A DNA stretch of 64,000 nucleotides. It comes from Branchiostoma lanceolatum (Eukaryota; Chordata; Leptocardii; Amphioxiformes; Branchiostomatidae). A program made the position numbers and the translations under genes. Below, piece by piece: positions 1-64,000 of the stretch (positions are counted from its first letter, which is position 1; the number at the start of each line of letters is the position of its first letter). Below the pieces are notes generated by a model that was not told the origin of the DNA, searched no databases, and saw only the letters and a program-made list of their open reading frames with translations. The DNA is taken from assembly GCF_035083965.1 (NCBI RefSeq), contig NC_089723.1:7029501-7093500 (forward strand). The letters run 5' to 3'.

Positions 1-482
1 ATCGTAAGTTGTGTGACTCTTGTGTGCGTCTCTATACAACGTGTGACTGTACACTAGTTAGCTAGTATTTTCTACAGTTACCGAGGCGAAAACAAGACGA
101 AAGTTTACTATTTCGGGGGTAAAATGTTGCCACAATGGTGATACGTTATATCAAAGGGAACTTTAAAATGTACCTAATTTGGTGGCGCTGCGAGGGTGTT
201 AGATTACCCTTCTAGATTGCCGAGAGGGGAGTTATGTCACGGAAGGGAGTTTGCTACGGTAGCGAGTTTGGCCTTCTCCACACATACATTCACGTCCCCA
301 GGATACTACCGTCCTCCCAGCATGCTTCGCGCACCAAAAATACGCTCTCTGTCCCAGGGCTGTCTTTGCGAACAAACCGCTATAGTAGCCCTCATGCGGT
401 CAAAAAGTGAATTGCATAAAAGACTCGCACTCGCATATTCAGTGGAACAAGTCAATTTATTACGACGCTGTGAAGGAGCGTG
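1..482. other. Left flank outside the palindrome, no gene recognised
   Basis: No exon, RNA gene or known repeat is recognised here. The open frame of about 100 codons on each strand has no domain signature and no match in the right flank, so it is treated as chance. Confidence 0.5.
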
Positions 483-591
483 GGGTTTCCGTAATATCCA
501 AGCAGATTTACCGGTGCCATGACAGTTGTCCAAAAAATACAAAAAGCTACCGGAATTTTTTTTCCCCCTATTATGTCACCGGTATCCCTAC

Positions 592-708
592 GGAAAGCCT
601 AATCTCCAAGACGATTTTGAGTGTCATAACAGTGGCAAAAAAAAGAAATCCAAACCGCCACCGGGATCATTTGTTTTGCCCCGGCTGTCATTGGAGATTA
701 GGCTTTCC
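592..708. mobile_element. Short TIR element (MITE), in both arms
   Basis: Termini GGAAAGCCTAATCTCC and GGAGATTAGGCTTTCC are inverted complements about 117 bp apart. The same element occurs in the right arm near 24268-24385, so it predates the split of the arms. Confidence 0.65.
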
Positions 709-709
709 T

Positions 710-1082
710 AGCACGTCACCGTAACGTACTGCGCCTGCGCGAAACGCTTCTATGTAATGTGCATAGGGATTCAGAAAAACGTACCATATAAGGTCGGAAA
801 AAATATCTTATGCAACAGGAATAATTATGATGCACCGTTTACCAAACACCCAAAAGAAAACAACAGAAAAGCCGGGTTTCTGTTGGATGTTTGGTAAACG
901 TGGCATCGTAAGTTTTCCCGTTGCATAACTGAATATCTTTTCCGACACAACATTTGGAAGCTATAGACGGAATATTATCCTTATATATGCGAACGCGACC
1001 TTATATGGTACGTTTTTCTGAATCCATATGCACATTACATAGAAGTGTTTCGCGCAGGCGCAGTACGTTCCGGTGACGTGCT
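710..1082. mobile_element. Long-TIR MITE abutting the CYP-A left promoter
   Basis: TIRs of about 100 bp: AGCACGTCACCG, then GCGCCTGCGCGAA, then CGTACCATATAAGG, mirrored at 1000-1082. A nested hairpin (TTTACCAAACA and TGTTTGGTAAA, about 838-900) sits inside. The element ends about 44 bp before the CYP-A ATG. A mirror copy lies upstream of CYP-A right (about 23890-24265). Confidence 0.7.
1051..1080 (+). promoter_or_regulatory. NRF-1-like and CRE-half-like motifs upstream of CYP-A left
   Basis: CGCGCAGGCGCA at 1051-1062 matches the NRF-1 palindrome consensus with one mismatch, and TGACGTG at 1074-1080 resembles a CRE half-site. Both lie inside the right TIR of the 710-1082 MITE and 45-75 bp before the ATG, with no clear TATA box in the expected place. 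The role is inference; similar motifs exist in the far TIR, so they may simply be transposon sequence. Confidence 0.3.
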
Positions 1083-1125
1083 GTTTCACACGCGGCTTAT
1101 TACACTGTTTTACTAGGCCCCCACA

Positions 1126-4100
1126 ATGGCGGATGTCTTCACGTTTCCAGAAGGTTTCCCGTTCACACTCCTGGACGTACCTACCCTACTCGTATTTGCT
1201 GTCACCTTCCTGATATCTGTGTGGTTTCTTAATTTCAAGAGGCCCGGAAACCTAAACCTGCCTCCATCGGTGCCCGGAGGTTGGCCCCTGCTACACCACC
1301 TGCCAACAATGCTTGGGGCGAATTTTCGTCTCCAGTTTGAAAAGTGGGCCAAAGAGCTTGGTGACGTTTACCATGTCAAGTTTTTTGGTAGTGAAAAAAC
1401 GGTTGTGAGTGGATACACGGCTCTCAAGGAACTGATGGAGAATGATGCGTTCTCTACACGGTTGAATGACAATTTGTCCGTTGTAACCGGACTTCATCAA
1501 CCTGAGGGTAGGTGTTGTATTATAGTAGGTGTTGTATGATTCTATCGGTGTGGTCCTCACTCGTTAAAGGCACAGAAATCCCAGAGGAGAGTGTTCTGGT
1601 TCGGCTAATAATATATTTGTCAATCTTTCTGTCCAAACCCATACTTAAGACTTGAAGAAAATGGCGCTCACAAATGGCGCTCTTATAAAATCTAATAACA
1701 ATGTTTGTAACGTGAATCAAGAAGTGTCTGCTAGTGAACACGATAAGTCGAGAACGCCTAGATAGGTTGTTTACATATTTGGTATGTTGGTAGATATGTG
1801 CAAAATGATTTGCATAATTAACGAGGAAAGTTGAAAAATCTCTTGTATTGCATCATCAGTCTGTATAAAAGCTGGCACCTGTCATGTGGTACAGTCGGGG
1901 AGATATTCCCATGGGTCCATGGATTATTCCCAGGGGCATTACTGGTAGTGGTGAAAACACACTGAAAACGCCTCAGATGTAATCTCCAAGCAGATCTCCA
2001 CCGTGCTAAAATCATACAAACTAGCCAGATAAGCTCCAGTCAGCCAGAGAAGTTGTCAGGCACCGTCGGGTTGCAAAAGAAAAAAAAAACTCATTCTGCC
2101 AGTTGGATACGGTCTTTGCAACCGTTGGGTCTGCTTGGAGACTACCTCAGATGGCCTGAGGCTTGTAGCCAGTTTGACTATTGTAACATGTTTGACTACA
2201 GCGGTGGGAACTCAAAGGTAGAGACATAACCTGGGGTGGAACATGCATGCATTGATGGAAGTAAGAGCTAAATAAGTTGAATCTTCACTTCTATGTATGG
2301 ACCCTCACCACCAGCAGTATTGAGGCAGACGAATTAGAAGCTGTAATTTTGTCGTAGCAGAATGACTCGAGTTGTATTCGTGATGTAAAGATTTTATTTT
2401 AGCCAACAAGGAAAACAGCAAATTTGTTTGTCATTCAGAACTTTAGGAGTAATTAACACATGATGGCTTGCTTTCCTTGACTAGACATCGTCTTGGCTCC
2501 TTACGGAAACGTCTTCAAGGAACGACGAAGGTTTGCAACCAGTGTCTTAAGGCGACTGGGAGTGAAGATATGCCGAGGGAGCATACAAGATCAGATTCAA
2601 GAGGAGGCGAGTTCTATTTGTGTCAAGGTATGGGAGCTTACTTTATCTTAGAAGAAACAAATCCACACTACAAAATATTATTTTACTGGCAAACTTCGTT
2701 CAGTGTATCTACCGAAATACATCACCGAAATACACATGAAGATAGGTGAAATCTACCGAAATACAGGATGATTTGATGACGTAAAAGTCATACTGTGTTT
2801 CGGTAGACTTCATTCATCTCCATTGGTTTTTCGTGTATTTCAAATGTGGTTTTTGTGCATTTCGTGTATTTCGCTAAATACACGGACCGTAGCCTGAATT
2901 CAATCAAGCCTCTTGTGACAGCTGGAGTTTGCGTTATACAGACTACACGGACCGGTACTTACATCCAGTGTCAGTTGTAACAAGAGCCATGACGAGCAAC
3001 TAAAACAAGCTGCTAGGGAGCCCAAACCTACATCACGTCTTCATTACATCACAAGCTATGTGCCACCCAAAAATCAAGACCATAGCACGTCCAGGTCAAA
3101 AGATACAAAAAAGGAAGTTCTGCTGCAGTACCAAGGTCACATACCAGGGGGCCCAAAACCTACCTTCAATTTCGGCTTCACAACACCTGCCCACATATCA
3201 AATATCATTGTAATCTAACAAGAGGTTCTTGAGTTGTGCTGACCACAGTAGTGCGGAAACACAAACACACACACACACACACACAGACACACACACAGAC
3301 AGACACATCCAAAACTATATTTCAATTTTTCATGGAGATAATCAACAACTCCTTCCTGTCCGAAAGGTCTCCGGATACAATAAACAGCCGTTTGACGTCT
3401 CCGCCGACCTCTTAACAGCTTCGGGGAACATCCTCTGCGCCCTAGTCTTAGGAAAACGGTTCGACCACGGAGATACCAGATTCCAGCATCTGCAGACGAC
3501 ATTGAAGAACCTTGGAGCTGAGATTGTGAACTGGAGGAGTCCTTTTATCACTTACATTCCTATAGGCGAGTATGCAATTGACTGTACAATGCTAATTGAT
3601 ATTTTGTTAAATATACTGAAGAATAGAGATTGCTGCCAATATGCCAAAATTGTTACTCAAGCAACGGTCAGACGTTTCAAACAGTCAGACGTTTCAAACA
3701 ACATCCGCTATCTTTCATCAGTGACTAAGGAAATATCTGGCACTGATGAAAGATAGCGGATGCTATCTGAAACGTCTGACTGTTTAAATGTATCCAGTTG
3801 CTTGAGTAACTATTTGGCGTATTGCTGCGAACTTTTATCATGTATTCAACTTAAGTACTTAGATAAAAGCAGTTGCTGACCACCCTCCTAAAAGCAGGAC
3901 CCCTATCGCTCGATTCGTCGTTGGCTCGCTCGCGTAGGGGCCCTGCTCTTTAGCCCCGGTAGACACGGTTCTGGCGCCGTCGCCACCAAAACAGTTTCAG
4001 CCAATCAGAGGGTTTGCTAAACCTCATCGCGAGCAAAATCGCAACTGACGTTGGGAAGCTATCAACCAATCGGGTTACGTCTCTCATCATATACTTAAGG

Positions 4101-7100
4101 TTCAGAACAAATTAACCGCCAAATTGTGCTAAATAAGGATAGCTCATTGATTATTCATGAGCAACTGTTAGTAACGTCGCCAGAACCGTGTCTACCGGGG
4201 CAAAAGAGCAGGGCCCCTACGCGAGCGAGCCAACCATTAATCGAGCGATAGGGGTCCTACTTTTAGGAGGGTGTTGCTGACAAGCCGTACACGTAAGACT
4301 CCACCTCTTGTTGATGTGTACGCTGGAACCGGGTTCAGAGGCAAACTTTGATGTCATCAGTTGTCCCATCTTAGAACTGTTCATTCTGCAACACAGTTCA
4401 AGATCCAGCCGCTACACTACGCATCCATTCCAATGAAGTACGGCAGTTCATCCGAGAAGAAATAGATCTACACCGTCTGAACCTTGACCCGGAGAATCCC
4501 CGAGACTTCATAGACTACTGTCTGCTCCAACTGGACCAGCAGGATGGCGGCGGCGCATGGCTGAAGGAAGACAACGTGGTGTACATTGTCCAGGACCTCT
4601 TCATAGCAGGAATAGACACCACGGCCGCCACACTGACATGGGCCATGCTCTACATGATCCTCTACCCGGGGGTACAGCAGAAGGTTAGTAGCTAGTAAAG
4701 CCCCCCCTCTCACTGGAGCGTGCAGCATCGCTGCGGCCGATCGAACTGACAAAGCACTCAACGAATTTCATAGACAAAAAACGAATCTTTTTCAGCTTTC
4801 TGTGTTTTGTTGTCTTTTGGTCATACTTGTAGGTTTTGAATGATATTGCCATTATAAATTCAAGGCTAACAGAAATCCAGTTTAGGACACAGCGACGCCG
4901 CCAGCGTGCCGCGGGTTCAGTGAGAGGGGGGCTTGAGAGAGGATTAGTTTATGGTTTATTACTCAATTCAGTAAATGTACATCAAGACATAAATTATACA
5001 TTTCTTAGTTCATCAGATGGTTATTGCAACAAAATAACTCAATACGGCACCATTTTGCGAATTTCACTAGCAAATATGATCATGAAACTATATATAGCTA
5101 GCTATAAACGTCATAAAAACTCACAAAAACGGACATACGGATATACAAATATTGACTTCGTGTCTACTAAGATCACAAAACCAACTTTTTAATGCCGAAT
5201 GCGAGACAGTTTGTTATCCACTGCCTTCAAAGTCGAAGTCAGACCCCACAACAATAAACGCAATACCTAATATTCTTTTATAGTAGATGATACATTACTA
5301 TTATATGATGGCATTTACTCCATTACATTACCTTTACTTTGGCAATGTTGGTGCGATAGGCTTGCAGGCATGATATTAGTACCGGTACTGTGTAAGAAAT
5401 GATTAGGTACACAAAATTCTGGATCATGAAGTACCGGTACTGTACCGATATAAACTTACACCAAGTATGTGCTTATTTTGTGACTGATCCCCTGACCTCA
5501 TGGCCTCATGCAACACCAAACGTGACCAAAGTGACACCTGGGAACAGTATAACTAATATGCAACAGATCATTCAGGCAGGCCGGGAGTTTTGATAGCAAG
5601 GCCACGGGAGTTTGGAGGTAGTAAACCTAGTTATGTTCTTTGAATAAAGATAGCACATTGAAAACAGTTTATTTGTGTTTCTGTCATTAATGAAGAAGTT
5701 TAGAGGAACACTTGTTAATTTTTCAAATTGTTCAGGTGCAGGTCCGGACCTAAACCTCTGTACCGGTTGGTACCTGTACCTGATGTTACGTTTAGGTACG
5801 CAGCACTACTCTATATGTATTTGTTTATTTGCATTTTCGTATCTACCAGGTCCAGGCTGAACTTGACTGTGTGCTTGGCGCCACCAAACCGAGTCTGGGA
5901 CACAGAGAACAGCTTCCCTACACCACCGCCACCATCATGGAGGCCCAGCGGATCCGCCAAATTTCACCAATGATGCTCATGCGCCAGTCTGATGAGTCAA
6001 CCCGCCTCCGTGGTTTCGACATTGCGAAGGGAACCCAGGTAATAATTGTTATGCTTTGGTCACAATTAGAAAAAGGGGCCCCACCGGGTAGTTTAAGGTG
6101 TTTTTTTTTCATTTTCGTGCTTGATCCCCTACGTAGCCCCCTTGGGACACCCTGTGGCTATCGGGCTATTGTGAGCCACGGCCGGGCCCCGGGTTGACTT
6201 TTACTCGGACTTAAAATCAACCCGGGACCCGGTAACAGATAAACGCCGTGAGCTAACCGTGCGAACACCGAGAGAGGCATCACTTGGTACCCGGCAGTCC
6301 ATCGGGGCAAATTTGTTGCTAAGGGGCCCGGCCGGGACTATACAGTGTAGATACACCCCCTGCGGGCACCGGTGCAAATGTGACCGTAGTATTACTCATT
6401 AAATTGAATTGCAAACTGATTTCTAAACTGATTTATGAGTAAGTGACAGTCTCAACAATAGATTTATGACACAGAGTTTGAAAATGGTACATCACTTATA
6501 TGCCGTATGTAAATAAGCCAGCTGGCTATTCAATGTTCAACCCAACCGTCACTTCAGATTAGATATCTTTGTTTCGCTAACATTTCTTCAGCCCAGTCTT
6601 TATCTGCTAAGTTAACCTCTTTTCCTCCCTATCAATTGACAAAAATACTATAAATTAACAGCCACAGTAAGTTATTAATATGTCGATAAAGACGTCACCC
6701 TTGCTTAACAAAAACTAGAGTTCCACGACCTCATACCTTCGCCAAATGATTTTAACCTTTATGACTGACATATTAGGCGTGTATCTCATCAATTCTAAAT
6801 CATACCAGTTGATTGTCTTAAAATACAACATGTCCAAAGTATGAGCTTAACAAATTATGAGCTAAACAAAGAAGGTTATGCTAATATTTATCATCAATGA
6901 TTCAAATGAGGCCCTTATTAGCCTAATTTGATTCAACGATGTTCACATTCACATAACTTCCCGATGCCATAAATTATTAAATGTATGAAATTGCCGTCAT
7001 TTGCCAGTGTGAAACTATAGAGGTTTCTCATTAAGTATGCAGATTAGGCCCACATTTGCATATGTTCTATCTATCAACATTCCTCTCTTCCTCAGTTACA

Positions 7101-9322
7101 ATTTGAACAGTCATAGCATGGAACAAAGCGGATTTTTGAAGGTGCCTCATTAATTATGCAAATTAGAATCTGATTTGCATAATTATCGTCCAATCATACT
7201 AAGCATCACACAAGCTATCTACATACCAAAAATCATGACCATCCATCAAGGCCATCTTGTTATAGTATTTTCTCATTAATTATGCAAATGAGGTCTTCAT
7301 TTGCATAGTTCATATCAATCAATATTTCTGTCTTCCTCAGTAACATACATCACATGTTTCAGAGTCCTATCATGGAATTTGGCGGATGTTTAAACTTTCC
7401 TCATTAAATATGCGAATTAGGTACTGATTTGTATAATAAGTATCTAATCATGTACAACTTCACTCAAGCTATCTACTTACCAAAAATCATTACCATGCAT
7501 CAAGCCCTTCTGGAGTTATTCCCTTTCAAAGTCAGACACAAAACCTGCTCCTGCAGTTCCAAAAAAGCCGTTAGGGGGCACAAACCCACACAACTTACTC
7601 TCTGTCCAAAGATCTATCTACCACTCAAAAATAAGTTTCATAGCATGTCCAGAACACGAGATATCAAAACAGAAAGTTCTGCTGCAGTAACGTAAGAAGC
7701 CGCTAGGAGGCACAAAATCTAATCGTTTTCAGGTCTCATCAGAACCTACCAACATACCAAATACCAAGACAATCCATCAAGGCATTCTCGAGTTATTCTG
7801 TGCCACTACAGACAAACAAACAAACAAACGCTACCCTCTGCATAACCTTCTCGGCGAAGGTAATGATGACACTTTTTTCTAACCATATAAGCTGATGCTG
7901 AACCTGAGGTCCGTCCACATGGATCCTGTAGCCTGGCCCAACCCGGAAGTGTTCGACCCCAGCCGGTTCCTAGATGCGGACGGCAAGGTTGTGAACAACC
8001 CACCGTCCTTCTTACCGTTCGCTGCAGGTGCGTTTCACCATGTTTCTCTTAATAAGCCCCCCTCTCACGGCACGCTGTCGGCGTCGCTGCGTCCTAAACT
8101 GGATTTGTGTTACCCTTGATTTTATCATGGGAATATCATTCAAAACGTACAAGTATGACCAAAGAGACAACAAAACACACAAAGCTTAAAAAGATTCCTT
8201 TTTGTCGATGAAAGTTTTTGAGTGCTTTGTCCATTCGGTCGACGCCGCCAGCGTGCCGCGGGTACAGTGAGAGGGGTCTTAACCAAGTAACAACTACGCA
8301 TATGTTGGTGTGGGTCAACACTTTTTTTGCAGGCCCCTTCGGCTATCTTACGATTACGTCATAAAACAGTGACAGTCTACTGAAACCAGCTCAGGGGTGC
8401 ACCCGGGGCAGACACCACCTCAAATTTCAAACTATCAACGCCAGAACAGATAACGTTACATACAAATATTCATAGTTCCCCCCGTACCATTCCCCAGTTG
8501 GAACGCCCTACCTGGCACGGTTGTGACGGCTCCCACCAGTGAGTCTTACCATGCCAGGCTGGAGGCCTGCCAGCCTTAGCCTGGGACCTCCCCACCCCCT
8601 ACTTTGCCCCTTGCGGGGTCATCTGGGGGTATTTGAAGTTGAAGTCATGCCCCCACAAAATCCGAAAACTGCATCCCCCGCCCCTTCTTCGCTGTCATTA
8701 CAACAAATGTTGAGCCATCACAGTACAAAAACTGTCACAAGAATTCGAAGCTACACCGGACTTTGAAAGGATTACTTCACCCAGGCCTCGAAATTAACTT
8801 TTCCCCTTACTGTCCCGAAAGTGGATTTCAACTGTCCCGAAAGTGTCCCGAAGTGTCCCAACCTGCGCCAAAGATGTGAACTTAGTGGGGGGTCCCAAGG
8901 TTTCAGAGGTTCATGTTTAGCTTAGAACATATACTCAAGTCTGGACCTGAACCCAAGCCTGGCATGTATGTGTTAGAAATATTTTTTCTGTTACATAACA
9001 GTAGTTCACTGGCGAACCAACTCCTCGGGCATATTATCTGTCTATACGGACAATTTCTACTCTTTCAAGCTACCTCTGGAGCCTGGCAGAGGCAAGGAGG
9101 TTACCTTGGTAGAGATTTATTCTTTTTTTTTGTAATTCAGGCCGTAGGAATTGCTTAGGTGAGCAGCTGGCAAAGATGGAACTCTTCCTTCTGTTCTCGA
9201 CTATCATGCAGCACTTCACACTGAAGGTGCCAGAGGGCGCCCCTACACCATCCACCCAAGGGATCTTCGAGTCACTAAGCATGACGCCCGCACCTTTCCA
9301 ACTTTGTGCCGTTTCTCGCTGA
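1126..9322 (+). CDS. Cytochrome P450, CYP2-clan, left palindrome copy (CYP-A left)
   Basis: A microsomal haem-thiolate monooxygenase of the CYP2 type; substrate unknown. I join seven exons: 1126-1507, 2485-2627, 3367-3565, 4398-4683, 5850-6038, 7892-8027 and 9141-9322, giving about 505 residues, the usual family length. Visible landmarks are an N-terminal membrane anchor (about residues 14-36), a proline hinge (LPPSVPGGWP), I-helix AGIDTT in exon 4, K-helix ExxR as EAQR, FDPSRF in exon 6, and haem loop FAAGRRNCLG split across exons 6 and 7. All junctions are GT-AG except the exon 3 donor, which reads GC (3566-3567). By position count exon 4 is 286 nt, against 287 in the right copy; if real, that is a 1-nt frameshift, but my reading near 4440 is uncertain. 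The start is the first ATG and is shared with the right copy. Introns are packed with MITEs. Family identity is sure; functionality of this copy is less sure. Confidence 0.88.
1980..2144. mobile_element. TAATCTCC-family MITE, left arm only
   Basis: Termini TAATCTCCAAGCAG and CTGCTTGGAGACTA, flanked by CCTCAGATG on both sides (1971-1979 and 2145-2153). The right arm has the uninterrupted site with one CCTCAAATG. The internal sequence is the same family as the element at 56119-56255. Size and target duplication are hAT-like or Mutator-like. Confidence 0.82.
3006..3341 (-). repeat. Interspersed repeat with CA-rich end, left-arm insertion
   Basis: A member of a family that reads GCTGCTAGGGGGCCCAAACC at one end and a CACACA tract plus CATGGAGATA at the other. 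Related copies lie at about 25070-25380, 27561-27990, 36580-36960 and 41387-41765. The right arm lacks it (AACTAAAATTAACAACTCC), so it inserted in only one arm. Confidence 0.75.
3652..3835. mobile_element. Palindromic MITE (ATCCGCTATCTTTCATCAGTG family)
   Basis: Arms around TACTCAAGCAAC, CAGACGTTTCA and CCGCTATCTTTCATCAGTG are mirrored about 3745. The homologous copy in the right arm is at about 20855-21035. Diverged relatives lie at 19662-19765 and 25864-25980. Confidence 0.7.
3881..4273. mobile_element. hAT-like MITE with 8-bp target duplication, left arm only
   Basis: TIR CACCCTCCTAAAAGCAGGAC at the left and its complement at the right (about 80 bp of arm). The target duplication TTGCTGAC lies at 3873-3880 and 4274-4281. 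The right arm shows the intact single TTGCTGAC followed by AAGCCGTAC, an empty site. Confidence 0.88.
4698..4934. mobile_element. GC-rich MITE (AAGCCCCCC / GGGGGGCTT), left-arm intron 4
   Basis: Inverted ends AAGCCCCCCCTCTCACTGG and the complement at 4916-4934, with interior matching the elements at 8054-8282 and 17140-17372. The right-arm intron 4 lacks this element but carries a different insertion at almost the same spot (19400-20105). Confidence 0.72.
6715..7860 (+). mobile_element. 1.15-kb repeat element, left-arm CYP-A intron 5
   Basis: Begins CTAGAGTTCCACGACCTC and ends CTTCTCGGCGAAGG. The interior has several diverged units rich in CATTAATTATGCAAAT and a 3' third related to the GGGGGCCCAAACC repeat family. 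The right-arm intron lacks it. A second copy in the same plus orientation lies at 12644-13794. No coding potential seen. Confidence 0.78.
8054..8282. mobile_element. GC-rich MITE shared by both arms
   Basis: Ends AAGCCCCCCTCTCAC and GTGAGAGGGGTCTT. The mirror copy is at about 17140-17372 in the right arm. Same family as 4698-4934. Confidence 0.7.
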
Positions 9323-9957
9323 TATGTAATTACTGGTTTGCGTAGCAAAACCTTTGTTGGATCCGTTGGCATGTGTGGTGGCCGCCATGTTGAATTTTTG
9401 ACGTCGCTGGGTAGCCATACCATTTCATTAGGAGGGGTGTTTTTTGGGGGTCGCTAGCGTTCTCTCTATTTTTAGCAAATCGACGCACAACTATCACACA
9501 TTCAACTCAAATAAAAAGAAAATTCAATACTAATTCATATTCATAAAAACACCCCGTAATCTCTAAACTAACATAGCGAACCTGAAGTATATGTAGCACA
9601 AATACTTAATTCTATTAGAAAATGAGTAAACAAATCATTACTCCTAGATCGTGTCACAAATGTGAAACATCTTCCAATGTGCTTTTGTGAAGATTAGTCA
9701 TCCAGGAATTAAAGATAATACCTTTAATTCAATCTATACACATAGATTACAATATTGAGAAATACCATGTGTTTCAGATGTCAATCCGGTACTTTCCCTC
9801 ATTTTCTTTGACTGAAGAAAGACGACAACTGAAACGTCTGGTATTTCTCAACAGAAAGCACCATTGATAAATATGTTAGTTCTTCTTAGTATTGTTTTAT
9901 CTTCTTACTTTCACAGAAGTTGTAATAATATTGGCACGAGGATAGAGGTTATACCAC

Positions 9958-10215
<258 letters not shown>

Positions 10216-10608
10216 TGATAATATAAGTTTGTCTATATCATTTAGGTGTATGAAGTAGGGGAACATGTAGGTTGTATGAGTCTATAAAGCTCAGTTCTCT
10301 CTCTGTCGTATAATTTACATTCTATTAAAAAATGGTGTTCATAAGGGCTTCCTTGGAAATCAGTTACATCAATTTGTTAACTGAAGGGACCACCCTAAAG
10401 ATTAATAGATAAATAAATACATGTTCTATTCTATCTAGATTACAGTATTGACAGATACGTTGTTAATTTCATTAGAACTACTTGCGCCTTGCGGCCAGTG
10501 GAACGAAACCGCATTTTAGCGAAGTACATGTACAGTACTATCTTATATGTTGTTGTGTCTATTTATTAGTTATTTTGGTCAATATTACGGTACATTGTGA
10601 CACTGAAT

Positions 10609-10703
10609 ATTGAGTGAGTGAGTGAGTGAGTGAGTGAGTGAGTGAGTGAGTGAGTGAGTGAGTGAGTGAGTGAGTGAGTGAGTGAGTGAGTGAGTGAGTG
10701 ACA
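10609..10703 (+). repeat. (GTGA)n microsatellite, left arm
   Basis: Pure tetranucleotide run of about 23 units. The right-arm counterpart is longer and interrupted. Confidence 0.92.
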
Positions 10704-10822
10704 CTGGCAACACTTAATTCAAAACTAGGCTATGAATATTGACACAAAGGGACCTCCGTCGTGACCTTTTTGGCACTTTATTCATGTTACTAGTCTGGTA
10801 TCACAGGTTTGCGGTTGGTTAA

Positions 10823-11127
10823 GTTAAAAGTTAAAATCCTCCCACACATTATTGATGTATAGGGCGGTGCCCATCTCCGTTTCATAGCCCTGGGCCACAC
10901 TGTGGTGCAATCACTGCAGCAGGGGGCTAGTCCATTGGCAGTGTTTAACTTCCATACTGTTTCATAAGTATGTACCATCTTTATAAAGTCTTTGGTATGG
11001 CTCAATGCGCCTCTTGTCCAGAGTTGTCCTACCTGGGGCTTGAACCCCATTCCTTCTGGTCCAAGTAATTTGAACCAGATGTGGTGAGAGACAGAAGCGC
11101 AGACCACTACACCACAGGGACACCCCC
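10823..11127 (-). mobile_element. tRNA-derived SINE, left arm
   Basis: Mirror of the SINE at 14295-14606, flanked by the same 13-bp duplication (TGCGGTTGGTTAA at 10810-10822 and 11128-11140). Shared by both arms, so it inserted before they diverged. Confidence 0.75.
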
Positions 11128-11310
11128 TGCGGTTGGTTAAAAAGTGAAGTAAATATCATCAGTGACAGAAGGAAATAAGTTGTGTTTTGAGAGGTGTTTT
11201 GCCGGCGTTTGTTACTCCACAAACTCACCCTTCAACGACTTCCACTTAGAGAATGTCGACGTAACTACTAAAGACCCCGAAGGTTACATGGTTTGTTGCA
11301 TGATATGAAA

Positions 11311-12092
11311 CTAACGCGGCATCGCACAGAACTGGAACGGATGCGGCTTCAAGATCAGGCCAAAGACGCCGTCAGTATTTGGAGGAGGAGCGCCCTCTGG
11401 CGTCCTGAATGTGAAGGACTGCAGCAGGGTCGAGAAGAACAGGAAAAGTTCCATCCTGGCCAGCTGCTCACCAAAACACACGCGTCGGCCTGGACATAAC
11501 GAATGCCGAGTAGTAAAACCAGCCAACCGTAGAATAGAATATGTTTCATCAATGCTCTGATCACATACATATAGAAAACAACACGGTGTATTCCGTATCG
11601 CCCCAGGTACCGGCCCGACTGCGGATCGTATCTCGTGTTGTATTTTATTTATGTCATACCCACCCCAAAAAAAAAACATATTTCTATGCGGAATGCGCCA
11701 GAAGTTGGGAGAGTTTTGTGTCCTCGAACCAAAAAATGTAACAACATCAATTCTAACCTTTGGTATTCAAATTTTCGACTGCGGCGCAATCGGCGCACTT
11801 GAAATAGTTACATTCTAAATATTCTATGGAAGCCCGTGTGATACAAGTAGAAACCCGTGTGATACGGAAAATTATCACACCATGCGGAACACCCGTATCG
11901 AAGGTTTTTGTGGTCCGTGTATGACATAAGTTCAATAACAGCATCTGTAAGTCTGATAATTACCTCCTGAAAAAGGCATGAAGGACTCAGGCTTGTTGTC
12001 CCCTCCGCGTCCAGAAACCTTTCGGGGTCAAACCGGTCCGGATCAGGCCAGTAGGCGGGGTCCGTGTGGAGGTAGTGCAGGTTCATCAGCAC
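11311..12092 (-). pseudogene. 3' fragment of a second CYP2-like gene (CYP-B, left arm), exons 6-7 only
   Basis: Two exons corresponding to the last two CYP2 exons: 11964-12092 (residues like [17 protein letters not shown] and FDPERFLD) and 11311-11489 ([16 protein letters not shown], stop TAG at 11311-11313). The penultimate exon is 129 nt rather than 136: a 7-nt deletion after FLDAEG shifts the frame, and the sequence before the donor is also altered. Exons 1-5 are absent because the palindrome centre lies about 45 bp upstream of exon 6. It converges tail to tail on CYP-A left. A non-functional remnant, or half of a gene cut by an assembly join. Confidence 0.82.
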
Positions 12093-12135
12093 CTAAGCCA
12101 ATCAACGAGAAAATGAGGCCACAAACACAATTTCT

Positions 12136-12156
12136 CCGAAAAAAACAGAAATTGTG
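12136..12156. other. Palindrome centre (21-bp spacer)
   Basis: The only unpaired sequence between the inner arm ends ACACAATTTCT and AGAAATTGTGT. It lies in what should be the intron between CYP-B exons 5 and 6. Confidence 0.85.
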
Positions 12157-12199
12157 AGAAATTGTGTTTGTGGCCTCATTTTCTCTTTTGTTGGCTTAG

Positions 12200-14117
12200 G
12201 TGCTGATGAACCTGCACTACCTCCACACGGATCCCGCCTACTGGCCTGATCCGGACCGGTTTGACCCCGAAAGGTTTCTGGACTCGGAAGGGAACGTCAT
12301 CAACAAGCCTGGGTCCTTCATGCCTTTTGGAGGAGGTAATTATCAGGATTAGAGATGTTGTTATTGACCGCAAAAACCTTCGATACGGGTGTTTCGCATC
12401 GTGTGATAATTTTCCGTATCACACGGGTTTCTACTTGTATCACAAGGGCTTCCATAGAATAATTAGAATGTTACTATTTCAAGTGCGCCGGTTGCGCCGC
12501 AGTCGAAAATTCGAATACCAGATTCGGAGGTTGGAATCAATGTTGTTACAATTTTTTTGTTCGGGGACACAAAACTCTCCCAACTTCTGGCGCATTCCGC
12601 ATAGAAATATGTTTTTTTTTCGGGTGGGTATGACATAAATAAACTAGAGTTCCACGACCTCATACCTTCGCCAAATGATTTTAATCTTTATGACTGACGT
12701 ATCAGGAGTGTTTCTCATCAATTATAAATCATACCAGTTGATTGTCTTAAAATATAACATGTCCAAAGTATGAGCTTAACAAATGATGAGCTCAACTAAG
12801 GAGGATATGCTAATATTTATAATCAATTATGCAAATGAGGCCCTTATTAGCATAATTTGATTCAACGATGTTCACATTCACATAACTTCCCGATGCCACA
12901 AAAAAAGTACTAAATGTATGAAATTGTCATCATTTGCCAGTGTGGAATTATAGAAGTTACTCATTAAGTATGCAAATAAGGCCCACATTTGCATATTTCT
13001 ATCTATCAACATTCCTCTCTTCCTCAGTTACAATTTGAATAGTCATATCATGGAACAAAGCGGATGTTTAAAGTTGCCTCATTAGTATTGCAAATTAGGA
13101 TCTGATTTGCATAATTATCGTCCAATCATACTAAGCATCACACAAGCTATCTACATACCAAAAATCATGACCATCCATAAAGGCCATCTTGTTATAGTAT
13201 TTCCTCATTAATTATGCAAATGAGGTCTTCATTTGCATAGTTAATATCAATTAATATTTCTCTCTAAGTTACATATGTCACATGTTTCAGAGTCCTATGA
13301 TGAAATTTGGCGGATGTAAAAACTTTCCTCATTAATTATGCAAATTAGATACTGATTTGCATAAGAAGTATCTAATCATGTACATCATCACTCAAGCTAT
13401 CTACTTACCAAAAATCATTACCATCCATCAAGCCCTTCTTGAGTTATTCCCTTTCAAAGTCAGACGCAAAACCTGCTCCTGCAGTTCCAAAAAAGCCGCT
13501 AGGGGGCCCAAACCTATACCACTTACTCTCCGTCCAAAGATCTATCTACCACTCAAAAATCAGTTCCATAGCATGTCCAGAACACGAGATATCAAAACAG
13601 GAAGTTCCGCTGCAGTACCGTAAGAAGCCGCCCGGGGGCCCAAAATCTAATCGTTTTTAGGTCTCATCAAAACCTACCAACATACCAAATACTAAAACAA
13701 TCCATCCAGGCATTCTTGAGTTGTCCTGGTCCACTACAGACACACACACACACACCCACAAACGCTACCCTCTGCATAACCTTCTTGGCGAAGGTAAATA
13801 CAACACCAGATACGATCCGCGGTCGGGCGATACGGAATACACCGTGTTGTTTTCTATATGTATGTGATCAGAGCAATGATAAGACAAATTCTATTCTACG
13901 GTTGGCTGGTTTTACTACTCGGCATTCTTTATTTCCAGGCCGACGCGTGTGTCTTGGTGAGCAGCTGGCCAGGATGGAACTTTTCCTGTTCTTCTCGACC
14001 CTGCTGCAGTCCTTCACATTCAGGACGCCAGAGGGCGCTCCTCCTCCAAATACTGACGGCGTCTTTGGCCTGATCTTGAAGCCGCATCCGTTCCAGCTCT
14101 GTGCGATGCCGCGTTAG
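12200..14117 (+). CDS. 3' fragment of CYP-B (right arm), exons 6-7, reading frame intact
   Basis: Mirror image of the fragment at 11311-12092. Exon 6 is 12200-12335 (136 nt, phase 0 to 1) and exon 7 is 13939-14117. Together they read FDPERFLD, then FMPFGGG joined to [15 protein letters not shown], giving an intact haem-binding loop FGGGRRVCLG and a C-terminus ending CAMPR. Both splice sites are canonical (TTAG acceptor, GT donor). The five upstream exons that should supply the anchor and I-helix are missing, replaced at 12157 by the palindrome centre, so it cannot encode a P450 as it stands. The intron (12336-13938) contains a 1.15-kb repeat (12644-13794) absent from the left-arm intron. Partial gene. 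Confidence 0.8.
12644..13794 (+). mobile_element. 1.15-kb repeat element, right-arm CYP-B intron
   Basis: Starts CTAGAGTTCCACGACCTC and ends CTTCTTGGCGAAGG, a close copy of 6715-7860. The left-arm CYP-B intron shows the empty site (GACATAAATAAAATACAACAC). Flanks suggest a short A/T-rich target duplication of about 2-4 bp. Confidence 0.78.
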
Positions 14118-14294
14118 TTTCATATCGACCAACCATGCAACAAACGATGTAACCTTCGGGGTCTTTAATAGTTACGTCGACATTCTCTAAGTGGAAGTCG
14201 TTGAAGGGTGAGTTTGTGGAGTAACAAACGCTGGCAAAACACCTTATTTCCTTCCGTCACTGATGATATTTACTTCACCTTTTAACCAACCGCA

Positions 14295-14606
14295 GGGGGT
14301 GTCCCTGTGGTGTAGTGGTCTGCGCTTCTGTCTCTCACCACATCTGGTTCAAATTACTTGGACCAGAAGGAATGGGGTTCAAGCCCCAGGTAGCACACCT
14401 CTGGACAAGAGGCGCATTGAGCCATACCAAAGACTTTATAAAGATGGTACATACTTATGAAACAGTATGGAAGTTAAACACACTCCACTGCCAGTGGACT
14501 AGCCCCCTGCTGCAGTGATTTCAGCCCAGTGTGGCCCAGGGCTATGAAACGGAGATGGGCACCGCCCTATACCTCAATAATGTGTGGGAGGATTTTAACT
14601 TTTAAC
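14295..14606 (+). mobile_element. tRNA-derived SINE, right arm
   Basis: The head has a pol III A-box-like GTGGTGTAGTGGTCTGC and a B-box-like GGGGTTCAAGCCCC about 60 bp later, then an unrelated body. It is flanked by a 13-bp duplication TTAACCAACCGCA (14282-14294 and 14607-14619), the signature of LINE-mediated insertion. Not a functional tRNA: spacing between the boxes is too long and there is no clear acceptor stem. Confidence 0.78.
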
Positions 14607-14727
14607 TTAACCAACCGCAAACCTGTGATACCAGACTAGTAACATGAATAAAGTGCCAAAAAGGTCACGACGGAGGTCCCTTTGTGTCAATATTCATAGC
14701 CTAGTTTTGAATTAAGTGTTGCCAGTG

Positions 14728-14868
14728 TCACTCACTCACTCACTCACTCACTCACTCACTCACTCACTCACTCACTCACTCACTCACTCACTCACTCACT
14801 CTCTCATTCACTCACTCACTCACTCTCTCACTCTCTCACTCTCTCACTCACTTACTCACTCACTCAAT
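14728..14868 (+). repeat. (CACT)n microsatellite, right arm
   Basis: Interrupted tetranucleotide array with CTCT variants; counterpart of 10609-10703 on the opposite strand. Confidence 0.88.
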
Positions 14869-15231
14869 AATCAGTGTCACGATGTACCGTAATATTGACC
14901 AAAATAACCAATAAATGGACACAACAACATATAAGATAGTACTGTACATGTTTCGTTCCACTGACGCAAGGCACAAGTAGTTCTAATGAAATGAACAACG
15001 TATCTGTCAATACTGTAATCTAGATAGAATAGAAGATGTATTTATTTATCTAATAATCTTTAGGGTGGTCCCTTCAGTTAACAAATTGATGTAACTGATT
15101 TCCAAGGAAGCCCTTATGAACACCATTTTCTAATAGAATGTAAATTATACGACAGAGAGAGAACTGAGCTTTACAGACTCATACAACCTATGTTCTTCTA
15201 CTTCATACACGTGAATAATATAGACAAAATT

Positions 15232-15282
15232 ATATTAACATCATCATCATCATCGTCATCGTCATCATCATCATCGTCGTCG

Positions 15283-15325
<43 letters not shown>

Positions 15326-15440
15326 AATTATTATTATTATCATTATCACCATCATCATTATTATTATTATTATCATCATTAGTATAATTATCATCATCAT
15401 TATCATCATCATTATCATCAGTATCATCCTCAATATTATC
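15232..15440 (+). repeat. (ATC/ATT)n microsatellite, right arm
   Basis: Mirror of 9958-10215 but shorter, with CGT triplets near the start. Confidence 0.88.
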
Positions 15441-16086
15441 ATTATACGTGGTATAACATCTATCCTCGTACCAATATTATTACAACTTCTGTGAAAGTAA
15501 GGAGATAAAACAATACTATTAAAGAAGAACTAACATATTTATCAATGGTGCTTTCCGTTGAGAAATACCAGACGTTTCAGTTGTCGTCTTTCTTCAGTCA
15601 AAGAAAATGAGGGAAAGTACCGGATTGACATCTGAAAAACCTGGTATTTCTCAATATTGTAATCTATGTGTATAGATTGAATTAAAGGTATTATCTTTAA
15701 TTCCTGGATGACTAATCTTCACAAAATCACATTGGAAGATGTTCCACATTTGTGACACGATCTAGGAGTAATGATTTGTTTACCCATTTTCTAATAGAAT
15801 TAAGTATTTGTGCTACATATACTTCAGGTTTGCTATGTTAGTTTAGCGATTACGGGGGTTTTTTATGAATATGAATTGGTATTGAATTTTCTTTTTATTT
15901 GAGTTGAATGTGTGATAGTTGTGTGCCGATTTGTTAAAAATAGAGAGAACGCTAGCGACCCCCAAAAAACACCCCTCCTAATGAAATGGTATGGCTACCC
16001 AGCGACGTCAGAAATTCAAGATGGCGGCCACCACACATGCCAACGGATCCAACAAAGGTTTTGCTACGCAAACCAGTAATTACATA

Positions 16087-19000
16087 TCAGCGAGAAACGG
16101 CACAAAGTTGGAAAGGTGCGGGCGTCATGCTTAGTGACTCGAAGATCCCTTGGGTGGATGGTGTAGGGGCGCCCTCTGGCACCTTCAATGTGAAGTGCTG
16201 CATGATAGTCGAGAACAGAAGGAAGAGTTCCATCTTTGCCAGCTGCTCACCTAAGCAATTCCTACGGCCTGAATTACAAAAAAAAGAATAAATCTCTACC
16301 AAGGTAACCTCCTTGCCTCTGCCAGGCTCCAGAGGTAGCTTGAAAGAGTAGAAATTGTCCGTATAAACAGATAATATGCCCGAGGAGTTGGTTCGCCGGT
16401 GAACTACTGTTATGTAACTGAAAAAATATTTCTAACACATATATGCCAGACTTGGGTTCAGGTCCAGACTTGAGTATATGTTCTAAGCTGAACATGAACC
16501 TCTGAAACCTTGGGACCCCCCACTAAGTTCACATCTTTGGCGCAGGTTGGGACACTTCGGGACACTTTCGGGGCAGTTGAAATCCACTGTCGGGACAATG
16601 TTGGGACAGTAGGGGGAAAAGTTAATTTCGAGGCCTGGGTGAAGTAATCCTTTCAAAGTCCGGTGTAGCTTCGAATTCTTGTGACAGTTTTTGTACTGTG
16701 ATGGCTCAACATTTGTTGTAATGACAGCGAAGAAGGGGCGGGGGATGCAGTTTTCGGATTTTGTGGGGAAATGACTTCAACTTCAAATACCCCCAGATGA
16801 CCCCGCAAGGGGCAAAGTAGGGGGGGAGGTCCCAGGCTAAGGCGGGCAGGCCTCCAGCCTGGCACGGTAAGAGTCACCGGGGGAGCCGTCGCAACCGTGC
16901 CAGGCAGGGTATTCCACTGGGGAATGGTACGGGGGAAATATGAATATTTGTATGTATCTGTTCTGGCGTTGATAGTTTGAAATTTGAGGTGGTGACACCC
17001 CCGGGTGCACCCCTGAGCTGGTTTCAGTAGACTGTCACTGTTTTATAACGTAATCGTAAGACAGCCGAAGGGGCCTGCAAAAAAGTGTTGACCCACACTT
17101 GACCAAGAACCAACATATGCGTAGTTGTTACTTGGTAAAGACCCCTCTCACTGGACCCGCGGCACGCTGGCAGCGATCGAATGGACAAAGCACTCAAAAA
17201 CTTTCATCGACAAAAAGGAATCTTTTTAAGCTTTGTGTGTTTTGTTGTCTCTTTGGTCATACTTGTACGTTTTGAATGATATTCCCATTATAAAATCAAG
17301 GGTAAAACAAATTCAGTTTAGGACGCAGCGATGCCGCCAGCGTGCCGTGAGTCCAGTGAGAGGGCGGCTTAAGAGAGACATGGTGAAACGCACCTGCAGC
17401 GAACGGTAAGAACGACGGTGGGTTGTTCACAACCTTGCCGTCCGCATCTAGGAACCGGCTGGGGTCGAACACTTCCGGGTTGGGCCAGGCGACAGGGTCC
17501 ATGTGGACGGACCTCAGGTTCAGTATCAGCTTATATGGTTGGAAAAAAAATGAGTCATCATTTTTGGTAAGCAAGGGTGACGTCTTTATGGACATATCAA
17601 TAACTTACTGTGGCTGTTAATTTATAGTATTATTGTCAATTGATAGGGAGGAAAAGAGGTTAACTTAGCAGATAAAGACTGGGCTGAGGAAATGTTAGCG
17701 AAACAAAGATATCTTATCTGAATTGACGGTTGGGTTGAACATTGAATGGCCAGCTGGTTTATTTACATACGGCATATAAGTGATGTACCATTTTCAAACT
17801 CTGTGTCATAAATCTATTGTTGAGACTGTCACTTACTCATAAATCAGTTTAGAAATCAGTTTGCAATTAAATTTAATGAGTAATACTACGGTCACATTTG
17901 CACCGGTGCCCGCAGGGGGTGTATCTACACTGTATAGTCCCGGCCGGGCCCCGTAGCAACAAATTTGCCCCGATAGACTGCCGGGTACCAGGTGATGCCT
18001 CTCTCCATGTTCGCACGGTTAGCTCACGGCATTTATTTGTTACCAGGTCCCGGGTGGATTTTAAGTCCAAGTAAAAGTCAACCCGGGGCCCGGCCGTGGC
18101 CCACAATAGCCACAGGGTGTCCCAAGGGGGCTACGTAGGGGATCAAGCACGAAAGTGAAAAAAAACAACCTTAAAGTACCCGGTGGGGCCCCTTTTTCCA
18201 ATTGTGACCAAAGCATAACAATGATTACATAATTACATGGGTTCCCTTCGCAATGTCGAAACCACGGAGGCGGGTAGACTCATCAGCCTGGCGCATAAAC
18301 ATCATTGGTGAAATTTGTCGGATCCGCTGGGCCTCCATGATGGTGGCGGTGGTGTAGGGAAGCTGTTCTCTGTGTGCCAGACTCGGTTTGGTGGCGCCAA
18401 GCACACAGTCAAGTTCAGCCTGGACCTGGTAGATACGAAAATACAAATAAAAAAATACATATAGAGTAGTGCTGCGTACCTAAACGTAACAGGTACACCC
18501 TGTACCTGTATCAGGTACAGGTACCAACCGGTACAGAGGTTTAGGTCCGGACCTGCACCTGAACAATTTGAAAAATTAACAAGTGTTCCTCTAAACTTCT
18601 TCAATCATGACAGAAACACAAATAAACTGTTTTCAACGTGTCAGTATCTTTATTCAAAGAACATAACTAGGTTTACTACCTCCAAACTCCCGTGGCCTTG
18701 CTATCAAAACTCCCAGCCTGCCTGAATGATATGTTGCATATTAGTTATGCTGTTCCCAGGTGTCGCTTTGGTCACGTTTGGTGTTGCATGAGGCCATAAG
18801 GTCAGGAGATCAGTCACAAAATAAGCACATACTTGGTGTAAATTTATATCGGTACAGTACCAGTATTTCCGGTATTTTGAACCTGTACCTAATCATTTTT
18901 TACGGTACAGTACCGGTACACAGTATCGGTACGCAGCACTAATTTGCAAGATCATGCCTGCAAGCCTATCGCACCAACATTGCCAAAGTAAAGGTAATGT

Positions 19001-22000
19001 AATGGAGTAAATACCATCATATAATGATAATGTATCATCTACTATGAAAGAATATAAGGTATTACGTTTATTGTTGTGGGGTCCGACTTCTACTTTGAAG
19101 GCAGTGGATAACAAACTGTCTCACATTCGGCATTAAAAAGTTGGTTTTGTGATTTTAGTAGACACGAAGTCAATATTTGTATATCCGTATGTCCATTTTT
19201 GTGAGTTTTTATGACGATTATAGCTAGCTACATATATAGTTTCATGATCATATCATGTACACAGTGAAATTCGCAAAATGGTGACGTACTGAGCTATTTT
19301 GCTGCAATAACCGTCTGATAAATTAAGAAATGTATAATTTATGTCTTGATGTACATTTACTGAATAAAGTAAAAAAAACATTAACTAATTCTCTCTTACC
19401 ACCCTCCTTTATCAGCGCTGAAACCCGCTCGGGAAATGCTCGGCAAACCCTCCCGGTCTCAGCCCTGATCTTTTGAACGGAGATTTTGGGTTCAGGCTGG
19501 AGACGTCACTGACAGTTGCTCATAAATAATTAATGTGCTAGCCTTATTTGGCACAAACAGTCGTTGGCTGCTCATGAATAATCAAGTAGCGATGTAAGGC
19601 GTAAGCTGATTGGCTGATACGTTGATGAAGGTTAGACATCCAGGTAATAAGATACGCCAAAAATAATTACTCAAGCAACTGGATAAGATTTTGAAACAGT
19701 CAGACGTTTCAGACAGTATCCACTGTCTTTCGTCAGTGACTAACGATAGGACTGAGAACACCAGGTTTTATACCAAAACTCTGAATAGATATGTTAATGA
19801 GGTAAAGACAATTTAGGATGTCTTGAAGTAGTCTTTAAAAAGAAGATTAATTCAAGACAAAGTTTATGCCAATAGTTCAATTAGCTACTGTTGTTCTAGT
19901 ACAGTAACTAAATGTTGCTTGTCCGGGGGTGATTGGCTAATAGCTTACCAGCGTCCTTTGCGGCTTTGCTCAAAATGAGCGTTAGCAAACCCTCTGATTG
20001 GCTGAAAGCTGTTTGGTGGTGACGTCGCCAGAACCGTGTTCAGGGGCTCGGAAGGGCAGGGCCACTATGGGAGGTAACGAACATATCGGGTCTGCTGGGA
20101 GGATGTCTCTTACTAGCTACTAACCTTCTGCTGTACTTCCGGGTAGAGTATCATGTAGAGCATGACCCACGTCAGTGTGGCGGCCGTGGTGTCTATCCCT
20201 GCTATGAAGAGGTCCTGGACAATGTACACAACATTGTCTTCCTTCAGCCAGGTGCCGCCACCATCCTGCTGGTCCAGTTGGAGCAGACAGTAGTCTATGA
20301 AGTCTCGGGGATTCTCCGGGTCAAGGTTCAGACGGTGTAGATCTATTTCTTCTCGGATGAACTGCCGTACTTCATCGGAATAGATGCGTAGTTTCGCGGC
20401 TGGATCTTGAACTGTGTTGCAGAATAAACAGTTCTAAGATGGGACAACTGATGACATCAAAGTTTGCCTCTAAACCCGGTTCCAGCGTACACATTAATAG
20501 GAGGTGGAGTCTTACGTGTACGTAGCCTGGAAACCATACCATCGGGGGCTCCCCGATATCTATACGGCGCTGGGAGTGACCTCCGCCCGCCCAGACAGCA
20601 TAGTCCGCTCGGGGTGTGTTTATGGCCTTGGATTAGATTAGGGCGGAACTCTCTATGGCAGCTTAAGTAGAAAGGCTGCAAAATTCTACATGGCAGCTAA
20701 GTAGGCTGACAGAAACGAATCGAATAAAGCAGACTGGGCCCGGTAAAGCCGACCCCTAGAGACTGGGACCAGGCTAACGTGTACGGCTTGTCAGCAACTG
20801 ATTTTATCTAAGTTGAATGCATGATATAAGTTAGATGACTACTCGCAGCAATACGCCAAAAATAGTTACTCAAGCAACTGGATACATTTAAACAGTCAGA
20901 CGGTTCAGATAGCATCCGCTATCTTTCATCAGTGCCAGATATTTCCTTAGTCACTGATGAAAGATAGTGGATGTTGTTTGAAACGTCTCACTGTTTAAAA
21001 CATCTATCCAGTTGCTTGAGTAACTATTTTTGGCGTATTGGCAGCAATCTCTATTCTCCAGAATATTTAACAAAATATCAATTACCATTGTACAGTCAAT
21101 TGCACACTCACCTATAGGAATGTAAGTCATAAAAGGACACCTCCACTTGACAATCTCAGCTCCAAGGTTCTTCAATGTCGTCTGCAGATGCTGGAATCTG
21201 GTATCTCCGTGGTCGAACCGTTTTCCTAAAACCAGGGCGCAGAGGATGTTCCCCGAAGCTGTTAAGAGGTCGGCGGAGACGTCAAACGGCTGCTCATTGT
21301 ATCCGGAGACCTTTCGGACAGAAAGGAGTTGTTAATTTTAGTTGCTTGGCATGGCTCTTGTTACGACTGACACTGGATGTAAGGACGGGTCCGTGTATTT
21401 AGCGAAATACACGAAATGCAAGAACCACATTTGAAATACACGAAAAACTAATGGAGATGAATGAAATCTACCGAAACACAGTATGACTAATTTTACCTAT
21501 GAAGTTTACTCATCAAATCATCCTGTATTTCGGTAGATTTCACCTATCTTCATGTGTATTTCGGTGGTGTATTTCGTGTATTTCGGTAAACACACTGACC
21601 GAAGTTTTCTAGTAAAATAATCTTTTGTAGAGTGGATTTGTTTCTTCTATGATGAAACAAGCTCCAATACCTTGACACAAATAGAAGTCGCCTCCTCTTG
21701 AATCTGATCTTGTATGCTCCCTCGGCATATCTTCACCCCCAGTCGCCTTAAGATACTGGTTGCAAACCTTCGTCGTTCCTTGAAGACGTCTCCGTAAGGA
21801 GCCAAGACGATGTCTAGTCAAGGAAAGCAAGCCATCATGTGTTTATGTACTCCTAAATTTCTGAATGACAAACAAATTTGCTGTTTACCCTGTTGGCTAA
21901 AATAAAATGTTTAAAAAGACCATTTTGCGAGCATCAATGCAAAACATGAAAATCCTAAAAACATACGTTCCACTCCAGGTTCTGTCACTACCTTTGTGTT

Positions 22001-23850
22001 CCCACCACTGTTGTCAAACAGGCCAGGCCATTTGAGGGGTTTTCGGTGTGTTTTCACCACTACCAGTAACATCCCTGGGAATAATCCATGACCCCATGGG
22101 AATATCTCCCCGACTATACCACATATCAGGTATTAGCTGTTATAGAGACTGATGATGCAATACAACAGATTTTTAAACTTTCCTCATTAATTTTGTAAAT
22201 CATCTTGAGATTTTGCACATATCTACCGACATACCAAATACGAAGACAACCCATCTAACGTAACATGACCTATTTACGTGCGGGAGTAGTTTACGTCCAG
22301 ATTGGGTCATGTACACATGTCGCGGTGTATTATGCCAAAGCCTGTTCTCATGAGAAACAAAGAACGTCATAAGTATGATCCTCAGCCATTTCTCTCTATC
22401 ATACAAAACATTTAAAAGGGTTTACGTCCAACGACATAACAGAATAAGCTCCTGAACCAGTAACAACAAGTTGCACGGAAGCGTCATGCATGACGCATTT
22501 CATATGTAATTCGACACCACGTATTCCATCATGTTTGTCTAAGTTACACGATAGCTAGTATCTTTTAAAAGTAGCTGACGTTAAACCTTTCTTTGATATG
22601 CAGACTATCCATGGTGATTCGAGGTTTGAAACTCTTGCCAGTTTTAGGAAGGTTTGATACAACCTAGCGACCCCGCTCAGATGATACATTTTTGTACGAC
22701 ATAACATCATGGCCATGCGTTTATCACGTGAACGCCACGTGCTGCCGATTTCGTGGAAATTCACAATACAAAAATTGTTTTCTTCCATCTCGTCGGGCAA
22801 GCGGACGGACAAACATAGTGACTTTACTGTCATTTGTCTGTAGACTACTTTCGACATTTACTGTGCATTTTTTTCCGGTCTATGTTCTTCAAGCATAGCG
22901 CTAGAAGGGAAAATACTGAGGTGGACGATAAAGGGTGAGCCTAGCACAATTCTACACCATATACCCCAGTATAAATATATGCTCGCACGGCGTTGAACAG
23001 GAGGAGAAAAACTTACAGACCATGCATTTTCTTGTTAGAAGAGCTGATATTTCTACCCATGGGTTAAACTTTTGGCTCTGTCCGCGTGGTTTCAGGATAA
23101 ATAACGTATTTTAATAAATCGGACGTTAACTGGTCATGATACGTTAGGCGTTCTCGACTTATCGTGTACACTAACAGACACACAGAAACACGCCCGGTAA
23201 AATATAAACTTGATGAAGGTAACTATTCACTCACACGTTACAAACATTATTATCAACATCGGACCTAGATTTTCTAAAAAAATCTCTAAGAGTGCCATTT
23301 TTTCAAGTCTTAAGTATGGGTTTGGACAAATATTGAAAAAAATAAGAAAGATTGACAAATATATTATTAGCCGAACCAGAACACTCTCTGGGGTTTTCTG
23401 TGCCTTTAACTAGAGAGGACCACTCGGGGAGAATCATACAACACCTACTATAATACAACACCTACCCTCAGGTTGATGAAGTCCGGTTACAACGGACAAA
23501 TTTACATTCAACCGTGTAGATAACGCATCATTCTCCATCAGTTCCTTGAGAGCCGTGTATCCACTCACAACAACAGAGATTTCATCACCAAAAATCTTGA
23601 CATGGTAAACGTCACCAAGCTCTTTGGCCCACTTTTCAAGCTGGAGACGAACATCCGCCCCAAACATTGTTGGCAGGTGTTGTAGCAGGGGCCAACCTCC
23701 AGGCGCCGATGGGGGTAGGTTTAGGTTTCCGGGCCTCTTGAAATTAAGAAACCACACAGATATCAGGAAGGAGACAACAAAAACGAGTAAGGTAGATACG
23801 TCCAGGAGTGTGAACGGGAAACCTTCTGGAAACGTGAAGACATCCGCCAT
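16087..23850 (-). CDS. Cytochrome P450, CYP2-clan, right palindrome copy (CYP-A right)
   Basis: Inverted paralogue (or allele) of the gene at 1126-9322. Exons in transcript order are 23466-23850, 21671-21813, 21112-21310, 20125-20411, 18237-18425, 17394-17529 and 16087-16268. They sum to 1521 nt (506 residues) with every phase consistent, so this copy looks intact. It has the same anchor, AGIDTT, EAQR, FDPSRF and FAAGRRNCLG motifs; the haem-ligand cysteine is in exon 7. The exon 3 donor is canonical GT here. The exon 5 donor is preceded by T rather than G (codon CAT against CAG in the left copy), so it is weaker. Exon 1 has one extra codon (EISVVVSG against EKTVVSG). Predicted role: NADPH-P450 reductase-dependent oxidation at the endoplasmic reticulum; substrate cannot be read from sequence. 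Confidence 0.92.
18471..18942. mobile_element. GTGCTGCGTACC-family TIR element, right arm
   Basis: Ends GTGCTGCGTACC and GGTACGCAGCAC, with GGTAC-rich subterminal sequence. Diverged left-arm counterpart at about 5380-5805. Same family as 56789-57267. Confidence 0.65.
19400..20105. mobile_element. hAT-like element with 8-bp duplication, right arm only
   Basis: Ends CACCCTCC and GGAGGATG, with target duplication TCTCTTAC at 19392-19399 and 20106-20113. Carries an internal fragment of the ACTCAAGCAACTGG repeat (about 19662-19765). The left arm has a single GTAAGAGAG-like site region, occupied instead by the unrelated MITE 4698-4934. Confidence 0.78.
20522..20776. mobile_element. TAGCCTGG-family hAT-like MITE, right arm only
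   Basis: Ends GTAGCCTGG and CCAGGCTA. Target duplication ACGTGTAC at 20514-20521 and 20777-20784. The left arm has one uninterrupted site (CCGTACACGTAAGAC, opposite strand). Related termini recur at 47623 and 50294. Confidence 0.86.
22258..23144. mobile_element. 887-bp TIR element with TA duplication, right arm only
   Basis: Ends ACGTAACATGACC and GGTCATGATACGT. TA flanks both sides (22256-22257, 23145-23146). The left arm shows the empty CCTAGATAGG site near 1757. Tc1/mariner-like target choice; no transposase recognised, so non-autonomous. Confidence 0.8.
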
Positions 23851-26138
23851 TGTGGGGGCCTAGTAAAACAGTGTAATAAGCCGCGTGTGAAACAGCACGT
23901 CACCGGAACATACTGCGCCTGCGCGAAACGCTTCTATGTAATGTGCATATGGATTCAGAAAAACGTACCATATAAGGTCGTGTTCGCATATATAAGGATA
24001 ATATTCCGTCTATAGCTTCCAAATGTTGTGTCGGAAAAGATATTCAGTAATGCAACGGGAAAACTTACGATGCCACGTTTACCAAACATCCAACAGAAAC
24101 CCGGCTTTTCTGTTGTTTTCTTTTGGGTGTTTGGTAAACGGTGCATCATAATTCTTCCTGTTGCATAAGATATTTTTTCCGACCTTATATGGTACGTTTT
24201 TCTGAATCCCTATGCACATTACATAGAAGCGTTTCGCACAGGCGCAGTACGTTACGGTGACATGCTAGGAAAGCCTAATCTCCAATGACAGCGGGCAAAA
24301 CAAATGATCCCCGTGGCTGTTTGGATTTCTTTTTTTTCGCCACTGTTATGACACTCAAAATTGTCTTGGAGATTACGCTTTCCGTAGGGATACCGGTGAC
24401 ATAATAGTGGGGAAAAAAATTCCGGTAGCTTTTTGTATTTTTTGGACAACTGTCATGGCACCGGTAAATCTGCTTGGATATTACGGAAACCCGATATTTT
24501 GTGATCAGGCTTAACTACCTAGTAAAGGGAACAGATTTTGGGTGTGGGTTCCTATTGGGCACGGCACGAAAAGTGAATTTTACCAATAGATAAATGCCTG
24601 GAAGTACAAGATTAACATGGCAGTATTGGCATGGTTGCTACAGACTTATTACCGGACAGTTATTGCTATAAGTAGAAAATCCCTGTTTTGGTGCAGTGTT
24701 GGTGGTGATGTTGCATTATCATATAGCCAGATAGTTGACCAATCAAAAGTCCCCATTTCATATCGGTTGTGACCTAATAACGTCATAGAAGTGACACAAG
24801 TGGCGAATGATGAATCTCAAGTGGTGATTTTATTCGGTGGTTAAAGCAAATCACGACACTTTATTAGGACAATTGATGACACTATAAATATTATAGAAAT
24901 ATTATAGAAATATCATGACACTATATACATCTCTGGGCGGGTCATTAACCCTTGATTAACCCTTAATTAATCCCTTAGTTAGTCCATTCATAAATTGCAC
25001 TGTCTACTTTTTCTATGTATCTTTTCATATTGCATGTGTCCTCGGGCAAGAACTTGCAATAACTAACAAGCTGCTAGGGGGCCCAAACCTACACCACTTC
25101 TTCATTACATCACAAGCTATCTGTCATCAAAGAAATCAAGACCATAGCAGGTCCAGGTCAAAAGATACAAAAGCGGAAGTTCTGCTGCAGTACCAAGGTC
25201 ACATACCAGGGGGCCCAAAATCGACCTTGAATTTCGGCTTCCCAACACCTGCCCACATACCAAATATCATTGTAATCCATTGAGAGGTTCTTGAGTTATG
25301 CTGACTACAGTAGTCCGGAAACACAAACACACAGACACACACACAAAACTAAATCTCCATTTTTAATGGAGATAATAAACCTCGACATTATCAATGTTTC
25401 ACCCTCAACGGGCAGCTGTGTAAATTGTGTAGCTCCATTATGTAAATCTTTGTCTACAAACAATCCCTCTGATGTGATTCTTTCTGCTCGGCTACAGTAC
25501 TTACAAACAGAGACCTGATACTGGAAAAACAATCAAACGTTTTTCTTTCCGACTTACGTTCAATAGATTACGATATGAATCTTTGAATCAGTCTAATTCT
25601 TTGAATGAATCCTATATGACTATTTGGGAGAGGGGTATATACCGAATGCTGGGGATGAGGGTCATCGTCCTGTAAAAATTGACTCTAGGATGACGGTGGT
25701 ACCACAGAGCACTGTAAGAATGCATAGGTAGTTTGGCCTGATCTTGATGCCGCATCCGTTCCAGTTCTGTGCGATGCCGCGTTAGTTTCATATCGGTCTC
25801 ACCATACAACACACAATATAACCTTTGAAAGTAAGGCCTTATGCCTATGGCGAAGGTAAATAGCAGTTACTCAAACAGCTGGATATGATTTTGGAAACGC
25901 TCAGACGTTTCAAGTAGCATCCGCTACTTTTCGTCAGTGACACTGAGCAAGATTTGTCGAACAGCAGGTTTTTAACCACGAACTATGAATTGATATGCAA
26001 ATAAAGTGAAGACAATATATAGTTATATAGTCTAACTGGGCAAAGTCAAGTCAAGGTTGACAGCTTCAATTTATGTTTTTTAAGTCTTGTTCTGGTATTT
26101 TTTGTGACTGTCTATATGGATATCTAATAAATTAGGCT
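23851..26138. other. CYP-A right upstream region and right palindrome flank
   Basis: Contains mirror copies of the MITEs at 592-708 and 710-1082, the arm end at 24492, an interspersed repeat (about 25070-25380), the CYP-B scrap (25732-25785) and a palindromic MITE relative (about 25864-25980). About 24493-25060 shows nothing recognisable. Confidence 0.55.
25732..25785 (+). pseudogene. CYP-B C-terminal scrap (third copy)
   Basis: Eighteen codons matching the end of CYP-B exon 7 (FGLILMPHPFQFCAMPR and a TAG stop), followed by 3' flank also similar to that after CYP-B (GTTTCATATCG). Nothing of the haem loop precedes it within the preceding 150 bases. It lies about 1.2 kb outside the right end of the palindrome, on the plus strand. 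It marks either an older duplication of the CYP-B end or the place where the rest of the cluster once joined. Confidence 0.7.
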
Positions 26139-27153
26139 TTATTTGTTTATGTTGTAGATGTCAATATCGATGAGCCATTCTCCACCAACTTTCTTCCAAA
26201 TCGCAAGGGACCTGTAGAATACAAAGAGTGCCGTTAATATTCTTAACACAACTACAGTTTGAAAGTACCATCAGTGTCCACTCATTAACGCATTATTGTA
26301 GTAATAACTGGTCAATATTATGCTACATAAAAGCAAAATATAAACAGATAAACAATAAAAATCCCGCTGCAGTACTGTTGAAAAACGGCAGGTAAATGAT
26401 TTTTGAACCTGACCTTCCTTTGCACAACCACTACTACCATAAATAATGAACATTTATCAAAGGTTCCTCAAGTTATGCTCTAGATATTCATACAGACCCA
26501 TCCTACAGCTGGCGTAACCGAAAACATAATCTTCTCGGCGAAGATGATTAAGCATAAACATGTAGACTAGTACTTACTTGCCGGCTTCAAACACACTGCC
26601 GTCATCACATTTTGTAGTGAAGGAGGCTCGCTCGTAGATGACGTCACTGCCCATTGGTCCAACCTCCTCTACTTTCAACTCCATGGTTTTCCCACCGGCG
26701 GCCCATTCATCCACAAACAGCTTTTCTGCGCCTGCAGTCAACCAAATCTGCTTAGTTGTTACTTAATTAATGTGTCGCACACACACTACCCTGGGAGTCC
26801 AGACAAAGTATATCGGTGCGCCACCAAGCACCTCACGCGCGCCTAAGTTTTCCCGGCCCACCCTCCCGCTGCCCCCGAAGACCGACCCCGCCCCACTCTC
26901 CACTATAAACCCAAGCTCTGTTAGCCGGTCTTCGGGGGCAGCGGGAGGGTGGGCCGGGAAAACTTAGGCGCGCGTGCGGTGCTTGGTGCGCACCGATATA
27001 CTTTGTCTGGACTCCCAGGGTACACACACAAGCACACACACACACACACACACACACACATGGACACACACACACATACACACACCGTACACACAAACAC
27101 ACACACACACACACACACCGTACACACAAACACACACACACACACCGTACACA

Positions 27154-27188
<35 letters not shown>

Positions 27189-27224
27189 CACACAAACACA
27201 CACACACACCGTACACACAAACAC

Positions 27225-27259
<35 letters not shown>

Positions 27260-28413
27260 CATACCGTACACACAAACACACACACATCCACATACACAGA
27301 CAAACACACACACACACACACACACAAACACACACAAACACACATGACCACACAAACACACACTTGATCACACAAACACATATACACTGAAAGAGAGAAT
27401 AGACAGACAGACACACAGACGGACAGACACACAGATAGAGACATTGACAGACAGGTATATGGATATATGTATACAAAGAGAATGAGAAGAACACAGAAAC
27501 ACAGAGAGAGGATATCCTGGTACTAAGATCTCCTAAGGCCTTTCAAATTTTCCGTTGTTATCTCCATGAAACATGGAGATATTGTTTTTGGCGTGTCTGT
27601 CTGTCTGTCTGTCTGTGTGTGTGACTGTGTGTGTGTGTGTGTTTCCGGACTATTGTAGTCAGCATAACTCAAGAACCTCTGGATGGATTACGATGATATT
27701 TGGCATGTGGGTGGGTGTTGTGAAGCCGAAGGTCAAGGTCGATTTTGGGCCCCCTGGTATATGACCTTGGTACTGCAGCAGAACTTCAATTTTTGTATCT
27801 TTTGACCTGGACGTGATATGGTCTTGATTTTTGGTTGACAGATAGCTTGTGATGTAATAAAGAAATGGTGTAGGTTTGGGCCCCCTAGCAGCTTGCTCTG
27901 GAACTGCAGGGGCGTTATTGTGAAAATCTTCTAAGGAGAATAACTGAACAAAGGAACAACGGATTTCCATGATATTTAGTATGCAGGTAGCTTAGACAGA
28001 GATATACACAATGAATTGCAAATTATTATATGTACAGGGAACATCAACGGCGCGGAAATATCCTCACCCTCCCGGCCGTAGTGAGCATCCAGCCCCGGCG
28101 GCAGGAACCTGCAGTCCTCCGTGTACAGGCTAGCCATGCCCTTGGCGTCCCTCGCCTTGTAGAAGGTCATGAACTTCTCGTGGCGTGCCTCAATCTGTGC
28201 TTTCAGATCTGGAGACGAGGTATGACCAGTAAGAGCACGGATGGATCGATGGATCGATGGATGGACAGTATTGATCTTCATTGCATTTTATGGGGGGGGG
28301 GGGCTAAGTACAAGGGTGACCAAAATGCATGGCTTTTAATTTTATATTCTAAAATGATACACTAATGTAAAAGTAAAAAGCAACATAGGTAAACGTTTTT
28401 GCATACCTGCCAT
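26139..28413 (-). CDS. SnoaL-like / DUF4440 domain protein, 124 residues
   Basis: Four exons in transcript order: 28407-28413 (ATGGCAG only), 28068-28208, 26578-26731 and 26139-26211. All have GT-AG junctions and consistent phases; total 375 nt. The protein starts MADLKAQIEARHEKFM and ends WLIDIDIYNINK. It has the NTF2-like pattern of this family: helix, then ASLYTEDCRFLPPG, then a central sheet region with TMELKVEEVG, then SLAIWKKVGGEW near the end. This small alpha+beta barrel is used by ketosteroid-isomerase-like enzymes and by the CaMKII association domain; which role applies here cannot be told. No signal peptide or membrane segment. The 7-nt first coding exon is unusual but explains the otherwise missing start. 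Intron 2 carries a hairpin and CA array. Confidence 0.88.
26789..27021. repeat. Large hairpin (inverted repeat) in DUF4440 intron
   Basis: Arms of about 95 bp (26789-26883 and 26926-27021), CCCTGGGAGTCCAGAC mirrored by GTCTGGACTCCCAGGG, with a 42-bp loop. GC-rich and nearly perfect. CA-rich sequence on both sides suggests insertion into, or seeding of, a microsatellite. Confidence 0.85.
27022..27385 (+). repeat. CA-rich array with CCGTACACACAAACAC higher-order unit
   Basis: CA dinucleotides punctuated every 20-35 bp by CCGTACACACAAA or AGTACACACAAA, so it is a compound microsatellite/minisatellite. Confidence 0.88.
27561..27990 (+). repeat. Interspersed repeat (GGGCCCCCTAGCAGCTTG family)
   Basis: Starts with a CTCCATGAAACATGGAG hairpin, then TGTCTG microsatellite, CAGCATAACTCAAGAACCT, GGGCCCCCTGG and CAGCAGAACTTC. 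Opposite orientation to copies at 3006 and 25070; same orientation as 36580 and 41387. No ORF. Most of it lies in DUF4440 intron 2. Confidence 0.75.
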
Positions 28414-28814
28414 GACGTGTACGTGCGTAGGTACTGCTGTTTGAATGTGTAACGATCCGCCAACGGCTACTCGACGATATCATATGGTACTAGCATGCTC
28501 TAACTTTGACCTGTGACTCCTGAACTGCGTCTACGATGCTTCCGCTTTTGGCTCTTGCCATAAAAAGCAACAGTCTCGACTCTATAACTGACACGCCCCC
28601 TAGATTGCATGCCAGTACTACAGTACTGGCTATAGATACTACAATGGTACTTCATGGAATTAATTAAAACAGAACACGTGGCTTCAAAAACATTTTTGTA
28701 TGCCCGACGATTAATTCAGTCATCCCGACATGAACTACACATCCATCCCTCTCTTTTTTGTAGTATATATGTCATTTGTCGGTCATGTTACCCAGTGTAG
28801 GACACAGATAATGT

Positions 28815-29085
28815 TATAAGTTTAATATTATGAGTTTGATGTTATACGTTTAATGTTATAAGTCTAATATCATAAGTTTAATGTTATAAGTTTAATGTTA
28901 TAAGTTTAATGTTATAAGTTTAATGTTATAAGTTTGATAATATAAGTTTAATGTTATGTGTTTGATGTTATACGTTTAATGTTATAAGTTAAATAATATG
29001 AGTTTAATGTTATGCGTCTAATGCTATACGTTTAATGTTATAAGTTTAATGCTATAAGTCTAATGTTATAAGTTTAATGTTATGA
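28815..29085 (+). repeat. 14-bp minisatellite (GTTTAATGTTATAA)n
   Basis: About 19 imperfect copies with periodicity 14; variants GTCTAATATCATAA and GTTTGATGTTATAC. Confidence 0.9.
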
Positions 29086-30369
29086 CGTTGATATTAAACC
29101 TAAAATGTTATAATTTTTATAACTTTGATGTCTTATAACTTTAATGTTGCGACTTAAATTATATTTTGAAACACTATAAAGATGGAACTTTAAAAAATTG
29201 ACATGAAAACGGATCTCCGATGTTGATTCTTGACTGCACACTACGATTCTATTTCCAGCTTCCCACACCTTTTGACCTTTGACCTCTCACCTTGTGTCAT
29301 ACTGTGACCTCACCTGTCGCCAGGTGTTCCTATCAGATATTCCACCTGTATCAGAGTTAACCGGTCAAATAAGACGTTTTGTTGCCTTGACGACGGTGGG
29401 AAACTAGAGAAGGTTTCTACGGGCTAAATGCACATAGTAAACAGGTAAGTGTGGTTTTACACTTGACGTAAGTTGTCTACGTTACATAGGAAACGTAAAC
29501 AGTACCGTATCAAAGGGCTTCAGTCCTTGCCTGTTGAAATGCCACATACCTACTACGTATAGCGAGGCATAGCAGATTGTGTTGTCGTAGTACCCTTTTC
29601 CTTTGCATATAAAACAGTTTGATTATAAAATTTGGTGCATGAATACAGTATGTGGAGTCTACATCCAAGTAATATAATTGTGTTTAAACTTAGCAAATAC
29701 CAGACGGATCCCCTGTAAATAAGGTACATGTATGTAAAGAGGAGGGGTGACAGTAAAATTTTGGACGAGCGATATTGTGCACAACATTCACCGTGTTTGG
29801 CGTGGGAAATATGTGGCATGTATCCAACAAAGCTTGGTCTAAAGATATGTCAATTTCTGAGCCTCATCGACATTCAACAAAGAGCGGCGTAAATTGTCGA
29901 TCAATGTGTGACAAATATTTCTTATTGGTCTGGTTTTATGTAGAGAATGTAAGTAATTGTAAATACTCCTGTATACACAGGATATAACATTCATAGACAG
30001 TCAATGTTGGTCACGTTTAGGCGACAAAACTAAGAATTACCGCATAGAGATTTGGGCTTAAACCCCACCATTACGAGGTATCAAGTTACCGTGTTCGAGT
30101 GGGATCACAATGGGAAGGTAAACAGTGGTTGCTAGGTAGCGGTGTCACCTTACACCCTGTCGACCCAACATGTATCTACACAAAGAACGTTCCTTACGAC
30201 TTTCCCTACATATCTTGGATAGAAAAATTGCTCAAAAGGAAAACAATATTGCATTTCCTTGTTATTTTCGTCGAGTTTTATAGCTGTAAGTTAAGAAGGC
30301 TATTGAAATCTGGTGTTGGGATTTGGGTATTTGCTTAGCCATTCTTTTTGCCTTACAAAAGAACGCCGA

Positions 30370-30830
30370 GACAGGTTTATCACAAGGGGCACAAGTGACC
30401 TCAAAAGAAAGCGGGGTTGAGTGTCTGTGCGTGTTTGCACGAATGTTCTGTTCCCGTGATACTGGTACAACCGGCTACGATCCCCTGTCGAACTCGTCTT
30501 TGACCACTAGTATTGCAGACCACCCATTGCATGATCTGGTTCCAGATGTTAGATCAGTGGGCACTGGAAGGTCTCTAAGGAACTCTGGCCGAATAAGTGT
30601 CCCCTTAGCCAGGACGAACAGACTGTACAACTCTTTCCTCCACTACACCATCCGTTTGTACAACAGTCAATTGTAGTCGGCGTCGTAGTCCGTTGTTATG
30701 TCATATTTGTGTACATAGGTATATTATATGTAAGATCAGCGCCATTCAGAAGTGCATGTACCTGTATATGTTACTTCTGTGATGTTGATTCATGCAAATA
30801 AAGATTTGAGAAAGATTTGAGATTTAGTAT
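30370..30830 (+). mobile_element. Probable 3' end of a LINE (5'-truncated)
   Basis: An open frame ends SVPLARTNRLYNSFLHYTI, like the C-terminus of LINE reverse transcriptases (Arg-Thr-x-Arg then an aromatic-rich end), followed by a short 3' region ending in a duplicated AAAGATTTGAG. Only the end is present. Alternative: coincidence. Confidence 0.4.
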
Positions 30831-31980
30831 GTTATGAAAAGGATTCAAGAGCTAGCGCAGAGAACGTTCATACTATGGCTAGAATATGATATGCCATATG
30901 GCCGGAAATTTGTGAACCGACATGAATAATTCAGAGAATTTACATCGTCGTCTTGAGGTCGTATGATAATCATTTGATAGTTGGGTTTACTTAGAGTTCA
31001 AAGATCTCTTTGAGTCTAAGTGTTTCTTAGATATTGAAGATCTATCTCCTAAACAAAGCTAGGATTTGCACTTTAAGAATGCTAAGAAGGACCCCCAGTT
31101 GATCTCTTGAACTGCATATACAGCTATCTGTTCCCTTTATATATATATATATATATTTTCGATAGTTTGATTATTTTGAAATTCGTGTTTGATGGCGGCG
31201 TTGATATAAGATCTTGGCTGTATCTGTTCCTTTCTGTTTGCTTCTCAAAAAGAACTTGATGATGATAAATATAATAAGGAATACAGGGTTAGAGGGATGA
31301 AGGCATGTTTTTATCAATACAAATGTCAAGAAAACATACAATTGTGAGCAAGAAAGTGTTAGTTTTGTTTCCTAAGTTAATTAAAGAAATGTCCTACTTA
31401 CCCAATTTGTTTGTATAGACTTTTATTGATCTTATTCGATTTCAAGGGTCACAGAATACATTATCAAGTATGTATGCATAAAGAAAAAACTTGAAAAACA
31501 AATCCATATACAACAGGAGGGTTTGAGAGAAACAAGGCATTTTTGATACCTGATATTTAGATATATTCACTCTATTTAGTTAGTTATGCTTATCAATCAT
31601 ATTTTCCCTTATGATTACGTTTTTACAGATAGTTTTTTTTCTTGTTATCCATTTAGCGCTTAAAGATTAAACAAATTGTCAAATTATAGTTATAAGTTCT
31701 ATAGGTTTGTCTTTCCTCTATAGATGCATTGAACAACAACGTCCTTTTAGTGACAATCATGATATCAACTTCTATACTGGTATAAAAAAAGCCTAGAAGG
31801 TTTGTGATTAATGACACGACGTTTATCTTTGAAAGGATAGAAGTTAAACTATAAAATCAAAGTCCATTTTACTAGAACGACTACACGTAAGACTTAAGGA
31901 TGATAGATCTTAGACACATCATAATCTCACACAGGTAGGACTATAGAATGAAGTTGTTAAAGATGTCCTTAAGTTTAAAT

Positions 31981-33967
31981 TCAAGCGAAAATCTTGATGG
32001 AATGGCAATCAGCAACAACTAAATGCCCGTCGTGGGTCAGTGCCAGAGACAACGGATAGTTCAGTCCGTGTTTCTCCCGCGTCAGTACGTGTCTCATAAA
32101 CGTGCCGTCCCGACTGAACAGGGAAACGCGATGGTTGCCTTGGTCAGCCACGATGATGTTGTCCTCGCTGTCCGTGATGACAAACCAGGGGTACCACAGC
32201 TGACCAGGTCCCGAGCCGAGTGACCCGCACGTGAAGAGATAACGACCGGAGGGGTCAAATATCTTCAAGTTATGGTTACCGTTATCACTTATGATGATCT
32301 GGTTGCTGCAGTTGCAATTGGCCACATGGAGGAAGCGACCCAACTGCTGCTGACCTCCATCTTTGTCCCCGAACTTCAGCATGACGCCACCACTGGGGCT
32401 GAGTACGAAAACTTGATACCCAATAGTGACGACGATACGTCCCAATCCGTCAACAGCGACACCTACAGTGTTGCCTATCTCTGCAGCCCCTGTCACCTGG
32501 ATGACACGTGACTCCCTCCCCTGTTTGTCCAGTACGTGAATCTTGTGTTCGTCTCCTGTCACCAACAGCTCACCGTTTGTCAGTGCTGCCACGCACTCTG
32601 GCTCGAAACTCAGATCGACCTTCTCTGTGAAGGAGCCATCTTTCGTGCAGAATTAACAGGCGTGAGTTTCCACGATCCGTCAGTACGATGTCTCCCTCTG
32701 TGGTAACAGCAAGCGAGGACGGAATGTCAAATTGTCCATCTCCCCTGCCCTGCTTCCCAAAAGTTTTGATGAGTTTTAGACTCGTGCCACCCTTAGCGAT
32801 CGCCACGTTTGGTCGCACCTGCGTAGGTCCTGGAGGTGACGATAACATCGGTATTGCTGTCTGCTTTATCCCACCGACAAGTTTGGACACTTCCTGCTCT
32901 ACGTTACTGGTTGGAGGCTCGAAGGTCAAGTTCATCAAATGTTTTGTCATTTCAACCTTGCCGGCAGATTTATCGTCCGCGGTTTGGACCAACCGTCCGG
33001 TCAGTTCTCCGGCCACCGACATGACCTCCGCTGGACTCCCGTACTCCAACACGTTGTCCGTGAACTGGACACAGCTCCTGGCTGAGGCCAGGTCCATCTC
33101 AGCTGCCTCCATGGCGGCTTCCATCTGTTTCTCCCGAGCAGCATTCATGGCGCGAAGCTGACCGATTCTGTCGTCTCCCACCTTCTTCGCGGCCTCGATG
33201 ATCGTGTTGACTTGTTTCCTGATCTGTTCTTCTGTGCGCTGCACCTGAGAAGACCACTCGTTCTTCACTGACTGCAACTGTTGTACCCACTTCTCATGCA
33301 GGTCTGCTGTGTTGTTGACTGTCGCCAGTTTTGCCTTGATCTTTGCCCCCTCCCTCTCGGCCGCCTTCTCTATCTCCACATACTGGTGATCTTTGTGTGC
33401 CGTGACCACACAGTGCAGACAGATGACCCGGTGACAGGTGTCACAGTAGAACTTGTTCAGTTCGTTGTGATCCTCACACTTAGAGGTCTCTCTTGCCCGG
33501 AGCTCGGCGGCAGCTTGGCCAGATTGAAGGTCTTGAATTGTTACAACTTTGTGGGCCCGATTTCCTTTGAACCGTCCGTGCATATCGTTACACGGCTGAC
33601 ATATGTAGTCCGTACACTCCACACAGTAAAACTGAGCCGAGTTACCGACCTCACAGACCGTACAGGGGACTCCATCCTCCCGCGTCTCGGAAGTTTCCCC
33701 TCTCGGCTGTTGTTGCAGAATGTCGCGCAGTTTGCCGACAAGGAAGTTGGACTTCAACCCTTGCACGCCATTTCTGGGGAGGGAGACGTCCTGTCGGCAT
33801 GTTGGACAGTCTAGTTTTCCTACCGGCTCTGTGGTCAGGAGCTTCTCCAAACACGACTGGCAGAAGGTGTGAAGACACGGCAGCATCTTAGGCTGCTTGA
33901 AGTCCTCCAAACAGACCTGGCAGACGAGAAATTCGTCGGTAATGTCGCTGAATGCTTTCGACGCCAT
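31981..33967 (-). pseudogene. TRIM-NHL gene copy 1, one frameshift
   Basis: Single-exon TRIM with NHL repeats, nearly identical to the intact copy at 37686-39671. Starts MASKAFSD (33967), with RING (C16, C19, C31, H33, C36, C39, C54, C57 spacing), two B-boxes (CTVCEVGNSAQFYC and CEDHNELNKFYC), coiled coil and NHL repeats ending VVADCHSIKIFA. One extra base near 32650 (CTGCACGAAAG against CTGGACAAAG) shifts the frame within the first NHL repeat, so the product would lack most of the NHL domain. All else is open, so a sequencing error or very young inactivation is possible. Family role: RING E3 ubiquitin ligase with NHL as protein or RNA binding surface. Confidence 0.88.
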
Positions 33968-34484
33968 TTTTACCCGGAAGTATGTGACACCGAAACCAGA
34001 CTGCTACCTTGTTATGTCACTTTGGGACGTTCCATCGGTCGTATTCAGAGGGGTGCATAAATCATGTTTCTCATGACAGGCAAATGTCGAGAAATCATAC
34101 AGGATATTAGCACGAAAAACCCATTCGCCTTTTATTCTAGTAATGGCACACTTTTCTTCAGTTTGATACGGATAGGAACCGTCGTAAGCTTCCAACGAAA
34201 GAAAACACACTTAAATAATTCAAGGGAAGCCCCAGGCATACGCGCAACTCTAGTTTAATATCCTGTCCTGTTTACTTGCCCCGTGAACACATAATTCAGC
34301 GCTTTTTGTTTTTGGTGTTTTTGCTGACTAAGAGCCAGGACGAACCATTCATGACCCTTCTATTTAGTGTAGGTTCAGCAACGGCTTCGACGGTAACATA
34401 TTCGCCCGCATTCTCCTTCTCTAGTCTTGACTTCCCCTAATGCTTTATATTTAATGGCAGATTCGAAAGATCTCGAAAGTATTC

Positions 34485-36169
34485 TACCAAAGACCAAAAC
34501 GACAATGCTACACAGCTTCCCCGACTCAATTCTTACCGGTCCGAGGCATGATTCCAAACGCTCCGAGGCATGATTCCAACCGGTCCGAGGCATTTCCAAC
34601 CGGTCCGAGATACATTTCCTTACGTGCCGCGGTAGAATTCTAACCGCTCTACGATACATTTCCTTACGTGCTGCGGTAGAATTCCAACCACTCCGCGCCA
34701 GTGAGAATTTCCTGCCCTACGCGCTGCCCTGCGTTCCTCGACAGAATTTTCTGCCCTACGCGCTGCCCTGCGTTCCTCGACAGAATTCCTTTCGCGCTAC
34801 CGTACCACGGCACAGCCCCGTCCCCCACGCTCATACAGTGGACGATCCCAGGTGGGTCAAGGGTCACTCGTGTTGTGAATGTGAACAGCCAGTCAGGTCG
34901 TGTCGATGTTGAAAACTTTTTCAGTGCTTCGTTCTGACTATCACCGTCTCTAAAAATACGTGCGTACAAACTAAAAGGAAGCCCTGATTGTCAATATCAA
35001 CTACAATATCAACTACAATCGACGGACAATTGGCGTTAGATATTCCTTTTTGCCCCTCCCGTGTCAGTAGATCGACTGAAAGGACGATATAGTGGGCGTT
35101 GACCCCTCTAGAAATCTGCCTGTCGTTGACTCAACATTGCTACCAGCACACACACACACGTTCACCACAAAACAATGTTGTGTAATATGCACATTAGATA
35201 TTGGCCATAAAATTCATTGACAGAAACATACGGTCGATAATACAAAAGATAGTCTTGTTCAGTCACGGAAAAATCCTGTTATAGCCCCAGCCATGAATGA
35301 GATCGAATGTTATAGAAATGCTATCTGTTACTATACTAGTAGTCTGTGTTGTCCATGTATGAACTTTCATCAAATAACTCGATCATGCGATATGCTGAAA
35401 GGACTAAAAAAACCGTGGCCAACTTGAACTTTTGCCACCGTAGGATTGTCCTGCGAGACAGGTCCGTTTATTTCAGGTTAAGAATCTTAAATAACACAGA
35501 AACAAAATGCAAGCTATAGTATAACGTTATAGAAAATGAGAGCTAGCTGAGGAAGAGAAGGATGCCCCCGTACCGATGCCGTCAAGTACACCGCCAACTC
35601 ATATGATATATATACTATAGTCTGTAGCACCGACAGTGTCAGGTTTGAGGTCTCTTGAACTTTAATATCATAATTTAAACAGAGCCAAGCCGGTTTTATT
35701 GCTGTCGCGGTTGTTGCAACAACAGCAAATATGCCTATGACACACGGCGACGAAAGTTTATATTTTCGCAGTTCACATTCGACACGCGTGACCCTTGACC
35801 CATCTGGGACCGTCCACTGTATTAGCGTGGGGGACAGGGGACTGTGCCGTGCCGTAGCGCGAAAGGAATTCTGTCGAGGAACGCAGGGCAGCGCGTAGGG
35901 CAGAAAATTCTGTCGAGGAACGCAGGGCAGCGCGTAGGGCAGGAAATTCTCACTGGCGCGGAGTGGTTGGAATTCTACCGCAGCACGTAAGGAAATGTAT
36001 CGTAGAGCGGTTAGAATTCTACCGCGGCACGTAAGGAAATGTATCTCGGACCGGTTGGAAATGCCTCGGACCGGTTGGAATCATGCCTCGGAGCGTTTGG
36101 AATCATGCCTCGGACCGGTAAGAATTGAGTTGGGGAAGCTGTGTAGCATTGTCGTTTTGGTCTTTGGTA
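34485..36169. mobile_element. 1685-bp fold-back TIR element with 6-bp target duplication
   Basis: Ends TACCAAAGACCAAAACGAC and its complement. TIRs of about 400 bp (34485-34889, 35766-36169) are built of tandem sub-repeats (GGTCCGAGGCAT, TTCCTTACGTGCCGCGGTAG, CTGCCCTACGCGCTGCCCTG). Target duplication GTATTC at 34479-34484 and 36170-36175. The paralogous unit at 41030-41045 carries the empty site GATTCGAAAGTATTCCAC. The 875-bp core has no recognisable transposase. Superfamily not assigned. Confidence 0.9.
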
Positions 36170-36579
36170 GTATTCCACTTTCCGTCGCTAAGCCACCACG
36201 GAGCGACTAAAGATCTTATTAGATGCTGAACCATTTAAGAAGTGTATATTGTAAGTGTGGCGCGTTTTGTTGTTTCCAAGTAATACATTGTCATCATAGA
36301 TCATATCTAATCTATGAAGTCAGATGTCATACAAATCCGATTTTGGTCGCTGAACGGTCTCCATCCAGCGTAAAGGGGACACCAACGAGGGGTGTTTACC
36401 CGCCTACTGTGTACTTTGGGGCACCTACTGTCTTTGTACTGGTAAGTTCGTGTTGAATGCGGCAAGGGCAACAGTTACTTTAGTGATTATGCCCGTGACG
36501 TAACGCTGGGACACGTCATTTGTGGAGGCTTGGAGGGGTGTAGACTTGCACGTTGGGACCTAGCTGTCATTATTGGCAT

Positions 36580-36960
36580 GAAAAAAATGGAGATATAGTT
36601 TTGGCTGTGTCTGTGTGTCTATGCTTGTGTTACCGCACTACTGTAGTCAGCATAACTCAAGAACCTCTTGATGGATTACGATGATATTTGATATGTGGGC
36701 AGGTGTTGTGAAGCCGACATTCAAGGTCGATTTTGGGCCCCATAGTATGTGGCTTTGGTACTGCAGCAGAACTTCCGCTATTGTATCTTTTGACCTCGGT
36801 CTGTGGTTTTGATTTTTGGGTGGTAGATAGCTTGTGATGTAATATAGAAGTGGTGTAGTTTTGGGCTCCTAGCAGCGTGCTCTAGAACTGCAGGGGCGTT
36901 ATTGTGAAAATCTTCTAAGGAGAATAACTGAACAAAGGAACGACGGATTTTTTGTCAATG
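36580..36960 (+). repeat. Interspersed repeat (GGGCCCCCTAGCAGC family), spacer copy
   Basis: Same family as 27561-27990. Duplicated together with the TRIM unit; its paralogue is 41387-41765. Confidence 0.75.
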
Positions 36961-37685
36961 AGTGCTTCGGATTTGAGGGGTGTAGGCATGTTTTTTTCAA
37001 AGCAAATGTCAAGAAAACATACAAGTGTGAGCAAGAAAGTGTTGGTTTTGTTTTCTAATTTAATTTAAGAAATGTCCTACTTACCCAATTTGCTTGTATA
37101 GATTTTTATTGATCTTATTCGATTTCAAGGGTCACAGAATGCATTATCAAGTATGTATGCATAAAGAAATAAACTTGAGGGTTTGAGAGAAACAATATAA
37201 TTTTGATACCTGACATTTAGATATATTCACTCTACTTAGTAGGTTATGCATATGTTTTAATAAAATCATATTTTATTCTATTTTGTGGAATAAATCATAT
37301 TTTTCCCTTGTGATTATGTTTTTACAGATAGTTTGTTTCTTCTTATCCATTTAGCGCATAAAATAAAACAAATTGTAAATTCATTGTTATACATTCTTTA
37401 GGTTTGTCTTTGCTCTATAGATGTATTAAACAACAACGTCCTTTCAGTGACAATCATATCATCAACTTCTAAAATTCTATATTGGTATAAAAAAAGCCTA
37501 GAAGGTCTGTGATTTATGACAGGACGTTTATCTTTGAAAGGATAGAAGCTAAACTATAAAATCAATTTCCATTATACTAGAACGACTACATGTAAGACTT
37601 AAGGATGATAGATCTTAGACACATCATAATTTTACACAGATAGGACTCAAGAATGAAGTAGTTAAAGATGTCTTTAAGTTTCAAT

Positions 37686-39671
37686 TTACGCGAAAATCTT
37701 GATGGAATACCAATTAGCAACAACTAAATGCCCGTCGTGGGTCAGTGCCAGTGCCAATGGAGTGGTCAGTCCGTGTTCCTCCCATGTCAGCACGTGTCTG
37801 ATAAACGTGCCGTCCCGACTGAACAGGGAAACACGGTGGTTGTTTTTGTCAGCCACGATGATGTTGTCCTCGCTGTCCGTGATGACAGACCAGGGGTTAG
37901 ACAGCTGACCAGGTCCCGAGCCGAATGACCCGGACGTGAAGAGATGACGACCGGCGGGGCCAAATATCTTTAACTTATGGTTGCGATGGTCACTGATGAT
38001 GATCTGGTTGCTGCTGTTGCAATTGGCCACATGGAGGAAGCTATCCAACTGCTGCTGACCTTTAACTTTGTCCCCGAACTTCAGTATGGCGCCACCACTG
38101 GGGCTGAGTACGAAAACTTGATACCTAATAGTGACGATGATACGTCCCAATCCGTCAACAGCGACACCTGCAGTGTTGCCTATCTCTGCAGCCCCTGTCA
38201 CCTGGATGACACGTGACTCCCTCCCCTGTTTGTCCAGTACGTGAATCTTGTGTTCGTCTCCTGTCACCAACAGCTCACCGTTTGTCAGTGCTGCCACACA
38301 CTCCGGCTCGAAACTCAGATCGACCTTCTCTCTGAAGGAGCCATCTTTGTCCAGAATTAACAAGCGTGAGTTTCCACTATCCGTCAATACAATGTCTCCC
38401 TCTGCGGTGACAGCAAGCGAGGATGGAGTGGAAAACTGTCCATCTCCACTGCCCTTCTCCCCAACAGTTTTAATGAGTTTTAGACTCGCGCCACCCTTAG
38501 CGATCGCCACGTTTGGTCGCACCTGCTTAGGTCCTGGAGGTGAAGATAACATCGGTATTGCTGTCTGCTTTATCCCACCGACAAGTTTGGACACCTCCTG
38601 CTCTACGTTTCTAGTTGGAGGCTCAAAGGTCAAGTTCATCAAATGCTTCGTCATCTCAGCCTTACCGGCAGATTTATCGTCCGCGGTTTGGTCCAACCGT
38701 CCGGTCAGTTCTCCGGCCACCGACATGACCTCCACCGGACTCCCGTACTCCAACACGTTGTCCGTGAACTGGACACAGCTCCTGGCTGAGGCCAGGTCCA
38801 TCTCAGCTGCCTCCATGGCGGCTTCCATCTGTTTCTCTCGAGCAGCATTCATGGCACGAAGCTGACCGATTCTGTCGTTTCCCACCTTCTTCGCCGCCTC
38901 GATGATCATGTTTACTTGTTTTCTGATCTGTTTTTCTGTACGCTGCACCTGTGAAGACCACTCGTCCTTCACTAACTGCAACTGTTGTACCCACTTCTCA
39001 TGCAGGTCTGCTGTGTTCTTGACTGTCGCCAGTTTTGCCTTGATCTTTGCCCCCTCCCTCTCGGCCGCCTTCTCTATCTCCACATACTGGTGATCTTTGT
39101 GCGCCGTGACCACACAGTGCAGACAGATGACCCGGTGACAGGTGTCACAGTAGAACTTGTTCACTTCGTTGTGATCTTCACACTTGGAGGTCTCTCTTGC
39201 CCGGAGCTCGGTGGCAGCTTGGCCAGATTGAAGGTCTTGAATTGTTACAACTTTGTGGGCCCGATTTCCTTTGAACCGTCCGTGCATATCGTTACACGGC
39301 TGACATATGTAGTCCGTACACTCCACACAGTAAAACTGAGCCGAGCTACCGACCTGACAGACCGTACAGGGGACTCCATCCTCCCGCGTCTCGGAAGTTT
39401 CCCCTTTCGGCTGTTGTTGCAGAATGTCGCGCAGTTTGCCGACGAGGAAGTTGGACTTCAACCCTTGGACGCCATTTCTGGGGAGGGAGACGTCCTGTCG
39501 GCATGTTGGACAGTCTAGTTTTCCTACCGGCTCTGTGGCCAGGAGCTTCTCCAAACACGACTGACAGAAGGTGTGAAGACACGGCAGCATCTTAGGCTGC
39601 TTGAAGTCCTCCAAACAGACCTGGCAGACGAGAAATTCGTCGGTTATGTCGCTGAATGCTTTCGACGCCAT
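37686..39671 (-). CDS. TRIM-NHL RING E3 ligase, copy 2 (intact)
   Basis: Intronless coding frame of 661 codons from ATG at 39671 (AAAAATGGCG) to TGA. RING C3HC4 at residues 16-57 (CQVC, CLH, CQSC, CPTC). B-box1 at about 98-140 (CTVCQVGSSAQFYC and CNDMHGRFKGNRAH). B-box2 at about 155-195 (CEDHNEVNKFYC, CHRVIC, HKDH). Coiled coil about 195-300. At least four NHL/beta-propeller blades from about 415 (GSGDGQFSTPSSLAV, DGLGRIIVT, GSGPGQLSNPWSV, THDGHLVV). No filamin domain. Most like the TRIM2/TRIM3/TRIM56 type and the many intronless lancelet TRIMs. Predicted cytosolic ubiquitin ligase; target unknown. An in-frame GTG lies eight codons upstream, but ATG is the better start. Confidence 0.93.
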   Translation of the reverse strand: MASKAFSDITDEFLVCQVCLEDFKQPKMLPCLHTFCQSCLEKLLATEPVGKLDCPTCRQDVSLPRNGVQGLKSNFLVGKLRDILQQQPKGETSETREDGVPCTVCQVGSSAQFYCVECTDYICQPCNDMHGRFKGNRAHKVVTIQDLQSGQAATELRARETSKCEDHNEVNKFYCDTCHRVICLHCVVTAHKDHQYVEIEKAAEREGAKIKAKLATVKNTADLHEKWVQQLQLVKDEWSSQVQRTEKQIRKQVNMIIEAAKKVGNDRIGQLRAMNAAREKQMEAAMEAAEMDLASARSCVQFTDNVLEYGSPVEVMSVAGELTGRLDQTADDKSAGKAEMTKHLMNLTFEPPTRNVEQEVSKLVGGIKQTAIPMLSSPPGPKQVRPNVAIAKGGASLKLIKTVGEKGSGDGQFSTPSSLAVTAEGDIVLTDSGNSRLLILDKDGSFREKVDLSFEPECVAALTNGELLVTGDEHKIHVLDKQGRESRVIQVTGAAEIGNTAGVAVDGLGRIIVTIRYQVFVLSPSGGAILKFGDKVKGQQQLDSFLHVANCNSSNQIIISDHRNHKLKIFGPAGRHLFTSGSFGSGPGQLSNPWSVITDSEDNIIVADKNNHRVSLFSRDGTFIRHVLTWEEHGLTTPLALALTHDGHLVVANWYSIKIFA

Positions 39672-39776
39672 TTTTACCCGGAAATATGTGAACACCGAAA
39701 TCTGAGACTGCTACGTAGTGTACCTTGTTTTGTCACGTTGGGACGTTCCATCGGTCGCATTCAGAGGGGTGCATAA

Positions 39777-40621
39777 GGTCGGTTCGGAGTGTCTTTTAAG
39801 ATTAGGGGCCGATCTGACACGTTCTCAGAGGTTCTCTCCAAGCAGAGGTTGGTGGGGCAGATTGTGACCGTTTTATCACATGCCCAGTTTTTCGGTCCGC
39901 TAGCGTCGGTGGGGCTAGCGGACCGACGGTGGGGCTAGCGCACCGAAAAACTGAGCATATGATAAAACGGTGACACAATCTGCCCCACCAACCTCTGCTT
40001 GGAGAGTACTCAGAGGGACGCTTAGCGCTTCTTCAAACATCGTTTTCCGGGCGATTCATTGTTTTCAGTGGAGAGGGGTGCCTTGCCACTGCCCGACAAG
40101 CTCAGTAGACATTTTCTGTGGAATGGTTATTTTTGGTAAAAAACATCATTCTAAGCAATTTTTCACCCGACAACTGCTATTTGGGGGGGGGGGGGCATTC
40201 TTCCAAGCCCGCTGCACGGAAAAGACGGATTTTTCCAGGATGATGACTGATATGACAATAAAGGTCATCATTCTGTCTGTGCAATTAAGAAGACTAAAAC
40301 AAATCGTTAGAATACGTTTTCCGCAATCATTGATGGTGCGAAACCATGCAAAACGCAAGTAGAACGCACGATTCGGGTAATCAGGCGACAAGGCCGCGTT
40401 ACCGTCATCGCGCACTGATACCAGGAAGTCTTCGCGGACGACCAAAACTCCGAAACCGTAAAATGCTACGAAAGATCTGGCTTTTCAGGAAATATAAAAG
40501 ATAACACACTGCTATAGCGATAGCCGAAAAATCTGGAGCGAAATCTTTCGAAAAAACCTATGATTTGCGTCCTTGATCTCACGGACTACTTCTAGCGGTC
40601 ACTTGAAATTCTGAACCGGAA
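39777..40621. mobile_element. 845-bp insertion in TRIM unit 2 only
   Basis: Units 1 and 3 read GGGTGCATAAATCATGTTTC without interruption; here GGGTGCATAA is followed by GGTCGGTTCGGAG and the flank resumes at ATCATG (40622). The ends show only a weak inverted match (CGGTTC). Contains a nested MITE (39832-40008) and a G run. Class uncertain. Confidence 0.75.
39832..40008. mobile_element. Nested hairpin MITE with 8-bp duplication
   Basis: Ends TTCTCTCCAAGCAGAGG and CCTCTGCTTGGAGAGTA. Target duplication CTCAGAGG at 39824-39831 and 40009-40016. A near-perfect hairpin; terminal sequence resembles the TAATCTCCAAGCAG family. Confidence 0.85.
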
Positions 40622-41386
40622 ATCATGTTTCTCATGACAGGCAAATGTCGAGAAATCAAACAAGATATTAACACGAAAAGGTGACATTCGTTTTTGATTC
40701 TAGGAATGACACACTTTTCTTCAGTTTGATAAGGATAGGAACTGTCGTAAGTTTCTAACTAAAGAAAACACACGTAAATCATTCAAGGGAAGCCACAGGC
40801 ATACGCGCAGCTCTAGTATAATATTCCGTCCTGTTTACTTGCCCCGTGAAGACCAAATTCAGCGCTTTTTGTTTTGAGGTGTTAAACTGACTAAGAGCCA
40901 GGACGAACCATTGATTGCTCTTCTATTTAGTGTAAGTTCAGCAACAGCTTCGACGGTAACATTTTCGCCCACATTCTCCTTCTCTACTCTTGACTTCCCC
41001 TGATGTTTGATATTTAATGGCAGATTCGAAAGTATTCCACTTTCCATCGCTAAGCGACCACGGGACGACTACAAATCTCATTAGATGCTGAAACATTTAA
41101 GAAGTGTATATTGCAAGTGTGGTGCGTTTTGTTGTTTCCAAGTCATACATTGACATCATAGATCATATGTAATCTATTAAGTCAGAGGTCATACAAGACG
41201 ATTTTGTTTACCCGCCTACTGAGTACTTTGGCGCACCTACTGTCTTTGTACTGATAAGTTCTCGTTGAATTCGGCAAGGGCAACAGTTACTTTAGTGATC
41301 ATGCCCGTGACGTAACGCTGGGACACGTCATTTGTGGAGGCTTGGAGGGGTGTAGACTTGCACGTTGGGACCTAGCTGTCATTATT

Positions 41387-41765
41387 TCCATGAAAAAAAA
41401 TGGAGATATAGTTTTGGCTGTGTCTGTGTGTCTATTCTTGTGTTACCGCACTACTGTAGTCAGCATAACTCAAGAACCTCTTGATGGATTACGATGATAT
41501 TTGATATGTGGGCAGGTGTTGTGAAGCCGACATTCAAGGTCGATTTTGGGCCCCCTAGTATGCGACTTTGGTACTGCAGCAGAACTTCCGCTATTGTATC
41601 TTTTGACCTCGGTCTGTGCTTTGATTTTTGGGTGGTAGATAGCTTGTGATGTGATAAAGACGTGGTGTAGGTTTGGGCCCCCTAGCAGCTTCCTCTGGAA
41701 CTGCAAGTGCGTTATTGTGAAAATCTTCTAAGGAGAATAACTGAACAAAGGAACGACGGATTTTT
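41387..41765 (+). repeat. Interspersed repeat, second spacer copy
   Basis: Paralogous to 36580-36960; part of the tandem unit. Confidence 0.75.
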
Positions 41766-42476
41766 TGTCAATGAGTGGTTCGGATTAGAGGAGTGTAGGC
41801 ATGTCTTTATCAATGCAAATGTCAAGAAAACATTCAAGTGTGAGCAAGAAAGTGTTGGTTTTGTTTCCTAAGTTAATTAAAGAAATGTCCTACTTACCCA
41901 ATTTGTTTGTATAGACTTTTATTGATCTTATTCGATTTCAAGGGTCACAGAATACATTATCAAGTATGTATGGATAAAGAAAAAACTTGAAAAACAAATC
42001 CATATACAACAGGAGGGTTTGAGAGAAACAATACATTTTTATACCTGATATTTAGATATATTCACTCTACTTAGTTGGTTATGCATATCAATCATATTTT
42101 CCCTTATGATTACGTTGTTACAGATATCTTATCTTGTTATCCATTTAGCGCATTAGAAATAAAATAAATTATCAAATTATAGCAATGAATTGTATATGTT
42201 TGTCTTTGCTCTATTGATGCATTGAACAACAACGTCCTTTCGTTGACAATCATATCATCAACTTCTATACTCATATAAAAAAAGCCTAGAAGGTCTGTGA
42301 TTAATGACAGGTCGTTTATCTTTGAAGGGATAGAAGTTAAACTATAGAATCAATCTTATCCATTTTACTAGAACGACTACATGTAAGACTTTAGGATGAT
42401 AGATCTTAGACACATCAGAATCTTACACAGATAGGACTCAAGAATGAAGTAGTTAAAGATGTCTTTAAGTTTCAAT

Positions 42477-43955
42477 TCAAGCGAAAATCTTGATGGAATG
42501 GCAATCAGCAACAACTAAATGCCCGTCGTGGGTCAGTGCCAGTGCCAATGGAAAGTTCAGTCCGTGTTCCTCCCATGTCAGCACGTGCCTGATAAAGGTG
42601 CCGTCCCGACTGAACAGGGAAACACGGTGGTTGAAACTGTCAGCCACGATGATGTTGTCCCCGCTGTCCGTGATGACAGACCATGGGTCGTACAGCTGAC
42701 CAGGTCCCGAGCCACGTGACCCGCACGTGAACAGATGACGACCGGAAAGGTCAAATATCTTCAAGTTATGGTTGTTATGGTCACTGATGATGATCTGGTT
42801 GCTGCTGTTGCAATTGGCCACATGGAGGATCGAACCCAACTGCTGCAGACCTCCGAACTTCAGTATGGCGCCACCACTGAGGCTGAGTACGAAAACTTGA
42901 TACCCAATAGTGACGATGATACGTCCTAATCCCAATCCGTCAACAGCGACACCTATAGTTCTGCCTTTCGCTGCATCCCTGTCACCTGGATGACACGTGA
43001 CTCTCTCCCCTGTTTGTCCAGTACGTGAATCTTGTGTCCGTCTCCTGTCACTAACAGCTCACCGTTTGTCAGGGCTGCCACACACTCTGGCCTGAAACTC
43101 AGATCGACCTTCTCTCTGAATGAGCCATCTTTGTCCAGAATTAAAAGGCGTGAGTTTCCACAATCCGTCAGTACAATGCCTCCCTGTACGGTCACAGCAA
43201 GCGAGGACCGCATGGAAAACTGTCCATCTCCACTGACCTCCTCCTCAACAGTTTTAATGAGTTTTAGACTCGCGCCATCCTTAGCGATCGCCACGTTTGG
43301 TCGCACCTGCGTAGGTCCTGGAGGTGACGATAACATCAGTATTGCTGTTTGCTTTATCCCACCGACAAATTTGGACACTTCCTGCTCTACGTTACTGGTT
43401 GGAGGCTCAAAGGTCAAGTTCATCAAATGCTTCGTCATCTCAACCTTACCGGCAGATTTATCGTCCGCGGTTTCCTCCAACCGTCCGGAGGTCTCTCTTG
43501 CCCGGAGCTCGGCGGCAGCTTGGCCAGATTGAAGGTCTTGAATTGTTACAACTTTGTGGGCCCGATTTCCTTTGAACCGTCCGTGCATATCGTTACACTT
43601 CTGACACAGGTATTCGGTACACTCCACACAGTAAAACTGGGCCGAGTTGCCGTCCTCACAGACCGTACAGCGGACTCCATCCTTCCGCGTCTCGGAAGTT
43701 TCCCCTTTCGGCTGTTGTTGCAGAATGTCGCGCAGTTTGCCGACAAGGAAGTTGGCCATTTCTTGGGAGGGAGACGTCCTGTCGGCATGTTGGACATTCC
43801 AGTTTCCCTACCGGCTCTGTGGCAAGGAGCCTCTCCAAACATGGCTGACAGAAGGTGTGAAGACACGGCAACACCTTAGGCTGCTTGAAGTCCTCCAAAC
43901 AAACCTGGCAGACGAGAAATTCGTCGGTAATGTCGCTGAATGCTTTCAACGCCAT
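42477..43955 (-). pseudogene. TRIM-NHL gene copy 3, degraded
   Basis: Third tandem copy. The start (MALKAFSD, 43955) and RING are present. A 17-nt deletion follows SLPRNG and shifts the frame. An in-frame deletion of about 480 nt joins RARETS to GRLEET, removing B-box2 and the coiled coil. A 1-nt loss near 42960 shifts the frame again before the last NHL blades, which end VVADCHSIKIFA. At least three lesions, so not expected to make an E3 ligase; a short RING-only peptide is conceivable. Nucleotide identity with copy 2 remains high, so decay is recent. Confidence 0.9.
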
Positions 43956-46184
43956 TTTTACCCGGAAGTATGTGAACACCGAAACCTGAGACTGCTACCT
44001 GAATTGTTTAGTATGTCACGTTGGGACGTTCCATCGGTCGCATTCAGAGGGGTGCATAAATCATGTTTCTCATGGCAGCCAAATGTCGAGAAATCATACA
44101 AGATATAGGTGACATTCGTTTTTGATACTAGGAAGGGATCACTTTTCTTCAGTTTGATAGGGATAGGAACTGTCGTAAGCTTCCAACTGAAGAAAACACA
44201 GTCACGTAAATCATTGAAGGGAAGCCACAGGCATACGCGCAACTCTAGTATAACATCCTGTCCTGTTTACTTGCCCCGTGAACACCAAATTCAGCGCTTT
44301 TTGTTTTGAGGTGTTTTTGCTGACTAAGAGCCAGGATGAACCATTGATGACTCTTCTATTTGATTTAAGTTCAGCAACAGCTTCGACAGTTACATATTCG
44401 CCCGCATTTTCATTCCCTACTCTTGACTTCCCCTGATGTTTGATATCTAAAGGAGTCCTAAACTATAGAAGGGAGTGTTATTTTCAACTAGATTATGTAT
44501 CAATGAATACATAACCAGCCGACTTTTTACAGAAATCCGCTTGTGGTGAATTACACAAGGTGTGTTTCGTAAAATAATATGTAACTCACTAAACCCGTGC
44601 AGACCCTACCCATCTATTCCCTATACGTATACCCACTTCCTTCATCGTGAATATTTTTGGCATGAATAAGGGGGGTTAAGCACAATAAGAGGCCAGTTGT
44701 TAGTAAGATATAAAGGAACACATAACAAGACAAATCTTTCTTAACCCCCCTGACATCCTTTGTGTAACCTAACTTTTGTCAGGCCTTGTCAGGTACATTG
44801 TATTCAGGCATAGGCTGATCATGAGCTTGTTTAATTTAATCAATTAGAAAATATAGGATCACCTGGGGAATTTAGTAGAAGACTCAATGCTTTTTTATGC
44901 GCACGGGACTAGTGGGTACTTTATCGTAGAAAATCTCGTTAGATGTTGAAACATTGCTAAGAAATGTATCTCTCACATGCCCACAGCAGCTGAGCATGGC
45001 CGTGAAGACAGACGTACGGCTATATTCCTAGTCTAATCTAATTATCTATCATCCAACTATGTAGCTGAGAATGGCCGTGATGACAGACGTACGGCTGTAT
45101 CCCTAGTTTAATCTAATTATCTATCATCCAACCATGTAGCTGAGCATGGCCATGATGACGGACGTACGGCTGTATCCCTAATCTAATCTAATTATCTATC
45201 GTCCAACCATGTAGATGAGCATGGCCGTGATGACAGACGTGCGGCTGTATCCCTAGTCTAGTCTAATTATCTATCATCCAACCATGTAGCTGAGTATGGC
45301 CGTGATGACAGACGTACGGCTGTATCCCTAGTCTAATCTAATTATCTATCATCCAACCATGTAGCTGAGCATGGCCGTGATGACAGACGTACGGCTGTAT
45401 CCCTAGTCTAATCTAATTATCTATCATCCAACCATGTAGATGAGCATGGCCGTGATGACAGACGTACGGCTGTATCCCTACTAGTCTAATCTAATTATCT
45501 ATCGTCCAACCATGTAGCTGAGCATGGCCGTGATGAGAGACGTACGGCCGTATCCCTAGTCTAATCTAATTATCCATCATCCAACCATGTAGCTGTGCAT
45601 TGCGGTGATGACAGACGTGCAGCTGTATCCCTAGTCTAATCTAATTATCTATCATCCAACCATGTAGCTGAGCATGGCCGTGATGACAGACGTGCGGCTG
45701 TATCCCTAGTCTGATCTAATTATCTATCATCCAACCATGTAGCTGAGCATGGCCGTGATGACAGACGTACAGCTGTGTCCCTAATCCAATCTAATTATCT
45801 ATCATCCAACCATGTAGCTGAGCATGGCCGTGATGACAGACGTGCGGCTGTATCCCTAATCTAATCTAATTATCTATCATCCAACCATGTAGCTGAGCAT
45901 GGCCGTGATGACAGACGTACAGCTGTATCCCTAGTCTAATCTAATTATCTATCATCAAACCATGTAGATCAGCATGGCCGTGATGACAGACGTACAGCTG
46001 TACCCCTGGTCTAATCTATCATCCAACCATGTAGCTGAGCATAGCCGTGATGAGAGACGTACAGCTGTATCCCTAGTCTAATCTAATTATCTATCATCCA
46101 ACCATGTAGATCAGCATGGCCGTGATGACAGACGTGCAGCTGTATCCCTAGTCTAATCTAATTATCTATCATCCAACCATGTAG
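43956..46184. other. TRIM unit 3 upstream flank, spacer and minisatellite
   Basis: 43956-44460 is duplicated flank, 44461-44985 shows nothing recognisable, and the rest is the 75-bp minisatellite. Confidence 0.7.
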
Positions 46185-46190
46185 ATGAGC
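44986..46190 (+). repeat. 75-bp minisatellite carrying the ANKRD66-like start codon
   Basis: About 16 tandem copies of a 75-bp unit (CATGTAGCTGAGCATGGCC, GTGATGACAGACGTACGG, CTGTATCCCTAGTCTAATC, TAATTATCTATCATCCAAC). The true coding start is the last, partial unit. Most units contain ATGGCCGTGATGACAGACGT and then an in-frame stop, encoding MAVMTDVRLYP. One unit near 45963 is short. Confidence 0.93.
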
Positions 46191-48096
46191 ATGGCCGTGA
46201 TGACAGACGTGCACGAGGCGGCGGCGATAGGAGATAACGACACCCTGGAAGAGATGGTGGAGAGCGGGCGGGACATCAACGTTAAGGACCCGGAGTGGGA
46301 CGACAGGACTCCGCTACACTGGGCCGCGTATAAAGGTACAGGAATTGATAAAATTACATATACTGTAAATGCATTAATAAGTTAGCGCGTGGTTTTTATT
46401 TCGCGCTAAGGCGAAAATGGAGTGCTATAGTATGTGTACTGCTATAGTATTGGACAACTGAAATGTTTTGCGGTGGTTTTAAGTTGGCGGTGAAACGGTC
46501 GTCGCGAAAACCGCGAACATAAAACCACCGCGAACATTTGTGCATTTCCAGTATTGGTACAAACGGTTAACCTACATAGGAGCTTCACAATTGGTAACTG
46601 GGAGACCCGGTTCAAACTTGAGCCATTAACAATAGCTTTTCCCATGCAGTGGTCACGATATAACCGTTTGATTTCAAACCTCCTTGATAAAACTTATCTC
46701 GATCTCCAATATCCCTTCGAATCCAGGCCACGGAGAGAGCGTCCGCTTGTTGCTGGACAGCGGCGCGAAACCGTACATGAGGACGAGGACTGGCTGGACG
46801 GCGGCGCACTTCGCGGCGGAGCTGGGCCGTCTCAGCATCCTCCGGGTCCTGCACTCCATGAACGCTCCGATCGACAAAAAGGACCAGTTCGGAGACACAC
46901 CACTGAGACTAGCGGAAATCTACGGACATAAGGAATGCGTGACGTTCCTTCAAAAGTCAGTAGATTTCAAAGAGAGTTCTCCTGATAACTTATTATTATC
47001 TACATTAAAAATATGCATAATTAATGCAAAAGCGCCATAATTCATCTAAGCGATAAATGATAGGACTGTCAATATTGCAACATGTGTAAATTAGTTAAAG
47101 GTGTTCATGACCAAGCATATACTATGTAAATGTGTAAGCATTTGCATAAACAGAATATTTCATGGAGATGTGAGGTCTCCGAACTCTTGTAGTAGGTTGT
47201 AATTGTTCATTTCATAGGCAAGACACAGTGAACTGCTTCTTGTAGAGTTACGGTGGCAATGCTTTAAAGAAAATGCGAAATGTGTGTCCTTCCTTTAGAA
47301 GTCAGAAGATTTTAAAGACAGTTCTCCTGGCAACTTATATTAGGTTGTGATCGTTCATTTCACAGGCAAAACACAATTTGGACTGCTTCTTGTAGAGTAA
47401 CTGTGACAGTGCTTTAAAGAAAATGCGAGATGTGTCCTTCCTTCAGAAGTCAGTAGATTGTTACATTTTAAAGTGAGTTCTCTTGAAAATATCCTCCATA
47501 TCAGGCCCTATAGGCCATTTTTGTCTATTTGGCCAATTTCTAGCGACCTGTGGAGCCTGGTAGAGGCTACATAGAGCTTGCTTTGGAGGCTAGCAGAAGT
47601 TGTTGTACGGTTAGCAGAAAGGTAGCCTGGGTGCCATCCTATCACTACGTTCGCTACCCTTTTTATGGTAGCGAATGCAGGAGCCACTACTGTCGCCATG
47701 GCAATTTTTTTCATGGCCAATCTTGTTTTGGTAGCGAGTGCAGGAGTAATAGGATGGCACCCAGCATAGCAGAAATGGGGCCAGTGATGGGATTCATAGA
47801 TTTCAAAATGCAAGGGTAGATTTGTAACTCAGAATTGTTTTACCTAAAGTGTTTTACAGGATCTTAGCAAGGAGGTTAACCTCCTTGATCTTAGGTAAAA
47901 AGACGATGACCAAGATGTTTGTTTTCACCTTCACAGTGCTACACAGGAAGTTGCAGAAAAGAATCGACAAGCGATCCGGAAAGGACTGCCTGTCATTGAG
48001 GAAGACGACGAAGAGTGGATGGCGACACAGAAGAAAAAGAGCAAGAGTCAGAACTCTTTAGATGATGAAAGGTCATTGGACAGTTTTAGGAGATAG
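46185..48096 (+). CDS. ANKRD66: Ankyrin repeat protein, ANKRD66-like
   Basis: Three exons: 46185 or 46191 to 46335, 46727-46955 and 47937-48096, phases consistent, 177 residues from the second ATG. Starts MAVMTDVHEAAAIGDNDTLE, then three ankyrin units: DDRTPLHWAAYKGHGESVRLL, RTGWTAAHFAAELGRL and FGDTPLRLAEIYGHKECVTF. A short tail has RKGLPVIEEDDEEW. The TPLHWAA, WTxAHFAAE and FGDTPxRxAxIYG signatures and the GLP...DEEW tail match vertebrate ANKRD66 as I remember it. Function is unknown; ankyrin repeats bind proteins. An in-frame ATG six bases upstream (MSMAV) is also possible. The start lies in the final copy of a minisatellite, so upstream AUGs are likely if transcription begins further left. 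Intron 1 carries a TA-flanked MITE. Confidence 0.88.
46363..46551. mobile_element. CTGTAAATGCA-family MITE
   Basis: Ends CTGTAAATGCA and TGCATTTCCAG with TA on both sides; GCGGTGGTTTTA interior. Relatives at 62109-62324 and 62701-62883. Tc1/mariner-like. Confidence 0.75.
47623..47768. mobile_element. TAGCCTGG-family hAT-like MITE
   Basis: Ends TAGCCTGGGTGCCATCCTAT and ATAGGATGGCACCCAGCATA, flanked by GCAGAAAGG and GCAGAAATG. Intron 2 of the ANKRD66-like gene. Confidence 0.75.
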
Positions 48097-49918
48097 TCTT
48101 CAGTCAGACAGTTAGTTTTGATTAATTATGTCAGGTATTAGGTACTAAATTAATAGATACAATGTATTTTTAGTCTGCGTTTATTATCATTATCATAGGG
48201 TGTAAGGAAGAAGTTACTAAATCAATGGATATTTTAGTACGAGCTCATTATACGTAAGATATGTTGAGTCCTAAGCAATGTTATATATTCGTACTATAAC
48301 TCCAGCTGTATTACATGTACTAGTAGTAGTCCCAAACGAAATACCCTTCTCTTGGTGTTACTGGAGAAGATATGATGAGAAAAGCATTCTAGTATCTAGG
48401 CAAAGAGTCTGTTCATGAAATGATCATTAGGATTCAGCCTATTGTGTCTTAACTTATAATCTCATCAAAATGTACATGTATGTCTGTTTGTTAATAAAAG
48501 TAGTTATTCAATTAGAATTCAAAAGTATCATGTACATGTATGTGGTGCTATGATCCAGACCTAGATATAAATGAAATAATATAGTGATTTTTTTATATGA
48601 GTTCTCATATAATTTACACATTGATATGCAAATTCCGTTACATCTAAGTTTGTTTCATTGTCTTGACTCTCCATTATGTTTTGATCAAATATTTCTAGTC
48701 TCTTGAGTTATTGTTACTTCGGTTATCATCTAATTATGATTTCTTTCTTTGTTGAAGACTTATATTTTCAAGTTAAACTTTATTGCTGTATCATTTGTCA
48801 TTATTTGATATTTTTAAATGTTGCTTTGTATTTATATGTAAGGGGTTTTACCCCCCAGAAATCTTTGAAAAACGCCACCAGGCAACATGTATTTCAGGTA
48901 AAACAAATAAACTGAACTGAACTGAATAATGTAGCATGTCACGTAAAGTTAAAACATTATTGTATTGTATACTGTGCCTTTGAGAATACATGTATGTATC
49001 AGATATGCTTACATAATCATGGATTGGGAGCAACTCTTTATATAAAGATCCTAGGACATCCAAGAAATAATTTTGTCTGGTTTGTCATGCAAATGTTTTG
49101 TGCAAAGCATCTACAGTTGCATTTTCTGTCTTAATGTGCTATGTGGACTTGTTTTCAAGAACTGACTTAGACAACCACACATCCATGCATTGTGTATGCT
49201 TCTTACATTTTCCTGTATTTTATCCTTCACAAAACATTACAATTCGTCAGTCACTGGAACTCTTAACAGCTGCATTCATTGCATATTGAGTCAGAAGAAT
49301 GTTTGCTCAGTTTTCTTATCACTAGTATTCATTTCATGAACCACATGAAGGTTTAATATACATCATGGCTTAAAAATATTGCTCTGTATTTCATTCATTT
49401 GTAAATAAGAGCTCATGCCGTTAATGGTTTATAATACTCTTTACCTTAATTCTCAGAAATAAAACTGTTAATAGGCAAAGTGCACTAACAAAAAAAAAGA
49501 AATAAAAACACCTTGCAGACAATATGCATTATCATGGCTCATTTCCAATGTACAAATGTACCATTAGATACAGTTTTCTCACAGTCACAATACCACATTA
49601 AATCTTGATCACAGGGAGCATCACCCTTCCCACAGCTGTTAGACTGGCACTAGTACTATAGTAGATCTGGTTAGCTTCAAACTAATATAGATAGGTAATG
49701 GTATGGTACAAGTATGGTGATCAATGTATGAAGAAAAAATAATGCATGCAGTCTTTTACCTTCATATGACATCCAAATATCAACAGGTGCTTGATCAAGG
49801 ATTTGGAACATTCATGTATCAACAGACAATTTTGTCACCAGTTTCTTTGACCAATCAGGCATCATGACTTTTAATTGGATTAATAGATGATCACAGATGA
49901 GTCTCCTCCCTGATTGTC
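48097..49918. other. Intergenic region between convergent genes
   Basis: A/T-rich with polyadenylation-like AATAAA near 49459 and several A/T runs. No further gene or repeat recognised. It is the 3' side of both ANKRD66-like (plus) and MTERF4-like (minus). Confidence 0.55.
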
Positions 49919-52646
49919 TTATCTTTTTGTTGTCTCATCTGTCTCATCATCAGTATCTTCATCTGTCTCATCATCAGTATCTTCATCTGTCTTGTCTTCT
50001 GTATCCTCAGAATCATCATCAGAACTAGACATGTCACTTGTATCAACATCCGTCTCTTCTTCTTGCTCCAGAAGGGATACAAATGTTGCGTATTCCTCGT
50101 AACTTGCAAAAGCAACCTTAAATAAAAGACAAGGATCAAGTTACTAACTATTGTTACAATTTCCAAAGGAAGTGCCTACATGTAGAGCATACATGTATCG
50201 TAGTGCTGGAAATAACTTGATAATTGAAAAGTAAAGTAAATTTTGAGAGTTTCATGAGAAGCTGACAATTTTGTCCATCTCATATACATAGTTAGCCTGG
50301 GTGCCATCATTTTTACTACCAGGGCTCCTATAAATATATACATGTTCCCTAAAAAAATCAATTTCTTTTGAGGAGCAAGTATGGGGGTTCCAGTAGTAAA
50401 TAGGATAGGATCCAGGCCTGTGGAAGACTACATGTAGCTCCATGTTTACCCATCCATGCTCAAGCCATATTTCAAAGGCATTCAGAGCATTTTATGAGGC
50501 TTGGAACTTGAATAAAAAAACTCAAATTTCTAGTCATTCCTACACATAGTAATTTTCAATAACACTATACAATTACATAGCGACATTAAAGGAGCAAAGA
50601 TACGATGTCGTTGTGCGGTGAGAACTGACAGAAAATCCAAGCCCTAATAGACTGATCCGGATCCTGGCTGTCCATCACAATTAGCGGTTCGACCAATGAG
50701 AGAGTGACTACATGTCCATCAAACATTTGCATTTTTATGTTTTAATGCATTTCCTACGTTTTGACGGAGGTGGGCAGGGCTATGGTATCGGTTTATTTAC
50801 ACTAGGTGCGTGAAACTAAAAGATCACCATATAGCTTATTTTTGTGCCACTTTTGAGCACTTTTGATAACAAATCCGCACGCAAATATGGTAAACAGTGG
50901 CATTAAAGTCAATTTCATAAAGATTACAGTAACTAGAATATTTCCAGTTTTCAAGCCTCATAAAATGCTCTGGATGCCTTTAAGGAAAAGACGATACCTG
51001 AGTAAGGAAGTCCTTAGTCGTTGTTGCCAGGATGTCCCTCAAGTGGGGATTAGGGTTCTTAGTCTTACCCGTTTTGTCAGGGGGCTCATACATCCCTCTG
51101 TAGAACAACAAAATTACAACAAAATTCCTTTGATAAGTCTACATAAATTCAACTTAGTTTCTATCTTTCTACAGTTATTAGTATGAAAGCAATATCAATT
51201 AAATTTCCACTGCCAAAAGTGTTTCCTATGTACATAAAGACAATGACCTGACTATATATGATGTACAGGATTACTTATATCAAACTGGTGGTAGACATTA
51301 CCAACTATAAAGTATCTAATACCTGTTCAAAAAGAACAAAAAATACTCATGAGTTATCAACTTAGGATTGATGTGTTAAAATAAAATAAAAATTTTCCTA
51401 GAACTATTGTAGAGGGGAATTTGTTGCCAGAAAGTACAGTAGGAGCATCTTCTCTAGATTATAAGCTTTAAAGAATGCTTGCAGCTAGATTCACAAAAGT
51501 AGGTGTGACAGTATGTTCTGTGTGATATAACCAGCTGCTGCCAGCAAAGCTGGTATGTTACGCCGAAGAGCGATTATACCAGCTGTACAGATACAGATAC
51601 ATACAAATGTAGAAGCTAGCAGTGAATAAGTGCAGAGTCATGATCTGATGTGCTAACCTCCTTTCCAGAAACATGTGTCTGCTCCTGATGTGTTCCCACT
51701 TGTGCCTGAACAGGAAAGCTTTCACCATATCTTCTCTCGTAGACCCCATTGCAAAGAACGCGTACTGAAACAGTAGCTCTGCATTCTCTGGCGTCTCCAA
51801 CAAAACCACGGGGGTTGTGGTCAGGATTGTTTGGACCTGTGCGGTTTTGAACATGCAGTTTTCCTTCAGGACCCCCACAACACTCCTCACCTTGGACAGC
51901 GGCAGCGTTAGCACCCGTGGACACTTTAGAATCAACTTGGCAACATTCTCTACACTTGCCACAAATTTCTGCAAATTCTGTACCTTCCTTTTCAAATCTG
52001 TTGGCTGCTCTTTCAAAATTTCTGGACACGTACTTAGAAGATCCATGACTTTGTTCTTACTTATATCTAAGTACAAGAGAATTCCAAAGACTCCTTTGAC
52101 TTTATCTTCTGGGTTGAGAAGGAGATGTGTGTTTGTTGTGATGAAGTGATAGACTTGTTTTTGAGTACAGCCAATTTCCAAGAGGCAAGTGACCCAGAAC
52201 AGTGTCCTTTTCTGTAGATCTTGGATTTTCTGTGGTATGTTTTTGGTCTCCTCAATACGAGAGAGAATGGATAACACCAGGTCTTCAGTTGTTTGTAAGT
52301 CTTGTCCCTCTTCTTTCTGTGTTTCTTTTCCTTCATGTGTAACTCCAGTGTGTTTTAGAGCTGAAGGTACTAACAAGCCTTGCTGAGGTTTTGTACATTT
52401 TTGTAACCAGTTGAAGCCATCTTTTTGGCATGCTGTCCATAGGAATGAACTGTCTTTTCTTACAAATGACTGACAAGAAAACCTTTGCTTATGTTTTACT
52501 GCACTACAATACTGTAGGCTACACATAGAAGGTAGGATGCATCTTCCAGAGTGAAGTGTTCTGCAAAGAACTTGAAGCCTATAGGGACCAGGCACGAAGA
52601 CTCCTGTTCCATGAAGAAGTTTTCCACAAGTGTAGTGTAGGATCAT
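49919..52646 (-). CDS. MTERF4: Mitochondrial transcription termination factor family, MTERF4-like
   Basis: Three exons in transcript order: 51658-52646, 50998-51097 and 49919-50116; 1287 nt, 428 residues. The N-terminus is basic and lacks acidic residues for a long stretch, as expected of a mitochondrial presequence. mTERF helical repeats follow (LFWVTCLLEIGCTQKQVYHF, VFGILLYLDISKNKVMDLL, AKLILKCPRVLTLP). The conserved end IRSRHMFLERRGMYEPPDK leads into NPNPHLRDIL, and a Glu/Asp-rich tail (SSDDDSEDTED, DEDTDDETDE) closes it. RHMFLERRG...PPDKKG-like and the acidic tail are the MTERF4 hallmarks. Known MTERF4 pairs with NSUN4 in mitochondrial large-subunit rRNA methylation and ribosome assembly. 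Intron 1 holds a LINE 3' end. MTERF2 is the alternative but lacks such a tail. Confidence 0.85.
50294..50430. mobile_element. TAGCCTGG-family MITE in MTERF4 intron 2
   Basis: Ends TAGCCTGGGTGCCATCA and GGATCCAGGCCT with complementary subterminal TACTACC and AGTAGTA; target duplication not resolved. Confidence 0.5.
51410..51605 (+). mobile_element. LINE 3' end (AGCTGCTGCC...GATACAGATAC family)
   Basis: Matches the ends at 57845-58095 and 58570-58915: a degraded frame with SSL..SFKE-like residues, then ACCAGCTGCTGCC, AAGCTGGTATGTTACGCC and a GATACA tail. Heavily 5'-truncated. Confidence 0.65.
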
Positions 52647-52717
52647 GATGTTGTCAGCTGAATACTAGATGTTAGACCATAACCTGTAAATCAGAAAAAA
52701 AGACTCAACAATGACGA

Positions 52718-52823
52718 GGGTCCCCAGAAAGAGCGAAATTGAATGAAATGGAATGAAATTGATATAATGATAATGTTACATATTTCGTTCCATTTCGTTC
52801 CATTTCACACTTTCTAGGGACCG
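52718..52823. mobile_element. 106-bp MITE with 9-bp duplication
   Basis: Ends GGGTCCCCAGAAAG and CTTTCTAGGGACC; interior is GAATGAAATG repeats and their complement. CAATGACGA flanks both sides (52709-52717, 52824-52832). Confidence 0.85.
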
Positions 52824-52981
52824 CAATGACGATTCAATAAAAATGTTTATGACAATCTTGCTTGAATAGAAATTTAGGCTGGAAATATCATGATTTATTG
52901 TTCCATTAATTCACACACACACAAAATCTGTATCCAGAATGACTGAAATTATCTTACAAGATATAAATTATGTGTGAAAGG

Positions 52982-53138
52982 TAATCTCCAAGCAGATGTT
53001 GGGGGAGGCTACTAGTAAATTGCTACGTTTTTACAGCGGCCATTTTCTGCAATGACAAAGGACCGCCTTCGTCAGAGAAATGTGCAGGTAGGAAAACTCA
53101 ACTATAATTTTAGCCTCCCAACATCTACTTGAAATTTA
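52982..53138. mobile_element. TAATCTCC-family MITE
   Basis: Ends TAATCTCCAAGCAGATGTTG and CAACATCTACTTGAAATTTA. TGTGAAAGG flanks both sides (52973-52981, 53139-53147). Confidence 0.8.
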
Positions 53139-54011
53139 TGTGAAAGGAAAAAAATACTTTAATATAGGAGAACCATGGTATTAAACTTCATTTTAGATTC
53201 TATGCCAGCACCTGAATAAAATGTGTCCACTTTGGGAATATTTTTCACAAATCACAGTCAGTATTCTGCCAAAACAGATCTAACTGTTATGTATCAAAGC
53301 TCCCTGGACCAAAAATATTATCAAGGCGATGGGAAAAATGACTAACCCCCTCCCCAATATTACCTAACAAAAATGATGTCATTCCTTTGCGATTTCTCTA
53401 TAACTTTTCTTACCAAATAAGTTGAGTGAGTACTTGGTACGATGTCTTACCTAATTGTCAGCGAACATCTAGGCGAGACGACAAAGCTTCGGACCAAAAT
53501 ATAATTTCACCTCGGGAAACATGTGCGTTAGGCCGCCATGTTGTAGGGTCAAAGGTGAAACAATATAGGGACGTACCAAAACTCATCTTGTGTGGGGATG
53601 CCGGAAGGGTTGTTGTTGTCGATATCTTTATTTAAAAAAAAATTATCGTCTATCTAATCTCACCAGACGTGGTCTCTAAGTGCTGGGAAAGGGTTGTTTT
53701 TCATCAACAACCTTTATCAAAAATGGAATATTCCAGAATTATTCAAGTGCCCTATTTCCGTGAATCCAGGATTTCCGCACCACCAGCGTTCATCGAACAA
53801 ATGGGCCGTTCCAAAATGTTAGAGGGGAGCTTTTTAACGTAGGACTAAAATCTAAGGACTTAGGGGGTCAAAAACTTAAGACGTTAGAACTAAAGGAGTT
53901 TAAATTTTTAGGACTACATGACTTAGGGGGTTGAAGTAGTCAGGACAGCAGAACCGATGGGGAATACAGATTAATGTGTCACCACCCCCCCCTTTTTGGA
54001 ACGGCCCAATT

Positions 54012-57000
54012 ATGTGGAGTGTATCATTGAAGTTAAACCGAACACGACAACTTCTGAGTTATTATCGGCATTTTCTGACTGCTAGTCAACGCTATTTTAC
54101 AATGGAACTGAAGGGTAGAGTGTTGGTGTACTCGATCGTGGGGTGCCCACATTGTATCCGCGCTAAAAACCTCTTAGAACAGCTGGGTCTACCTTACACC
54201 GACGTCTCACTGGATAAGTATCCTCAGGTGACAAATGGTTATAATAAGCTAGTTCGGAGTTGTTACTACGCATGTGCAGTGTCAAAGGTGAAGGCCCCCC
54301 AGACGTCAACAAAGCCAGTCGGGCGTTGTTATGTAAATCTAGACAGTTGTTATGCAAATCTAGACAATGTCCAGGCGAGCACTGTATACGCGCTCGGGGC
54401 CTTCACCTTTGACACTGCACATGCGTAGTAGCAACTCCGAACTAGCTTATTTGTTGTCATAATTTTATCGACTGTAAATATTAAGTTAACGCTACCAGCT
54501 TAGATCCTAGACTTTGTTTAACCCCCTTTGCAGGCTTCCCGGGCAGCACCTGCGTTTATTTTTTTGGGGAGCACTGATTTGAGATTTTTAACTAATCGGG
54601 ACCGTATCTGCTTGGGGGAAAGAGTATCTGCTAGGGTTAGGGGACCGTATCTGCTTGGAGCGGTTACGAGCTCCAAGCAGATACGCCTGCAAAGGAGGCT
54701 AGACTTTGTTGTTGCAGTAACCATTTGACTCCAAACAGACGTGTGCGTGTAATTTATCACTTAAACCAGTTGTCGTTGTCACTAATCCGTTAATTAAATT
54801 ATCCCTTGCAGATTAACAAGGCCAGGCAAGATAATGTTGTTGTGGTTGTTGTCGACACCAGGGTGTTACACAAAACGTTAACAAACAGTAGTTAGTACAA
54901 TTTATGAGGCTATAAAAAGCTCAAGAAAAATGGTGGAGAAGACCAGCTTGAACCTCACTTTTCTTTTTGCATTTGTAACAGTGGGGATCAACCTCCACTA
55001 AACTGACCAGTCTAACTGGTCTGGACCTGTTAGCCTAGTGGTTTGCGCGTTGGTTTCCCAAGCCGTGCTTGGGTTTTTACACATTATAACATTATACCCC
55101 CACTTTGGGCCCCCCTTTTTCAGTCTCAGACACACCCACCCCAGTTGTTGTCTGCTCCACCTTTTTTCAATAACAGCCCAAAGAACATTAAAATGAATTC
55201 TGAGCAAATAGAAAAGCACTTTATAATTGAACAAACACGATTTCATGTTTCAGGTTGCCTTAAAAGGCTTGTTGTACCAACAGTGATAGTCTTGGTTCCC
55301 AAATTTTGCACAGCCATGGTAGACAATGACTTGCATTCACATTTCCTAGTATCAAAATAGACTTAAGGTGGTGTTTCCATTCACAAACTTACATCCTGTT
55401 GTGTTAATTACTGAACCCTGGCTTCAAATAGCTCTATTCTATGGGACCCTCCCACACCATTATGTTTTCATTCGCTGCTAATGTGCTTGAAATGGTTGAT
55501 CCGGTTGAAAACTCATTGTTCTATCAAATCACTTGTGTTACTTTTGAATAGCTGCTTTTCTGCTGTCTCATTCCTCTATATAAGATATTGATAAAAATGA
55601 AGTCTGAACTAAATTGTACCAAGATTACAAGTAAACTGCTCAGGGAAATGAACCCGAATGTCTTAAAGTTTGATACTTTGTAAGGTACAGGCAAAACTGC
55701 CCAAGAAGACCACTCAGGGAAACGATGTAATCTGGTCTATGTGGACAGGTGGTCACTACAGACAGGACTCTTAATCATTAAATGTACATGTACATGTACT
55801 TGCAATTAGCCTACGGGCAGGAATTTGCAATAAACTTTTCATTAATGCTTGAATCAATAGGAAAAACTATCTAATTATAGGGTACCACCAAAAAGTGAGG
55901 TAGTCATTATGTACAGGTTTTGCTGTATCATGTTTCTTTGTTGATACAAGTCCCAGACAGCATGTAATGTAAGAAAAATATTGTATCATCTATACCTTAG
56001 AGTCGAGAAGATGTGCGAACGAGAACTGGAAAGAACACCGTCCCACAGATCTTCTTCAACGCCATCCATGTCGGGGGCAACGAAGAGTTACAGAAACTGG
56101 TACGTCTGTTAGAAAATGTAATCTCCAAGCAGATCTAATGGTTGCGAAGACCGTATCCAACTGGCAGAAGAAGTTTTTATTGCAACCTTAGCAATAAAAA
56201 CTTCTTCTGTCAGTTGGATACAGTCTTTGCAACCATTAGATCTGCTTGGAGATTAAGAAAATGATGGTAGCAGTTGTTGTTGTTTTTCTTCTGGGAGAAA
56301 AAACAGCCTGTGTTTAACAATCTTTCTCTATCAGGGGGCTGTTAACAATTGCTAGAAGATTGATTTAGTTATGATATGAGAAAAATCATTATTCAATATT
56401 CATTGCTTGTAAAAGGAGAAAGGTAATAGATAACTTTTATTGCCGATTAGTCTTTTTTTTCACAGAATTGATAATTGCTAATGTGACAATATTTTGGTTT
56501 GCTTCTATTTTATTCTGCCTTGATGCCACTAGCCAATAATATTTCATATTTATGACTTTGTTTTATGATTTTTTTTTTCACTATGTCACAAATTTTTTAA
56601 TCACAAAAACCACAAGACAAATTAATAATTTTCAATATTCATGGCTAGTTCTGGCATTCTATTTTCCAGAGTGAGGAACAACTTCAGGAGCTGATTACAG
56701 AGGTACAACAGAAGGAACCCCCACCTGATGCACCTGTTCCACCTGATCCACTCACAGCTGAAGATGACGAAGGTAAGGTCAGAACTAGTGCTGCGTACCT
56801 AAACATAACATCAGGTACAGGTACAGAGGTTTAGGTACATGTACAGGTCCGGACCTGTACCTGTACCTGAAGGGTTTGAAAAATTAAATGTGTTTTTCTG
56901 AACTTCTGAACATGACAGAAACATGAATAAACCGTTTTCAACTTGTCTGTATCTATATTCAAAGAACATAACTAGGTTTCCTACCGCCAAACTCCCTTGG

Positions 57001-60000
57001 CCTTGTTATCAAAACTCCCGGCCTGCCTGAATGATCTGTTACATATTAGTTACGCTGTTCCAAGGTGTCACTTTGGTCACATTTGGTGTTGCATGAGGCC
57101 ATGAGGTCAGGAGATTAGTCACAAAATAAGCACATACTTCAAGGTGTAAACTTGTATCGGTACGGTACCGGTACTTTATGATCCGGTACTTTATGATCCG
57201 GTATTTTGGACCTGTACCTAATCAATTTTTACGGTACAGTACCGGTACACATTACCGGTACGCAGCACTAGTTTATGGCTTGTAGTGTGTACTTTAATAC
57301 CATTTTGTTGCCATGTGTTCCACCCCAGTTGCGGTAGGGTTCCACTGCGAGCCTGATGAGTACGCCATGCTGGTACGGGAGCTGAAGGAATCAGGACTCA
57401 TCAAGGACAGGATGTACAACCTCAGGACATACAAGAACTGTTTCGTGGGCAGAGAGTTTGTGGACTGGTTGGTCAAGAACAAAGGATTAGGTATTCTAAC
57501 TTGAGATTTCATTATCTTTTAGATAATTTCTCAGTTTGTGTAGTTTTTGATAGTTTGACTTAACCTCCTTGGTTCACTTCGCGGCAATATTGCACTATTG
57601 GAGTACATTATTATAACTCGATGTTGCCATGGTGTATCCCGTCATACGCTCTTCCAGATGGTACTATTTAGCACATTTTTATTCTTTAATTATTTTATCA
57701 AAATTGCAACACAGCAATACACAGGCCATCTAACATACAATAGAATATTCGCATATGAATAACGCCATACATTGAAACGTTCATAATATTACAAACTTTA
57801 AGAATGAATCAAACAATATTGAGTTTACATGTATGCCAAAATGTCACAATAATTCGTATTTCCCGAGAACCATTATGATAGTAGAATGGAACTTATTGTC
57901 ATCAAGTACTGTAGGAGCTTCCTCACTAAGTAGCTTTAAAGAACGGTTGCAGTCAGATATGCAAAGACTAGGTGTAACAGACCGTTCGGTGTAATATGAC
58001 CAGCTGCTGCCGCGCCGCGTGCCTGCGAAGCTGGTGTGTTACGCCTAATGGCGGTTATACCGGCTATATAGATACAGATACAGATACAGAATAAGTAAAC
58101 CTAGAATTGATATTTAAAAGCTTGGGGAGGTAAGAGGCCATTAGCCCAGGACTTTTTGTAGCAACTTGTTCAGATTAGAAGTAGGTTTGTGTAGCACATA
58201 AAGTTTGTAAAAGTGATGAAAGCACCGTGCCTTTTTTACAGAAAGGGAAGAAGCTGTTGACATGGGACAGAAGCTTGTGAAGCGAGGGTTCGGACACCAT
58301 GTGACAGATGATCACAAGTTCAAGGATGAGGTGCTGTTCTACAGACTACTGGAGGATGACTCCGAGAGCGCCCTGAATGCAGGTGTGACTGCTGAGTGTC
58401 AACCTAGACCAGGTAAGGGCTAAGCTTATACGGTAGAAACCAGTTAATTGCAATACACCTTGTTGCAAAAACCGGCCAACTGCAAAGGATTGTGAAATCC
58501 CAAACTGTTTTCCATTCAATAAACACCATTGTTTATCGAACCCCATATACGCAAAGCCTATGATCGCAATAAACGACTAATTGGCCAAAAAGTTGCAACT
58601 CAAATTGAACCGAAAATATGCCAAACAAATCACCAAAAGCACCAGGAATGAGACAAAAACTTCCTGTATAAAGATATCAGATCGCCAAAAGGATGTTACA
58701 CAAAGGAGGGCGGTTCATTTGAGTGGAAGTCATTGCCAGTGTTCTGTAGAAGCATCCTCACTAGATAGCTTTAAACAACACTTACAGCTAGATGTGCAAA
58801 GGTTAGGTGTGACAGGGTGTTCAGTGTAATATAACCAGCTGCTGCCGTGCCGTGTGCCTGCGAAGCTGGTGTATTACGCTGTAGGGATGTTATACCGGCT
58901 ACAAGTACATGTATGCATTAGTCTTAAATAGCTCACATTGTATCAATACGTTAGTCTTTTACTTTCTTTAAAGGGCATGTGGGGAAGAGTATGTGATCTG
59001 CAGATATACAAGTCTTATTTCTGCCAAGAATATTTTACAAGTCACATCTTTAACATTATATTCTAAGTTTTCTCACAGTTGTGTTAGCAGTTGTGTTACC
59101 CAAATAAATACAAATTTCACTTCTAGCAGCCCTTGTATTGGTCAGGCCTCAGAAGGGTAGGAAGCCCAATAAGCCCCTGACAGCAAGATATTGTGTCACA
59201 CAGGCTATAATGGGCAGATACACTTGAAAGCTATTACTACTTCAGAAATGTGGCTTTTGACTTATTAGTAAAAGTTATAACAGTCTTATTTTTCTTTCAG
59301 CTGGTGAACTGAGTGAAGTGATCAGAAAACTCATCCTGAAAATCTACTCCAAGCATCTGTCCAAGGATGGCAAGGTGTGCTGTTTTTGTAGCCCTCAGCA
59401 ATGTTAGGCCTAATGTTTTTGTTTGTGATATTGTTTGTTGGTCATACAAGTTTATGTATGTAGATTCCAATGAAAATGTGAAAGAAGTATAGACAGGTAG
59501 CCTTAAGATATTTATCATGGTGCAATTTTTGTACTACCTAATATCATATTTCTTATCATACCCTCTTACAAAGTCCTTGATGCAACAACAGTCAAACAAG
59601 TGACCACCTCTTCATAAAGACCACCTGGCCAATGTGACCACTTTTAATGCAAATGCATTTCTGATTGACACAAGTATTAAGAATCCTGTCTATAGTGACT
59701 TAACCTGTCCACATTAGAGCTGTGTACTGGTACACTGTACCGATACAGTACCGGGTACAATCAATTAGTTACAGGTCCAAAATACCTGACCCTGCTGTAT
59801 GGGTACTGGACCTGACTCAGGGGATGGCCACTTTGACAGATAAAATTACTATGAAATTACCATCATGGCAGTGCTCTAAAGCCACTCTAAAGCACAGAAA
59901 ACACATTTGCATGGCTGGAGTCAAATTTTCAACTGTGTTTTCATAAAGATAATACCTAGCACAATCAAATATTATGTTTTTACCAGTTCAAACATGCTTT

Positions 60001-63000
60001 TGTTCTTATTGAAAATCTAGCATTTTCCAAACAAGTAGTTTAGGTACAGGTTCAGGTCCAGACCTGTACCTAAACCCATGTACCTGTACCTGGACCTAAA
60101 ATTTGTACACAGCTCTAGTCCACATAGACCACATTTTATTGGTCCCAAGTGGTGTTCCTCAGCATTTGTAACTGTAGTTATAGTAAAAAAAGGATTTCTT
60201 GTAATAGTAAAAAAAAAGTATTTCTTTTCTCACAGAAAGTAGACTACAAGGGTATAGGAGTGAGTCCAGACTTTGAGGAGTATGTGACTCTGACTGCACA
60301 GCTACAGAGAGTTAATGTGTCGGACTTGAGCAGGGAGGAGAAACTGGCCTTCTTCATCAATATTTACAATGCACTGGTCATCCATGCCTACGTCAAAGTG
60401 GGACCGCCCACCAATTTGTGGCAGAGGTATAAGGTGAGGATTCGTATCAATTTCTTCTTTTTACATTGTACTTGGCCGTTCGGTTGAGGGTTCGGAAAGG
60501 CCGTTTACATCACCATTCGGGAAGCCGTTCGACCATTTACAGACTGTTCAAATCGGCCAATCAGGCATGTGTCAGAGATGTTTGCGACTGTTCAAGACGT
60601 TCAGAAGCGTTCGTCAAATAATAACGTTCACTGAACATCTCCCTACAGTCGTTCAAACCGAACGAGCCCGTTCCGGACTGGCCATTCAGAGGCGTTCGGA
60701 AGCCCAAATTTTTACAGAGGTTGTATAATATGTGACTTGCTATGTACAGTGTTATCCCAACACTTTATAGTTATGTATAGGCAGAATGTAACCTAAAATA
60801 AGAGTTGAAACATAGATATTTCATCAGCAAACCCTTTTTAATGTTTTCCATATGCGCAAAAGTAAGAATGAATTAATCTGAAGATGTTTAAAAGATGCTA
60901 CTTATTTTCTTTAATTTTTGCTGATTTTCAGAAACATTATGATAATTATAGTTTACTTGCAGATTTATCAGGGCCAAGTCACATACCTCGTGCAATTGTC
61001 ATATGATCGCAAACTGAAGGCATTCTTGGGATAGTTGTTCATACAATCTAGCACAGTAATTCAGTTGTCTTGTTTCAGAAAAGGCTGTCTTGGATCCTTG
61101 TCACTGGTTGGTTCTGTCACAGTCTGCTTGAAAATTCAACATCAAAATCGTGCGGCATCATACGACAAATGTGACAGCATCATCATATCGGGCGGCTTAC
61201 CCGGACTAAGGCTGCTCTCTCCCCCCAGGCGTCACGGTCCGCCATTAGTTGGTCTAGATCTTCAGACCTCACCCCTTCATCCCCAGCAAGTTGGTCTATG
61301 TACTGTAAATCACTTTAATATATATAGCGGCAGGAAAATATAGCGGTTTGGGGAAAATGGAGTAGGTCACGGCACTTAATTTTAACGGTTGGAACAAATA
61401 TCACTGTCTCAAATATCAGTGATCAAATATTAGTGATGATGGAATTTTAACAAATCAAGAATTACAGTAGGTCCGTCGGGGTCGCCCGACACAGGAGTGC
61501 CCATGAGTTGGTGCCCACAGCAGGAGTTCGCTTACAAGCTCTTCTTTGTTTCTGTAGCTATGTCCTGCAAACCGTACCCTTCCCTCTCGTATGTGACAGC
61601 ACTTTACCATTATGATAACTTGTTGATGCCTTGTTCCCTAACAGTTCTTCAATGTGGTGAGTTACATCATTGGTGGTCACATCTACTCTCTACAAGACAT
61701 CGAGAACGGCGTTCTACGTGCCAACAGGAAGGGGGTTGGACAGCTCTTCCGACCGTTCGGCAAGGACGACCCCAGGCTGCCTGTAGCACTGGAGGAACCA
61801 GAACCTCTCATTCACTTTGCACTCGTGTGTGGAGCAAAGAGCTGTCCTCCTATTAAAACTTACTCTGAACAGGTTTGTTTGTTTGTTTGTTTGTTTGTTT
61901 GTTTGTTTGTTTGTTTGTTTGTTTGTTTGTTTGTTTGTTTGCTTGTTTGCTTGTTTGTTTGTTTGTCAATGAGAAGCTCAAATCAGCCTTTATTGAAGTC
62001 AGGGTCTCTGTCTTTGCCCTACACAAGCCAATGATCTAGAAAGCTCTATCAATAGCTTCTTGAGAGAAGTGTGGGAATAAGCACAATCTCTCATTGAAAG
62101 AAAAAGTACCGTAAATGCAGAAATGTTTGTGGTGGTTTTATGTTCACGGTTTTTGCAGTGAACTTTCAGGGGAACTTAAAACTACCGCAAAACTTTTGGC
62201 CCACCTATGACTGTGGCGCCACTATTGTTTCAAATGCAAACTCAAAACCACAGCGAACATTCCATTTTCTCCCGCGAAATAAAAACCATGCAAACTTACT
62301 GCATTTAACAGTACTGTATTTTTGTTGAATTCATTTCTAGTCCTTATTTCTGCAGCGTCTTTCATTTTTTTCATGATCAGGTGTTGAAATTTTGGTTTGA
62401 AAACCATGTGTTGAGCCAAAATCACATCTTTAAGACGATAAAGGACTTTTTTAGTGTTGTGACGACTGTACATGTACATTTTTGTATATATACCTGTAAG
62501 AACTCACAGATGTTTTCTCCTCAGGAAGTTGAGAAACAGTTGAAGATTGCAGCGGAGGGATTCCTTGAGGGGGATGATGGGATACAGGTGGATATGAAGA
62601 AGAAGGAAGTCATGCTCAGCAAAATCTTAAAGTGGTACAAGGAGGACTTTGGTGCCCACAATGAAGAGGTAGGAAATGAAGAGACAACATGATACTAGTA
62701 CTGTAAATGCAGAAATTTTTATGATCGACATTTTCGTGGTTAACCCTTTACCGCAAACTTAAAAGCACCGCAAAAAGCTGTTCCATTGCGCTACTATTGT
62801 TTCAAACAGAGAAAACCACTACGAACACTCCATTTCCTCCCTACCGCAAAATAAAGTCCCTGCAAACATTTCTGCATTTACAGTATTGCATACACCTCTT
62901 TCCAGTAGAGGCTGCAACTGCTAAATGGCTGCTTAGCGACCAAACAGTTGTCAGGTCAAATTCATAGATAAAGAACAAATTCTTTTACGTTTTGTGTTTT

Positions 63001-63483
63001 TTTTGTGTCTGAAACATGCTTTTACATCTTGCATCATATTCTAATTATGAGAATGAAAACAAAGCCAGTTTTGGTCACTGTTCGGTTGCTCAATAATCAC
63101 CCTCTAAATATAGATATAGAAGCTGGTGTCTGTTATGGTGAAGGGCGGTTATACTGGCTATACTGATAGAGATACAGAAGCTGGTGTGTTATGGTGAAGG
63201 GCGGTTATACCGGCTAATGTAGATACGGATACAGAAGCTAGTGTGATATGCTGAAGGGTGGTTATACTGGCTATATAGATACAGATTCAAATCTTGCCTC
63301 TTTTTGTGCAGTGAACATGTAGTGTACAGTAACCTGTTAACTCTGTTGTCTCTGTAGGTACTTCAGTGGGTCCATGATCACATGTCAGCAGGAGAGAAGA
63401 AATCACAGCTGTCAGAGCTTCTAGTCGGCACAAAGTACAAACTCAGCCACATGTCATACGACTGGGGTGTCAACTCCAAGTAG
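54012..63483 (+). CDS. Glutaredoxin-DEP-DUF547 fusion protein
   Basis: Ten exons: 54012-54227, 56001-56099, 56670-56772, 57329-57490, 58242-58412, 59301-59374, 60236-60433, 61645-61872, 62525-62668 and 63358-63483. All are GT-AG, total 1521 nt, 506 residues. Glutaredoxin fills residues 31-105: dithiol active site GCPHC (C45, C48), TVPQIF glutathione-binding loop and VGGNEEL. A Pro-rich acidic linker leads to a DEP domain (about 140-250; ESGLIKDRMYNLRTYKNCFVG and FVDWLV). DUF547 occupies about 276-506 (EEKLAFFINIYNALVIHAYV, FALVCGAKSCPPIK-like ending, SYDW near the C-terminus). The first ATG gives a 30-residue basic Ser/Arg leader that could target mitochondria; a second ATG at 54102 gives a cytosolic form. 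Predicted redox-linked protein; substrate unknown. DEP often anchors to membranes or GPCR signalling. All four parts are in one frame with consistent phases. Confidence 0.92.
54242..54455. mobile_element. Palindromic MITE just after Grx exon 1
   Basis: Arms AAGCTAGTTCGGAGTTG and CAACTCCGAACTAGCTT, continuing through TGTGCAGTGTCAAAGGTGAA and its complement, about 55 bp each. Starts about 15 bp inside intron 1. Confidence 0.75.
55027..55090 (+). mobile_element. Possible tRNA-derived SINE head
   Basis: TAGCCTAGTGGTTTGCGCG resembles a pol III A box and AAGCCGTGCTTGGG an anticodon-like stem; no clear B box. Weak. Confidence 0.3.
56119..56255. mobile_element. TAATCTCC-family hairpin MITE, Grx gene intron 2
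   Basis: A near-perfect 137-bp hairpin: TAATCTCCAAGCAGATC mirrored by GATCTGCTTGGAGATTA. AGAAAATG flanks both sides (56111-56118, 56256-56263). Same internal sequence as 1980-2144. It sits 19 bp inside the exon 2 donor. Confidence 0.88.
56789..57267. mobile_element. GTGCTGCGTACC-family TIR element
   Basis: Ends TGCTGCGTACC and GGTACGCAGCA with CTAG on both sides (56785-56788, 57268-57271). GGTAC-rich subterminal repeats. Intron 3 of the fusion gene; same family as 18471-18942. Confidence 0.75.
57845..58095 (+). mobile_element. LINE 3' end with coding remnant
   Basis: Residues VEWNLLSSSTVGASSLSSFK and ERLQSDMQRLG form the usual end of an L2/CR1-type reverse transcriptase ORF (WN-L-P-x-V...SL..FK..L). 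Then CAGCTGCTGCCGCGCCG, GTGTGTTACGCC and a GATACAGATACAGA tail. 5'-truncated. Intron 4. Confidence 0.75.
58570..58915 (+). mobile_element. LINE 3' end, second copy
   Basis: Same family as 57845-58095, diverged: CSVEASSLDSFKQHLQLDVQ then CAGCTGCTGCCGTGCCGTG and GCTACAAGTACATG. Lies in intron 5, about 500 bp after the first and in the same orientation. Confidence 0.72.
59717..60115. mobile_element. GAGCTGTGTAC TIR element with TA duplication
   Basis: Ends GAGCTGTGTAC and GTACACAGCTC, TA on both sides. GGTAC-rich interior relates it to 56789-57267. Intron 6. Confidence 0.7.
61873..61966 (+). repeat. (GTTT)n microsatellite starting at the exon 8 donor
   Basis: About 23 units of GTTT (two GCTT variants near the end) begin exactly at the exon 8/intron 8 boundary (AACAG then GTTTGTTT), so the splice donor is the first unit. 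Confidence 0.9.
62109..62324. mobile_element. CTGTAAATGCA-family MITE
   Basis: Ends CCGTAAATGCAGAAATG and TGCATTTAACAG; GTGGTGGTTTTATGTTCACGG interior. Intron 8. Confidence 0.7.
62701..62883. mobile_element. CTGTAAATGCA-family MITE
   Basis: Ends CTGTAAATGCAGAAAT and ATTTCTGCATTTACAG, TA on both sides. Intron 9, about 30 bp after the exon 9 donor. Confidence 0.82.
63110..63290 (+). repeat. Triplicated LINE 3' tail
   Basis: Three tandem copies (about 55-65 bp) of AGCTGGTGTGTTATG, GAAGGGCGGTTATAC, CGGCTATATAGATACAGA, the end of the LINE family at 57845 and 58570. Intron 9. Confidence 0.75.
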
Positions 63484-63649
63484 GAGAGGAAGTTGACTAG
63501 ACACTACATACTCTCCAAGTACATAACAAACGTGTAGAGTAAGGCTCCGGCTAATGTTTTGGACATGCTTTTAGGCAATTTTGCCAGGTTTTCTTTTTGT
63601 CCAGGTAAAAAAAAAGGTAAAGCAGGCATCCTCAATTGAGGTGAAGCAT

Positions 63650-63990
63650 GATGCTTTTTCATGTACAGCTAGTGGTAGTGCAATGTGGCTTCGCTACAGC
63701 TCGCGTTTTTGGCCAAGCACACCGGGTCACCCCTACTCTTCTAGATAAGTGTGTTTGGGTTTTTTACGTGCAGAGGTTTGAGGCTTACGCCTGAAGCTCC
63801 CTCATACACAGGGCCGCCAGCTTTACGTCACCATCCGAAATGACGAATGCAATGCCTTACAACATGTCCGAGCTGAGCGTACCCTAGGATCGAACTCGGG
63901 CCCCAAGATCCGTGGAATTTGATCCAGATGGCGAAGCAGCGGGGTTGCGTTACTGCTTGCGCCTCGGGGACATGTCTACAAATGCCTAAA
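63650..63990 (-). mobile_element. tRNA-derived SINE at window end
   Basis: Read on the minus strand, it begins near 63965 with GGCGCAAGCAGTAACGC (A-box-like), then GAGTTCGATCC (B-box, 63887-63898), then a body with ACGTAAAAAACCC. The left limit is approximate. A second SINE family, different from 14295-14606. Confidence 0.6.
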
Positions 63991-64000
63991 AAAATGAGTG

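Follow-up and report, generated by a model that had tools for sequence, protein, structure and literature searches.

A mirrored pair of CYP2-type P450 genes in a palindrome of Branchiostoma lanceolatum that probably arose by inverted duplication

Structure of the Palindrome

Self-comparison of the window (the whole 64-kb stretch of DNA that was analysed) reveals an inverted repeat that reaches from 483 to 24492. A mirrored structure with the same outer ends had been proposed in an earlier sequence-only reading of this DNA, and the self-comparison bears it out. The similarity of the arms is well above chance, with single blocks scoring up to 3965 bits. The arms end abruptly and are 11,654 bp (arm 1) and 12,337 bp (arm 2) long. 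The parts of the palindrome are as follows.

483..12136, + strand: arm 1, a collinear inverted match to 24492-12156
12137..12155, no strand: spacer of 19 bp at the palindrome centre, by direct reading
12156..24492, - strand: arm 2, a collinear inverted match to arm 1

The spacer is thus slightly shorter than the 21 bp given earlier. The stem on either side of it is perfect over exactly 30 bp, and the centre is predicted to fold as a single hairpin. Inside lies a smaller 10-bp inverted repeat with a loop of 11, CACAATTTCT at 12126-12135 and AGAAATTGTG at 12147-12156, which is not centred on the axis of the palindrome; AGAAATTGTG is followed by a 10-bp tandem copy of itself. The window contains 0 N and hence the join of the arms is not a scaffold gap. 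Searches of the window with Rfam (gathering thresholds) and ARAGORN each returned 0 hits.

Two Complete Copies of Gene X

Each arm carries one full P450 gene, here called X, which was re-spliced by landmarks in both copies.

1126..9322, + strand: gene X1, CYP2-type P450, 7 exons, 505 aa; exons 1126-1507, 2485-2627, 3367-3565, 4397-4683, 5850-6038, 7892-8027, 9141-9322
16087..23850, - strand: gene X2, mirrored CYP2-type P450, 7 exons, 506 aa; exons 23850-23466, 21813-21671, 21310-21112, 20411-20125, 18425-18237, 17529-17394, 16268-16087

All six introns of X2 are GT-AG, as are five of those of X1, the remaining one (intron 3) having a GC donor. P450 enzymes carry the haem-binding motif FxxGxRxCxG, the I-helix motif AGxDTT and the K-helix motif ExxR. 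Both copies of X have FAAGRRNCLG, AGIDTT and EAQR at these places, and both match Pfam PF00067 (p450) over profile positions 1-461 of 462 (E 8.7e-99 for X1 and 4.4e-97 for X2). Judging from the family, X1 and X2 presumably encode two microsomal CYP2-type mono-oxygenases. The names given by NCBI to relatives of X differ, some being 2J6-like and others 2U1-like. The best PDB match of a composite query, made of X exons and the last exon of a second P450 gene (Y, see below), is human 2D6. An AATAAA signal is kept in both copies about 188 nt past the stop codon.

The NCBI models of both copies are truncated, at 264 and 347 aa compared with the re-spliced 505 and 506 aa. Protein P0013 (264 aa) consists of part of exon 1 to exon 4 of X1 plus three intron codons, and protein P0007 (347 aa) is X2 with the remainder of exon 1 and exon 2 skipped. 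Both lie on one B. lanceolatum record of 40,414,955 bp, together with the mTERF4-like P0124, which matches three exons between 52046 and 49922 with differences at exon edges only. The locus is probably on chromosome 2 of B. lanceolatum. These exact protein matches bear out the lancelet origin supposed in the sequence-only reading. This annotation is not independent of the window, since it probably comes from the window's own assembly. No counterpart of X1 or X2 from another B. lanceolatum assembly is found among the best 120 of 220 and the best 120 of 1006 matches listed, which may reflect absence, non-annotation or short fragments.

The X1 and X2 proteins are 93.3% identical over 506 aligned positions (6.7% differ). 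In a tree of 18 rows, made up of X1, X2 and 16 proteins chosen out of the 143 compared, they are sisters with support of 100/99. Six near-full-length lancelet relatives are 70.6-76.3% identical to X1/X2, and X-related genes occur on several chromosome records of both B. lanceolatum and B. floridae. The 64-kb window itself contains no third copy of X. Between the two copies dN is 0.033 and dS is 0.082 (NG86), and three methods place dN/dS at 0.40-0.50. The values change along the gene, with dN 0.070 and dS 0.079 in exon 1, dN 0.026 and dS 0.095 in exons 2-5, and dN 0.008 and dS 0.054 in exons 6-7. Directly upstream of the X start codon, 641 aligned columns contain 13 mismatches. The catalytic C-terminus of X is thus conserved, and the N-terminal exon has drifted or is relaxed.

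Remnants of Gene Y at the Centre

The sequence-only reading had described two mirrored P450 genes. One full gene per arm is indeed present, and what had been overlooked is that in each arm a different P450 gene, Y, is represented too, by its last two exons.

11314..12092, - strand: Y1, the last two exons of Y in arm 1
12200..14114, + strand: Y2, the corresponding two exons in arm 2, each with an open frame
25732..25825, + strand: end of a third copy resembling Y, comprising its final 16-17 codons and 3' flank, immediately beyond arm 2

Exon 8 of Y1 has 131 nt compared with 138 nt in Y2, and is thus 7 nt shorter and frameshifted. The intron between the two Y2 exons contains a mobile-element insert. 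The Y exons are closer to other lancelet CYP2-type proteins than to X. Among the 143 proteins compared, the best match to Y2 is P0028 (91.3%), located on another chromosome record, and no intact parent of Y was identified in that set. The 5' exons of Y were not found in the 64-kb window, and the right flank yielded only the tail fragment 25732-25782. This places the palindrome centre within the intron that precedes the two remaining Y exons, taken to be intron 7 from the usual CYP2 exon order. With only the last two exons left on either side, Y appears to be dead here. The list of open reading frames had hinted at one interleaved gene pair formed by X and the last exons of Y across the centre. 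This arrangement was rejected because each arm has its own C-terminal exons of X (9141-9322 and 16268-16087).

The position of the Y exons raises the idea that the palindrome is a functional arrangement, in which read-through would splice the Y C-terminus onto X or a hairpin RNA would silence the family. Downstream of each X, across the 19-bp hinge, the last two Y exons of the other arm do lie in sense orientation. The reading phase is also compatible, as the end of X exon 5 and the start of Y exon 8 fall at a codon boundary. We nevertheless regard a functional arrangement as extremely improbable. Both copies of X keep their own AATAAA shortly after the stop, and the frameshift in Y1 argues in the same direction. 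Moreover, an X-like N-terminus is found in 13 of the 143 proteins compared, and in the nine of these that include a C-terminus it is of the X type in 9/9 and of the Y type in 0/9.

Divergence of the Arms

The arms align in eight collinear blocks that comprise 8,669 columns with 360 mismatches (4.15%; identity 95.85%) and 66 gap events. The substitutions are 202 transitions and 158 transversions. Mismatches and gaps together make 426 events, or 4.9%, large inserts apart. The between-arm divergence of about 5% that had been estimated by eye was right. The description of the palindrome as near-perfect does not survive these counts and the several large arm-specific inserts. Similarly, the arms had been thought to match over about 12 kb, and only about 8.7 kb of the 11.65- and 12.34-kb arms aligns; the remainder of both is arm-specific sequence. 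These values come from block-wise alignment; a global MAFFT alignment misaligned the insert-containing parts and the centre. Excluded from them are another collinear block, 1759-1979 / 22257-22029, in which 26 of 229 columns are mismatches and identity is 85.2%, and three matches within 3741-4247 that are weaker and out of register.

It had also been suggested that the arms are kept alike by arm-to-arm gene conversion, as in palindromes of the ampliconic type. The distribution of mismatches gives this idea some support. Their density is uneven (variance/mean 2.19 in 200-column windows), and the block 7862-11645 has 3.0% mismatch compared with 4.3-8.1% in the other seven blocks. The last exon of X differs at one of 182 positions between the arms. 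The overall divergence of 4.15% and the large arm-specific inserts speak against conversion. The longest identical run, 228 columns, is within the range produced by uniform scatter, for which 500 shuffles give a mean of 151 and a maximum of 247. In the block-wise alignment coding and non-coding sequence have diverged to the same extent, 4.15% each (63/1,518 and 297/7,151 mismatches); codon-wise alignment of the coding part gives 65/1,515 differences. The arms of human Y palindromes are reported to be >99.9% identical (PMC3723533). The sex-chromosome ampliconic palindromes described there, such as human P6, resemble the lancelet locus in having large inverted arms with one gene each, whereas the lancelet arms are 4.15% and not <0.1% apart and show no convincing conversion tracts. 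Maintenance by gene conversion is thus very doubtful.

Each arm carries its own insertion of one mobile element.

6714..7862, no strand: insert of about 1.15 kb, confined to arm 1, the empty site in arm 2 being 17561/17562
12641..13797, no strand: the same element (91% identical), arm 2 only; empty site near 11643 in arm 1

Both 1.15-kb insertions are clean and they occupy different sites.

Genuine Duplication or Haplotype Misjoin

The sequence-only reading had set a real palindrome against a head-to-head misjoin of haplotypes. This was the right choice to pose, and the sequence-level evidence now leans to a real duplication. We put the probability that the locus is a genuine, fairly young inverted segmental duplication in B. 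lanceolatum, and not an assembly error, at roughly 80%. One kind of error, a fold-back read artefact, was rejected because arms derived from a single molecule would be identical and not 4.15% apart. In a misjoin, the arms would be two alleles of one X-Y locus joined inside Y, and the second X would be false. The heterozygosity of amphioxus makes alleles assemble as separate loci (PMC9673378), and Y breaks off at one and the same place in both arms, as such a join would have it. The 4.15% substitutions, the many indels and the insertion differences are also of the kind seen between lancelet haplotypes.

The flanks bear on this question. Head-to-head alleles should stay homologous outward, so that the abrupt arm ends and an unmatched left flank favour a real duplication. 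No DNA similarity links the left flank (1-482, all that is visible of it) to any other part of the window, right side included. An insertion at the left arm boundary could mask flank homology. Protein matches in the left flank, with a best E of 0.007 among the first ten listed for 120 P450 queries, were taken as chance. The absence of a gap at the join also counts against a misjoin, which would need reads that turn between two haplotypes at one point. The presence in each arm of its own insertion of the same element favours a genuine duplication. The protein divergence of 6.7% seems high for alleles. The sister placement of X1 and X2, their dN/dS of 0.40-0.50 and the location of proteins from both arms on one record, the last with the reservation made above, also count towards a real duplication.

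The number of k-mers common to the arms can be compared with that common to haplotypes. The published k-mer completeness figures for B. lanceolatum reportedly used k=31. In another assembly of the species they are 61.36%, 61.30% and 99.84% combined, from which it follows that about 37% of k-mers are common to the haplotypes (PMC11907188). At k=31 the arms share 24.2%/22.1%, fewer than average alleles, which favours a genuine duplication over a misjoin. At k=21 the arms share 33.0%/30.4%, which is close to the haplotype value, and the gap is much smaller than at k=31. The same figures imply that alleles, with indels counted, differ by about 3.1% at k=31 to 4.6% at k=21, so that the earlier remark that the arms diverge as two lancelet haplotypes do is well founded. 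In B. floridae, the VCBP2/5 haplotypes are reported to differ by 8.6% with each indel counted as one change, and the genome-wide difference is given as 6-7% (PMC2632668).

Other points weigh against a genuine duplication. Substitutions between the arms are about as frequent as between alleles, and long palindromes with short spacers are described as unstable and as seldom found in natural genomes (PMC10766186). The short visible left flank and the lack of a counterpart from another assembly among the matches listed count on this side too. The insert at 12641-13797 and the mismatches break the symmetry of the arms and may be a reason why the structure survived. On the evidence from the flanks, the join, the insertions and the shared 31-mers, a misjoin is nevertheless unlikely.

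Proposed Origin and Comparable Systems

Inverted duplications are currently explained by template switching at short inverted repeats (PMC10766186). The starting point of a genuine duplication at this locus would be an error of replication or repair in which copying reversed direction within Y, a little way upstream of the two exons that remain. The turn-back probably took place at a short inverted repeat, and about 12 kb would have been copied in reverse. This would have doubled the neighbouring X as a mirror image and spared only the two final exons of Y, once in each arm. The arms then diverged by substitutions, indels and independent mobile-element insertions, with both copies of X staying open and keeping the P450 motifs. 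The copies of X have diverged fastest in exon 1 and hardly at all in the haem-binding C-terminus. Because the divergence is of allelic order for the species, the duplication may still be polymorphic in copy number. The off-axis 10-bp repeat and its tandem copy fit a slipped fold-back. This is suggestive only, since 10-bp inverted repeats with loops of at most about 40 begin at 40 positions within the 39.5 kb of flank, or roughly once per kb.

ODIRA and related models, as described in PMC10766186, share with the lancelet locus the mirror arms and the tiny spacer, and perhaps the short inverted repeat at the junction. They also share the loss of adjacent sequence, here the 5' part of Y that is missing from the window. 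The lancelet case differs in being old enough for 4% divergence and in having no third copy or second junction in the 64-kb window; the model allows secondary loss. The amphioxus VCBP2/5 region described in PMC2632668 is likewise a cluster of lancelet genes, one in which inverted repeats, variable copy number and large inserts specific to single haplotypes occur. Those are immune-type genes of B. floridae, whereas here a complete P450 gene is mirrored. X itself belongs to a multi-copy lancelet CYP2-type subfamily with relatives on several chromosome records, two members of which stand here in mirror image. The palindrome, read as a real structure, is a local inverted duplication within a multi-copy P450 family, a kind already known.

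Significance

If the duplication is genuine, a long palindrome with a spacer of 19 bp has lasted to 4% divergence in nature, in an animal chromosome, where instability is expected. It would also show a P450 gene being doubled while the neighbouring gene was destroyed. If it is not genuine, the P450 count at this place is inflated in the reference genome of a key chordate outgroup. In both cases the truncated NCBI models of X1 and X2 merit re-examination.

Repeats within the arms

Three kinds of repeat lie in both halves of the imperfect palindrome, arm 1 and arm 2:

6714-7862 (arm 1) and 12641-13797 (arm 2): 1.15-kb element, 91% alike
710-796 / 996-1082 (arm 1): 87-bp inverted repeat pair upstream of gene X
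23894-23980 / 24180-24266 (arm 2): 87-bp inverted repeat pair upstream of gene X
9960-10226 (arm 1) and 15229-15446 (arm 2): trinucleotide-type microsatellite

The 1.15-kb element entered arm 1 and arm 2 in separate insertion events, and little or no target-site duplication accompanies these insertions. The 87-bp pairs, which were found by comparing the window with itself, lie upstream of the mirrored copies of gene X, a complete CYP2-type P450, and are possibly a small mobile element that predates the inverted duplication taken to have made both arms. The microsatellite differs in length between the arms; when translated, it gives a methionine run in one frame and aspartates in another.

Right flank

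The window beyond arm 2 contains the following features:

27020-27433: low-complexity stretch
28809-29148: tandem array, period ~14 bp (self-match offsets)
31286-44450, minus strand: TRIM-like RING/B-box/NHL gene, present three times in direct tandem arrangement
44988-46213: tandem array, period ~75 bp (self-matches at successive 75-bp offsets)
46672-47040: ankyrin-repeat stretch (Pfam)
49922-52646, minus strand: mitochondrial transcription termination factor 4-like gene
53940-54428: glutaredoxin-domain stretch (Pfam)

The TRIM-like copies are ~88-93% alike within blocks aligned by window self-comparison. The middle copy (37686-39710) has a reading frame open across 674 aa, and the ORF list shows each outer copy broken into two reading frames. 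Homology of the termination factor 4-like gene extends upstream of the start of the NCBI B. lanceolatum model (228 aa).

A third copy resembling gene Y, the P450 represented in each arm by its last two exons, lies at 25732-25825, 1.2 kb beyond arm 2, and consists of the tail only. Further P450 rearrangement has thus taken place in the surrounding region.
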